Of a stretch of 64,000 nt of DNA, positions 1 through 64,000 are shown in pieces. Source of the stretch: Chamaelirium japonicum (taxonomy: Eukaryota; Streptophyta; Magnoliopsida; Liliales; Melanthiaceae); NCBI GenBank assembly GCA_947650365.1, contig OX393551.1, positions 93,470,697-93,534,696 on the forward strand. The letters run 5' to 3'. A model generated the notes under the pieces. It searched no databases and was not told the origin of the DNA. It saw only the letters and a list, made by a program, of their open reading frames with translations. The number at the start of each line of letters is the position of its first letter. Position 1 is the first letter of the stretch. The translations under genes and the position numbers were made by a program.

Positions 1-89
1 TTTCGCCTGGTCGCGACTGTTCGCCTGGTTTTGCGCTTGCTACGGATGGATGCCACGTGTACCTACAAAAACACGCGATTTGATATGGT

Positions 90-140
90 GAAGACACGTG
101 TCTTCTCGATTTGCGCACCTATTTTACCCTGGGTATATAA
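90..140 (+). promoter_or_regulatory. Putative promoter of the antisense gene: G-box palindrome and TATA box
   Basis: Positions 1-239 hold no gene and look like the promoter and 5' leader of the gene starting at 240. A TATATAA box lies at 134-140, about 100 bases before the ATG. Upstream, 90-105 is a perfect 16-base palindrome, GAAGACACGTGTCTTC, centred on a CACGTG G-box; a second CACGTG lies at 53-58. G-boxes bind plant bZIP and bHLH factors. The leader (150-239) is recognisably related to the region just right of 22152 on the minus strand, which precedes the same kind of gene in element B. Confidence 0.5.
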
Positions 141-239
141 GTTTCACTGGCTGTTATTTTTCGCCTCACGCTTCCAAAAATTTTCGAAGTCCAGATCCTT
201 TGCTTCCTTCTTCTTGCTCATTTCCTTTCGATCGGTTAA

Positions 240-3081
240 ATGGCATCTTCGGGCAGTTCAAAGAAGAGCTTTGTTCCTTCTAAGAGGAAGGGCAAGGAAG
301 TTGTCGAGGTTTCTTCTGCTCCGAAGGGACGAGGCAAAGGCAGGGCCGAATTGATTGAGCTTGGCCAACTAGGCAAGAGGCACCAAGGAGTAGGATTTGC
401 TACTGCACCGTCAAGGCCAGAGCAGATCCCCAAGGCCAAATTTGTTCTCTGCCCGCAGATACCTCTGGAGGCGGAGCCTGAGTTTGGGTACAATATCGGC
501 AGTAAGCTAACAGATGCGAAGAGGGAGAAGCTGCATGAGTTGCTGTCATTCTTCACAGAGGGAAAGGCTCGACCAGCGCTTCCGGGTGTTCTCTCTGCTT
601 TCGGTGTTGACAGGCGGACAGTCTTTGTCTCGTGGGCGAGCAAAGAGCAAGTGATGGGAACCATGATTACGATCGGCAAGCTCAACTGTGGACTGCGCCT
701 TCCGCTACCGCCTTTCGCCGCGAGGCTGCTGAACGTTTCCGGTCTCTGTCCCGGGCAAGTGACTGGGAACTCCTGGAGGATCATCTACGCTTTCTGTCGC
801 GTAGAGTCGGATTTCCAGAAGGAGCTTAGGGAATGCTACTCCAGCATCCCTGCAGGTGAAGAAGCCCGAATCGAACTAGGGTATTTCTTCTATCACTACC
901 GATGGGCTTGGAGGAAGGACAGCCCGTTCTACTACTTGACAGGTGTCACTGCCCTCCGCCCGATCTCCGATACCGTCGGTTCTGACAAGCTCTATACTGA
1001 CTGGCCGTTGTCGATATCTGGTGCCTGGACTCCTATGTCTGTTCCAGAGGTTCCTCGATTCAAGGTGCACAAGGAGACTGATATATACTGCACAGGAGGA
1101 GCTCTCTCTTGGGCTCCAGAACGAGTAGGGGCCCTCGACAATCTCTTTTTGGAGTTAACGTGCGGGACCCGATCTTGGAGGCAATTCTCGAATTGCCCAG
1201 TCCGACACGGCAAGGCCAACCTCCTCCACCGATCGAAGCTTCGATATAAAGACAATGAGGTAATCTACTCTGATTATGAGGAGGACCCTCAGTCTGGAAA
1301 AATTGTTAGAAAGCTTCGATTCGAAAAGAAGGCTTATGCAGCCAGGCGCGCGCTTCCCTCAAAGGAGAGATTGGTGATTCCAAAGGGCCCGGCGAAGAAG
1401 AAGAGAAAAATCCTCATCAGACAGGAGGATGAGGAGAAAAAGAAGGATGAAGATGAAGAAGAGGAGGTAGAGAGGGAGGAGGGCGGAGATGAGGAGGATG
1501 AAGGCACAGGCAGCGATGGAGAAGATGGAGAGGAGGATGATAATGAAGATGATGATGATGATGATGGGGGTGGTGAGGAAGAGATTCCTCCCACCCCCAC
1601 TGATGGTGGTCATGGACATGGGGGTGGTGAGGAAGAAATTCCTCCCACCCCCACTGATGGTGGTCATGGACATGGGGGTGGTGAGGAAGAAATTCCTCCC
1701 ACCCCCACTGGTGGTGTTGACGAGGAATCGCAGCCTATCCTCATAGACGAGGGTAAGGCTCGAAGGATGGAGGGAGTTATGGACGCCACGGGAGATGGCT
1801 CCAGGGTGATTCCCACCTACGACTTTGGGGCGTTGAAGAAGAACCCCCTGCGTTTCAAGATCAGGATATCGGGGAGTGGTGGGGTTGGAAGCAACCCCAC
1901 ACCCCTCGATCAGATACCTCCTGAGGTTCCCCTTCTCGAAGGGGCAACAACTACAAGTGGGGGTGTGGAGGTTGAACAACCCCCACCACCCTCACGATCT
2001 CTGGCTGAAGAAGTAGCTGCCATGGTGGCAGGGCTCGACCATCCGAGCGGACGAGAAGACGAAGTGGGAGCCTCACCTCCTCGGGATGTTCCCTCTCCTG
2101 CTCACATGGAGAGAGGAAGCCGGGTGGGTGATGCTACCCCTCAACCCTTGCCAGAGCCAACCCCCACCTGGGAGAAGTCGACCCCCAAGGGTAAGAGCTC
2201 CGATCGTGGAAAGGGAAAGGCTCCTCAGGTCGAGGCTTCAGGTACCTGTACTGACTTACCTTGATTGACTTGCCGTTGAAGCTCGAAAATATTCTAACAC
2301 TTTGATCTCTCGTTGATTGCAGGTGCGCCTGTTGGCTCGACCCCAAAGATGAAGAGTTTGGGTGACGTTGACATCAACCACCCCACAGTCGTGATCCGGA
2401 AACTCTGCAATCTTCCAGGGGCTACTCTGGATGAAGCTTTCGACAGGCTCGAACTGGTGGTAAGTGCATCTTGCTCGAAGGATCATCTGAATTGCATCTT
2501 CAGAATAATTCTAACTCTTTGTCCATTTGCAGAACTCAGCTTGTTTGAGAATCGCAAGCAAGCTCTCCAGGAAGGCAGGAGAACGGGAATCCGCCTCCGA
2601 GGTGACCCGTTTGACAGCTGAACTGAAGGCTGTGAGCGAGGAAAGAGATGGGCTGAGGGAGCTTCTGAGTTCAAAGAAACAATCTCTCAAGGCCAAGATC
2701 GAGGATCTCCGCAAGGGGAAGCTGGAGATCAAGGGGCTGCAGGATCGTTGCGAGGCGCAGAGTCACGAGCTTGAATCCTTGAAGAATCGACTCTCCAAGG
2801 TTGAGGGCGTGTCCTGCGGTCGCACTATCGAGATCAAGGAGTTAAAGGAACAACTTGCTACTCAGCACGCTGCCTTCACTGCCAGAGAGGAGACTTCCAA
2901 GAAGGCACTGGAGCATGCGCTGTCTGAATGCAAGGTTTACAAGGAAACAGCTGAGAAGGCGGCAGAGGCACTCAGGGTACACGTCAGCAGTGTCCGATCT
3001 TCGAAAACTTCGGTTGCGAGCAAGCCTCGTGGCGATTCTGAAGGAGAGAAGTCACGTGCTCCAAGCGTAGCCAAACCCTGA
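240..3081 (+). CDS. Antisense accessory gene of Tat element A (putative gypsy-type transposon protein, coiled-coil C terminus)
   Basis: This gene lies antisense to gag-pol, between pol and the missing 3' LTR. I read three coding segments, 240-2241, 2323-2459 and 2533-3081, separated by two short introns with GT-AG ends (about 81 and 73 bases), and the reading frame is kept across both. The product would be about 895 residues. The N-terminal third (residues about 60-290) resembles plant proteins annotated as putative gypsy-type transposon proteins, with a PLPPF-containing block followed by a conserved W/Y-rich stretch. Next come a K/E-rich and D/E-rich acidic region (residues about 390-450), three 18-residue repeats, and a proline-rich linker. 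The last segment is a long heptad-like coiled coil rich in E, K and L. Function is unknown. The start is chosen because the ATG follows a TATA box, and element B has a matching MASS start. Confidence 0.72.
1566..1713 (+). repeat. Three 54-bp tandem repeats inside the antisense gene
   Basis: Units begin at 1566, 1620 and 1674, the last incomplete. Each codes for GGGEEEIPPTPTDGGHGH and is preceded by a GAT-rich run coding for aspartates. Within each unit GGGGGTGG and GAGGAA are mirrored by TTCCTCCCACCCCC, so every unit can fold on itself. The same three repeats occur in the second copy at about 24387-24534. Confidence 0.85.
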
Positions 3082-3695
3082 TGTATTTCTACCTTTTCTT
3101 TGTTGTTCACACTTGTAAACTCCTGACATGTAGCAGTTCATCATTGTTCTTGGCAAATTTTGATAATAATAGAAATCTTTTTGGGTATTTGAAAATTGGA
3201 TGTCTCTTGAGTTGAATGCCTTTGAATCTTATGTTCTGGATAGCATTAGCATAGATACAATCTTTTGAATGTAAGGGATCGAGTCGCAATTCAAGCACCC
3301 AAACTTATTGCAACTTGAAAATTGAAACTTGAATTCGTACAACACTTGAATGTGAGGGGTTGAGTCGCAACTCAAGCACCCAAACCTGTTAAACGATGTA
3401 GAAATTGATTGAAATTGAATATTGAAATTTGAAAGTCAGTTTAACATTTGCCAGTAAGGGGTTGAGTCGCAACTCTAACACCCAAACTTGTTAAAAGACT
3501 TGGTAACTTGAATATGGTCAGTTTTTAACATTTGCTAGTAAGGGGTTGAGTCGCAACTCTAACTCCCCAACTTGTTAAAAGACCTGGTAATTTGAATATA
3601 GATAACTTGAAACTGCTTCAGAACTTGAATTGAAAAGCTGAACACTGGCACATTTGAAGACTTGAAAGAGATCTTTATTCATCACATAATTTACA
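3082..3695. repeat. Convergent 3' region with four hairpin-bearing direct repeats
   Basis: This gap lies between the 3' ends of the antisense gene (plus) and pol (minus). It holds four diverged direct repeats, near 3274-3300, 3356-3381, 3457-3484 and 3541-3568, spaced about 83, 101 and 84 bases. Each contains GAGTCGCAACTC (first copy GAGTCGCAATTC), a stem of GAGT and ACTC around a CGCA loop, followed by an A-rich ACCCAAAC block. The rest is rich in TTGAA motifs. The position suggests a role in 3' end formation of the two facing transcripts; that is inference. The same region recurs at 25903-26516. Confidence 0.7.
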
Positions 3696-6600
3696 TCAAG
3701 GATAGAACAGCTTGAGGTGTCTAGAATTCCAAGCTCGTGGCAACCTATCTCCTTCTGGTGAGATTAGTCGATAGGAGCCTTTGCCTCCAACTGACTCGAT
3801 GATGTATGGACCTTCCCAGTTGGGAGCAAGTTTCCCACTGCTGTGTTCTTTGGTGTTGTAGAAAACTGCTCTGAGAACTAAACTACCCACTGGGAACTGT
3901 CTTTTGTAGACTTTCTCGTCGTAGGCTCTTTTGATCTTCTGCTGGTACTTGGCCACACGAAGTGATGCTTGATCTCGTAATTCTTCGGAGAAGTCTAGAT
4001 CATTGATCCGAAGTTCTTCATTGATCCCTTCTTCAATGGCTTTGGTCTTCAAAGTGCTTGATATATTTTCTGTTGGGAGTACTGCTTCCGATCCGTATGT
4101 TAGACGAAAGGGTGAGAACCCTGTTGATCTTCTCGGAGTTGTGCGATACCCCCAAAGAACTTCAGGTAGGACTTGCTCCCACAATCCTTTCTTGTCGCTG
4201 AGTTTCTTCTTGAGTATACCAAGTATGACTCTATTTGAGGCTTCAGCTTGGCCATTGCATTGAGGATATCTTGGAGTTGAATAGAATAGCTTGATACCGT
4301 TGTTAAGGCAGAACTCTCGAAATTTGTCGGAATCAAATTGAGCTCCATTGTCAGCAACGAGAATTTGAGGTGTCCCAAATCTTGAGAAGATATTGTGCCG
4401 AATGAATTTGATCACTTCATCGTCAGTCTCTCGGAAGAGGGGCACAGCTTCAACCCATTTGGTGAAGTAATCTGTGGCCAGCAATAGATACTTCTTCTTG
4501 CTCGGAGTTGGAGGGAAAGGACCTAAGAAATCTAACCCCCACTGATGGAATGGCCAGGGACTAGATAGTTGATGAAGTTCATCTGCAGGGAGATGGATAG
4601 CTCGAGCGTGTCTTTGGCATGGCTCACATCTTTGAACTATTTGTTGAGCATCCCTTGCCATTGTTGGCCAGTAGTACCCTTGTAGCTTCGTCTTGGCTTC
4701 AAGAGATCTTCCTCCCGAATGATTTCCACAAACTCCGGAATGGATATCAATCAGGATTGCCTGTGCTTGCTCGGGACCAAGGCACTTGAGCAACATCCCG
4801 TTGTGAGATTTGAAATATAGATCTTCTCCTTGTAGAATGTAGCAGGGAAGTTTCCTTTGAAGTCTTCGGGTTTGATTTGGATCTTCAGGCATTTTGCCAT
4901 GTTTGAAGAAATCAAAGACTGATCGTCTCCAGTCTTCAGGCTCACTTGTAGTAGTGAGGTTCAATGCGAGTTGATCTCCACCCCCAGGTCTCTTTGTAGT
5001 AGCAAGGATCTGTTGATCGGGGATGGTCTTGGGCATTTCTTGATAATCAATTTGTATTTGTCTTCCTCCGAGTGAGTCTCCAAGGACGGAGGCAGCATTA
5101 GCTAGAGCATCTGCTTCACGATTCTCTGCTCTTGGAATTTGAACGAACTCAGTTATAGTAAAACGTTATTGAAGACGTCGTACTAAGGCCAAATAGAGTT
5201 GCATTCTTTCTTCACGAGCTGTGTATTCTCCATTGATTTGCCTTATGATCAATTGGGAGTCGCTGTAGACGATGATTCGATCTACCCCCAGGGATTCCGC
5301 CATTTCGAGTCCGGAAATGAGTGCTTCGTATTCGGCTTCGTTGTTGGTGGCGGTGAATCCGAGGAGAGTGGCCTTCTGAAGATGATCAAGTTCAGGGGAT
5401 ACCAAGACTATCCCAGTTCCTGAACCGATCGCGCTTGAAGCTCTATCAGTGTATAGCTTCCATGGAGGAGTTGCAGCGATAGCTTCGAGACTTGGATCAA
5501 TTCTTGTTGCAAGGTTGATCGGAGTATTGTTCTCATCTTCTAAGCGCATGTCGACATCTTCTTCCCAAGTGATGGGGTCTTCAACTGGAAAATCAGCTAG
5601 AAAATCAGCAACAGCTTGACCTTTAATGGAAGTGCGAGATTCGAACTGAATCCCCAGAGCACTCATTTCGATCACCCATTTGGTCATTCGACCAGCTCGA
5701 CCAGCTTTGTCAATGATATCTTTGAGTGAGTGTTCTGAAATGACAGTGATCTGGTGGGAGACGAAGTATGGTTGGAGACGACGCGATGCAGTGAGTAAGG
5801 CCAGGATGACCTTCTCAGTTTTTGAATAGCGAGTTTCAGCCGAAAGAAGAGTGTGGCTGATATAGTAGACTGGATGCTCAAAGCCTTCTCTTCTACTGAC
5901 TAAGACTGCACTGATTGCTTGATCAGTTACGGCGAGATAGAGCCATAAGTCTTCTTTTGGCAATGGAGCAGTCAGGATAGGAGCTTGCACCAGATATTTC
6001 TTGATGCTTTGAAATGCTTCTTCACAGATTGGACTCCAGCCAGATGTATCCGCCTTTCGTAGTTTGTCGAAGAGGGGTTTGCACTTGTCGGAAGATTTTG
6101 AGATGAATCGATTGAGTGCTGCTAACCTTCCAGTGAGGCGTTGAACTTCTTTTCGATTTGTAGGTGAAGGCATATCGATGATGGCTCGAATTTGATCGGG
6201 ATTGGCTTCAATACCCCTCCTGGTCACAAGATGACCCAGGAATTTGCCAGATTGAACTCCAAAAGCGCACTTGGCTGGGTTGAGCTTCATACGATATTTT
6301 CGAAGAACTTGAAAGGTTTCTATCAGATCAGAAAGGTGCTTGCTCCGAATGGAACTCTTGGTGAGGAGATCATCGACGTAGACTTCGACGTTGCGACCGA
6401 TCTGATCTTCGAACATTTTTGTGACTAACCTTTGATAGGTAGATCCAGCATTTTTGAGGCCGAATGGCATTACATTGTAGTAGTAGAGACCTCGGCTAGT
6501 CACGAAGCAAGTCTTCTCTTGATCGTCTGGATGAAGTGGAATTTGATTATATCCAGAATACCCATCCATGAAGGACAATAGCTCGTGGCCAGCAGTGGCA

Positions 6601-6953
6601 TCGACGAGTTTATCGATCCTTGGCATGGGAAATGGGTCTTTAGGGCAAGCCTTGTTGAGGTTGGTGAAGTCGATACAGACTCGGACTTTCCCATTCTTCT
6701 TTAGAACAGCAACAATGTTAGAGATCCAAGTAGGATACTCTACTTCACGGATGAAACCTGCTGCGAGTAGCTTGGTGATTTCTTCTTGAACAGCAACTTG
6801 CAGCTCTGGTCGGATGGTGCGTGGCTTTTGCTTGACAGGCTTCATTTCTTCTTTGATTGCAAGTCGATGGCAAGCGTCATCTGGATTGATACCAGGCATG
6901 TCTTCGAAACACCAGGCGAAGACGTCGATATTGGACTGGAGGAAGGATACCAT
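3696..6953 (-). pseudogene. Fossil pol of element A, copy 1 (RT, RNase H, second RNase H, integrase)
   Basis: The domains along the minus strand are: reverse transcriptase with a YVDD box; a gypsy-type RNase H; a second, archaeal-like RNase H; an HHCC-type zinc domain; and the integrase core with its acidic positions in GLDFLGP, VADNGAQFD and NGQAEASN contexts. The double RNase H places it in the Tat lineage. This copy is broken, with about one interruption inside pol, and it is cut off from its gag-pro by the CACTA element. The sister copy at 26517-29774 reads open throughout. No chromodomain is visible after the integrase. Confidence 0.9.
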
Positions 6954-7204
6954 GTCTTGCGCTTCTGCGTCGCTAAGACCGGTACCAATAAATGTTTGTC
7001 GAGGGAGATCTCCACTGCCAATGTTGATAGGGATGATTTCTTCAATTGAAGGTGATGTTTCCCATTCGATTGGTGGAGGTTCGGTCAGCGGAATCTCCTT
7101 TGATTGCTATTTGGAAGAGGGACCAGATTCATCTCGTGGCCGCTTTGGAGGAGCAATATTGATCTTTCGATCTGTTTTAGCCGCAGCAGCCTCACAAGAC
7201 CTTC

Positions 7205-7207
7205 CAG
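7205..7207. repeat. CACTA target-site duplication, left (CAG)
   Basis: CAG directly precedes the CACTA terminus and is repeated at 18710-18712. The sister copy of element A has a single CAG at the matching uninterrupted site (about 30026-30028), which proves this is a 3-bp target-site duplication. Confidence 0.97.
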
Positions 7208-7236
7208 CACTACACCAAAACAGGGTTTTCCTCACG
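7208..7236 (+). repeat. CACTA terminal inverted repeat, left
   Basis: 29 bases, identical in inverted orientation to 18681-18709. It starts with the CACTA signature that names the superfamily. Identity ends sharply after ...CCTCACG on both sides. Confidence 0.97.
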
Positions 7237-7545
7237 TTTATAACCGTTATAATTTTTTTTGCTAACGGTTACATCCGTGAGTAATATGGCGTCACAAATT
7301 TTAGTCACGGATATAGCCACGGTTATATCCGTTATAATTAATCACATTGTCACGGATATAACCGTGGGTATTAATCCATATTCTCACGGTTATATCCGTC
7401 GCAATATACCATACTGTGATAGTTACCATCTCAACTGTCACGCATATAACCGTGAGTAAGTTGCCTACGTTTTTTTTTTAAAATTCGACCGTTGGAATTA
7501 CTAACGATTGTGTTCAGTTTTGTCATGGTTATAACCGTGACAAAC
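7237..7545. repeat. CACTA subterminal repeats, left end
   Basis: About a dozen copies of a short motif close to TCACGGTTATAACCGTGA, in both orientations and often near-palindromic, alternate with AT-rich spacers. In En/Spm, subterminal motifs bind TnpA and help bring the ends together; the same role is inferred here. Confidence 0.85.
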
Positions 7546-7925
7546 ATTATGAAAAAAAAAACCAGAATGCTTGAGTTCCTGAATCACAAACAAAAAGAGT
7601 AGATGTGATCTTCACACATAATCGTCACATATGCATGAGCAACGGAGGGATCATCGAAGGTTGATGGTGGGCCAAGAAATCAAGAACTATCAAGCATCGC
7701 AAACCAACTTCCAACACACATTAATCAAATTATCATTTCCATCATTTTATAAATCACAAAAAAAATGGTACATTTAGCAACACCACGTATAAACTCTTTA
7801 GTAATTAAACTCCATGACATTACTCTCTCTGTACCAAAATTTTTGAATCCTTCTTTCACTCAGAGTTCCTCTAATACAAAAACCTTTCTCCAAAAAAATA
7901 AATGTCAGCGATTAGAATTCAAACA
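7546..7925. other. CACTA internal stretch without recognised features
   Basis: AT-rich sequence between the subterminal repeats and the first captured gene piece. The plus-strand reading frame that opens near 7765 has no recognisable family and overlaps the antisense gene fragment at its right side. I see nothing I can name. Confidence 0.5.
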
Positions 7926-8040
7926 ACATCAGTGGCTTTCTAAGTGGTTTCAGTGGATCAGCGATTTTCTCGGACCTAGCATCACTCTATGCTTTCGCGA
8001 TCGTTCGTTTCATATCGTCGTCGCCGTCGTCGTACATGTT
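7926..8040 (-). pseudogene. Captured exon piece resembling an SGS-domain (CacyBP/SGT1-like) protein
   Basis: Read on the minus strand, the piece starts after a possible 3' splice site (CATCAG at 8041-8046). It codes for NMYDDGDDDMKRTIAKA, then a stop, then SDARSEKIADPLK. This strongly resembles the end of SGS-domain proteins, for example the calcyclin-binding-protein type with its YEDGDDDMKRTINKAW motif. The stop replaces the tryptophan usual at that point, consistent with TGG to TAG. Only this one exon-sized piece is visible, so it is a dead fragment carried by the CACTA element. The family call rests on one short motif. Confidence 0.55.
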
Positions 8041-8199
8041 CTGATGAACAGGTGATTTATTTGACGATTTTCAGAACATACTGGACTTGCATGTGCTGTA
8101 ATAAAAACAATCAGTAAAAAAAAGTTATTTTATAGCAATCTTGGCAATAATGTGAATTGGATGCGGTGATCACCTGTAATAACTCGGTTTTTTCGGCTG

Positions 8200-9520
8200 A
8201 GACTCATCTACAAGCTCAGCAACACAATCTTCCTTCATCTCTCAATTTTGGCATATCGTTTTGGAGAAGAGCCGCAACACCATCGGCAGAGGAAGTCGAA
8301 AACTTGCTCCTCAGCTTCATCTTCTTCACCTACTCGCTCGAATAGATGAATATCTTCCTCACCATCTGACAGAAGTCTTTCATTAAAAACATAAAATTTC
8401 CACCATTATTTGATCGAAATCTAACAAATTCCCCATTTTTACCAATCAAAATCGACATTGAAATCATCACGTAAAAACCTAAATGCCGGATCATTCCATA
8501 ACATTAATTGCTATATGGATTACCAACAATTCAAATGAGGGCATCAGACTCATGAGAGGGGGGGGGCTTTACCTTGGTGCGGCTCCTGGTAGAACAATTA
8601 TCCCTGCTCTGGATGTCCTTTGGAGATGCCTGTGATCCTTGCTTCTGCTCCTTTGAGACCTTGAAGACCCCGACTGTTGGACATGATAATCCCCTGAAGT
8701 AGTGGCTTTAACAGGAGGATCCTCAGTGCTCACGCTCGAAATGGTGCCAGGGCCCATCGTCGCTGTAGGTGAAGCTATAGTGCTGCTCGAGCAATTGACC
8801 AGCTCAATCCCAAACAACCGGCATCCATCGCCTAGGCCGGGTTTCTTCGGTTCTTCATTACTGCCGTCAGACTACTTCGGCATGTGCTCCTCCGTGGTGA
8901 TGTAGTCAGCAAATACTAGTGACGTAGGGATGGCAGCATTCGACTCTTCATCCATATCTTGAAACAGCTGCAGCGACACATCGGTAGGCGAAGATGCTGG
9001 GCTCTTTGATAAGGAATGGAGGTCCTTCAACCAACCGTCCGATGCTCTCTTTGATAAGGAATGAAACTCTCTCCGACCACTGAATGCTGGAGGCTTCATC
9101 CCATTTAATCTGGAGTATTTTGATGTTACAAGCCAAGACAAGCAAGAGACGAATGAGGGCAATGGAAGGAGGTATTATCAAAAACCTTCAATGATCTCTA
9201 CTTGGAACCTTTCCACTGTGATGAGATATCCCCAGCCCCTACTATAGTTCCACTAAATCTGAGAAATGAAAACAGAACATTAACCAATATACATGATCAT
9301 AAAAGAAAAAAACTCTTGGCCATTTATGATTGAAGCCAATTCGAAATGAGAGGACCCATCTAACTGACCATTCGATCACGAAATGACGGTAGAATTACCT
9401 CTTTTCCGGAACATCTTCACATTCAAATCTCATCTTGAATCTCATACCGACCGTGATTCCGTTCTTGACGGCTTCCAAATACTTGTTCACGCCCACAATG
9501 AATTGGCTACTCCTGGTTTA
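8200..9520 (-). pseudogene. Captured multi-exon fragment of an auxin response factor (ARF) gene
   Basis: Exon-like blocks appear on the minus strand in ARF order. 9399-about 9520 reads [13 protein letters not shown] followed by [18 protein letters not shown]. 9186-9258 reads FSGTIVGAGDISSQW and RSLK. 8573-9109 begins IKWDEASSIQWSERVSF, includes CRLFGIELV, and ends in a basic RSRTK block. About 8200-8365 reads MVRKIFIYSSE, typical of the C-terminal PB1 domain. ARFs are plant transcription factors that bind auxin-response elements; this piece spans the ARF middle domain to PB1 and lacks the B3 DNA-binding domain. The introns between blocks keep GT-AG ends and frame (for example 9259-9398), so genomic DNA was captured, not a cDNA. 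Stops occur where a W or E is expected, the large exon is frame-shifted, and the first half of PB1 is not seen: a pseudogene. Confidence 0.85.
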
Positions 9521-10656
9521 CACGAACACAAAACTTGGGTGTCTGGTTGAGAAATGAAGTACCCCAAGTAGTGGGTTTTATTTTTCTGGGTCCTGTTGCT
9601 GAAAAGCTTGGGTCAAATTCCTAGGAATTCCAATTCCCAGGAAATAAGCCCAGCATAAGAAACTGACTGGGGATTCGTCTGAGCTATCTACAGACAAAGT
9701 AACATGAGAGAAATCTATAGAAATAGTTGGCAGAAATGAAAAGACACAAAAGAATCCAAAGAAATGGTAAGAATGCTTTGCTTCCCTTCCTAGCTGAGCA
9801 ATATGGATCCCAAAATATTACGGAACCGGCCTCGTGCCCATCATTTAGCCTCCAACTTAATGATCTATGTTTGTGGAATTTTCAAGTCTCAGATTTGTCC
9901 GGCAGATACCACCGCCATCCCTCGTCAATTGCAGGTCACCGAAGAGAACAACATCACTCAAGCTTGTTGATATAGGAAACTAGTAGGCATACCGATGGAG
10001 CATTACCTGGAAATGGATGTGAGAAAAAAAAATCATTAAGGTAACTATGTTACATATCACTGGTATTATTTTTATTTACAAGTGGGCTATTATGGCATAG
10101 ATCAGATGCAAAGTTCAGATACTAATATACTTCATTGCCAAGCCAATGTATATCAAGTGGGCTCACCAAAGAGGATGACATCCAAGCTTTTGTTTCGCAA
10201 GTACTCACAGAGCAGCATCTTCACCTCTCCTTGAATGCAACAACTTTAGAGCCTAACAAGATTCCTGTGTTGTAACCTTACAATTAGTACTATTCACACA
10301 ATATAATTCAATAAGGAAATTTCAAATTATATACAACATGATGAAAATTATCTACAATAGGATGGCTCACCTAAAAGCTTCTTCTTTCATCTACAACAAA
10401 TCCTGATCTACAATAGGATGGTTCATCGCAAGCTTCTTCTTTTCTCTACCGGTAAAAAAGATGATGAAGACAAGCAGAACACATACATATAGAGCATATG
10501 TCATAGCTAGAATCTTAAAGTTTGTATCCACAAGTTCAACAAGCTTACATTCTAAGATATTACAAACGACACCATATAGAGCATAGATCAGCACCATATA
10601 GAAGCAAAAATATGTGTCCAAGAGTAGATAAATGTCATAATAGTTTACAAACCAAG
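9521..10656. other. CACTA internal region between captured ARF piece and tnpA
   Basis: No convincing gene. A minus-strand stretch near 9880-9960 reads DVVLFGDLQL and faintly recalls the end of an ARF B3 region, but I do not trust it. Near 10345-10440 a block of about 57 bases is repeated (CTACAATAGGATGG followed by AAGCTTCTTCTTT). The part next to 10657 is probably the 3' untranslated region of tnpA. Confidence 0.45.
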
Positions 10657-12269
10657 TCATCCAAGATATTGCAAACGACTTTCAAGCCAAATCAGAAAAC
10701 CTCCATCAGCAATTTCACAGAGTCTATAATTACCACCTTGGGGAGCTTCGTAAATCTGTGCTTCTGGGTCCTTGACCTCCGTCACCCAAACTATTCTCTC
10801 ATCACGGGCCACTTGTCTTCCGTGGCAAATTGTGTGGGTCGCTATATACCCCTTAGCCACCTCCTTTTGGTCTCGCGAAAGTAACATGACATATTGCCTT
10901 CCGCTAGGAGATGTCGTAGGGGTCGAAACTCCAAAAGCATTGGCCAAGTTCTGACCGACAATCGGTTTATGTACAGAGTTGGAGGCACCTTCAGTCCTAG
11001 GCGTACCCCCATCATTGTTGGAGGCACCTTCAGTCCTTTGTTGCATGCTAAAAAACATAGTCGAAAATTCTTTCATCGATTCTTGTATACAAGCTTTTAC
11101 AGTGGCTTTCACAGTGGCTTCCATTTTAGCTTGGAACTCCTCATGTAAAGCACCACTCTTTTGTTTGGCTATTACTTTTGCAGCTTGTCCACACTTTACT
11201 TGCTTCACAGAGGAGCTAGAGGTCACTGCACGACACCGATTCTTTTTGTCCGGCCCAAAAACTTCAGCCAGTTCATCATGCTCGATGTCATCTATGCTCG
11301 TAGAACTACCATGTTCATTCGCGCTTGCAGCCTTTCTCTTTTCTTCCACAGCCACAATTTCATTCTGTGTTTGCAAGTGAAATAGATTAAGATGTTGAAC
11401 TAAATTGCACAAACCACCAAAATGAAAATGATATAGATTAAGATGTGGAACTCACCCATTTCTCCAGTGCGCTCGGCAATATCTCCCCAGTCTTGCTTTT
11501 GTGGGCAACTTTCCACCCATCAACCCGCTTATGGTTGGCTCCTGGATTTTCTTTATCCTACAAGAAAAATTATAATTGGTTAATGAAATATATATTGTGA
11601 TTACTATCTAAGTTGTGTACTATATGGTACACACCATGGCTTCATAAACTTGGTTGTAGCTTCTTCGCCCGAGAGTGTGACCGATGGTGTTTTGTGCCCT
11701 ATTTTCAGCATTCTTTTTGCATTGTTCTTTCTTCTTTTCATCCCACTCGTTCTCGACAAACTTTTCCCACCAAACTTTATCAATGTCATCCGGACGTGCT
11801 TCCAAGGCATCACGTTTATCCACAGCTTTGTAGATTAACTTTTTACGAAGGGTATGCTTCTCCGTCCTAAAAAACTGTGATAATTTTCTCTCCAATATTG
11901 GTCGAGCAATATGTGGTTCAAGGTTTATTTCGAACTCTTTCTGTTGTAGGTATGACAAAGCCACAAAACACTATCAGTGTAATTTCAAATATACAAAATA
12001 TAACTAAATGTATAAGTAAAACTATCTTAAGTTACCATCAAGGCCTTCCAAAGGTCGTTCAAGTAGGTCGGATCCACTAGCCTCCAATCTTTGTAACTGA
12101 TTGGGACGAGAGCTCGGATTAGGGCACCGCAACGGGAACTCCATTTGGACGCATCTCTACCCCCAACTGTGCCATCTGCTTCCACATTAATTGAGTAAAG
12201 CTTATCGGTTGCAGGAGGGAAAGCCTGTGCATCTCTCGTAGCCTGGGATGTACTAGAATTGTACGACAT
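10657..12269 (-). CDS. tnpA: TnpA-like / Transposase_24 (Ptta/En/Spm) protein of the CACTA element
   Basis: Second CACTA protein. I predict four exons, 12269-12036, 11940-11635, 11557-11456 and 11364-10657, all with GT-AG introns; the lengths sum to 1350 bases, 449 residues plus stop, with no frame break. Exon 2 carries the family core: a PDDIDKVWWEKFVENEW block followed by KNAENRAQNTIGHTLGRRSY. Exon 3 has the usual HKRVDGWKVAHKSKTGE segment. Exon 4 has the VFGPDKKNRCRAV motif, then a likely coiled coil and a short C-terminal domain. In En/Spm, TnpA binds subterminal repeats, joins the ends and controls the promoter; the same is inferred here. It lies downstream of tnpD on the same strand. 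Confidence 0.85.
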
Positions 12270-13014
12270 TCTGCAATACGATGGTTATACTGATGTACAA
12301 GAGTTCATGAAGCAATAAATTCATAAAACAAATAATTTTTTTTAAGCAATAAAACCATTAAACTTTATTACAAAAATACAAGAATGATGATAAACAATAT
12401 TTGGTGGCTAATTTTGAACCAACTGGGCATTCTCTTCATCTTAGCCATATGTTATCTCTTATCAAATTTAATCCTAATCAATGTCCCTCAAACACTTAAA
12501 CTTGGATTATATGAAAATATATTCTAAAGTACCTATCCATTAAGAATTTCATTGCATAACACACCTAAAAATAAAAATCAAATTTAACTGGATCAAACTA
12601 GTCATAAATAATAACCAATTGATCTTATCAAATGTACTCCTTTAACACAAGGTAAGAGAATAATTATAGGTCGAAATATGTGATCGAAACATGAACATTT
12701 GTGAGCTCACATTGACTTATGAATCTACTACAAATTCAATCATGCCTTCTATTACAAAACTTTGAGACTGGAATTTTCTTTAGAGTAAAAATTCAAGAAC
12801 AAACTACCCATGGTCTTGATGGCAACAATTATAGAAAGAATGATGTTATACCAAAACACTCAAGAGAGAAAGAATGATGACTAGCCTTGTCAGATGTGAA
12901 ATCAGAATAGATAAAAAAACAAATACAGAAATTAAACATGAAATCTTCAACATATATATTAATAGGAAGGCCTTGATGGCAACAATTATAGAAACACAAT
13001 CTTCATTATTCTAT
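12270..13014. other. CACTA intergenic region between tnpD and tnpA
   Basis: AT-rich, with no gene seen. It should contain the tnpD 3' end and any separate tnpA promoter. The phrase CTTGATGGCAACAATTATAG occurs twice, near 12815 and 12972, as a direct repeat of unknown meaning. Confidence 0.5.
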
Positions 13015-16000
13015 TTATTTGGATTCAATGCACTTCAGCAGTGGGGTCAAGTGAGGTTGCTCTTCAAGAGTAGATTGAAAGCTCATCGGCACGGTTAGCT
13101 CGTCAACTTGATTGGTCATTCGCTTTGGTGAACGTATGACAACCGACCAATCAGGATTTTTAAGATCTTTCGAATAAAAAACTTGACTGGCTTCAAATGC
13201 AAGAATGGCTGGCTCATCATGCTCCCCATCGGCATCCTTGAACTTCTCCAAGTTGACCATCAACAAGTTAGAGTCCGGGCAAAGTTTACAACCGTTGATT
13301 TTATCCGCAACGTTCACCCAGTTGCAATAGAACACTACGTGTTCAAATTCATTATAATCCACCTCTATGATCTCTTTGATTATCCCATACCATGTAGTGT
13401 CATCATCCTTGGGGTTCATATCTTTTGTACTTGAAACGAATGTAGTAATTGCATCCATACAAACACCACTGTCTTGCGTTCCAACAGTGTCATCGTGGTA
13501 CTGGGGAGAGAAGACGTAGCCATTGATCCTGTACTTGATATGTGTCTTGGCATACCGCATTGGCCCTTTAACGTACCGCCATAAATTCGAGTCCATGCCT
13601 TTTTCATCCATCAACTATTAATGTAAACCACCACACTCGAATTAACCAACGACACAAAGAGTAAATATAATGTCAATATTATTATTCAAGACGATACACA
13701 CCTTCCGGTGAAGCCAGTCAATGAATTCAGACTGTATTACTACTTCTTTCTTTGTGGGAACTTTTCCTTTACCACGAGAAGTGGTTTGTAATGACGAGCG
13801 GTACTCACTGCACATCATTCAAATGTAATTACAAAAACATTGGTATATTAGTATAATTTCAAGCGGAACATATGAAAAACTCGCACCTGTAATACTCATC
13901 TACTCCGGGTATATCCAATCTAAAGAGTATCCATCTCCTTATTTGTACCCATTGTACATGTGATAGCTTGATAACTTTACCCTCCTCCATGGATCGTTCA
14001 TAAAAGTCATCACTATTTTCATCTAGAAAGGAGGCCTGAGTAGAACTGTGATTTCCGTCACGTGGATTCGGCATGTACTCCATGGCGTACCTGACGGATT
14101 CAGAAACAAGATAGGCCTCCGCAATAGAGCCTTCAACGTAACGCTTATTGCTAGGAATGTCCTTGCACTCCTTCATTGACCTGATTGAGTAAATAGATCC
14201 CAAAAAAAAGTACATGTTAGTTCATTGCATGTTGTCGTTATATAAGCCTCTGTCACAATACATGACAATTATCTCACCTTTCAAACGGATACATCCACCG
14301 ATATCTAGTAGGTCCACAAAGCATAGCTTCATCGGCTAGATGGACCATTTGGTGTATGCTAATATCGAAAAAGTGGGGTGGAAAATAATGTTCCAACACA
14401 CACAATGCCTCAGCGATAATATTTTTGGCAGCTTGGACATGTTCTCGGATTAAGACCTTCGAGCATATTATGTTGAAGAATAGGCTTACCTGCATAATGG
14501 CTCGTTTCAGGTCGCTTTTCTTTGGATAGGCATGCTGAAGCATGACAGGTAGCAAATATTGCATGATGACGTGATAGTCGTGCGATTTCTGTATGTGCAA
14601 ACCGGGTGGTTGAAGACTAACGATGTTGCTTAGGTTAGATGAAAACCCCGATGGGAGCTTCAAGTCCTTTAGGATTTGGCAAAAATCTCTCTTTTCTTCC
14701 TTGTTCAAGGCAAAGTCAGATGACGGTTTCACTTGTTTTCCAGTGGCCTTGTCTATTCGCATCCACTGATTACTATGGATGCCTAGCTCCTTCATATCCT
14801 CCCGTGCAGCGACTGTATCCTTTGTCCTGTCTTTCTTTTCCAGGATCGCATTTATTAGATGTTCAGCAACATTCTTCTCAGTGTGCATCACATCAATAAC
14901 ATGTCGTACTTTATGACCGATCCAGTATTCTAGATCAAAAAGAATTGACTTTTTATACCACGACGAAGTTTCTTCATTGCCATCACCATCAGTATCATCA
15001 TCGTTTCTATCATCCACCTCAATTATCTTTCGCTTCCTGGCAGAAGCTTTTACAACTTTACCGGGTACATATTTGATGCGATCTAGTCTTTGCAAAAGCG
15101 CTGGTCCAACTAGCCGTGTTGGAGGTTCTCTGTGTTCTTCACTCTTAAACCACCCAGGCTTCACTTTCCTGTACGGGTGATCATCCTTCAGGAACCTCCG
15201 ATAGTTTGTGTAAACAATCTTCTTACCTTTTGTCAGTCGTTGGGATTCGGTCTCGTCACCACAAACAGGGCAAGCTTTGTAACCATGTGTCACACAACCA
15301 GATAAATTCCCGTATGCAGGAAAATCATGGATCCCCCACAACAACATCGCTTTCAACGTAAATTTTTCCCTCTTGTCCATGTCATATGCTGGCACTCCTC
15401 CCCACAGTTGCTTCAACTCATCTACAAGCGGTTCAAGGAAAACATCAATGTCCTGACTCGGTGCCTTCGGTCCAGGAATCAACAAACACATCATCTGAAA
15501 CTCTGATTTCATACATAACGAAGGTGGAAGATTATAAGGCACAGTGTAAACTGGCCAACAACTGTAACTACTAGATAGAACACCACGCGGATTAAACCCA
15601 TCGGTCGCAATTCCAAGCCAAACGTTACGCCCCTCATTAGCAAAATCTGGCCATTTGCTCCTAAGCGCTCTCCATTCAGCTGAATCAATTGGATGCCGCA
15701 TAAAATCCCATGAAGGATCTGCTAGTTTATGCCATGTCATTTGGCGTGCTATCGACGGTATAGTGTACAGTCTCTTCAATCTCGGAATTAGAGGAAAGTG
15801 TCTCAAGACTTTTCTTGGCTCTTTCAATTGCTTCCCTGCTTTCCCAGATCTCTTCTCTTTCACCTTAAACCTAGGCGTCTGACACTGAGGGCATTCGGTC
15901 GCATCCAAATGCTCCTTCCAATATAAAATGCAATTGTTCTCACAAGCATGGATACACTTGGCCTTCATTCCCAGGTCTTTCAATAATTTCTTCATAGTTG

Positions 16001-16670
16001 GATACTTCTCAGGTAATGTGTTTCCTTTTGGAAACCACCGAGTCAAGCGTTTCAACAGCTCGGTCATGCTGTTTCCCGACCAACCAAATTGCTTCTTCAA
16101 ATTGTGTAGCTCTATAATTACAGAAAGAGTTGTATCGCCCGTCTCACAAGATGGATATAGTTTCTCTACTGCTTTTTTCTTATATTCATGGTACATAGTA
16201 CCTAAGTCCGGTTCGGGAACTCCAACTGTCTGACCATCGTACTCCTCACCCCTATAATCATCGCCTGACAGCCCTTCGTGCACTCTGTAAGAAGCATCAA
16301 CAAGATTCTCCAATGCAACTCCGCCTATATCGATGTTTTCTTCCTCGATATTCTCTTCAACTACTTGTGCAGTAGGATGCTCAGTCAAATTCATACCTGG
16401 CTTCTCACCGTGTAGAAACCAATCATTGTACATCGGATGCATACCATTTACAATCAAGTGCTTTTCGATATTTTTAAAGGTAAGTCTTTTAGAATTATTG
16501 CAATTCTTACAAGGGCAAGTACACATTGTCACCCCAGGTAGGGCATGCTCCATCGCAAAGTTCACAAAAAATCGAACCCCTTCTTTATACTCATCCCCAG
16601 ATCTAAACGGGCTTTTGGTCCACTCTTTTGGAATTGATTGCGACATATCTTCAAAAAAGCTTATTTGCAT
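13015..16670 (-). CDS. tnpD: TNP2-family (TnpD) transposase of the CACTA element
   Basis: This is the catalytic transposase. Four predicted exons, 16670-14278, 14180-13887, 13807-13702 and 13614-13015, have GT-AG introns and sum to 3393 bases, 1130 residues plus stop, with no break. Domains in order: an N-terminal transposase-associated domain with CTCPCKNC and WFLHGE (residues about 10-90); a cysteine cluster CIHACENNC...CPQC (about 240-265); the Transposase_21/TNP2 core (about 285-480) with LGIATDGFNP and QDIDVFLEPLVDEL and a CPVCGD knuckle; a DUF4218 region (about 690-850) crossing the first intron at PFER/SMKE; and DUF4216 in the last exon with INGYVF. An alternative ATG lies eight codons in, at MSQSIPKEW. 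It works with TnpA at the element ends and should allow autonomous movement if expressed. Confidence 0.93.
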
Positions 16671-18349
16671 ATATTGTAGAGAAAAAGTTGCACAGGCCTG
16701 GGATCAAGCAATGCAAGTCAGCCATGCATGAAATCCATAACATTTATTAAAAAAAAAATGCAAGTCAGTCATGCACTATCATATTTGAAAACATTTAGAT
16801 ATGAAGGTCATGAAATCCATTACTAAGCATGTATCTCTTAAATTGTTCAATATCCATTTGCATGAGATTAGTCAATCCAACATCAATTTCCACATTTAGA
16901 TCTAAAGGTCCCGACAGGGCATTTGCACAACAGAAATGCCAATGGATCACAAGTATTACTAAGGGATATTACTTTTAAGCAAACCTGAAAGAGCAGTCCT
17001 TGCCCGAGTAGCAGATCGCTGCAATGATGGAGGTTGCACAAAGGAAATGAGAAATTGTTAATGCCATTATAGACATAGAGAATCTTTAGATTCATTAAGA
17101 TAAGATTTCTAAGCAAACCTGAAGGAGCAGCCTTGGACCAAAGTTCTGAAAGATGAAGAGGAGACCCACGATCTCCTACAATGCTCGATAAGATTTTTGA
17201 AACCTTTGCCCGTGGGATATGCTCTCGAGTAGGAGATCGCAAAGGGTCTGTTCTTTTAGTTTCCTAGGAAAAAAAATAAAGGAAACAATTTTTGCAGAAA
17301 TTGTTTCCATGCCGTTTAATTTTCTTTGTTCTTTTAGCAGGGAAATAAAAGGAAGAAATCAAACACAGTGGAAATCTATTAGATTTCCACTGTTCTTTAT
17401 AGCAGGGAAATGAAGGGAATAAATCTAACATTCAGCAGAATCAAGCCAATGGCCAATGCAGAAAAGCAAGGCTTACTCTTGGGTTTTCTCCCCTTGTCGG
17501 GTGCGATGCTCTCATCCGCAGGAACAGTCAATTGCTGCAAAAGGCCCACGATCCAATCTTTGAAACCCTTTACCTCGAGTAGCAGATCGCTGAAAAGGCC
17601 CAAGGATTGAGATTACAGACATGCAATGTTATATCTAACATTGTAATTGGAAGATACATCAAATAGAGTTTTAAATAATCTATATTTTTCAGTAATTATG
17701 GACACATATTTTTCAGTAATCAGATGGGATCAAAAGAAAGAGAAAGTGAAAGAAAGATCCTCTTTGTTCCGGCGATCGCCCTGCCAGATCATGATAGATA
17801 AAGAGGGGAAATCGGGTTTTCAAGATCACCAGGTGGAAATGGAGGTTCTGGGAGAGGAGCAGGCCGAAGAGAACCCTGATGCGGTCGACGGCGTCCTCAA
17901 CGGAGTTGTAGAGGTTGTTGATGATGGTCACCTATGGCTGGTGGAGAAGCAGTATTGAATGAATAAATAATTTTTTTTTTGTTATGATCCCCCACCTTCT
18001 TTGCCGCACAGCCACCAGATCCCGCCTCCTGTACCGGCGGCCTGCTTGAAGCCCGAGCCCGCACCCCACCGTCGGCTGCCCTTCCTCCGTTACCTCGTCG
18101 TTCGCCCAATGCCACCACCCACCTGATCCCGTCTCCTCCTTCGCCCGATGCACTGACCGCCCGCTTGAGGCCCGATCCCGCACCCCACCGCCAGCTTCCC
18201 CTCCACCACGGCCCTGATGAGCGAGAGATGGGATCGCCGGAACAGAGGTTGTCGGTGAGGAGCTGCAGCACGGTAGCGGGGGTCGATCGCGAGATGGGAG
18301 ATGGTGGCGATCGCGAGAGAGATGGGAGATGGTGGCTGGGGGCAATCGC

Positions 18350-18383
<34 letters not shown>

Positions 18384-18480
18384 GAGAGAACGCGAGAGAG
18401 AGGTGGCGGCTGAAGGCGAGAGAGGCCAGCACTCTTTAGGTTACGGTTGGGGTTTTTTTGGGAAATTTTATTCATAGCTC
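16671..18480. promoter_or_regulatory. CACTA 5' region: leader, probable promoter, GC-rich and GA-rich tracts
   Basis: No protein family is recognisable. From 16980 to 17600 there are related blocks containing CGAGTAGCAGATCGC (near 17005 and 17575, with a variant near 17223), each near AAGCAAACCTGAA-type phrases; these may be leader exons or internal duplications. From 17990 to 18440 the sequence is GC-rich, with a (GA)n run at about 18349-18405. By analogy with En/Spm the promoter should lie near the 18709 end and read leftwards. Open frames here are explained by low complexity. Confidence 0.5.
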
Positions 18481-18680
18481 CCTAAAGTGTTAAACGTATC
18501 CCGTGGAAAATATTATATAAATATGACTCACGGTTATAACCGTGGGAAATATTATATAAATATCAATAAGTAAATTTATATGTTTTTTCTAATTTTACTA
18601 ACGGATATTATTAATTACTTACGGTTATTACCGTGAGTAAATACTCACGTGTATAACCGTGAGGAATTGAAACTTCCCTG
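18481..18680. repeat. CACTA subterminal repeats, right end
   Basis: About five copies of the same ACGGTTATAACCGTGA-type motif seen at the left end, in both orientations, within AT-rich spacers. They are fewer than on the left, so the two ends are asymmetric, as in En/Spm. Confidence 0.82.
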
Positions 18681-18709
18681 CGTGAGGAAAACCCTGTTTT
18701 GGTGTAGTG
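18681..18709 (-). repeat. CACTA terminal inverted repeat, right
   Basis: Perfect 29-bp inverted match to 7208-7236, ending GGTGTAGTG, followed by the CAG target duplication at 18710-18712. Confidence 0.97.
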
Positions 18710-18712
18710 CAG

Positions 18713-21080
18713 CTTGTTGATCACCTCGAATGCAGACGATGCCTTCTCCTGTTGCAAACTTGAGAAGTTGGTGATAAGAAGAGGAGATGGCATTGATCTG
18801 GTGGAGGAATGGTCGCCCAAGAATGGCGTTGTAGCTAGACATTCCTTCGACGATTGCAAACCTCACCGAGACTCGAGTCTCTCGGCTGAGGTCGATGGTA
18901 AATCTGGACTCGCCCACCGTGATGCTTTGTTCACCGTTGAAACCAGTGATCACCGTTGGAACGACGTCAAGGCTTTGATACTTATGTCCCAGACGCTTGA
19001 AGCAATCCGAGAACATAATGTCGATGGAGCTTCCGGTGTCGATGAGGATCCGGTTGACAGTGCAGCCGTCGATAATGAGTTTCAAGACCAGGGGGTCTCG
19101 ATGTGGAGTATGGACTCCTTGAAGATCGGTGTCGTTGAAGACGATTGATGGCCAAGCAAGACCTTCGATGGGTTTCTCGATCCAGGTATCTTCTTTGCTC
19201 GCAGTAGAACGAGCGTGGAAGATGCGTCGAACTTGGCGATCCACCTCTTTCCCAGTCAGACTTTGGTTGTGCAATGTTCCATGAATACCAAAAACATTGG
19301 CATTCACAGAGGTAGTTTGCCTGTTTGAGGAGATTTGATGTATCCAACACACTTCTTTCCCCTTTGCAGAGGTCCGATGTTGATCGTGTCCGCCTTTGAC
19401 GAACTCTTGAAGATGGCCTTCTCGCAATAGGTCTTCAAGATGGAATTTCAGCCGAAAACACCGATCGGTGGAATGGCCGTGACTTCGATGGAAGTCGCAG
19501 TAGACTGTTTTGTCTGCTGTGAATTTGGAATTCGGCTGAAGAGGATTAGGCCTCCGAACAAACTCTTCATGTTGAATGCGGTCGAGTATCTGTTCGACCG
19601 GCATATTCCACTCGGTGAAAGTGGTCTTCGTTGGAGATCGACGTCCATCATTCTTTGCTCTTTTGTTGGCCGGAGGGGCTGTTGCTTCAGTGTTGTGAGC
19701 CTTTGCAGCATACTTAGGAGCTTCTCTTTCAGCAGGCCTTCTTTTAGTTTCTCGCCCTTTCCGAGCGACTTGATCGTCTTCCACCTCAATCTCTCTCTGA
19801 ATTCGGTCAAACATTGCACCCAGAGAAGGAGGGGGATTGCGGATAAAGTCGTTATAGATGTGTAGATCGAAGCGGAGAGCGTTCTGGAAAGCCAACATGA
19901 TGGCTTCATCATCCAGATGTCTTCCAGAGAGAGCAGCATGCTCATTGCGAAACCTCTTCGTGAAGCTGCGGAGAGTCTCGTCTGCACCCATCCTCAGTCG
20001 GTAGAGAGAGTCGAGTTTCTTCTCTGGCTTTAGATTGAGTTGATAGTGCTGCACAAAGAGGTTAGCCAAAACACCGAACTGGGTGATAGACCCAGCTCGG
20101 AGATTGTGATACCAGTCGAGTGAAGGCTCATCAAGACTTCCCGCGAAGGTGCGGCAGAGCACGTTGTTTTCCTCTTCGTGTGGTGTTAGAGCTTGCTTGA
20201 AAGCAAGTATATGGAGGCTTGGATCTCCTCTAATACAGTTGAATTTGGGGAGGATAGGAGTTCTCCATCCTCTTGGAAAGGTGGTCTCGAAGAGACTTCG
20301 ATGTAGAGGCCCGGCAGAGGAGTAACCGTCCCTACGACCGTGTCCTCGACCTAGAGGTGGGTCAAGAGGTAAGATCGCAAGGTCTTGCTCGGGCATTGAA
20401 GTATTTGCCGGTTGGAGTCGATGTCGAAGGTCCGATCCAAGTCCACGTTGAAGTGGAATGGACGGGGAAACTCGGCTTTTCGAAGGACCGCCTTTCATTT
20501 GGTGCCTCCTTGGTGCATTGAGATTTGATGGAGCCTTCTTGTCGCAGTTGCGTCCGGAAGACGATTGGGAAGACTCGTCATCAAGGCGATCCCAAACACT
20601 TTGCTTCCAAGGAGCAGCAGAGGGAGTTGGGTCGCGTCGAATCCTCTCGAGGGCAGCAGTGCCCATTGATCTCCGTTGCTCGGAGTGGATTGAGCGTTGT
20701 GGAAGATTGATCCTCTCGCTTGCAGAGGGGATAGGAAGAGCGATTCCAGCCTCAGAGGCTGCCTTCTTCAGAGCATCCCTCTCAGCAGTGAGGGTGGCAT
20801 TCTGCTTTGCCAATTGGAGCAGCTGGAAGTCGACTGCCGAAATTTGGTAGGTTGATGGAGGGTCTTCAGCTGGAGCTGGTGTTGTTTGTCCAATCGACTG
20901 TCGCGCGGGGTGGGCGATAGGTCGATCGACAGATCTGCCGCTCCCTGAACGAACCCCCATCTCGGGGACAGCAAGGGGCTGTCCGAAGTTGAGCCTTTGA
21001 CTCATTGAACGAGTCTCAGGACGAGGTTGTTGTTGAGTGTTACTTCCTTCTGGTTGACCCTGATGCTTTGTTCTCGCCAT
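18713..21080 (-). pseudogene. Fossil gag-pro of element A, copy 1
   Basis: The start is an ATG about 145 bases after the primer-binding site (reading leftwards), giving MARTKHQG. The product has a low-complexity N terminus, a leucine-rich segment, a retrotransposon-gag domain (residues about 285-420, with SLDWYHNL and SFTKRFRNEH), a zinc-knuckle-like block (YCDFHRSHGHSTDRC), and an aspartic protease with DTGSS. The CACTA insertion separates its 3' end from pol. The uninterrupted sister is at 29928-32396. Confidence 0.88.
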
Positions 21081-21224
21081 TCAGAGAGCGAAGGGTGCAA
21101 CGAGAGTGCCGACGTCCGATCAGTTTCCTGATCAACCGAGGAGGCGAGGAAGTTTGGCTATCAAGATAGGTTATATGCTTAACCGATCAAATAGTAGTGG
21201 AGAGAGCTCGACTTTTTGCTCGGA

Positions 21225-21241
21225 TCCCACAGACGGCGCCA
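21225..21241 (-). other. Primer-binding site of element A, copy 1
   Basis: Three bases inside the LTR, the minus strand reads TGGCGCCGTCTGTGGGA. TGGCGCC-type primer sites are common in plant Tat elements and complement the 3' ends of tRNAs such as Arg or Asp; I cannot say which tRNA. The stretch from here to the gag ATG (21081-21224) holds only the leader. Confidence 0.75.
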
Positions 21242-21244
21242 AAC

Positions 21245-22072
21245 TGTGGGGGAAAATCTTCGTGCCGACCCGAAGACTCTTGCAGCACCAGTCAATTGAA
21301 GTTGAAGCTGACGTCGAAGATCGTTGGTCGATCTGTTGATTGCAGTTGAAGCTTTTGATATGTCAATAGAAAGAGATATCCGAGAGAGTTTGACACAAGA
21401 GATGTGATCTCGGAGTTCAGCCGAGGCCTACGTCTCCGTGCTATAGGGAGCAACCCGAATTCACTAACACTTCACTTGAAGTGACCTCGACAGGCCGAGT
21501 GTCACTGAAATCTTTTTGACCTCTTCAAGGGTAAGAAGAAGAAGATCAAAGAGTTAGAAACTTCTGGGTTCTGGTTTCTGAAAATAGATATGAAATGATG
21601 ATGGCACTGATCTTCTATCAGAGCTCTGGTTTTGATTCTGGAATTTCGGGTTTTGGATCTGAGTTTCGATCCTTTTACATTCGAAGGCTCTGCTATTTAT
21701 AGGATTCCAGAAGTGGAATTCTGAGGTAAATGGCGGTTTCAGCTGTCGTATCTGGGGATTCTCCAGGTAAGGCTGGTGGATCCCGTGGTAGTCCCCGTGG
21801 GCCCACCAGGCAGGGCCGGTGGGTCCCGTGGTAGTCCCCGTGGGCCCACCAGGCAGGGCCGATGGGTCCCGTGGTAGTCTCCGTGGGCCCACCAGGCAGG
21901 GCCGGTGGGTCCCGTGGTAGTCCCCGTGGGCCCACCAGGCGGGTCCTGTGGCAATCCTCGTGGGCCCACTAGGCAGGGCCGGTGGGTCCCGTGGTAGTCC
22001 CTGTGGGCCCACCAGGCAGGGCCGGTGGGTCCCGTGGTAATACGTAAACTTCTGCCAAAATTTGCACCCACA
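21245..22072 (-). repeat. 5' LTR of Tat element A, copy 1
   Basis: 828 bases bounded by TG and CA (TGTGGGTGC... to ...CCCCCACA on the minus strand). A TATAAATAG box lies at 21693-21701 (minus). Upstream of it is a GC-rich tandem array (about 21770-22040) of a 43-bp unit containing GGGCCCACCAGGCAGGGCC. Its duplicate at 32561-33388 differs at about four positions by eye. It abuts the antisense gene of element B at 22073, which marks the insertion point. Confidence 0.92.
21770..22040. repeat. 43-bp GC-rich tandem repeats in the LTR
   Basis: About six to seven units with starts spaced 43 bases (for example 21781, 21824, 21867, 21910). Each holds the near-inverted pair GGGCCCACC and GGTGGGTCCC. 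Open frames reading GPTGPAWWAH-like repeats are translations of this array, not genes. Confidence 0.9.
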
Positions 22073-22152
22073 GGCGACACCGGTGCCTTCTTCTTCCCAG
22101 CCCTCTTGGACAGGACTACGTTCTTGATCTTGATGCTGCTGGAAGATGCCAT
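22073..22152 (-). pseudogene. Start of the antisense gene of Tat element B, cut by element A
   Basis: The minus strand reads MASSSSIKIKNVVLSKR before running into the LTR of element A. This parallels the MASSGSSKKSFVPSKR start at position 240. The upstream leader (22153-22260) also matches 150-239. It is therefore the truncated first codons of the same kind of antisense gene, here in a plus-strand element whose body lies elsewhere. Confidence 0.75.
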
Positions 22153-22619
22153 TTCAATCGATCGAGAGAGCACGGAGAACAGGAAACTCGGGAGCAAAAG
22201 GTTCTGGACTTGAAAATTTTTTTAGAAGCGTGAGGCAAAAATAAAATCCAGAAAAGGGTTATAAACCCCGAAGAAACTGGTGCGAGAAACGAAGAGACAC
22301 ATGGCGTTACCAGGTCAAAAGCTGTGTTTTCAGAAGGGACATATGGCATCAATCCGAAGGAAGCGCTCTTCCAGGCGAACCGTCGGAACCAAACGAAATG
22401 TCAAACTGGATGAACCGCCGGTCCAAACGAACCGTCGGTTCAGAAGAATCGCCGGTCCACATGAACCCCCGGCTCAAGCAAAATAACAAAAACTAAAGAA
22501 ACTACCACTCCAACTTCAATCACCGTTTAAAGACTTTACCCGTTCGACAGGTAGACGATCGGGTAATTTTCCAAAGTATTGGGCAGAAAATAGGCTCTTT
22601 TGCCCGATCGACTCAACCT
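22153..22619. promoter_or_regulatory. Leader, promoter region and spacer of element B antisense gene
   Basis: Next to the start codon the sequence matches the leader at 150-239, with a TTTATAA box near 22257-22263 on the minus strand. From 22360 to 22480 it has several GAACCGTCGG/CCGGTCCA-type short repeats. No gene is seen. The sister copy is 33469-33935. Confidence 0.5.
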
Positions 22620-23843
22620 CCACCAGGTGAATTTAACCAATCGGTCAAAATTGACCGATCGATCAAACTTGACCGATCGGATAGATTCAACCGATCGGTT
22701 CGATTTCTACTGGATCGGGCAAAATACTTAAGTTTTTGCCCGATCACGCCAACCTCTACTGGTTGAATTTAACCGGTCGGTCAAACTTGATCGATCGGAT
22801 AGATTCAACCGATCGATTCGATTTCTACTCGATCGAGCAAAATACTTAGGTTTTTGCCCGATCACGCCGACCTTTACCGGTTGAATTTAACCGATCGGTC
22901 AAACTTGACCGATCGGATAGATTCAACCGATCGGTTTGATTTCTACTGGATCAGGCAAAATACTTGGGTTTTTGCCCGATCACGCCAACCTCCACCGGTT
23001 GAATTTAACCGATCGGTCAACTTGATCGATCAGATAGATTCAACCGATCGGTTTGATTTCTACTGGATTGGGCAAAATACTCAGGTTTTTGCCCGATCAC
23101 GTCAACCTCCACCGGTTGAATTTAACCAATCAGTCAAATTTAACCGAACGGTCTTATTTCTACTGGATCGGTCGAAAAACAAAGTTTTTTGACCGATCAT
23201 CTCGATCTCTACCGGTTGAATTTAACCGATCTGTCAATTTTGACCAATCGGTCAAATTTAACCGATCGGTCAAGTTTCTACTGGATCAGTCGAAAGACAA
23301 AGTTTTTTGACCGATCACCTCGATCTCCACCGGTTGAATTTAACCGATCGATCAACTTTGGCCGATCGATCAAATTCAACCGATCGATCAAGTTTCTACT
23401 AGATCGGTCGAAAAACAAAGTTTTTTGACCGATCACCTCGATCTCCACCGGTTGAATTTAACCGATCGGTCAAATTCAACTGATCGATCAAGTTTCTACT
23501 GGATCGGTCAAAAAACAAAGTTTTTTGACTGATCACCTCGATCTCCACTGGTTGAATTTAATCGATCGGTCAACTTTGACCGATCTATCAAATTCAACCG
23601 ATCGGTTAAGTTTCTACTGGATCGGTCAAAAAACAAAGTTTTTTGACCGATCACCTCGATCTCCACCAGTTGAATTTAACCGATCGGTCTACTTTGATCG
23701 ATCGGTCAAATTCAACCGATCGGTCAAGTTTCTACTGGACCGGTCGAAAAATAATATTTTTTGATCGATCAGCTCGACCTTCACCGGTTGAATTCAATCG
23801 ATCGGTTGAAATTTGACTGATCAGTCAAATTCAACCGATCGGT
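22620..23843. repeat. 118-bp tandem array with GATCGGTCAA palindromes (element B 3' region), copy 1
   Basis: About ten diverged units of about 118 bases, one shortened to about 100. Each unit carries several ACCGATCGGT cores, often extended to TTGACCGATCGGTCAA, plus a 33-bp hairpin (for example 22713-22745 and 23620-23652). Plant Tat elements are known to have hypervariable tandem repeats between the antisense gene and the 3' LTR, and this fits that position in element B. The array is cut at 23841-23843 by the tandem-duplication joint. Confidence 0.88.
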
Positions 23844-25902
23844 GCCTGGACTCCTATGTCTGTTCCAGAGGTTCCTCGATTCAAGGTGCACAAGGAGACT
23901 GATATATACTGCACAGGAGGAGCTCTCTCTTGGGCTCCAGAACGAGTAGGGGCCCTCGACAATCTCTTTTTGGAGTTAACGTGCGGGACCCGATCTTGGA
24001 GGCAATTCTCGAATTGCCCAGTCCGACACGGCAAGGCCAACCTCCTCCACCGATCGAAGCTTCGATATGAAGACAATGAGGTAATCTACTCTGATTATGA
24101 GGAGGACCCTCAGTCTGGAAAAATTGTTAGAAAGCTTCGATTCGAAAAGAAGGCTTATGCAGCCAGGCGCGCGCTTCCCTCAAAGGAGAGATTGGTGATT
24201 CCAAAGGGCCCGGCGAAGAAGAAGAGAAAAATCCTCATCAGACAGGAGGATGAGGAGAAAAAGAAGGATGAAGATGAAGAAGAGGAGGTAGAGAGGGAGG
24301 AGGGCGGAGATGAGGAGGATGAAGGCACAGGCAGCGATGGAGAAGATGGAGAGGAGGATGATGATGAAGATGATGATGATGATGATGGGGGTGGTGAGGA
24401 AGAGATTCCTCCCACCCCCACTGATGGTAGTCATGGACATGGGGGTGGTGAGGAAGAAATTCCTCCCACCCCCACTGATGGTGGTCATGGACATGGGGGT
24501 GGTGAGGAAGAAATTCCTCCCACCCCCACTGGTGGTGTTGACGAGGAATCGCAGCCTATCCTCATAGACGAGGGTAAGGCTCGAAGGATGGAGGGAGTTA
24601 TGGACGCCACGGGAGATGGCTCCAGGGTGATTCCCACCTACGACTTTGGGGCGTTGAAGAAGAACCCCCTGCGTTTCAAGATCAGGATATCGGGGAGTGG
24701 TGGGGTTGGAAGCAACCCCACACCCCTCGATCAGATACCTCCTGAGGTTCCCCTTCTCGAAGGGGCAACAACTACAAGTGGGGGTGTGGAGGTTGAACAA
24801 CCCCCACCACCCTCACGATCTCTGGCTGAAGAAGTAGCTGCCATGGTGGTAGGGCTCGACCATCCGAGCGGACGAGAAGACGAAGTGGGAGCCTCACCTC
24901 CTCGGGATGTTCCCTCTCCTGCTCACATGGAGAGAGGAAGCCGGGTGGGTGATGCTACCCCTCAACCCTTTCCAGAGCCAACCCCCACCAAGGAGAAGTC
25001 GACCCCCAAGGGTAAGAGCTCCGATCGTGGAAAGGGAAAGGCTCCTCAGGTCGAGGCTTCAGGTACCTGTACTGACTTACCTTGATTGACTTGCCGTTGA
25101 AGCTCGAAAATATTCTAACACTTTGATCTCTCGTTGATTGCAGGTGCGCCTGTTGGCTCGACCCCAAAGATGAAGAGTTTGGGTGACGTTGACATCAACC
25201 ACCCCACAGTCGTGATCCGAAAACTCTGCAATCTTCCAGGGGCTACTCTGGATGAAGCTTTCGACAGGCTCGAACTGGTGGTAAGTGCATCTTGCTCGAA
25301 GGATCATCTGAATTGCATTTTCAGAATAATTCTAACTCTTTGTCCATTTGCAGAACTCAGCTTGTTTGAGAATCGCAAGCAAGCTCTCCAGGAAGGCAGG
25401 AGAACGGGAATCCGCCTCCGAGGTGACCCGTTTGACAGCTGAACTGAAGGCTGTGAGCGAGGAAAGAGATGGGCTGAGGGAGCTTCTGAGTTCAAAGAAA
25501 CAATCTCTCAAGGCCAAGATCGAGGATCTCCGCAAGGGGAAGCTGGAGATCAAGGGGCTGCAGGATCGTTGCGAGGCGCAGACTCACGAGCTTGAATCCT
25601 TGAAGAATCGACTCTCCAAGGTTGAGGACGTGTCCTGCGGTCGCACTATCGAGATCAAGGAGCTAAAGGAACAACTTGCTACTCAGCACGCTGCCTTCAC
25701 TGCCAGAGAGGAGACTTCCAAGAAGGCACTGGAGCATGCGCTGTCTGAATGCAAGGTTTACAAGGAAATAGCTGAGAAGGCGGCAGAGGCACTCAGGGTA
25801 CACGTCAGCAGTGTCCGATCTTCGAAAACTTCGGTTGCGAGCAAGCCTCGTGGCGATTCTGAAGGAGAGAAGTCACGTGCTCCAAGCGTAGCCAAACCCT
25901 GA
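23844..25902 (+). pseudogene. 3' part of the antisense gene of element A, copy 2 (5' part missing)
   Basis: Corresponds to 1023-3081: the end of the conserved domain, the acidic tract, three 18-residue repeats, both introns with GT-AG ends, and the coiled-coil end. The promoter and first 260 or so codons are absent because the duplication joint lies here, so no normal product is expected. A few conservative differences from copy 1 are visible. Confidence 0.85.
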
Positions 25903-26094
25903 TGTATTTCTACCTTTTCTTTGTTGTTCACACTTGTAAACTCCTGACATGTAGCAGTTCATCATTGTTCTTGGCAAATTTTGATAATAATAGAAATCTT
26001 TTTGGGTATTTGAAAATTGGATGTCTCTTGAGTTGAATGCCTTTGAATCTTATGTTCTGGATAGCATTAGCATAGATACAATCTTTTGAATGTA

Positions 26095-26389
26095 AGGGAT
26101 CGAGTCGCAATTCAAGCACCCAAACTTATTGCAACTTGAAAATTGAAACTTGAATTCGTACAACACTTGAATGTGAGGGGTTGAGTCGCAACTCAAGCAC
26201 CCAAACCTGTTAAACGATGTAGAAATTGATTGAAATTGAATATTGAAATTTGAAAGTCAGTTTAACATTTGCCAGTAAGGGGTTGAGTCGCAACTCTAAC
26301 ACCCAAACTTGTTAAAAGACTTGGTAACTTGAATATGGTCAGTTTTTAACATTTGCTAGTAAGGGGTTGAGTCGCAACTCTAACTCCCC
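26095..26389. repeat. Four hairpin-bearing direct repeats, copy 2
   Basis: Duplicate of 3274-3568, lying in the 25903-26516 gap between the facing ends of the antisense gene and pol. No gene is present in this gap. Confidence 0.7.
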
Positions 26390-26516
26390 AACTTGTTAAA
26401 AGACCTGGTAATTTGAATATAGATAACTTGAAACTGCTTCAGAACTTGAATTGAAAAGCTGAACACTGGCACATTTGAAGACTTGAAAGAGATCTTTATT
26501 CATCACATAATTTACA

Positions 26517-29500
26517 TCAAGGATAGAACAGCTTGAGGTGTCTAGAATTCCAAGCTCGTGGCAACCTATCTCCTTCTGGTGAGATTAGTCGATAGGAGCC
26601 TTTGCCTCCAACTGACTCGATGATGTATGGACCTTCCCAGTTGGGAGCAAGTTTCCCACTGCTGTGTTCTTTGGTGTTGTAGAAAACTGCTCTGAGAACT
26701 AAACTACCCACTGGGAACTGTCTTTTGTAGACTTTCTCGTCGTAGGCTCTTTTGATCTTCTGCTGGTACTTGGCCACACGAAGTGATGCTTGATCTCGTA
26801 ATTCTTCGGAGAAGTCTAGATCATTGATCCGAAGTTCTTCATTGATCCCTTCTTCAATGGCTTTGGTCTTCAAAGTGCTTGATATATTTTCTGTTGGGAG
26901 TACTGCTTCCGATCCGTATGTTAGACGAAAGGGTGAGAACCCTGTTGATCTTCTCGGAGTTGTGCGATACCCCCAAAGAACTTCAGGTAGGACTTGCTCC
27001 CACAATCCTTTCTTGTCGCTGAGTTTCTTCTTGAGTATACCAAGTATGACTCTATTTGAGGCTTCAGCTTGGCCATTGCATTGAGGATATCTTGGAGTTG
27101 AATAGAATAGCTTGATACCGTTGTTAAGGCAGAACTCTCGAAATTTGTCGGAATCAAATTGAGCTCCATTGTCAGCAACGAGAATTTGAGGTGTCCCAAA
27201 TCTTGAGAAGATATTGTGCCGAATGAATTTGATCACTTCATCGTCAGTCTCTCGGAAGAGGGGCACAGCTTCAACCCATTTGGTGAAGTAATCTGTGGCC
27301 AGCAATAGATACTTCTTCTTGCTCGGAGTTGGAGGGAAAGGACCTAAGAAATCTAACCCCCACTGATGGAATGGCCAGGGACTAGATAGTTGATGAAGTT
27401 CATCTGCAGGGAGATGGATAGCTCGAGCGTGTCTTTGGCATGGCTCACATCTTTGAACTATTTGTTGAGCATCCCTTGCCATTGTTGGCCAGTAGTACCC
27501 TTGTAGCTTCGTCTTGGCTTCAAGAGATCTTCCTCCCGAATGATTTCCACAAACTCCGGAATGGATATCAATCAGGATTGCCTGTGCTTGCTCGGGACCA
27601 AGGCACTTGAGCAACATCCCGTTGTGAGATTTGAAATATAGATCTTCTCCTTGTAGAATGTAGTAGGGAAGTTTCCTTTGAAGTCTTCGGGCTTGATTTG
27701 GATCTTCAGGCATTTTGCCATGTTTGAAGAAATCAAAGACTGATCGTCTCCAGTCTTCAGGCTCACTTGTAGTAGTGAGGTTCAATGCGAGTTGATCTCC
27801 ACCCCCAGGTCTCTTTGTAGTAGCAAGGATCTGTTGATCGGGGATGGTCTTGGGCATTTCTTGATAATCAATTTGTATTTGTCTTCCTCTGAGTGAGTCT
27901 CCAAGGACGGAGGCAGCATTAGCTAGAGCATCTGCTTCACGATTCTCTGCTCTTGGAATTTGAACGAACTCAGTTATAGTAAAACGTTGTTGAAGACGTC
28001 GTACTAAGGCCAAATAGAGTTGCATTCTTTCTTCACGAGCTGTGTATTCTCCATTGATTTGCCTTATGATCAATTGGGAGTCGCTGTAGACGATGATTCG
28101 ATCTACCCCCAGGGATTCTGCCATTTCGAGTCCGGAAATGAGTGCTTCGTATTCGGCTTCGTTGTTGGTGGCGGTGAATCCGAGGAGAGTGGCCTTCTGA
28201 AGATGATCAAGTTCAGGGGATACCAAGACTATCCCAGTTCCTGAACCGATCGCGCTTGAAGCTCCATCAGTGTATAGCTTCCATGGAGGAGTTGCAGCGA
28301 TAGCTTCGAGACTTGGATCAATTCTTGTTGCAAGGTTGATCGGAGTATTGTTCTCATCTTCTAAGCGCATGTCGACATCTTCTTCCCAAGTGATGGGGTC
28401 TTTAACTGGAAAATCAGCTAGAAAATCAGCAACAGCTTGACCTTTAATGGAAGTGCGAGATTCGAACTGAATCCCCAGAGCACTCATTTCGATCACCCAT
28501 TTGGTCATTCGACCAGCTCGACCAGCTTTGTCAATGATATCTTTGAGTGAGTGTTCTGAAATGACAGTGATCTGGTGGGAGACGAAGTATGGTTGGATAC
28601 GACGCGATGCAGTGAGTAAGGCCAGGATGACCTTCTCAGTTTTTGAATAGCGAGTTTCAGCCGGAAGAAGAGTGTGGCTGATATAGTAGACTGGATGCTC
28701 AAAGCCTTCTCTTCTACTGACTAAGACTGCACTGATTGCTTGATCAGTTACGGCAAGATAGAGCCATAAGTCTTCTTTTGGCAATGGAGCAGTCAGGATA
28801 GGAGCTTGCACCAGATATTTCTTGATGCTTTGAAATGCTTCTTCACAGATTGGACTCCAGCCAGATGTATCCGCCTTTCGTAGTTTGTCGAAGAGGGGTT
28901 TGCACTTGTCGGAAGATTTTGAGATGAATCGATTGAGTGCTGCTAACCTTCCAGTGAGGCGTTGAACTTCTTTTCGATTTGTAGGTGAAGGCATATCGAT
29001 GATGGCTCGAATTTGATCGGGATTGGCTTCAATACCCCTCCTGGTCACAAGATGACCCAGGAATTTGCCAGATTGAACTCCAAAAGCGCACTTGGCTGGG
29101 TTGAGCTTCATACGATATTTTCGAAGAACTTGAAAGGTTTCTGTCAGATCAGAAAGGTGCTTGCTCCGAATGGAACTCTTGGTGAGGAGATCATCGACGT
29201 AGACTTCGACGTTGCGACCGATCTGATCTTCGAACATTTTTGTGACTAACCTTTGATAGGTAGATCCAGCATTTTTGAGGCCAAATGGCATTACATTGTA
29301 GCAGTAGAGACCTCGGCTAGTCACGAAGCAAGTCTTCTCTTGATCGTCTGGATGAAGTGGAATTTGATTATATCCAGAATACCCATCCATGAAGGACAAT
29401 AGCTCGTGGCCAGCAGTGGCATCGACGAGTTTATCGATCCTTGGCATGGGAAATGGGTCTTTGGGGCAAGCCTTGTTGAGGTTGGTGAAGTCGATACAGA

Positions 29501-29774
29501 CTCGGACTTTCCCATTCTTCTTTAGAACAGCAACAATGTTAGAGATCCAAGTAGGATACTCTACTTCACGGATGAAACCTACTGCGAGTAGCTTGGTGAT
29601 TTCTTCTTGAACAGCAACTTGCAGCTCTGGTCGGATGGTGCGTGGCTTATGCTTGACAGGCTTCATTTCTTCTTTGATTGCAAGTCGATGGCAAGCGTCA
29701 TCTGGATTGATACCAGGCATGTCTTCGAAACACCAGGTGAAGACGTCGATATTGGACTGGAGGAAGGATACCAT
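26517..29774 (-). CDS. pol of Tat element A, copy 2 (fossil, reads open)
   Basis: A 1085-residue frame with reverse transcriptase (YVDD near residue 195), gypsy-type RNase H, a second archaeal-like RNase H (YTDGASSAIGSG near residue 503), a zinc domain, integrase core and a basic C-terminal tail ending near NSRHLKLFYP. The order RT-RH-RH-IN with no chromodomain is Tat. The first part of the true polyprotein probably begins upstream, toward gag-pro. The element around it is incomplete because it has no 3' LTR and only part of the antisense gene. Confidence 0.92.
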   Translation of the reverse strand: MVSFLQSNIDVFTWCFEDMPGINPDDACHRLAIKEEMKPVKHKPRTIRPELQVAVQEEITKLLAVGFIREVEYPTWISNIVAVLKKNGKVRVCIDFTNLNKACPKDPFPMPRIDKLVDATAGHELLSFMDGYSGYNQIPLHPDDQEKTCFVTSRGLYCYNVMPFGLKNAGSTYQRLVTKMFEDQIGRNVEVYVDDLLTKSSIRSKHLSDLTETFQVLRKYRMKLNPAKCAFGVQSGKFLGHLVTRRGIEANPDQIRAIIDMPSPTNRKEVQRLTGRLAALNRFISKSSDKCKPLFDKLRKADTSGWSPICEEAFQSIKKYLVQAPILTAPLPKEDLWLYLAVTDQAISAVLVSRREGFEHPVYYISHTLLPAETRYSKTEKVILALLTASRRIQPYFVSHQITVISEHSLKDIIDKAGRAGRMTKWVIEMSALGIQFESRTSIKGQAVADFLADFPVKDPITWEEDVDMRLEDENNTPINLATRIDPSLEAIAATPPWKLYTDGASSAIGSGTGIVLVSPELDHLQKATLLGFTATNNEAEYEALISGLEMAESLGVDRIIVYSDSQLIIRQINGEYTAREERMQLYLALVRRLQQRFTITEFVQIPRAENREADALANAASVLGDSLRGRQIQIDYQEMPKTIPDQQILATTKRPGGGDQLALNLTTTSEPEDWRRSVFDFFKHGKMPEDPNQARRLQRKLPYYILQGEDLYFKSHNGMLLKCLGPEQAQAILIDIHSGVCGNHSGGRSLEAKTKLQGYYWPTMARDAQQIVQRCEPCQRHARAIHLPADELHQLSSPWPFHQWGLDFLGPFPPTPSKKKYLLLATDYFTKWVEAVPLFRETDDEVIKFIRHNIFSRFGTPQILVADNGAQFDSDKFREFCLNNGIKLFYSTPRYPQCNGQAEASNRVILGILKKKLSDKKGLWEQVLPEVLWGYRTTPRRSTGFSPFRLTYGSEAVLPTENISSTLKTKAIEEGINEELRINDLDFSEELRDQASLRVAKYQQKIKRAYDEKVYKRQFPVGSLVLRAVFYNTKEHSSGKLAPNWEGPYIIESVGGKGSYRLISPEGDRLPRAWNSRHLKLFYP

Positions 29775-29927
29775 GTCTTGCGCTTCTGCGTCGCTAAGAC
29801 TGGTACCAATAAATGTTTGTCGAGGGAGATCTCCACTGCCAATGTTGATAGGGATGATTTCTTCAATTGAAGGTGATGTTTCCTATTCGATTGGTGGAGG
29901 TTCAGTCAGCGGAATCTCCTTTGATTG

Positions 29928-32396
29928 CTATTTGGAAGAGGGACCAGCTTCATCTCGTGGCCGCTTTGGAGGAGCAATGTTGATCTTTCGATCTGTTTTC
30001 GCCGCAGCAGCCTCACAAGACCTTCCAGCTTGTTGATCACCTCGAATGCAGACGATGCCTTCTCCTGTTGCAAACTTGAGAAGTTGGTGATAAGAAGAGG
30101 AGATGGCATTGATCTGGTGGAGGAATGGTCGCCCAAGAATGGCGTTGTAGCTAGACATTCCTTCGACGATTGCAAACCTCACCGAGACTCGAGTCTCTCG
30201 GCTGAGGTCGATGGTAAATCTGGACTCGCCCACCGTGATGCTTTGTTCACCGTTGAAACCAGTGATCACCGTTGGAACGACGTCAAGGCTTTGATACTTA
30301 TGTCCCAGACGCTTGAAGCAATCCGAGAACATAATGTCGATGGAGCTTCCGGTGTCGATGAGGATCCGGTTGACAGTGCTGCCGTCGATAATGAGTTTCA
30401 AGACCAGGGGGTCTCGATGTGGAGTATGGACTCCTTGAAGATCGGTGTTGTTGAAGACGATTGATGGCCAAGCAAGACCTTCGATGGGTTTCTCGATCCA
30501 GGTATCTTCTTTGCTCGCAGTAGAACGAGCGTGGAAGATGCGTCGAACTTGGCGATCCACCTCTTTCCCAGTCAGACTTTGGTTGTGCAATGTTCCATGA
30601 ATACCAAAAACATTGGCATTCACAGAGGTAGTTTGCCGGTTTGAGGAGATTTGATGTATCCAACACACTTCTTTCCCCTTTGCAGAGGTCCGATGTTGAT
30701 CGTGTCCGCCTTTGACGAACTCTTGAAGATGGCCTTCTCGCAATAGGTCTTCAAGATGGAATTTTAGCCGAAAACACCGATCGGTGGAATGGCCGTGACT
30801 TCGATGGAAGTCGCAGTAGACTGTTTTGTCTGCTGTGAATTTGGAATTCGGCTGAAGAGGATTAGGCCTCCGAACGAACTCTTCATGTTGAATGCGGTCG
30901 AGTATCTGTTCGACCGGCATATTCCACGCGGTGAAAGTGGTCTTCGTTGGAGATCGACGTCCATCATTCTTTGATCTTTTGTTGGCCGGAGGGGCTGTTG
31001 CTTCAGTGTTGTGAGCCTTTGCAGCATACTTAGGAGCTTCTCTTTCAGCAGGCCTTCTTTTAGTTTCTCGCCCTTTCCGAGCGACTTGATCGTCTTCCAC
31101 CTCAATCTCTCTCTGAATTCGGTCAAACATTGCACCCAGAGAAGGAGGGGGATTGCGGATAAAGTCGTTATAGATGTGTAGATCGAAGCGGAGAGCGTTC
31201 TGGAAAGCCAACATGATGGCTTCATCATCCAGATGTCTTCCAGAGAGAGCAGCATGCTCATTGCGAAACCTCTTCGTGAAGCTGCGGAGAGTCTCGTCTG
31301 CACCCATCCTCAGTCGGTAGAGAGAGTCGAGTTTCTTCTCTGGCTTTAGATTGAGTTGATAGTGCTGCACAAAGAGGTTAGCCAAAACACCGAACTGGGT
31401 GATAGACCCAGCTCGGAGATTGTGATACCAGTCGAGTGAAGGCTCATCAAGACTTCCCGCGAAGGTGCGGCAGAGCACGTTGTTTTCCTCTTCGTGTGGT
31501 GTTAGAGCTTGCTTGAAAGCAAGTATATGGAGGCTTGGATCTCCTCTAATACAGTTGAATTTGGGGAGGATAGGAGTTCTCCATCCTCTTGGAAAGGTGG
31601 TCTCGAAGAGACTTCGATGTAGAGGCCCGGCAGAGGAGTAACCGTCCCTACGACCGTGTCCTCGACCTAGAGGTGGGTCAAGAGGCAAGATCGCAAGGTC
31701 TTGCTCGGGCATTGAAGTATTTGCCGGTTGGAGTCGATGTCGAAGGTCCGATCCAAGTCCACGTTGAAGTGGAATGGACGGGGAAACTCGGCTTTTCGAA
31801 GGACCGCCTTTCATTTGGTGCCTCCTTGGTGCATTGAGATTTGATGGAGCCTTCTTGTCGCAGTTGCGTCCGGAAGACGATTGGGAAGACTCGTCATCAA
31901 GGCGATCCCAAACACTTTGCTTCCAAGGAGCAGCAGAGGGAGTTGGGTCGCGTCGAATCCTCTCGAGGGCAGCAGTGCCCATTGATCTCCGTTGCTCGGA
32001 GTGGATTGAGCGTTGTGGAAGATTGATCCTCTCGCTTGCAGAGGGGATAGGAAGAGCGATTCCAGCCTCAGAGGCTGCCTTCTTCAGAGCATCCCTCTCA
32101 GCAGTGAGGGTGGCATTCTGCTTTGCCAATTGGAGCAGCTGGAAGTCGACTGCCGAAATTTGGTAGGTTGATGGAGGGTCTTCAGCTGGAGCTGGTGTTG
32201 TTTGTCCAATCGACTGTCGCGCGGGGTGGGCGATAGGTCGATCGACAGATCTGCCGCTCCCTGAACGAACCCCCATCTCGGGGACAGCAAGGGGCTGTCC
32301 GAAGTTGAGCCTTTGACTCATTGAACGAGTCTCAGGACGAGGTTGTTGTTGAGTGTTACTTCCTTCTGGTTGACCCTGATGCTTTGTTCTCGCCAT
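29928..32396 (-). CDS. gag-pro of Tat element A, copy 2 (fossil, reads open)
   Basis: An 822-residue frame starting MARTKHQG, with a gag domain (about 285-420), zinc-knuckle-like CDFHRSHGHSTDRC (about 550) and a protease DTGSS motif (about 705). It spans the site where CACTA is inserted in copy 1 (CCAG/CTTGTTG, near 30028) without interruption and with no excision footprint. It lies just upstream of pol on the same strand. How the family bridges gag-pro and pol is not decided by this sequence. Confidence 0.9.
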   Translation of the reverse strand: MARTKHQGQPEGSNTQQQPRPETRSMSQRLNFGQPLAVPEMGVRSGSGRSVDRPIAHPARQSIGQTTPAPAEDPPSTYQISAVDFQLLQLAKQNATLTAERDALKKAASEAGIALPIPSASERINLPQRSIHSEQRRSMGTAALERIRRDPTPSAAPWKQSVWDRLDDESSQSSSGRNCDKKAPSNLNAPRRHQMKGGPSKSRVSPSIPLQRGLGSDLRHRLQPANTSMPEQDLAILPLDPPLGRGHGRRDGYSSAGPLHRSLFETTFPRGWRTPILPKFNCIRGDPSLHILAFKQALTPHEEENNVLCRTFAGSLDEPSLDWYHNLRAGSITQFGVLANLFVQHYQLNLKPEKKLDSLYRLRMGADETLRSFTKRFRNEHAALSGRHLDDEAIMLAFQNALRFDLHIYNDFIRNPPPSLGAMFDRIQREIEVEDDQVARKGRETKRRPAEREAPKYAAKAHNTEATAPPANKRSKNDGRRSPTKTTFTAWNMPVEQILDRIQHEEFVRRPNPLQPNSKFTADKTVYCDFHRSHGHSTDRCFRLKFHLEDLLREGHLQEFVKGGHDQHRTSAKGKEVCWIHQISSNRQTTSVNANVFGIHGTLHNQSLTGKEVDRQVRRIFHARSTASKEDTWIEKPIEGLAWPSIVFNNTDLQGVHTPHRDPLVLKLIIDGSTVNRILIDTGSSIDIMFSDCFKRLGHKYQSLDVVPTVITGFNGEQSITVGESRFTIDLSRETRVSVRFAIVEGMSSYNAILGRPFLHQINAISSSYHQLLKFATGEGIVCIRGDQQAGRSCEAAAAKTDRKINIAPPKRPRDEAGPSSK

Positions 32397-32540
32397 TCAG
32401 AGAGCGAAGGGTGCAACGAGAGTGCCGACGTCCGATCAGTTGCCTGATCAACCGAGGAGGCGAGGAAGTTTGGCTATCAAGATAGGTTGTATGCTTAACC
32501 GATCAAGTAGTAGTGGAGAGAGCTCGACTTTTTGCTCGGA

Positions 32541-32557
32541 TCCCACAGACGGCGCCA
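32541..32557 (-). other. Primer-binding site of element A, copy 2
   Basis: Same 17 bases as at 21225-21241, three bases inside the LTR at 32561. Confidence 0.75.
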
Positions 32558-32560
32558 AAC

Positions 32561-33388
32561 TGTGGGGGAAAATCTTCGTGCCGACCCGAAGACTCTCGCA
32601 GCACCAGTCAATTGAAGTTGAAGCTGACGTCGAAGATCGTTGGTCGATCTGTTGATTGCAGTTGAAGCTTTTGATATGTCAATAGAAAGAGATATCCGAG
32701 AGAGTTTGACACAAGAGATGTGATCTCGGAGTTCAGCCGAGGCCTACGTCTCCGTGCTATAGGGAGCAACCCGAATTCACTAACACTTCACTTGAAGTGA
32801 CCTCGACAGGCCGAGTGTCACTGAAATCTTTTTGACCTCTTCAAGGGTAAGAAGAAGAAGATCAAAGAGTTAGAAACTTCTGGGTTCTGGTTTCTGAAAA
32901 TAGATATGAAATGATGATGGCACTGATCTTCTATCAGAGCTCTGGTTTTGATTCTGGAATTTCGGGTTTTGGATCTGAGTTTCGATCCTTTTACATTCGA
33001 AGGCTCTGCTATTTATAGGATTCCAGAAGTGGAATTCTGGGGTAAATGGCGGTTTCAGCTGTCGTATCTGGGGATTCTCCAGGTAAGGCTGGTGGATCCC
33101 GTGGTAGTCCCCGTGGGCCCACCAGGCAGGGCCGGTGGGTCCCGTGGTAGTCCCCGTGGGCCCACCAGGCAGGGCCGATGGGTCCCGTGGTAGTCTCCGT
33201 GGGCCCACCAGGCAGGGCCGGTGGGTCCCGTGGTAGTCCCCGTGGGCCCACCAGGTGGGTCCTGTGGCAATCCTCGTGGGCCCACCAGGCAGGGCCGGTG
33301 GGTCCCGTGGTAGTCCCTGTGGGCCCACCAGGCAGGGCCGGTGGGTCCCGTGGTAATACGTAAACTTCTGCCAAAATTTGCACCCACA
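32561..33388 (-). repeat. 5' LTR of Tat element A, copy 2
   Basis: 828 bases with TG/CA ends, a TATAAATAG box and the 43-bp GC-rich array, duplicate of 21245-22072. The two differ at about four positions, so with commonly used plant LTR rates the duplication is of the order of 0.2 million years old; this is a rough by-eye figure. Confidence 0.92.
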
Positions 33389-33468
33389 GGCGACACCGGT
33401 GCCTTCTTCTTCCCAGCCCTCTTGGACAGGACTACGTTCTTGATCTTGATGCTGCTGGAAGATGCCAT
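33389..33468 (-). pseudogene. Start of the antisense gene of element B, copy 2
   Basis: Same truncated MASSSSIKIKNVVLSKR start as at 22073-22152, again abutting the LTR of element A. Confidence 0.72.
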
Positions 33469-33935
33469 TTCGATCGATCGAGAGAGCACGGAGAACAGGA
33501 AACTCGGGAGCAAAAGGTTCTGGACTTGAAAATTTTTTTAGAAGCGTGAGGCAAAAATAAAATCCAGAAAAGGGTTATAAACCCCGAAGAAACTGGTGCG
33601 AGAAACGAAGAGACACATGGCGTTACCAGGTCAAAAGCTGTGTTTTCAGAAGGGACATATGGCATCAATCCGAAGGAAGCGCTCTTCCCGAACCGTCGGA
33701 ACCAAACGAAATGTCAAACTGGATGAACCGCCGGTCCAAACGAACCGTCGGTTCAGAAGAATCGCCGGTCCACATGAACCACCGGCTCAAGCAAAATAAC
33801 AAAAACTAAAGAAACTACCACTCCAACTTCAATCACCGTTTAAAGACTTTACCCGTTCGACAGGTAGACGATCGGGTAATTTTCCAAAGTATTGGGCAGA
33901 AAATAGGATCTTTTGCCCGATCGACTCAACCTCCA

Positions 33936-35215
33936 CCAGGTGAATTTAACCAATCGGTCAAAATTGACCGATCGATCAAACTTGACCGATCGGATAGATT
34001 CAACCGATCGGTTCGATTTCTACTGGATCGGGCAAAATACTTAAGTTTTTGCCCGATCACGCCAACCTCTACTGGTTGAATTTAACCGGTCGGTCAAACT
34101 TGATCAATCGGATAGATTCAACCGATCGATTCGATTTCTACTCGATCGAGCAAAATACTTAGGTTTTTGCCCGATCACGCCGACCTTTACCGGTTGAATT
34201 TAACCGATCGGTCAAACTTGACCGATCGGATAGATTCAACCGATCGGTTTGATTTCTACTGGATCAGGCAAAATACTTGGGTTTTTGCCCGATCACGCCA
34301 ACCTCCACCGGTTGAATTTAACCGATCGGTCAACTTGATCGATCAGATAGATTCAACCGATCGGTTTGATTTCTACTGGATTGGGCAAAATACTTAGGTT
34401 TTTGCCCGATCACGTCAACCTCCACCGGTTGAATTTAACCAATCAGTCAAATTCAACCGAACGGTCTTATTTCTACTGGATCGGTCGAAAAACAAAGTTT
34501 TTTGACCGATCATCTCGATCTCTACCGGTTGAATTTAACCGATCAGTCAATTTTGACCAATCGGTCAAATTTAACCGATCGGTCAAGTTTCTACTGGATC
34601 AGTCGAAAGACAAAGTTTTTTGACCGATCACCTCGATCTCCACCGGTTGAATTTAACCGATCGATCAACTTTGGCCGATCGATCAAATTCAACCGATCGG
34701 TCAAGTTTCTACTAGATCGGTCGAAAAACAAAGTTTTTTGACCGATCACCTCGATCTCCACCGGTTGAATTTAACCGATCGGTCAAATTCAACTGATCGA
34801 TCAAGTTTCTACTGGATCGGTCAAAAAACAAAGTTTTTTGACTGATCACCTCGATCTCCACTGGTTGAATTTAATCGATCGGTCAACTTTGACCGATCTA
34901 TCAAATTCAACCGATCGGTTAAGTTTCTACTGGATCGGTCAAAAAACAAAGTTTTTTGACCGATCACCTCGATCTCCACCAGTTGAATTTAACCGATCGG
35001 TCTACTTTGATCGATCGGTCAAATTCAACCGATCGGTCAAGTTTCTACTGGACCGGTCGAAAAATAATGTTTTTTGATCGATCACCTCGACCTTCACCGG
35101 TTGAATTCAATCGATCGGTTGAAATTTGACTGATCAGTCAAATTCAACCGATCGGTTGAATTTAACCGATCGGTCGAATTTGACCGATCGGTCGAAATTG
35201 ACCGATCAGTCCATC
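33936..35215. repeat. 118-bp tandem array (element B 3' region), copy 2, full right end
   Basis: Same array as 22620-23843, but here it continues past the joint position and ends naturally near 35215 in a run of ACCGATCGGTCGAA-type units. Frames reading RLNLTDRSNLTDR-like repeats are translations of the array. The unit structure and hairpins match copy 1 with few changes. Confidence 0.88.
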
Positions 35216-35323
35216 AGCACTGATACTCAAGGGATTTTTTACACTCGTAATAAGGGGTTGTTAATTTTGCCCCAAGAATTCAAGCCAGCCAGGATGATCT
35301 CTAGCTAACTTGGAGGGGGTAAC
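35216..35323 (+). other. 3' internal end and polypurine tract of element B
   Basis: A short non-coding stretch ending in a purine tract (ACTTGGAGGGGG at about 35308-35319), then TAAC, then the LTR start TGTGGGTGC. The same AGCTAACTTGGAGGGG phrase precedes the LTR of element C, in inverse orientation at about 49373-49388. This identifies it as the family's plus-strand priming site. Confidence 0.75.
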
Positions 35324-36195
35324 TGTGGGTGCAAATTTGGGCAAGAAACCTACAGACCACGGGGCCCGCCAGCCCTGCCTGGTGAGCCCACAGAGACTAC
35401 TACGGGACCCACCAGCCCTGTCTGGTGGGTCCACAGAGACTACCACGGGACCCACCAGCCCTGCCTGGTGGGCCCATAGAGACTACCACGGGACCCACAA
35501 GCCTTGCCTGGTGGGTCCATAGAGACTACCGCGAGACCCACCAGCCCTGCCTGGTGGGCCCACAGAGACTATCACGGGACCCACCAGCCCTGCCTGGTGA
35601 GCCCACAAAGATAATGACGGGACCCACCAGCCCTACCTGTGGAATCCCCAAAGACGACAACGGGACCCACCAGCCCTGCCTATGGAATCCCCAGAGACGA
35701 CAGCGGGACCCGCCAGCCCTGCCTGGAGGATCCCCCGGATTTGACAGTAAAAACCGCCATTTGCCCCAGATTTCCTCCTAGGAAATCTTATAAATAGCAA
35801 ATCCTTCAAATGTAAAAAGATCGATTCCTGAAACTAGAAACCAGAGCTCTAGGATTCCAGCTTTCAATCCTTCAACTCTCCTCGATCTTCTCCTTGTCTC
35901 TGAAGAATTCGAAGAGATCAGTGACACTCGGCCTGTCGAGGTCACTTTGAGCAAAGTGTTAGTGAATTCGGGTTGCTCCCTATAGCACGGAGACGTAGGC
36001 TTCGGTTGAACTCCGAGATCACATCTTGTGTCAACATTCTCTCTGTTTGCATATCATAAGAGGAAACTCAAAGTCACCAAGATATCAACCTTCAACCCTA
36101 CCTTCCAATCAACAGATCGACCAACGATCTTCGACTCAACTTCAATTGACTGGTGAGGTGAAGTCTTCGGATCGACATGAAGATTTTCCCCCATA
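35324..36195 (+). repeat. 3' LTR of Tat element B
   Basis: About 872 bases from TGTGGGTGC to CCCCCATA (terminal CA changed). It contains about eight units of the GC-rich GGGACCCACCAGCCCTGCC-type array (35370-35740) and a TATAAATAG box at 35789-35797. It is clearly diverged from the LTR of element A, so B is an older or separate subfamily. It ends inside a unit of the short dispersed repeat, at ATTCCTTTCAACTTCACACC, which is its insertion site. Confidence 0.85.
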
Positions 36196-39100
36196 ATTCC
36201 TTTCAACTTCACACCTATACCCGTGGCCAATCGACTGGAGTAGGACTTCTTCTCTCTTCTCTTTTTGTTTATCTCTTCGTTCTCTTCTCTCTTCTTCTCT
36301 CTCTTCTATCTTTATTTCTCTCTCTACTTTCTTGTGACTGGTCGGCTAGGATAGATATGTTCATGCTGATAACGTATTGTGAGATAGAAGAAATAGAGAG
36401 ATGTCAAATATGCCCCATACTAAAGGGGTCATATAAATATTGATAAGTAGAGTTTTGGAATTTAGATTCCTTCTTACTTTATGTCTATACCCGTGGCTAA
36501 TGGACTGGAGCAGGACTTCTTTTCTCTTCTCTCATTATTAATTTCTCCGTTCTCTTCTCTCTTCTCCTCTTTCTTCTGTCTTCGTTTCTCTTTCTATTTT
36601 ATTGTGACTAGTCGGCTGAGCTTGATATGTTCGTACTGATAACATGTTATGAGATGGGATAAAGAGAGAGTTATCACGGGTATAGGTGTGAAGTAAGAAA
36701 GAATCTAAATTCCAAAACTCCACTTCTCATTAATATAATTAAATATCTCCGTTCTCTTCTATCTTCTTCCATGGATTAGGGTTTTTCATATATTGCTTAG
36801 GCCCTAAGTATGCTTACCCTATAAATAATATATGACCTCTTTAGGGTAGGGCACATTTGACGGCTTTCTCTTTTTCACATCTCACAACACTTACCCTATA
36901 AATAATATATGACCCATTTAGGGTGGGGCATGTTTGACGGCTTTCTCTTTCTCCCATCACATAATACGTTATCAGTACGAACATGTCATGCCCAGCCGAC
37001 CAGTCGCAAGGAAACCGAGAGAGAAACGAAGACAGAATTAGAGTTTTGGAATTTAGCTTCCTTCTTACTTCACACCTATACCCATAGCCAATGGACTGGA
37101 GCAGGACTTCTTCTCTCTTCCCTTTTTATTTATCTCTCTATTCTCTTCTCTCTTCTTCTCTCTCTTCATTGGAGTTTTGTAATTTAGATTCCTTCTTACT
37201 TTACACCTATACTAGTAGCTAATGGACAAGAGCAGGGCTTCTTCTCTATTCTCTCTTATCTCTTCATTTATCTCTCCATTGTCTTCTCTCTTTTCTGTCT
37301 TCGTTTCTCTCTCCGTTTTCTTGTGACGGAAAGATAAATAAAGAAAGAAGAGAGAAGTAGTCCTGCTCCAGTCCTTTGACCACGGGTATAAGTGTGAAGT
37401 AAGAAGGAATCTAAATTCTAAAACTGCACTTCTATCTTTATGTCTCTCTCCGTTTTCTTATAACTGGTCGGCTAGGCTCAACATGGTCGTGCTGATAACG
37501 TGTTATGTGATGGGAGAAAGAGATAGCCGTCAAACGTGCCCCACCCTAACGGGGTCGTATAAATATTGAGAAGTGGAGTTTTGGAATTTAGATTCGTTCT
37601 TACTTCACATCTATACCCGTGGCTAATGAACTAGATTAGGACTTCTTATCTCTTCTCTCTTTGTTTATCTTTTTGTTCTCTTCTCTTTTCTTCTGTCTTC
37701 GTTTTTCTCTCTGTTTTCTTGTGACTGGTCGGTTGGTCTCTACATGTTCATGCTGATAATGTTTTATGAGAAGAGAAAAGAAGAGAGAAGAGAATGGAGA
37801 GATAAACAAAGAGAGAAGAGAGAAGAAGTCCTACTCCAGTCCATTCGCCACGGGTATTGGTGTGAAGTAAAAAAGAATCTAAATTCCAAAACTCCACTGC
37901 TTAATAATATAATTAAATCTCTCCGTTCTCTTCTCTCTTCTCCTATGGATTAGGGTTTCCCATAGATTGCTTAGGCCCTAAGTAAGCATACCCTATAAAT
38001 AATATATGACCCCTTTAGGGTGAGGTATGTTTGATGACTCTCTTTTTCTCCCATCTCACAACACGTTATCAGTACGAACATGTCAAGCCCAGCTGACCAG
38101 TTGCAAGAAAATGGATAGAAAAACAAAAACAGAAGTGGAGTTTTGAAATTTAGATTCCTTCTTACTTCACACCTATACCCGTAGGCAATAGACTGGAGCA
38201 AGACTTCTTCTTACTTCTCTCTTTATTTGTCTCTCCGTTCTCTTCTCTCTTATTCTCTCTTCTCTGTCTTCATTTCTCTCTCCGTTTTCTTGCGATTAGT
38301 CAGTTGGGCTCAACATCTTCGTGCTGATAACGTGTTATAAGATGGGAGAAAGAGAGAGCCGTCAGACATGCCCCACCCGAAAGGGGTCGTAAATTATTTA
38401 TAGGGTAAGCTTACTTAGGGACTAAATAATCTATGTGAAACCTAAAATACTTTTAAAATAGTATCATCTCAATATCTAAATATATTAAATAGTTATTTAA
38501 ATTAATAAAAATGGGCAGGAGTAGGACTTCAATAATTTAAAAACCAAATTGAATATCTCAATGTATATTAACAATTATTTATGATAATTAAATAATTAAG
38601 TAGAATAAACTTATATTTTATATTATAAATGAAGACAGAATTGAGAAGAGAATAGAGAGAAACAAAGATAGAAGAGAAAAGAAGTCCTGCTACAGTCCAT
38701 TAGCCACGAATATAGGTGTGAAGTAAGAAGGAATCTAAATTCCAAAACTCCATAGAAAAGAGAAAAGAAGAGAAGAGAATAAAGAGATAAATAAAGACAG
38801 AAGATAGAAGAAGTCCTGCTCCAGTCCATTGGCCACGGGTATAGGTGTGAAGTAAGAAGGAATATAAATTCCAAAAATCAACTTATGTCTTCGTTTCTCT
38901 CTCCTTTTTCTTGTAACTGGTCGGTTGGGATCGACATGTTTGTACTGATAAATTGTTGTGAGATGGGAGAAAGAGAGATGTCTCAAACGTGCCCCACCCT
39001 AACGGGGTCGTATAAACATTGAGAAGTTGAGTTTTGGAATTTAAATTCCTTCTTACTTCATATCTATACCCGTGGCCAATAGACTAGAGTAGGTCTTCTT

Positions 39101-40030
39101 CTATCTCTTCTCTTTCCATTTCTTCCCTCTTCTCTTATGGATTTGCGTCTTCCAAAGATTACTTAGGCCCTAAGTAAGCTTACCTTATAAATAATATATA
39201 ACCCCTTTAGGGTGGGGCACGTTTGACGGTGCTTTCTTTTTCCTATCTCGTAATACATTATCAGCACGAACATATCGAGCCCAGTCGACCAGTCACAAAA
39301 AACGGAGAGAGAAACGAAGACAGAAGAGAGAGAAGAAAAGAGAAGAGAACGGAGAGATAAACAAAGAAAGAAGAGAGAAGAAGTCCTGCTCCAGTCCATT
39401 CGTCATGGGTATAGGTTTGAAGTAAGAAGGAATCTAAATTCTAAAACTCTACTTCTCAATAATATTATCTCAATGTTATTATGATTATCATAGTAAATTC
39501 CAAAACTCTCTTCCTTTTAATTAAACAATTAATTTAACTAAAAAAATTATAGTTACATTATCAGCCCGAAAAGAGAAGAAGTCCTGCTCAAGTCCATTAG
39601 CCACGGGTATAGGTGTGAAGTAAGAAGAATCTAAATTTCAAAACTCCACTTCTCAATATTTATACGACCCCATTAGGATGGGGCACGTTTGACGGCTCTC
39701 TCTTTCTTCCATATCACAACACATTATCAGTGCAAACATGTCGAGCCCAGCCTACCAGTCACAAGAAAATAGAGAGAGAAACAAAGACAGAAAAAAAAGA
39801 AGAAGAGGGAAAATAAAACAGAGAGAGAAACAAAGACAGAAGAGAGAGAAGAGAATAAAGAGATAAATGAAAAGAGTAGAGAAAAGAAGTCTTGTTCCAA
39901 TCCATTGGCCACGGGTATAGGTGTGAAGTAAGAAGGAATCTAAATTCCAAAACTTAACTTCTTAATATTTATATGACACCTTCAGGGTGGGGCATATTTG
40001 ACGACTCTCTCTTTCTCCTATCTCACAACA

Positions 40031-40414
40031 CGTTATCAGCACGAACATATCAAGCCCAGCCGACCAATCACAAGAAAACGAAGAGAGAAATGAAGACAGA
40101 AGAAAGAGAAGAAGAGAGAAGAGAATAGAGTGATAAAAAAAGGAGAAGAGAGAAGAAGTCTTGCTCTAGTCTATTGGCCACTGGTATAGGTGTGAAGTAT
40201 GAAGGAATCTAAATTCCGAAACTCCACTTTTTAATAATATAATTAATTCTATCCATTCTCTTATCTCTTCTCCCATGGATTAGGGTTTCCCATAGATTGC
40301 TTAGGCCCTAAGTAAGCTTACCCTATAAATAATAAATAATATACGATCCCTTTAGGATGGGGCACGTTTGACGGCTCTTCCTTTCTCCCATCTCACAATA
40401 TGTTATAAGCACGA
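40031..40414 (+). repeat. Head-to-tail pair of short repeats showing a 370-bp period
   Basis: Primer-like markers at 40031 and 40401 lie 370 bases apart on the same strand with one full unit between them. This gives the best direct estimate of unit length in the long form. The intervening unit has a telobox near 40278 and TATAAATAA near 40323. Confidence 0.75.
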
Positions 40415-42599
40415 ACATATCAAGCTCAGCCGACCAGTCGTAAGAAAACGGAAAGAGAAACAAAGACAAAAGTAGAGTTTTGGAATTTTGATTCCTTCTT
40501 ACTTCACACCTATACCCGTGGTCAAAGGACTGGAGCAGGACTACTTCTCTCTTTATTTATCTCTCCATTCTCTTCTCTCTTCTTCTCTTTCTTCTGTCTT
40601 TTTTTATCTATCAATTCTCTTTTGACTGGTCGGCTGGGCTTGACATGTTCGTGCTGATAACGTGTTGTGAGATGGGCGAAAGAGAGAGCCGTTACACGTG
40701 CCCCAACCTAAAGGGCTCGTATAAAAATTAAGAAGTAAAGTTTTGGAATTTAGATTCTTTCTTACTTCACACCTATACCCGTGGCCAATGAACTAGAGCA
40801 TGACTTCTTCTCTCTTCGTTTATCTCTTCATTCTCTTCTCTCTTTTTCTCTCTTTTCTGTCTTCGTTTCTTTCTCCATTTTCTAGTGACTAGTCGGTTGG
40901 GCTCGACATGTTCGTGCTGATAACGTGTTGTGAGGAGAGAGAAGAGAACCAAATTAAAATAATTTAAATCTCTCTAATTTTAATAATTAAATAGAAGTCT
41001 GTCCTTATCTACTCTCTCTTCTGTGGAGTTTTGGAATTTAGATTCCTTATTACATCACACCTATACCCATGGCCATTGGACTGGAGCAGGACTTCTTCTT
41101 TTTTCGTTTATCTTTCTGTTCTCTTCTCTTTTCTTCTCTCTCTTCTTCTTTCACTTCTCTCTTCTTCTCTCTCTTTTTTGGAGTTTTGGAATTTAGATTC
41201 CTTTTTACTTCATACCTATACCCGTGGCCAATGTACTAGAGCAGGACTTCTTATCCCCCTTCTCTCTTTATTTATTTTTCTGTTCTTTTCTCTCTTCTAT
41301 ATAAATAATTTATTTAAATAATATAATTATTTAATTGAGAGAGAAACAAAGACAGAAGAGAGAGAAGAAGAGAGAAGAGAAAAGAAACAAAAATAAAGAG
41401 ATAAGACAAAAGAAGTCATGCTTTAGTCTATTTGCAACGGGTAAAGGTGTGAAGTAAGAAAGAATCTAAATTCCAATACTACACAGAAGAGAGAGAAGAA
41501 GAGAGAAGAGAACGGAGAAATAACGAAGACAGAAGTAAGTTTTGGAATTTAGTTCCTTCTTACTTTACACCTATACTCATGGCCAATGGACTGGAGCAGG
41601 ACTTCTTCTCTCTTCTCTCTTTATTTATTTCTCCTCTTATCTCTTCTTCTCTTTTCTGTGGAGTTTTGGAATTTAGATTCCTTCTTACGTCACACCTATA
41701 CATGTGGCCATTGAATTAGAGCAGGACTTCTTCTCTCTTCTATCTTTATTTATCTCTTTGTTCTCTTCTCTCTTCTTCTCTCTTTTCTGTCTTTATTTCT
41801 CTCTTCATTTTCTTTCGACTAGTCGGCTAGGTTCGACATGTTTGTACTGATAACGTGTTGTGAGATGGGAGAAAGACAGAGCCATCAAACGTGTCCCACC
41901 CTAAAGGGGTCGTATAAATATAAAGAAGAGAAGTTTTGGAATTTAGATTCCTTCTTCCTTTATAATAACATTGTGATGATACTATTGAGAAATTGAGTTT
42001 TGGAATTTAGATTCCTTCTTACTTTACACTTATACCCGTGGCCAATGGACTGGAGTAGGACTTCTTCCCTATTCTCTCTTCGTTTATCTCTTTGTTCTCT
42101 TCTTTCTTTTTCTCTCTCTTCTGTCTTCGTTTTTCTCTTAATTTTCTAGTGACTGGTCGGCTGGGATCGACATGTTCGTGCTGATAACGTATTGTGAGAT
42201 GGGCAAAAAAAAGAAAATGGAGAGATTTAATAATATTATTGAGAAGTAGAGTTTTGGAATTTAGATTCCTTCTTACTTCCACCTATACCCATGGCTAATG
42301 AACTGGAGCATGACTTCTTCTCTCTTTTTTCTTTGTTTATCTCTCTATTCTCTTCTCTCTCTTCTGTCTTCATTTTTCTCTCTGTTTTCTTGTGACTGGT
42401 CGGCTGGGTTCGACATGTTTGTACTAGTAATGTATTATGAGATGGGAGAAAGAGAGAGCCATCAAACGTGCCCCACCCTAAAGGGGTTGTATATTATTTA
42501 TAGGGCAAACTTACTTAGGGCCTAAGCAATCTATAGGAAACCCTGATCCATGGGAGAGATCCGATGGTGGATATCCATCCGATCGAACGATCGCATAAC

Positions 42600-43375
42600 A
42601 GTTGTAATATTTTAAATTTTTATAAAGAAAAATATAAATTATTTTTAAAGCAAAAAAATTCAGGTATGCCTCATCTTCCTTCTTTACTTTCTATTATTTA
42701 ATTAATTTAATTATTTTAATAAATTAAATTTTTAAATAATTAAATAAATATTTAATTATCTATGTAATTAAATAACTCAATAAATTTAATAATTTATTTA
42801 TTATTTAATTATTAAAATAAAGAAATATTTAATTTATTATTTAAAATAATATTAAATTATTTTAAAAAATATTTTATTATCTATATATTCAAATAATTAC
42901 ATAATAATTTATTTTAATTATTATTTAGTTAATTATAAAATTATTTAATAGTTAAATTATTTATTTGATTGATTAAATAATCTATATAATATATTTCTGT
43001 ACTAAATAAGTTTTTAAATATTTAAATAATTGACTAATTATTTAATTATTTTATAATAAAATAATATTTTAAGAAATTTCTAATAAAATAAATTAATAAA
43101 GTAATTATATAATTAAATAATTATTTTTTTATTCAATAATTTAAATAATTTAATAGTTACCTAAATTAATTATTTGATAATATAATAATAATAAATGAAT
43201 AAAATAAAGAATTTATTTAAAGAAATAGATAATTAATTAATTAAATTAATTAATTATTTTACTAAAATCTTAATTATTATATTATTTAAATTATTAAATT
43301 ATTTAATAATTTAATAAATGATTAATTTAATTAAAAAAATTATAGTAACATTACTTTGATAATTATAATAACGTT
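42600..43375. repeat. AT-rich module 1 of the short-repeat family
   Basis: About 775 bases of almost pure A/T made of TAATTTAAT-type words. Its left flank (GATCCGATGGTGGATATCCATCCGATCGAACGATC region, 42550-42600) and right flank (GATACTATTGAGAAGTGGAG, 43380) recur, inverted, around 52600-53560. No gene. Confidence 0.8.
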
Positions 43376-46300
43376 GAAATGATACTATTGAGAAGTGGAG
43401 TTTTGAAATTTAGATTTCTTTTTACTTCACACCTATACCCGTGGCCAATGGACTAGAGCATGACTTCTTCTCTCGTCATTTATCTCTCCGTTCTCTTCTC
43501 TCTTCTTCTCTTTCTTCTGTGGAGTTTTAGAATTTAGATTCTTTCTTACTTCACACTTATACCTGTGGCCAATAGATTGGAGTCAGACTTCTTCTCTCTT
43601 CTCTCTTCGTTTATCTATTCATTCTCTTCTCTCTTCTTTTCTGTTCTGTCATCGTTTTTTTCTCCGTTTTCTTATGACTGGTCGGCTGGGCTCCATATAT
43701 TCATACTGATAATATATTGTGAGATGGGAGAATGAGAGAGCTGTCAAACGTGCCCCACCCTAAAGGGGTCATATATTATTTATAGGGTAATCAATCTATA
43801 GGAAACCCTATTCTATGGGAGAAGAGAGAAGAGAACTGAGAGATTTAATTATATTATTGAGAAGTAGAGTTTTAGAATTTAAATTCCTTCTTAATTCACA
43901 CCTAAACCCCTAGCGAATGGACTAGAAGAGGACTTCTCTCTTCTCTCTTTGTTTATCTCCCCATTCTCTTCTCTCTTCTACTCTCCCTTCTGTCTTCGTT
44001 TCTCTCTCCATTTTCTTATGACTGGTCGGCTGGGCTTGACATATTCATGCTAATAACGTGTTATGAGATGGGAGAATACTTATTAATTTTATTTATTTCA
44101 ATTAATATTTTTTAAATATTATAAAGTATATTATTTCTTTAAATATTTAAATAGTATCATCTGAACTTTATTATTTAAATATTTAATTATATAATATTGC
44201 AAAATTATTAAATAATTTATATAAATTTATGAGCATGAAAAATATTTTATTTCTCTTCTTCTCTCTTTATTTATTTCTTCTTTCTCTTCTCTCTTCTTCT
44301 TTCTCTTCTGTGTTTGTTTCTCGCTCTATTTTCTTTTGACTGGTCGGCTGTGCTCGACATGTTCGTGCTATAACATGTTGAGAGAAGAGAGAAGAGAGAA
44401 GAAGAAAGAAAAGAAATGAGAGATAAACGAAGAGACAAGAAGTCCTGCTCTAGTCCATTAGCCACGGGTATAGGTATAAAGTAAAAAATAATCTAAATTT
44501 TAAAACTCCACTTCTCAATAATATAATTAAATCTCTCCATTCTCTTCTCTCTTCTACTATGGATTAGGGTTTCCCATAGATTGCTTAGGCCTAAAGTAAG
44601 TTTACCCTTTAAATAATATATGACCCTTTTAGGGTAGGGAATATTTGACGGCTCTCTATTTCTCCCATTTCATAATAGTTATCAGCACAAACATATAGTG
44701 CCCAGCCGACAAGTCATAAGAAACGGAGAGAGAAACAAAGACAGAACAGAGAGAAGCAGAGAGAAGAGAATAAAGAGAGAAATTAAGAGAGAAAAAAGAA
44801 GAAGCCCTGCTCCAGTCCATTGGCCACGGGTATCCATTGGCCACGGGTATAGGTGTGACATAAGAAGGAATCTAAATTCCAAAAGTTTACTTCTTAATAA
44901 TATAATTAAATTTCTCCATTTTCTTCTCTCTTCTCCCATAGATTAGGGTTTGACATAGATCGATTAGGCACTAACTAAGCTACCCTATAAATAATATACG
45001 ACCCCTTTAGGGTGGGGCACATTTGATGGTTCTCTCTTTCTCCCATCTCATAACACATTATCAGCACGAATATGTTGAGCCCAGCCAACCAGTCGCAAGA
45101 AAATGAGAAGAGAAACGAAGACAGAAGAGACAGAAGAAGAGAGAAGAGAACATAGAGATAAATGAAGAGAGAAGAGATAAGATATCCTACTCTATTCCAT
45201 TGACCATGGGTATAGGTGTGAAGTAAGAAGGAATCTATATTTCAAAACTCCACTTCTATCTTCGTTTTTCTCTCTATTTTCTTACGACTGGTCGGCTGGG
45301 CTTGACAAGTTCGTGCAGATAACGTATTATGAAATGGGAGAAAGAGAGAGTCGTCAAACATACCCCACCCTAAAGTGGTCTTATATTATTTATAGGGTAA
45401 GCTTACTTGGGGCCTAAGCAATCTACAGGAAACTATAATCTATGCAAGAAGAGAGAAGAGAATAAAGAGATTAATTATATTATTGAGAAGTGGAGTTTTA
45501 GAATTTAGATTCCTTCTTACTTCACATCTATACCCGTGGCCAATGGACTGCATCCGGACTTCTTCTCTCTTTTCTCTTCGTTTATCTCTCTGTCCTCTTC
45601 TCTCTTCTTCTTTCTCTTCTGTCATCGTTTCTATCTCCGTTTTCTTGTCTCGCTTGGGCACGACATGTTCGTGTTGATAACGTATTGTGAGATGGGAGAA
45701 AGAGAGGGCCATCACACGTGCTGCACCCTAAAGAGGTCATATAAATATTAAGAAGTAGAGTTTTTGAATTTAGTTTCCTTCTTACTTTACACCTATATCA
45801 ATGGCGAATAGACTGGAGTAAGACTTCTACTATCTTCTCTCTTCGTTTATCTCTTTATTCTCTTCTCCCTTTTGTCTTCGTTTCTCTCTTAGTTAAATAA
45901 TTATATTATTTAATTAAATTATTTAGGTAGAAGAGAGAACAGAACGGAGAGATAAACAAAGAGAGAAGGGGAGAAGAAGTCTTGCTCCAGTCCATTGCCC
46001 ACGGGTATAGGTGTGGAGTAAGAAGGAATCTAAATTCCAAAACTCTACAGACGAGAGAGAATAAGAGAGAAGAGAAGAGAGAAGAGAGAGAAGAATAGAG
46101 AAGAGAACGTAAAGATAAACAAAAAGAGAAGATAGAAGAAGTCCTACTCCAATCCATTGGCCATGGGTATAAGTGTGAAGTAATACGGAATCTAAATTCC
46201 AAAAATACACAAAAGAGAAAGAAGATAAGAACAGACTTCTATTTAATTATTATAACTAGAGATATTTATATTATTTTATTTAGGTTCTCTTCTCTCTTCT

Positions 46301-48609
46301 TATAACACATTATCAATATGAACAAGTCGAGCCCAACCAATTAGTCACAAGAAAATAGAGAGAGAAATAAAGACAGAAGAGAGAGAAAAAGAGAGAAAAG
46401 AACGGAGAGATAAACAAAGAGATAAGAGATTAGAAGTCCTGCTCCAATCCATTCGCCACGGGTATAGGTGTGAAGTAAAAAGGAATCTAAATTCCAAAAC
46501 TCCACTTCTCAATATTTATATGACCCCTTTAGGGTGCGACACGTGTGCCGGCTCTATATTTCTACCATCTCACAACACGTTATCAACACGAACATGTCAT
46601 GCCCAGCCGACAGTCATAAGGAAACGGAAAGAGAAACAAAGACAGAAGAGAGAAGAGGACAAAGAGATAAACGAAGAGACAATAAAGAAGAAGTCCTGCT
46701 CAAGTCCATTGGCCACGGGTATAGGTGTAAAGTAAGAAGAAATCTAAATTCAAAAACTCCATAGAAGAAAGAGAAGAAGAGAGAAAAGAACGAAGAGATA
46801 AATAAAGAGAGAAGAGAGAAGAAGTCTTACTCCAATCTTTTGGCCATGGGTATAGGTGTGAAGTAAGGAGGAATCTAAATTCCAAAACTTCACTTCTGGC
46901 CTAGTTTCTCTCTCTGTTTTCTTATGACTAGTCAGCTGGGCTCGACATATTCATGCTGATAACGTGTTATGAGATAAGAGAAAGAGAGAGCGTCAAACAT
47001 GCCCCACCCTAAAGGGGTCATAAATTATTTATTATTTATAGGGTAAGCATACTTAGGGCCTAAGCAATCTATGGGAAACCCTAATCCATGGGAAAAGAGA
47101 GAAAAAAATGGCGAGTGTAAATTATATTATTGAGAAGTGGAGTTTTGGAATTTAGATTACTTCTTACTTCACACCTAGACCCGTGGTTAATGGATTAGAG
47201 TAGGACTTCTTCTCTCGTTTGTCTTCGTTTATCTCTCCGTTCTCTTCTTTCTTGTTCTTTCTCCTCTGCCTTTATTTCTCTCTCTGTTTTCTTATGACTG
47301 ATCGGCTGGGCTCGACATGTTCATGCTGATAACGTATTGTAAGGTAGGAGAAAAAGAGAGACGTCAAATGTGCTCTACCCTAAAGGGGTCGTATAAATAT
47401 TGAGAAGTTGAGTATTAGAATTTAGATTCCTTCTTACTTCATACCTATATCCGTAGCCAATGGCTTGGAGCAGGACTTCTTCTCTCTTCGTTTATCTCTT
47501 CATTCTCTTCTCACTTTTTCTCTCTTTTGTCTTTGTTTCTCTCTCCGTTTTCTCTTCTCTCTTTTTCTCTCTCTTCTGTCTTCGTTTCTCTTTCCGTTTT
47601 CTTATGACTGGTAGGCTGTGCTCGACATGTTCGTGCTGATAACATGTTGTGAGGTAGAATAAAGAATGATCCATCAAATGTGCCCCACCCTAAAGGTGTC
47701 ATATAAATATTAAGAAATAGAGTTTTGTAATTTAGATTCCTTCTTACTTACACCTATACCCGTGGCTAATGGACTGGAGCAGGACTTTTTCTCTTTTCAT
47801 ACTGATAATGTTACTATAAATTTTTTAATTAAATTAATTATTTAATTAAAATAAAGAGAGTTTTGGAATTTATAATGATAATCATAATAACATTGCAATG
47901 ATACTATTGAGAAGTGGAGTTTCGGAATTTAGATTCCTTCTTACTTCACACATATTCCCATGGCGAATGGACTAGAGCATGACTTCTTACCTTTTCTCTC
48001 TTTATTTATCTCTCTGTTTTCCTTTTTTTTCTTCTCTCATTTGTCTTCGTTTCTCTCTCCGTTTTCTTGCAACTGGTCGGCTGGGCTCGATATGTTCGTG
48101 CTGATAACGTATTGTGAGTTAGGAGAAAGAGAGAGCCGTCAAACACCAATACCCTTGGCGAGTGGACTGGAGTAAGACTTCTCTCTTCTCTTTTCATTTA
48201 TCTCTCTGTTCTCTTCTCTCTTCTCACAACACATTATCAGTACGAACATATCAAGCCCAACTGACCAGTCACAAGAAAACGGTACAAGAAACAAAGACAA
48301 AAGAGAGAGAAGAAGAGAACAGAGAGATAAATAAAGAGAGAAGAAGAGAAATAAAAATTTTTTATGCTCATAAATTTATATAAATTATTTAATAATTATG
48401 TAATTTTTTATAAATAAATATTTAAATAATAACTTTGAGATGATACTATTTAGATATTTAATGAAACGATATTCTTTATAATATTTAAAAAAAAATTAAT
48501 TAAAATAAATAAAATAAATAAGTAATCTTCCATCTCACAACACGTTATCAGCATGAACATGTCGAGCCCAGCAGACCAGTCACCAAAAAACAAAGAGAGA
48601 AATGAAGAC

Positions 48610-49368
48610 TGTGGGGGAAAATCTTCGTGCCGACCCGAAGACCTCGCCTCAACAGTCAATCGAAGTTGAAGTTGAAGAGCGTTGTTTGATCTGTTGATTG
48701 AAGTCGCAGTTTTCAATAAGCAAGTAGATAAGAGAGATGCAATCAGAGATTTGACACGAGAGATGTGATCTCGGAGTTCAGCCGAAGCCTACGTCTCCGT
48801 GCTATAGGGAGCAACCCAAATTCACCAACACTTATATCAAAGTGATCTCGACAGGCCGAGTATCACTTAAAACACTCTAATCTCTTCGAAGGAAAGAAGA
48901 AGATCAAAGAGAGGTGGAAGATGGGAAGCTGAGAAATTCCAGAGCTCTGGATTCTGAAAACCAGATCTCAGAGTGGAAATCAGAAATTTCGGATCCCTTT
49001 ACATTCGAAGGCTTTGCTATTTATAGGATTCTCTGGCGGTAAATGGCGGTTTCTGCTGCAGCATCTGGGGATCCTCCAAGTAAAGCTGGTGGACCCTGCT
49101 ACCGTCTTCTTGGGGATTCCACAGGCTATTGGGCCCACCAGGCAGTGTCGGTGGGTCCCGCTGTAGTCTTCGCGGGCCCACCAGGCAGGGCCGGTGGGTC
49201 CCGCTGTAGTCTTCGTGGGCCCACCAGGCAGGGCCGGTGGGTCCCGCTGTAGTCTTCATGGGCCCACCAGGCAGGGCCGGTGGGTCCCGCTGTAGTCTTC
49301 GTGGGCCCACCAGGCAGGGCCGGTGGGTCCCGCTGTTTGTAGACTTCTTGCCAAAATTTGCACCCACA
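48610..49368 (-). repeat. 3' LTR of Tat element C
   Basis: 759 bases bounded by TG and CA with the same termini as A and B, about five to six units of the GC-rich 43-bp type array (49085-49340), and a TATA-like TATAAATAG box near 49014-49025 (minus). It is shorter than the LTRs of A (828) and B (872), mainly through array copy number. Confidence 0.88.
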
Positions 49369-49477
49369 GTTAACCCCTCCAAGTTAGCTAAGAGTCCGCC
49401 TTGGCTGGCTTGGATTTTTGGTGCAAAGTTATTGATCCCCTGTCAAAAAGGAGCTCTGTTGAAATGTTTAGCGAAAA

Positions 49478-50826
49478 AATAGACTGATCGGTCAATTTTG
49501 ACTGATCGGTCAAACTTGACTGATCGGTCAAATTTTGACTGATCGGTCAATTTTGACTGATCGGTCAAACTTGACTGATCGGTCAAATTTGACTGATCGG
49601 TCAATTTTGACTGATTGGTCAAACTTGATTGATCGGTCAATTTTGACTGATCGGTCAATTTTGACCGATCGGTCAAACTTAACCGATCGATCAATTTTGA
49701 CCGATCGGTCAATTTTGACCGTTCATTCGAATTCAACCGGTCAAGGTTGGAGTGATCGGTCAAAAAACATAGTTTTTTGGCCGATCTAGTAGAAAATCGA
49801 TCGATCGGTTGATTTTGACCGATCGGTCAAGTTTGACTGATCGGTTAAAAACAGCCAGTCAAGGTTAGGTTGATCGACAAAAAACACAAGTTTTTTGCCA
49901 GATCCAGTAGAAATTCGACCGATCGGTTGATTTTGACCGATCGGTCAAGTTTGACCGATCGGTAAAAATCAGCCGGTCAAGGTTTGGGTGATTGGCAAAA
50001 AACACAAGTTTTTTGCTAAATCTAGTAGAAAATCGACCGATCGGTTGATTTTGACCGATCGGTTAAAATCAGCCGGTCAAGGTTTGGGTGATCGGCAAAA
50101 AACATAAGTTTTTTTTGCCAGATCCAGTAGAAAATCGACCGATCGGTTGATTTTGACCGATCGGTCAAGTTTGACCAATCGGTTAAAATCAGCCGGTCAA
50201 GGTTTGGGTGATCGGCAAAAAACACAAGTTTTTTGCCAGATCCATTAGAAAATCGACCGATCGGTTGATTTTGACCGATCGATCAAGTTTGACCGATCGG
50301 TTAAAATCAGCCGGTCAAGGTTTGGGTGATCGGCAAAAAACACAAGTTTTTTGCCAGATCCAGTAGAAAATCGACCGATCGGTTGATTTTGACCGATCGA
50401 TCAAGTTTGACCGATCGGTTAAAATCAGCCGGTCAAGGTTTGGGTGATCGGCAAAAAACACAAGTTTTTTGCCAGATCCAGTAGAAAATCGATCGATCGG
50501 TTGATTTTGACCGATCGGTCAAGTTTGACCGATCGGTTAAAATCAGCCGGTCAAGGTTTGGGTGATCGGCAAAAAACACAAGTTTTTTGCCAGATCCAGT
50601 AGAAAATCGACCGATCGGTTGATTTTGACCGATCGGTCAAGTTTGACCGATCGGCTAAAATCAGCCGGTCAAGGTTTGGATGATCAGCAAAAAGCACAAG
50701 TTTTTTGCCTGATCCAGTAGAAAATCGACCAATCGGTTGATTTTGACCTATCGGTCAAGTTTAACCGATCGGCTAAAATCAGCCGGTCAAGGTTCGGGTG
50801 ATCAGCAAAAAAACACAAGTTTTTTG
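49478..50826. repeat. 118-bp tandem array of element C
   Basis: The left part (49478-49735) is a simple series of CTGATCGGTCAA units. From about 49780 the units are 117-119 bases (one 103), eight or so in number. Each has TTGACCGATCGGTCAA (for example 49933-49948), a CAGCCGGTCAAGGTTTGGGT block and a 33-bp hairpin (for example 50210-50242). The sequence has diverged from the array of B but keeps the period. Confidence 0.88.
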
Positions 50827-52034
50827 CCTGATAACGTATTATGAGGTAGAAGAAAGTGAGAGCCATCAAATGTGCCATACCCTAAAAGGGTCATAAAATT
50901 ATTGAGAAGTAGAGTTTTGTAATTTAGATTCCTTCTTACTTCATATGTATACCCATGGCCAATGGACTGGAGTAGGATTGCTTCTATTTTCATATTAATA
51001 ATGTTACTATAATTTTTTTAATTAAATTAATTATTTAATTAAAATGAAGAGACTTTTTGAATTTACTATCATAATCATAATAACTTTAAGATAATGCTAT
51101 TGAGAAGTGGAGTTTTGGAATTTAGATTCCTTCTTGCTTCACACTTATACCCATGGCGAATGGACTGGAGCAGGACTTCTTTTCTCTTTTCTCTTTGTTT
51201 ATCTTTACATTCTCTTCTCTTTTCTTCTCTCTTTTCTATCTTTGTTTCTCTCTTCGTTTTCTTACGACTGGTCGGCTGGGCTCGACATGTTCATACTGAT
51301 AATGAGTTGTGAGATGCGAGAAAGGGAGAGCCATCAAACATGCCTCACTATAAAGGGATCATATTTATTTATAAGGTAAGCTTACTTAGGGCCTAAGTAA
51401 TCTATGGGAAACCCTAATCCATGGGAGAATAGGGAAGAGAACAGAGATATTTAATTATATTACTGAGAAGTGGAGTTTTGGAACTTAGATTCTTTCTTAC
51501 TTCACTCTTATATCCGTGGTGAATGGACTGGAGTAAGACTTCTTCTCTTTTCTCTCTTCATTGTTCTTTCCATTCTCCTCTCTTCTTCTCTCGTCTTACA
51601 ACACATTATTAGCACGAACATGTCGAGCCTAGCCGACCAGTCATAAAAAAATGGTGCAAGAAACGAAGACAGAAGAGAGAGAAGAAGAGAGAAAAGAACG
51701 GAGAGATAAATGAAGAGAGAAGAAGAGAAATAAAATATTTTTTATACTTATAAATTTATATAAATTTTTTAATAAATATATAATGTTTTATAATTAAATA
51801 TTTAAATAATAATATTGAAATGATACTATTTAAATATTTAAAGAAATATTAATTAAAATAAATAATATAAATAAGCAATCTCCCATCTCACAACACGTTA
51901 TCAGCACGAATATGTCGAGCCCAATGGACCAGTCATAAAAAAACGAAGAAAGAAATAAAGACAGAAGAGAGAGAAGAAGAGAGAAGAAGAGAGAAGATAA
52001 CGGAGAGATAAATGAAGAGATAAGAGAGAAGAAG

Positions 52035-52310
52035 TCTTGCTCTAGTCCATTCGCCACGGGTATAGTTGTTAAGTAAGAAGGAATCAATATTCCAAAACTC
52101 CACTTCTCAATAATATAATTAAATCTCTCCATTCTCTTATCTCTTCTCCTATAGATTAGGGTTTCCTATAGATTGCTTATGCCCTAAGTAAGCTTACTTT
52201 ATAAATAATATACGACCCCTTTAGGGTGGGGCATGTTTGACGGCTCTTTCTTTCTCCTATCTTATAATATATTATCAGCATGAACATTTCGAGGCCAACC
52301 GACCAGTCAC
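52035..52310 (+). repeat. Representative long-form short repeat, plus orientation
   Basis: Contains all landmarks in order: CCACGGGTATAG, GGAATCAATATTCCAAAAC, ATTAGGGTTTCC (telobox on the minus strand), TATAAATA near 52200, GGGTGGGGCATG, and the primer-like ATTATCAGCATGAAC at 52271. TATA to marker is about 70 bases, as expected for a short R-U5 before a primer site. Confidence 0.7.
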
Positions 52311-52599
52311 AAGAAAATAGAGAGGAAAACGAAGACAGAAAAGAGAAAAGACGATAGAAAAGAACGAAGAGATAAACGTAGAGAAAAGAGAGAAAAAGTT
52401 CTACTCTTGCCATTGGCCATATGTATAGGTGTGAAGTAAGAAGGAATCTAAATTCTAAAACTCCACAGAAGAGAGATAAGAAGAAAGAAGAGAACAGAGA
52501 GATAAATGAAGAGAGAAGAAGTCCTGCTCAAATCTATCAGCCACGAGTAAAGGTGTGAAGTAAGAAGGAATCTAAATTCCAAAACTCCACTTCTCAATA

Positions 52600-53520
52600 A
52601 ATAGTATTATGTCAACGTTATTATGATTATCATAGTAATGTTACTAAAACTTTTTTAATTAAATTAATAATTTATTTAATTATTAAATATTTTAATAATT
52701 TAAATAATTTAATAATTAAATTTTTAATAAAATAATTAATTTATTTACTTATTTAATTATATAGTTATTTATTTAAATTTATTTATTTATTATTATTATT
52801 AAATTATTAAATATTTAAATTAGGTAACTATTTAATTATATAAATTATTAAATAAAAAAATAATAGTTTTATTATATACTTATTTAATTTATTTATTTTA
52901 ATTGGTATTTCTTAAAATATTATTTTATGATTAAATAATTAAAAAATTAGTCTATTTTTTAAATATTTAAAAACTTATTTAGTGAACAAATATATTAAAT
53001 AGATTATTTACAAAAACAAATAAATAATTTAATTATTAAATAATTTTATAGTTAAATAAATAATAAAAAAGTAAATTATTATGTAATTAAATAATTATTT
53101 TATTAAATTAAGAAATTTTAATTAAAATTAATAAAAAAATTAATTATTTAACTAAGTAATAAAATAAAAAATAATTTAATAAGTATTTACTTGTTATTTA
53201 AATAATTAGTTAATTATTTGAATATATAAATAATACAATATTTTTTAAATAACTTAATTTTTTTAAATAAACAAATAAATATTTATTTATTTTAATATTT
53301 AAATAAAAATAAATAATTTAAATAATTTAGTTATTTATTTATATGGATAAATAAATATTTATTTAATAATATAATTATTTAATAATTTAATTTACTAAAC
53401 TAATTAAATTAATTAAATAATAAGAAGTAAAGAAGAAAAATGAGGTACACCCAAATTTTTTAATTTAAAAATAATTTATATTTTTCTTTAAAAATATTTA
53501 AAACATTACAAATGTTATAA
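52600..53520. repeat. AT-rich module 2, inverted relative to module 1
   Basis: About 900 bases of near-pure A/T. Its right flank (GATCGTTCGATGGGATGGCTATCCACCG, split as GATCGTTCGATGGGATGG and CTATCCACCG, 53520-53550) and left flank (CAACGTTATTATGATTATC, 52610) are inverted counterparts of the flanks of module 1. No gene. Confidence 0.8.
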
Positions 53521-55107
53521 GATCGTTCGATGGGATGGCTATCCACCGTCGGTCCTCTCCCATGGATTAGGGTTTCCCATAGATTATTAGGCCCTAAGTA
53601 AGCTTACCCTATAAATAATATATGACCCCTTTCCCATAGATTACTTAGGCCCTAAGTAAGCTTACCCCATAAATAATATACGACCCGATAAGGATAGGGC
53701 ATATTTGATGACTCTTTCTTTTTCCCATTTCACAACACATTATCAGCACAAATATATCGAGCCCAGCTGACCAGTCATAAGAAAATAAAGAGTGAAATGA
53801 AGACAAAAGAGAGAAAAGAAAAGAGAAGAAAACAGAGTAGTAAACGAAGAGAGAAGAAGTCCTGCTCCAGTCCATTGGCCACGGGTATAGGTGTAAAGTA
53901 AGAAGGAATCTAAATTCCAAAACTCCACTTCTCATAAGAAGTAGAGTTTTGGACTTTAGATTCCTTCTTACTTCACACCTATACCCGTTGCCAATGTATT
54001 GAAGCAGGTCTTTTTCTCTCTTCTCTCTTTATTTATCTCTCAGTTCTCTCTGTTCTTTTTTCTCTTCTTCTTTCTCTTCTGTGTTCGTTTCTCTCTCCAT
54101 TTTTTTGCGACTAGTTAGTTGGGGTCGACATGTTTATACTGATAATGTGTTATAAAAAGAGAAAAGAAGAGAAAAGAGAACGGAGAGATAAATGAAGAGA
54201 GAAGTCCTGTTCATGTCTATTTACCACGAGTATAGGTAGGAAGTAAGAAGGAACCTATATTCCAAAACTCTATTTCTCAATAATACAATTAAATCTCTCT
54301 GTTCTCTTCTTGATCTCTTATATAGATTATGGTTTCCAATAAATTATTTAGGCCCAAAGTAAGCTAACCTTATAAATAATATACGACCCCCTTGGGGTGG
54401 GGAACGTTTGATGGCTCTTTCTTTCTCTTATCGCACAACACATTATCAGTACAAACATATCGAGCCTAGCCGACCAGTCGTAAGAAAACAAAGAGAGAAA
54501 CAAAGACAGAATTGGAGTTTTAGAATTTAGATTCCTTCTAACTTCATACCTATACCCGTGGCTAATGGAATGGAGTAGGATTTATTCTCTCTTCTCTCTT
54601 TGTTTATTTCTTCGTTCTCTTTTATCTTCTCCCATAGATTAGGGTTTCACATAGATTGCTTAGGCCCTAAGTAAGCTTACCCTATAAATAATATACGACC
54701 CCTTTAGGGTGGGGCATATTTGACGGCTTTCTCTTTCTCCCATCTCACAACACGTTGCACAAAAATATCGAGCCCATCTGACCAGTCGTATGAAAACAGA
54801 GAGAGAAACAAAGACAGAAGTGTCATTTTAGAATTTAGATTCCTTCTTATTTCACATCAATATCCGTGGCCAATGGACTGGAGTAGGACTTCTTCTATTT
54901 TCTCTCTTTATTTATCTCTTTATTCTCTTCTCTCTTCTTCTCTCTCTTCTGTGGAGTTTTGGAATTTAGATTCCTTCTTACTTCACACATATACCCGTGA
55001 CTAATGGACTGGAGTAGGACTTATTCTTCCTTCTATCTTTATGTATATCTCTGTTCTCTTCTCTCTTCTTCTCTCTCCCCTATCTTCATTTCTCTATCCA
55101 TTTTCTT

Positions 55108-55391
55108 ACGACTGGTCGGTAGGGCTTGACATGTTCGTGCTGATAACGTATTATGAGATGGGAGAAAGAGTGAGCCATCAAACGTGCCCCACCCTAAAGG
55201 GGTCGTATATTATTTATAGGGTAAGCTTACTTAGGGCCTAAGCAATCTATGGAAAACCCTAATCCATAGAAGAAGAAAGAAGAGAACAGGGAGATTTAAT
55301 TATATTATTGAGAAGTGGAGTTTATGAATTTAGATTCCTTTTTACTTTATACCTATACCCGTGACAAATAGACTGGAACAGGACTTCTTCT
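55108..55391 (-). repeat. Representative long-form short repeat, minus orientation
   Basis: Reads, on the plus strand: CGACTGGTCGGTAGGGCTTG, ATGTTCGTGCTGATAACG, GTGCCCCACCCTAAAGGGG, TATTTATAGGG, AAAACCCTAATCC, then the GAGAAGTGGAG boundary and CTATACCCGTG. It is the mirror of 52035-52310 and shows that both orientations are common. Confidence 0.7.
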
Positions 55392-58305
55392 CTATTCTCT
55401 CTTTGTTTATCTCTCCATTCTCTTCTTTATTCTTTTCTCTTCTCATAACACATTATCAGTATGAACATGTCGAGCCCAGCTGACCTATCGCAAGAAAACA
55501 GAGAGAGAAACAAAGATAAAGAGAGAGAAAAAAAGAGAAGAGAATGGAGAGATAAATGAAAAGAGAAGAAGCCCTGCTCCAGTCCATTGGCCACGGGTAT
55601 AGGTGTAAATTAAGAAGGAATCTAAATTCTAAAACTTTACTTCTCAATATTTATACGACCCCTTTATGGTGGGGCATGTTTAACGGGTCTCTCTTTGTCC
55701 TATCTCATAACACATTATTAGCATGAACATGTCGAGCCCAACCGACCAGTCGTAAAAAAATAGAGAGAGAAACAAATATAGAAGTTGAGTTTTTGATTTT
55801 AGCTTTCTTCTTACTTCACACCTATACCCGTGGCTAATAGACTGGAACAGGACTTCTTCTCTCTTCTTTATTTATTTATCTCTCTGTTCTCTTTTCTTTT
55901 CTTCTCTCTCTTCTATGGAGTTTTGGACTAGAGCAGAACTTTTTCTCCCTTCTATCATTATTTATCTCTCTGTTCTCTTCTCTATTCTATCTTTGTTTCT
56001 CTCTTTATTTTCTTGTGACTTATCGGCTGGGATCAACATGTTCGTGCTGATAACGTGTTGTGAAATGGGAGAGAGAGAGAGCCATTAAATATGCCCCACC
56101 CTAAAGGGGTCGTATAAATATTAAGAAGTGGAGTTTTGGAATTTAGAGTCCTTCTTACTTCACAGCTATACCCATGACCAATGGCCTGGAGCAGGACTTC
56201 TTCTCTCTTCTCTGTTTGTTTATCTCTTCGTTCTCTTTTCTCTTCTTCTCTCTCTTCTGTCTTAATTTCTCTCTCTGTTTTCTTGTGACTGGTCGACTGG
56301 GCTTCACATGTTTATACTGATAATATGTTATGAGAAGAGAGAAGAGAAAAAAGAAGGGAGAGATAAATGAATTATTTAATGGTTGGGCTTGATATGTTCA
56401 TACTGATAACGTGTTGTAAGGTGGGATAAAGAGAGAGCCGTCATATGTGCCCCACCCTTTATATTATTTGTACGGTAAGCTTACTTAGGGCTTAAGCAAT
56501 CTATGAGAAACCCTATTCCAAAAGAAAGATCTGACGGTGGATAATGAACTAGAGTAGGTCTTCTTCTCTCTTTTCTCTTCATTTATCTATCTGTTCTCTT
56601 CTCTCTTCTTTTTAATCTTCTGTGGAGTTTTGGAATTTACATTCCTTCCTACTTCACACCTTTACCCGTGGTCAATGGACTGGACCAGGACTTCTTCTTT
56701 CTTTTTTCTTCGTTTATTCCCTCTTCTTCTCTCTCTTCTTTCTTTGTTTCTCTCTCTCTCTTCTATCTTCGTTTTTATCTTCCTTTTCTTGTGACTAGTC
56801 GGCTGGGATCGACATATTCGTGCTAATAACATGTTTTGAGAAGAGAGAAAAAGAGAGAAGAGAATAGAAAGATAAACGAAGAGAGAAGAAGTCTTGCTCA
56901 CATCCATTCGCCATGGGTATAGGTATGAAGTGAGAAGGAATCTAAATTCTAAAACTCCACTTCTCAATAATATAATTATAATCTCTCTGTTCTCTTCTCT
57001 CTTCTCCCATGGATTAGGGTTTCCCATAGATTGCTTAGGCCCTAAGTAAGCTTACACCATAAATAATATACGACCCGTTTTGGATGGGGCATGTTTGACG
57101 GCTCTCTCTTTCTCCCATCTTACAACACATTATCGGAATTTTTCTGACTTCATATCTATACCCGTGGCCAATGGAATAGAGCTGGACTTCTTCTCTCTTC
57201 TCTCTTGGTTTATCTCTTTGATCTCTTCTCTCTTCTTCTATCTCTTCTGTCTTTGTTTATCTATCCGTTTTCTTGTGACTGGTCGGTTGAGCTTAAAATG
57301 ATCGTGCTGATAATGTGTTGTGAGATGAGTCAAAAAGAGAGCCGTCAAATGTGCCCTACCTTAAAGGGATGGTATAAATATTGAGAAGTAGAGTTTTGGA
57401 TTTTAGATTCCTTTTTACATCACACCTATACCCGTGGCTAATGCACTAGAGTAGGTCTTCTTCTCTCTTCTCTCTTCTCTCTTCTCTCTTCTCACATCAT
57501 TTATCTCTCTGTTCTCTCCGTTCTTTTCTCTCTTCTGTCTTTGTTTCTCTCTCTATTTTTTTGCGACTGGTCGGTTGGGGTTGACATTTTCATGCTAATA
57601 ACATGTTGTGAGAAGAGAGAAGAGAAGAGAGAGATAAATAAAGAGAGAAGAGAACAGAGAGATAAACGAAGAGAGAAGAAGTCCTGCTTATGTCCATTTT
57701 CTACGGGTATTGGTACAAAGTAAGAAGGAACCTAAATTCCAAAACTTTATTTATCAATAATATAATTAAATCTCTTTGTTCTCTTTTTTATCTCTCATAT
57801 GGAATAGGGTTTCCTATAGATTACTTAGGCCTTAAGTAATCTTACCTTTTAAATAATATATGACCCTCTTAGGGTTGGGAACGTTTGACGACTCTCTCCT
57901 TCTCCCATCTCACAACACATTATCAGCATGAACATGTCAAGCCTAGCAGACCAGTTGTAAATAAACAGAGAGAGAAATGAAGACAGAAGTGGAGTTTTGG
58001 AATATAGATTCCTTCTAACTTTACACCTATACCTGTAGCCAATGGACTTGAGCAGGACTTCTTCTCTCTTCTATCTTCGTTTTTTTCTCCATTTTCTTCT
58101 ATCTTCTCCCATAGATTTGGGATTCTCATAGATTGCTTAGGCCCTAAGTAAGCTTACCCTATGAATAATATATGACCCCTTTAGGGTAGGGCATGTTTGA
58201 CGACTTTTTTTTTCTCCCATCTCACAATACGTTATCAGCACGAATATGTCGAGCCCATCCGACCAGTCGTAAGAAAATAAAGAGAGAAATGAAGACAGAA
58301 GTGGA

Positions 58306-58620
58306 GTTTTGGAATTTAGATTCCTTCTTACTTCACACCTATACTCGTGACCAATGGACTAGAGTAGGGCTTCTTCTCTTTTCTCTCTTTATTTACCTAT
58401 CTATTCTCTTCTCTCTATTTCTCTCTCTTATGTGGAGTTTTGGAATTTAGATTCCTTCTTACTTCACACCTATACTTGTGGCCAATGGATTGGAGCAGGA
58501 CTTCTTCTCTCTTCTTTCTTCTCTCTTCTCTCTTATCTCTTCTCTTTTTGTTTATCTCTTCGTTCTCTTCTCTTTTCATCTCTCTCTTTTGTCTTTATTT
58601 CTCTCTCCGTTTTCTTGTAA
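58306..58620. repeat. 128-bp tandem sub-repeat of the short-repeat family
   Basis: The block starting TGGAGTTTTGGAATTTAG at 58306 recurs at 58434, 128 bases on, with CTATAC..GTG, CCAATGGA and a CT-rich tail in each. Similar sub-repeats occur near 41022-41182, 54952 and 62170-62290. The varied upstream neighbours (TTCTG, CAGAAG, GAGAAG) suggest TGGAGTTTTGG marks a real module edge. Confidence 0.7.
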
Positions 58621-61600
58621 TTGGTCGGTTGGGCTCGACATATTCGTGCTGATAACGTATTATGAGATAGAAGAAAGTGAACACCATCAAATGTGCTCCA
58701 CCCTAAAGGGGTTGTATATTATTTATAGGGTATGCTTACTTAGGGCCTAAGCAATCTATGAGAAACCCTAATCTATAGGAAAAAAAGAAGAGAATAGTGA
58801 GATTTAATTATATTATTAAGAAGTGGAGTTTTAGAATTTAGATTCCTTCTTACTTCATTCCTATACCCGTGGCCAATGGACTGGAGTAGGTCTTCTTCTC
58901 TCTTCTATCTTCGTTTATATCTCTGTTCTCTTCTCTCTCCTTTGTCTTCATTTCTCTCTCTGTTTTCCTACGACTGGTCGGTTGGGCTCGACATGTTCGT
59001 ACTGATAACGTGTTATGAGATGGGAGAGAGAGCCGTCAAATATGACCCACCCTAAAAGGATCGTATATTATTTATAGGGTAAGCTTACTTAGGACCTAAG
59101 CAATCTATAGAAAACCCTAATCCATGGGAGAAGAGAGAAGAGAATATGGAGATTTAATTATATTATTAAGAAGTAGAGTTTTTGACTTCATCTCTATTCT
59201 CTCTTTTTCTCTCTTCTCACAATACGTTATCAGCATGAACATGTCGAGCCTGACCGACCAGTCGCAAAAAAATAGAGAGAGAAACAAAGACAGAAGAGAG
59301 AGAAGAATAGAGAAGAGAATAAAGAGATAAATAAAGAGAGAAGAGAGAAGAAGCCCTACTCCAGTCCATTGGCCACGAGTATAGGTGCGAAGTAAGTAGG
59401 AATCTAAATTCTAAAAACCTACTTCTCAATATTTATACGACCCCTTTATGGTGGGGCATGTTTGACGGGTATCTCTTTGTCCTATCTCGAAACACGTTGT
59501 CAACACGAATATATCAAGCCCAACTGACCTGTCCCAAGAAAATGGAGAGAGAAACAAAGACAGAAGTGGAGTTTTTGAATTTAGATTTCTTCTTACTTCA
59601 TACCTATACCTGTAGCCAATGGATTAGAGCAGTACTTTTTCTCTCTTCTCTCTTTATTTATCTCTCTGTTCTATTCTCTTTTCTCTTCTCTCTTCTATAG
59701 AGTTTTCGACTGGAGTAGGACTTCATCTCCCTTCTATCTTCATTCATCTCTCCATTCTCTTCTCTTTTCTTCTCTCTTTTGTCTTTGTTTCTCTCTTCCT
59801 TTTCTTATGACTGGTCGGCTGGGATCGATATGTTCGTGCTGATAACATGTTGTGAAATGGGAGAGAGAGCCGTCAAATATGCCTCACCCTAAAATAATCG
59901 TATAAATATTGCAAAGTAGAGTTTTAGAATTTAGATTCCTTCTTACTTTACAGCTATACCCATGGCCAATGGACTGGAGTATGACCTCTTCTCTCTTCTC
60001 TCTTTGTTTATCTCTTCATTCTCTTTTCTCTTCTTCTCTCTCTTCTCTCTTCGTTTCTTTCTCTACTTCCTTATGACTGGTCTGCTGGGCTCGACATGTT
60101 TGTGTTGATATCATGTTATGAGAAGAGAGAAGAGAATAGAGGAATAAATAAAGAGAGAAGAGAGAAGAAGTCCAACTCTATGTTATTTAACTAGTATATG
60201 ATTATGAAAAAATAGAGAGAGAAACAAAGACAGAAGAGAGAGAAGAAGAGATAATAGAACGGAGAGATAAACAAAGAGAGAAGAAGTCCTGCTCTAGTCC
60301 ATTGGCCATGGGTACAGGTGTAAAGTAAGAAGGAATCTAAATTCTAAATCTCTACTTCTCAATATTTATACGACCTGTTTAGGGTAGGGCATGTTTGATG
60401 GCTCTCTCATTCTCCCATCTCATAAAACTTACCATATAAATAATGTACGACCCCTTTAGGGTGGGGCATATTAGACGGCTCTCTGTTTCTCCTATCTCAT
60501 AATATGTTATCAGTACGAATATATCAAGCCCAACCGACCAGTCATAAGAAACAGAGAAAGAAATGAAGATAGGAGAGAGAGAAGAAGAGAGAGAAGAGAA
60601 TAGAGAGATAAATGAAGAGAGAAGAGAGATGAAGTCCTGCTTCAGTCCATTAACCATGGGTATAGGTGTGAAGTAAGAAGGAATCTAAATTCCAAAACTC
60701 CACTTCTGTCTTCGTTTTTCTTTTTGTTTTCTTGCGACTTGTCGGCTGGGCTCAATAGGTTCATGCTGATAACGTGTTATGAGATGGGAGAAAGAGAGAG
60801 CCATTAACTGAGCCCCACCATAAAGGGGTCGTATAAATATTAGGAAGTAGAGTTTTAGAATTTAGATTCCTTCATACTTCATACCTATACCCATGGTCAA
60901 TGGACTAGAGTGGGATTTCTTCTCTCTTCTCTCTTCGTTTATCTCTCCATTCTTTTCAATTTTCTTCTGTCTTTTCTCTTCGTTTATTTCTCCGTTCTTT
61001 TCTCTCTTCTTTTCTCTCTTTTATCTTATTTTCTTTCTCCGTTTTCTTGTAACTGGTCGGTTAGGCTCAATATGTTCATGCTGATAACGTGTTTTGAGAT
61101 AGGAGAAAGAGAGAGCTATCAAATGTGCCCCACCCCAAAGGGGTCATATATTATTTATAGGGTAGGCTAACTTAGGGCCTAAATAATCTATGAGAAAAAG
61201 AAACAAAGATAGAAGAGAGAAGAAAATATAGAAAGAAACGAAGATATAAGAGAGAGAAGAAGAGAAAGGAGAACGAAGAGATAAACGAAGAGAGTAGAAG
61301 TCTTGCTTTACTCTATTCGTCACGGATATAGGTGTGAAGTAAGAAGAAATTTAAATTCCAAAACTCCACTTCTCAATAGTATCATCTCAACGTTATTATA
61401 ATTATCGAAGTAATGTTACTATAATTATTTATTTAATTATTACATAATTTAATAATTTAATAATTTAATAATTAAGTTTTTAGTAAAATAAATAAATAGT
61501 TTAATTATTTAATTATCTTGTTATTTAATTATTTTTGTACTATTAACAATATAAAGTAAACTAATTAAATAAATATTAATAGAGAAGAGATAAGAAGTCC

Positions 61601-64000
61601 TGCCTAGTCCATTCGCCACGGTATAGGTATGAAGTAAGTAGGAATCTAAATTTCAAAACTCCATAGAAAAGAGAAAAAAAGAGAGAAGAGAACAAAGAGA
61701 TAAATAAAGAAAGAAGAAGTCATGCTCCAGTCCATTGGCTACGGGTATAGGTGTGAACTAAAAAGGAATCTAAATTTCAAAAACTCCACTTTGCAATAAT
61801 TTATTTTATTTAGATAATTCAATAACTATTTATACTACAATAATTATATTTAATTAATTATTTTACTAAAAACTTAATTATTAAATTATTTAAAATATTT
61901 AATAAAAAAATAAATAGTTAATTTAATTAAAAAATTTATTGTAATATTACTATAATAATCATAATAACATCGAGATCATACTATTGCAAAGTAGAGTTTT
62001 GGAATTTAGATTCCTTCTTACTTCAACCTATACCCATGGCTAATGGACTGGAGCAGGGCTTCTTCTCTCTTCTCTCTTTATTTATCTTTACATTCTCTTC
62101 TCTCTTCTTCTCTCTCTTCAGTTTTTATTTCTCTCTCTGTTTTTTTTTCTCTTCTTCTCTCTCTTCTGTAGTGTTTTTGAATTTAGATTCCTTCCTACTT
62201 CATACCTATACCCGTGGCTAATTGACTAGAGTTGGACTTCTTCTCTCTTTATTTATCTCTTCGTTCTTTTCTCTTTTCTTCTCTCTCTTCTGTGGAATTT
62301 TGGAACTTAGATTCCATCTTACTTCACACCTATACCCATGGTGAATGGACTGGAGCAGGACTTCTTTTCTCTTCTCTCTCAATATTTATTTAATTAGTTT
62401 ATTTTATATTGTTAATACTAAAAAGATAATTAAATAACTAGTTAATTAAATTTTTAAATAAATTCAAATTATTTAAATATCTCTTATATTATTTATTAAA
62501 TTAAATTATTAATAACGTGTTTAATAAATTTTATTTAATTTAAGCTCGTCATATTTATGTCTTCATTCTCTTCTCTCTTTCTTCCATCTCACAATACGTT
62601 ATCAGCACGAACATGTCGAGCCCAGCTGACCAGTCGCAAGAAAACGGAGAGAGAAACAAAGACAGAAGTGAACTTTTGGAATTTAGATTCCTTCTTACTT
62701 CACACCTATACCCGTGGTCAATGGAATAGAATAGAAGTTCTCTCTTCTATCTTTGTTTATCTCTCCGTTCTTTTCTTTTTTCTTCTCTCTCTTCTGTCTT
62801 CGTTTCTCTTTCCGTTCTCTCTTCTTTCTTCTTCTCTCTCTTTTGTGGAGTTTTGGAATTTAGATTCCTTCTAGTTCATACCTATATCCGTGTGAAGTAT
62901 AAGTGTAAAGTAAGAAGGAATCTAAATTCCAAAACTCTACTTCTGTCTTCATTTCTTTCTCTGTTTTCTTATGACTAATCGATTGGACTTGATTTGTTTG
63001 TGCTGATAACGTGTTGTGAGATGTGAGAAAGAGAGAGTTGTCAAACGTGTGCTACCATAAAAGGGTTATATAAATACTGAGAAGTAGAGTTTTGGAATTT
63101 AGATTCATTCTTACTTCTCTTTTCTCTTTTCTTCTCCCTTCTCACAATACTTTATCAGCACAAACATGTCGAGCCCAACCGACCAGTCACAAGAAAATAG
63201 AGAGAGAAACAAAGATAGAAGAGAGAGAACAGAGAGATAAACGAAGATAGAAGGGAGAAGAAGTCATGTTCGAGTCCATTCGCCACGGATTTAGGTGTGA
63301 AGTAAAAAAGAATATAAATTCTAAAACTCGACTTCTTTCTTTGTTTCTCTTCCCGTTTTCTTTTGATTGGTCGACTCGGGTCAATATGTTCGTGCTGATA
63401 ACGTATTGCGAGATGGGAGAAAGAGAGAGCCATCGAATATGCCCCACTCTACAGGGGTCATACATTATTTATAGGGTAGGCCTAAGCAATCTATGGGAAA
63501 CCCTAATCCATGAGAGAGATCCGACAGTGGACAGTCATCCTTCTTACTTCACACTTATACTGTGGTGAATGGACTGGAGCAAGACTTCTTCTCTCTTCTA
63601 TCTTTGTTTATCTCTCTGTTCTTTTATGTCTTTTTTTCTCTTTTTTGTTTTTGTTTATCTCTCCGTTCTCTTCTCTTTTCTTCTCTCTCTTCTATCTTTG
63701 TTTCTCTCTTTGTTTTCTTATGACTGGTCGGTTGGGCTCGACATGTTCGTGCTAATAACATGTTGTGAGGTGGGAGAAAGCGAGAAGAGAACAGAGAGAT
63801 AAGCACAGAGAGAATTGTTAAATATTAAATTATCTTACAACACATCATCAGTATGAACATGTCGAAGAAAGAAGAGAGAAGAGAGAAAAGGAAAGAGAGA
63901 AGAAGTCCTACAATCAATTAATCAGAATTTAAATCTCTTTTATAAATAATATTCATACCTAATTTATATTTATATCTCTTCTACCTGCAATCAATTAAAT

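Follow-up and report, generated by a model that had tools for sequence, protein, structure and literature searches.

Retand retrotransposons, the closest known counterparts of the elements studied here, have 2.9–6.6 kb between pol and the 3′ LTR, LTRs of 315–1,194 bp and internal regions of 7.4–12.9 kb, according to the passages of a 2025 survey on which we draw (PMC11963269). Their tandem repeats have units of 8–100 bp and are described there as highly variable and specific to each family; the survey gives a predicted DNA-binding activity for the Transposase_28 domain and states that the functions of both the antisense Transposase_28 gene and the tandem arrays are unknown. For maize Grande, the passages concerning the antisense gene gene23 report that the gene's upstream region holds the promoter from which it is transcribed (PMC7264820), and in the corresponding passages on Ogre/Tat elements, tandem repeats of the 3′ UTR are reported to seed satellites (PMC7004042).

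The window analysed here (that is, the whole stretch of 64,000 nucleotides from Chamaelirium japonicum) contains nested Retand-like Ty3/gypsy retrotransposons in which a 118-bp tandem array lies between an antisense Transposase_28 gene and the 3′ LTR (Table 1).

Retand-like elements and their arrays

Domains for RT, RNase H and integrase were detected in the pol ORF, and an antisense Transposase_28 ORF is located between pol and the 3′ LTR, as is characteristic of Retand. The distance from pol to the 3′ LTR (about 5.4 kb), the LTR (828 bp) and the internal region (about 11.5 kb after the lengths of the CACTA transposon and the duplication are subtracted) fall within the Retand ranges. In the antisense ORF at 240–2264, the Transposase_28 match reaches 23.4 bits (E = 7e-5), below the cut-off of 26.2; genome-wide, 137 of 150 scored candidates (taken from 5,978 at first look) match the domain, those among the matches listed being over the cut-off. 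The younger element has the make-up of an LTR retrotransposon, with identical bases (GGCGA) on both sides, closely similar LTRs, and a PBS-like tract and a purine tract by the LTRs. An 11.3-kb tandem duplication produced the two array copies at 22.7 and 34.0 kb, and no antisense ORF start was found beside the third array, which belongs to a truncated element copy.

Table 1 Features of the window and their positions
Feature	Position	Strand	Remarks
Hairpin, GGGC/GCCC type	22713–22745	+	33 bp
Hairpin, GGTC/GACC type	23620–23652	+	33 bp; arms 15 bp, perfect
Hairpin, bulged GGC/GCC type	50210–50242	-	33 bp
Second inverted repeat	23667–23718	+	same unit as hairpin 23620–23652; from folding and pair counts; position worked out manually from columns 57–112 of the alignment
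118-bp array, duplicate copy	22654–23843	+	99.5% identical to 33967–35156; holds the first two hairpins
118-bp array, older Retand-like element	33967–35211	+	coding strand of element, +
Array, third (truncated) element	49482–50832	-	includes hairpin 50210–50242
Antisense ORF start, older element	33394–33468	-	interrupted by younger insertion; continues in locus L009 from 7423, descending
3′ LTR, older element	35324–36193	+	purine tract before it; 43-bp GC-rich array inside
5′ LTR, younger element	32561–33388	-	99.3% to its own 3′ LTR, left of the window (-2579 to -1751)
Target-site duplication GGCGA	33389–33393	.	identical 5 bases at -2584 to -2580
gag and protease ORF, younger element	29928–32396	-	
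pol ORF	26517–29774	-	RT, RNase H, integrase
Antisense accessory ORF	240–2264	+	Transposase_28 domain; array left of the window
LTR copy within tandem duplication	21245–22072	-	
LTR remnant, third element	48608–49369	-	
CACTA DNA transposon	7208–18709	-	in one gag-pol copy; TIR CACTACACCAAAACAGGG; TSD CAG; tnp2 transposase 14274–16670

The three hairpins of the original prediction are present, with arm sequences as claimed. Their fold energies are -17.9, -19.6 and -16.5 kcal/mol for those starting at 22713, 23620 and 50210, respectively (the last read on the minus strand), and none of 200 dinucleotide shuffles of each folded as well. Under a strict in-register test (33-bp window, no more than one of 12 arm bases unpaired), eight matches were found in each of the arrays 22654–23843 and 33967–35211, and none in any of 20 shuffles of the former; six AT-rich places in the rest of the window also pass, the raw count of 3,702 for that region being an artefact of masked letters. 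The prediction had assigned the hairpins to three array types, and this needs revision: those at 22713 and 23620 belong to the same array, in which they represent different unit subtypes, and the one at 50210 lies in the remnant of another element. The latter hairpin contains an extra bulged base, and is thus in a shifted register rather than a simple paired substitution; its array yields a single strict match. The claimed constant length of 33 bp is found in 427 of 462 units and departed from in the others, and the spacing of one hairpin per 118 bp is seen in 281 cases (117, 119 or 120 bp in 41), alongside spacings of 100, 136 and 154 bp (43, 16 and 13 cases).

The unit consists of two adjoining inverted repeats of 33 bp and about 50 bp, the second of which the prediction had missed. 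Both appear to be built on an 18-bp DNA palindrome (TTGACCGATCGGTCAA core), 18-bp palindromic subrepeats are present, and the unit changes length in steps of 18 bp. TTGACY half-sites reach a density of 19–54 per kb in five arrays; shuffled sequence has about 1 per kb, and 12.8 kb of non-array sequence from the window has 0.55 per kb. In the GGGC/GCCC hairpin types the TTGACC core is gone from the arms. Across the 1.52-Gb genome, the self-complementary hairpin pattern is found at 12,218 exact places (a count that includes many copies of the same arrays), compared with 0 for the reversed control, and the hairpin shape is present in all ten loci selected by Transposase_28 domain and long open frame. 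The unit persists across elements whose antisense proteins are 56–87% identical over the first 60 residues. Among 22 elements (231 pairs), array identity is barely higher than that of the promoter spacer: the best array unit is 83 and 89% identical in the two lower identity bins, as compared with 77 and 86% for the promoter spacer, and equals the spacer at 92.5% in the highest bin; mean unit identity is 80, 85 and 88% by bin, falling below the spacer in the highest. The view of the region as hypervariable agrees with published descriptions, yet the unit is here about as conserved as its neighbourhood.

Paired changes among related units

Paired changes in the stem are genuine but few. Genome-wide, in counts that again include many copies of the same arrays, pair 7/27 is T-A in 5,043 cases, G-C in 1,829 and mixed in 148, and pair 10/24 is G-C in 897 and mixed in 494, whereas pair 14/20 is G-C in 33 and mixed in 1,442, the opposite of covariation. 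Double transversions that preserve pairing are seen at 7/27 (T-A/G-C) and in the second inverted repeat (A-T/T-A); the A-T/G-C change at 10/24 is a double transition. On the 96-unit tree described below, 279 breaks affect one side and 27 are repairs; both arms changed at once with compensation 11 times, where about 4.7 such events were expected. Most of the recent changes break the symmetry and are not repaired. A subfamily mismatched at pairs 5/29 and 14/20 has itself been amplified (for example, in L039), accounting for many of the 100 places that head the list.

We compared these pairs with a rough tree-based null, distinct from R-scape, in which the events on each branch scale with its length in a FastTree phylogeny built from about 85–125 columns. 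Three of the 37 pairs (7/27, 65/105 and 75/93) exceed it at uncorrected p < 0.01. None is significant after correction, where passing was impossible given that the floor of 500 simulations (0.002) lies above the corrected limit; the significant covarying stem pairs that the prediction looked to for support were thus not obtained by this check. Summed over the 33-bp stem, covariation exceeds the null on a 245-unit tree (p = 0.007, nearly all from 7/27; 245 distinct units kept after exclusion of 155 of 462, that is, 119 of shifted register and 36 of other length), but the sums on the 96-unit tree do not (p = 0.13 and 0.11; 96 of 323 full-length units, less than 93% alike, taken in fixed locus order). 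The claim that stem bases change together stands for a few pairs only, most changes being one-sided. As for a preserved structure, the shape is kept over many arrays with a few compensated changes, but the arms mostly mutate independently. Such independence once array homogenisation is modelled, named beforehand as what would refute the prediction, largely holds, the exceptions being these few changes and the sum on the 245-unit tree.

Array position and rival readings

In all 27 cases found by eye (25 loci and two window elements), the antisense ORF starts beside the array and points away from it, although many of these duplicate a single segment, and the stretches taken as L029–L032 come from upstream of the ORF; L039 and L040 lay outside the scope of this survey. 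The same arrangement holds in six of six further loci of this kind. L011 stops short of the expected antisense ORF, and L015 ends about 14 codons into it. Array and gene are a few hundred bases apart, with the array on the upstream side, and the gene usually has its own TATA box. A TATATAAG box is found 109 bases upstream of the ATG of the window ORF 240–2264 and 108–128 bases 5′ of the ATG in 9 of 12 loci, with one further variant; in 2 of the 12 (L030 and L037), no TATA box was found near the expected place. Compared with solved structures, the antisense protein gave three weak matches (antibody heavy chains and a ribosomal protein, E 0.014 to 0.36), which we took as chance.

On the basis of this arrangement, we tentatively suggest (with a probability of roughly 0.4) that the array consists of palindromic DNA sites and acts as an upstream control region for the antisense Transposase_28 gene. 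W-box-like TTGACC dyad half-sites would be bound pairwise by a dimeric protein, encoded either by the host or by the antisense gene, and the symmetry would be kept loosely at the level of DNA, aided by array homogenisation, rather than through an RNA fold. As an array beside the antisense gene is also beside the 3′ LTR, its position does not tell this role apart from control of the LTR or a function within the genomic RNA. A broader version, which we consider a long shot, is that Retand-like arrays are modular and made of paired palindromic operators, through which the element's antisense Transposase_28 protein, or else a host factor, would on binding set the balance of antisense and genomic transcription, with two unit types (ORF-side and LTR-side zones) serving two sites and the dyad arms co-evolving with protein specificity.

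The regularity of the array could also reflect homogenisation alone, and it is only slightly less probable than the reading above that the hairpin has no function. An 18-bp palindrome would then have founded the array and left its symmetry by descent, a few founder unit types would have been amplified in tandem, and double changes would stem from template-switch repair between arms during reverse transcription or replication. The palindromic subrepeats and 18-bp length steps, the predominance of one-sided changes, the amplified mismatched subfamily and the lack of significance on the 96-unit tree all favour such descent. It accounts less well for the three pairs above the tree null, for the stem sum on the 245-unit tree and for the survival of the unit across elements with diverged antisense proteins; templated repair might, moreover, be expected to fix pair 14/20 as well, yet this is mostly uncorrected.

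An RNA function seems unlikely to us. The two stem-loops might act as a structured RNA element within the 3′ portion of the genomic transcript (serving, for instance, packaging, stability or strand transfer), given that the array would lie inside the expected genomic RNA, that compensated changes are present and that, for three units read on both strands, five of six folds are 8.2–9.9 s.d. more stable than shuffles and the sixth 5.5; however, palindromic DNA folds on both strands by construction. Breaks to G-U are not clearly in excess of those to A-C (90/71, p = 0.16, among 330 distinct of 383 units, with five unexpected-strand matches from L027, L028 and L032 retained; 34/28 and 59/66 on tips, 8/6 and 13/8 on internal branches, p = 0.38–0.79), and thus give no pointer to RNA structure; units with A-C mismatches on the sense strand have even been amplified (L039). 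The marks of a conserved structured RNA, covariation after correction and a preference for G-U over A-C, were both lacking. The RNAalifold consensus reaches just -6.2 kcal/mol and calls no pairs in the 33-bp hairpin, for which it is of little use because the alignment mixes two registers; there was no Rfam match at gathering scores, and no tRNA was found. It is more improbable by far that the arrays are subterminal repeats of a CACTA-type DNA transposon, as inverted array pairs 22–25 kb apart on several contigs and the CACTA element within the window might suggest: the arrays are linked to the gypsy antisense ORF, purine tract and LTR, and we rejected this origin because the element is bounded at 7208 and 18709 by TIRs and a TSD of its own, and no such array lies inside it or by its TIRs.

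Comparison with known systems

Among the matches listed in literature searches (titles and beginnings of abstracts), palindromes or hairpins within Retand arrays are not described, and the exact motif GACCGATCGGTC occurs in three papers with titles on bacteria and phages. A palindromic array upstream of an antisense TATA box, with hairpins that number in the thousands within a single genome, would offer a concrete candidate for a control region. The case also carries a caution, in that paired changes in tandem palindromes may stem from a few founder types, covariation being weak once relatedness is modelled.

The present elements share with Ogre/Tat tandem arrays located 3′ of gag-pol, which are termed hypervariable there (PMC7004042; the words palindrom and hairpin are absent from the main text), and a supposedly hypervariable region can contain a unit common to diverged elements. 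With maize Grande gene23 they have in common an antisense accessory gene whose promoter lies in the sequence ahead of it, whereas a palindromic array goes without mention in the gene23 passages (PMC7264820). The closest correspondence is with the Retand lineage, whose members likewise have a long stretch separating pol from the 3′ LTR, with an antisense ORF for Transposase_28 and with tandem arrays that often adjoin this LTR (PMC11963269; the words hairpin and inverted repeat are absent from the survey's main text); the passages on its repeats give family-specific units of 8–100 bp, whereas the unit described here is 118 bp long, comprises two inverted repeats and is common to diverged elements.

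Nested elements and their arrays

The window, from a source genome of 1.52 Gb with plant-like gypsy and CACTA elements by appearance, holds nested Ty3/gypsy elements, a younger one inside an older one of opposite orientation, and a CACTA DNA transposon (tnp2 and DUF4218, matching TIRs, TSD CAG) nested in a retrotransposon. The younger element, flanked on both sides by the target-site duplication GGCGA, has its array left of the window; its insertion split the antisense ORF of the older element (first residues from 33468 downward, remainder from 7423 in L009, a locus from the same genome). A tandem duplication of 11.3 kb spans 1016-35156 (copies 99.4-99.5% alike) and accounts for the array at 22654-23843 being a 99.5% copy of 33967-35156; at its junction, around 23840, only about three bases (GGT, by eye) are common with both parents. 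LTRs carry a GC-rich 43-bp tandem array (21763-22039, 33079-33355, 35356-35726, 49130-49336) with GTGGGCCCAC-like motifs, which resemble TCP-factor sites. In the AT-rich stretches 36200-48600 and 51000-64000, copies of a ~130-bp repeat, ~75-85% alike, are dispersed in both direct and inverted orientation, together with TTCTC/GAGAA tracts.

Features of the nested elements (negative coordinates lie left of the window)
Feature	Coordinates	Strand	Remark
Younger element, 5' LTR	32561-33388	-	
Younger element, gag-protease	29928-32396	-	
Younger element, pol	26517-29774	-	
Younger element, antisense ORF	240-2264		
Younger element, 3' LTR	-2579 to -1751	-	99.3% like its 5' LTR
Older element, array	33967-35211		
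Older element, 3' LTR	from 35324		preceded by purine tract
Third array, truncated copy	49482-50832		LTR remnant 48608-49369
CACTA element	7208-18709		inserted in one copy of the tandem duplication, with TIRs and TSD of its own

Palindromic construction of the unit

The three 33-bp hairpins of the original prediction are present where it placed them and stand well above chance for their arrays; AT-rich stretches of the window hold six further places that pass the same loose test. Rather than the three array types proposed, there are only two array lineages, the first two hairpins belonging to subtypes of one array. The supposedly fixed 33-base length is found in 427 of 462 units from the fetched loci, with other lengths in the remainder, and the spacing, given as one hairpin per 118-bp unit, is mostly 118 but also includes steps of 18. 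By arm comparison, 322 of these units are in register, 134 have an extra left-arm base and 6 fit either poorly. Genome-wide, the self-complementary pattern GATCNNNC..GNNNGATC occurs at 12,218 places (reversed control, 0).

Folding both strands of three units gave six folds. Three of them show a second stem-loop, ~50 bases long (GGTTGAATTT ... AAATTCAACC around palindromic 18-mers), after the 33-bp one; the remaining three, two of which come from a frame that cuts through this second inverted repeat, adopt other folds. In an alignment of 96 units, 93.5% and 91.2% of cells are paired in the two helices of the second repeat, compared with 84.5% in the 33-bp hairpin. As the 18-mers (ACCGATCGGT core) are palindromes, symmetry is kept at any number of them, and the 33-bp hairpin may be a version of this palindromic junction whose A/T centre is longer. 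A further array type, at C8:67458424-67458864, is spaced at 136 bp, and its hairpin, GATCGGTCAAAAAGCAACACTTTTCGCCCGATC, shows recurrent mismatches.

Covariation between the arms

The proposal that stem bases change together holds in part: the arms are not wholly independent, but a handful of events lie behind the support and single breaks outnumber repairs. Genome-wide counts, which take in many copies of identical arrays, are T-A 5,043, G-C 1,829, C-G 4 and mixed T/C or G/A 148 for hairpin positions 7/27; G-C 897 and mixed G/T or A/C 494 for 10/24; and G-C 33 and mixed 1,442 for 14/20. A tree of 330 distinct units shows 213 single changes that disrupt a stem pair and 37 that restore one; in another 6 cases both sides change and the pair is kept (slid controls, 0-2).

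Under a tree-based null for 245 in-register units (300 simulations), 7/27 reaches p 0.003, the simulation floor, and 10/24 is weak (covariation p 0.076, double events p 0.010). Summed over pairs, covariation is significant (p 0.007), with 7/27 contributing about three quarters of the score; compensated double events number 6 versus an expected 3.1 (p 0.10), and double events of any kind 8 versus 7.9 (p 0.57). A second such null, for 96 full units and 37 pairs, gives p<0.01 at alignment columns 13-36 (the same pair as 7/27), 65-105 and 75-93, p 0.04-0.05 at 60-109 and 79-89, and p 0.13 and 0.11 for the summed scores. Here the 33-bp hairpin has 5 compensated double events versus 1.9 (p 0.04), 105 single breaks and 17 repairs, and the second repeat 6 versus 2.8 (p 0.06), 174 and 10. 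The strongest three pairs are transversion swaps. The signal looks stronger against simple shuffles (73 doubly changed cells versus 32.7; 0/500 shuffles), which take no account of relatedness. G-U breaks are about as frequent as A-C breaks and therefore give no sign of an RNA strand. The unit family at L037:94-1406, with several compensated changes in its second inverted repeat (GGAC/GTCC for GGTC/GACC), is suited to a covariation search.

The antisense gene and known elements

Wherever an antisense ORF start was found (27/27 cases by eye, many being same-segment copies), it adjoins the array and is directed away from it; this count leaves out L011 (ends before the expected ORF), L015 (ends ~14 codons in), L039 and L040, and by eye no such start lies beside the third array of the window. 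All ten loci picked by Transposase_28, the domain of this ORF, contain the array; four were taken from the ten best of 137 matches and six from various ranks further down, and all ten have open frames of 626 codons or more. Their ATG mostly lies ~520 bases from the first hairpin (hand count). A TATATAAG box is found 108-128 bases upstream of the ATG in 9/12 loci, and in 10/15, by eye, the LTR-nearest units are of the GGTC/GACC type and the ORF-nearest units different. Inverted array pairs ~22-25 kb apart on contigs C4, C12, C14, C33, C36, C43 and C80 are apparently copies of a single large segment.

This anatomy, the palindromic construction and the density of TTGACY half-sites are observed directly; TTGACY is the W-box of WRKY proteins. 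The evidence best supports a control array that acts at the DNA level, upstream of the antisense gene, in which half-sites would be bound in pairs and the gene would be regulated. Nearly level with it is the main rival, descent from a palindromic founder with no function beyond that. The literature offers parallels: maize Grande gene23 has its own promoter upstream (PMC7264820), and DNA binding is predicted for the Transposase_28 domain (PMC11963269, where the function of the arrays is called unknown).

Antisense Transposase_28 ORFs and tandem arrays are already known from Retand elements (PMC11963269). The elements here are claimed as 'Retand-like'. Among the literature matches listed, no title or abstract start describes the 118-bp two-palindrome unit, which is common to diverged elements and appears to be a new variant.
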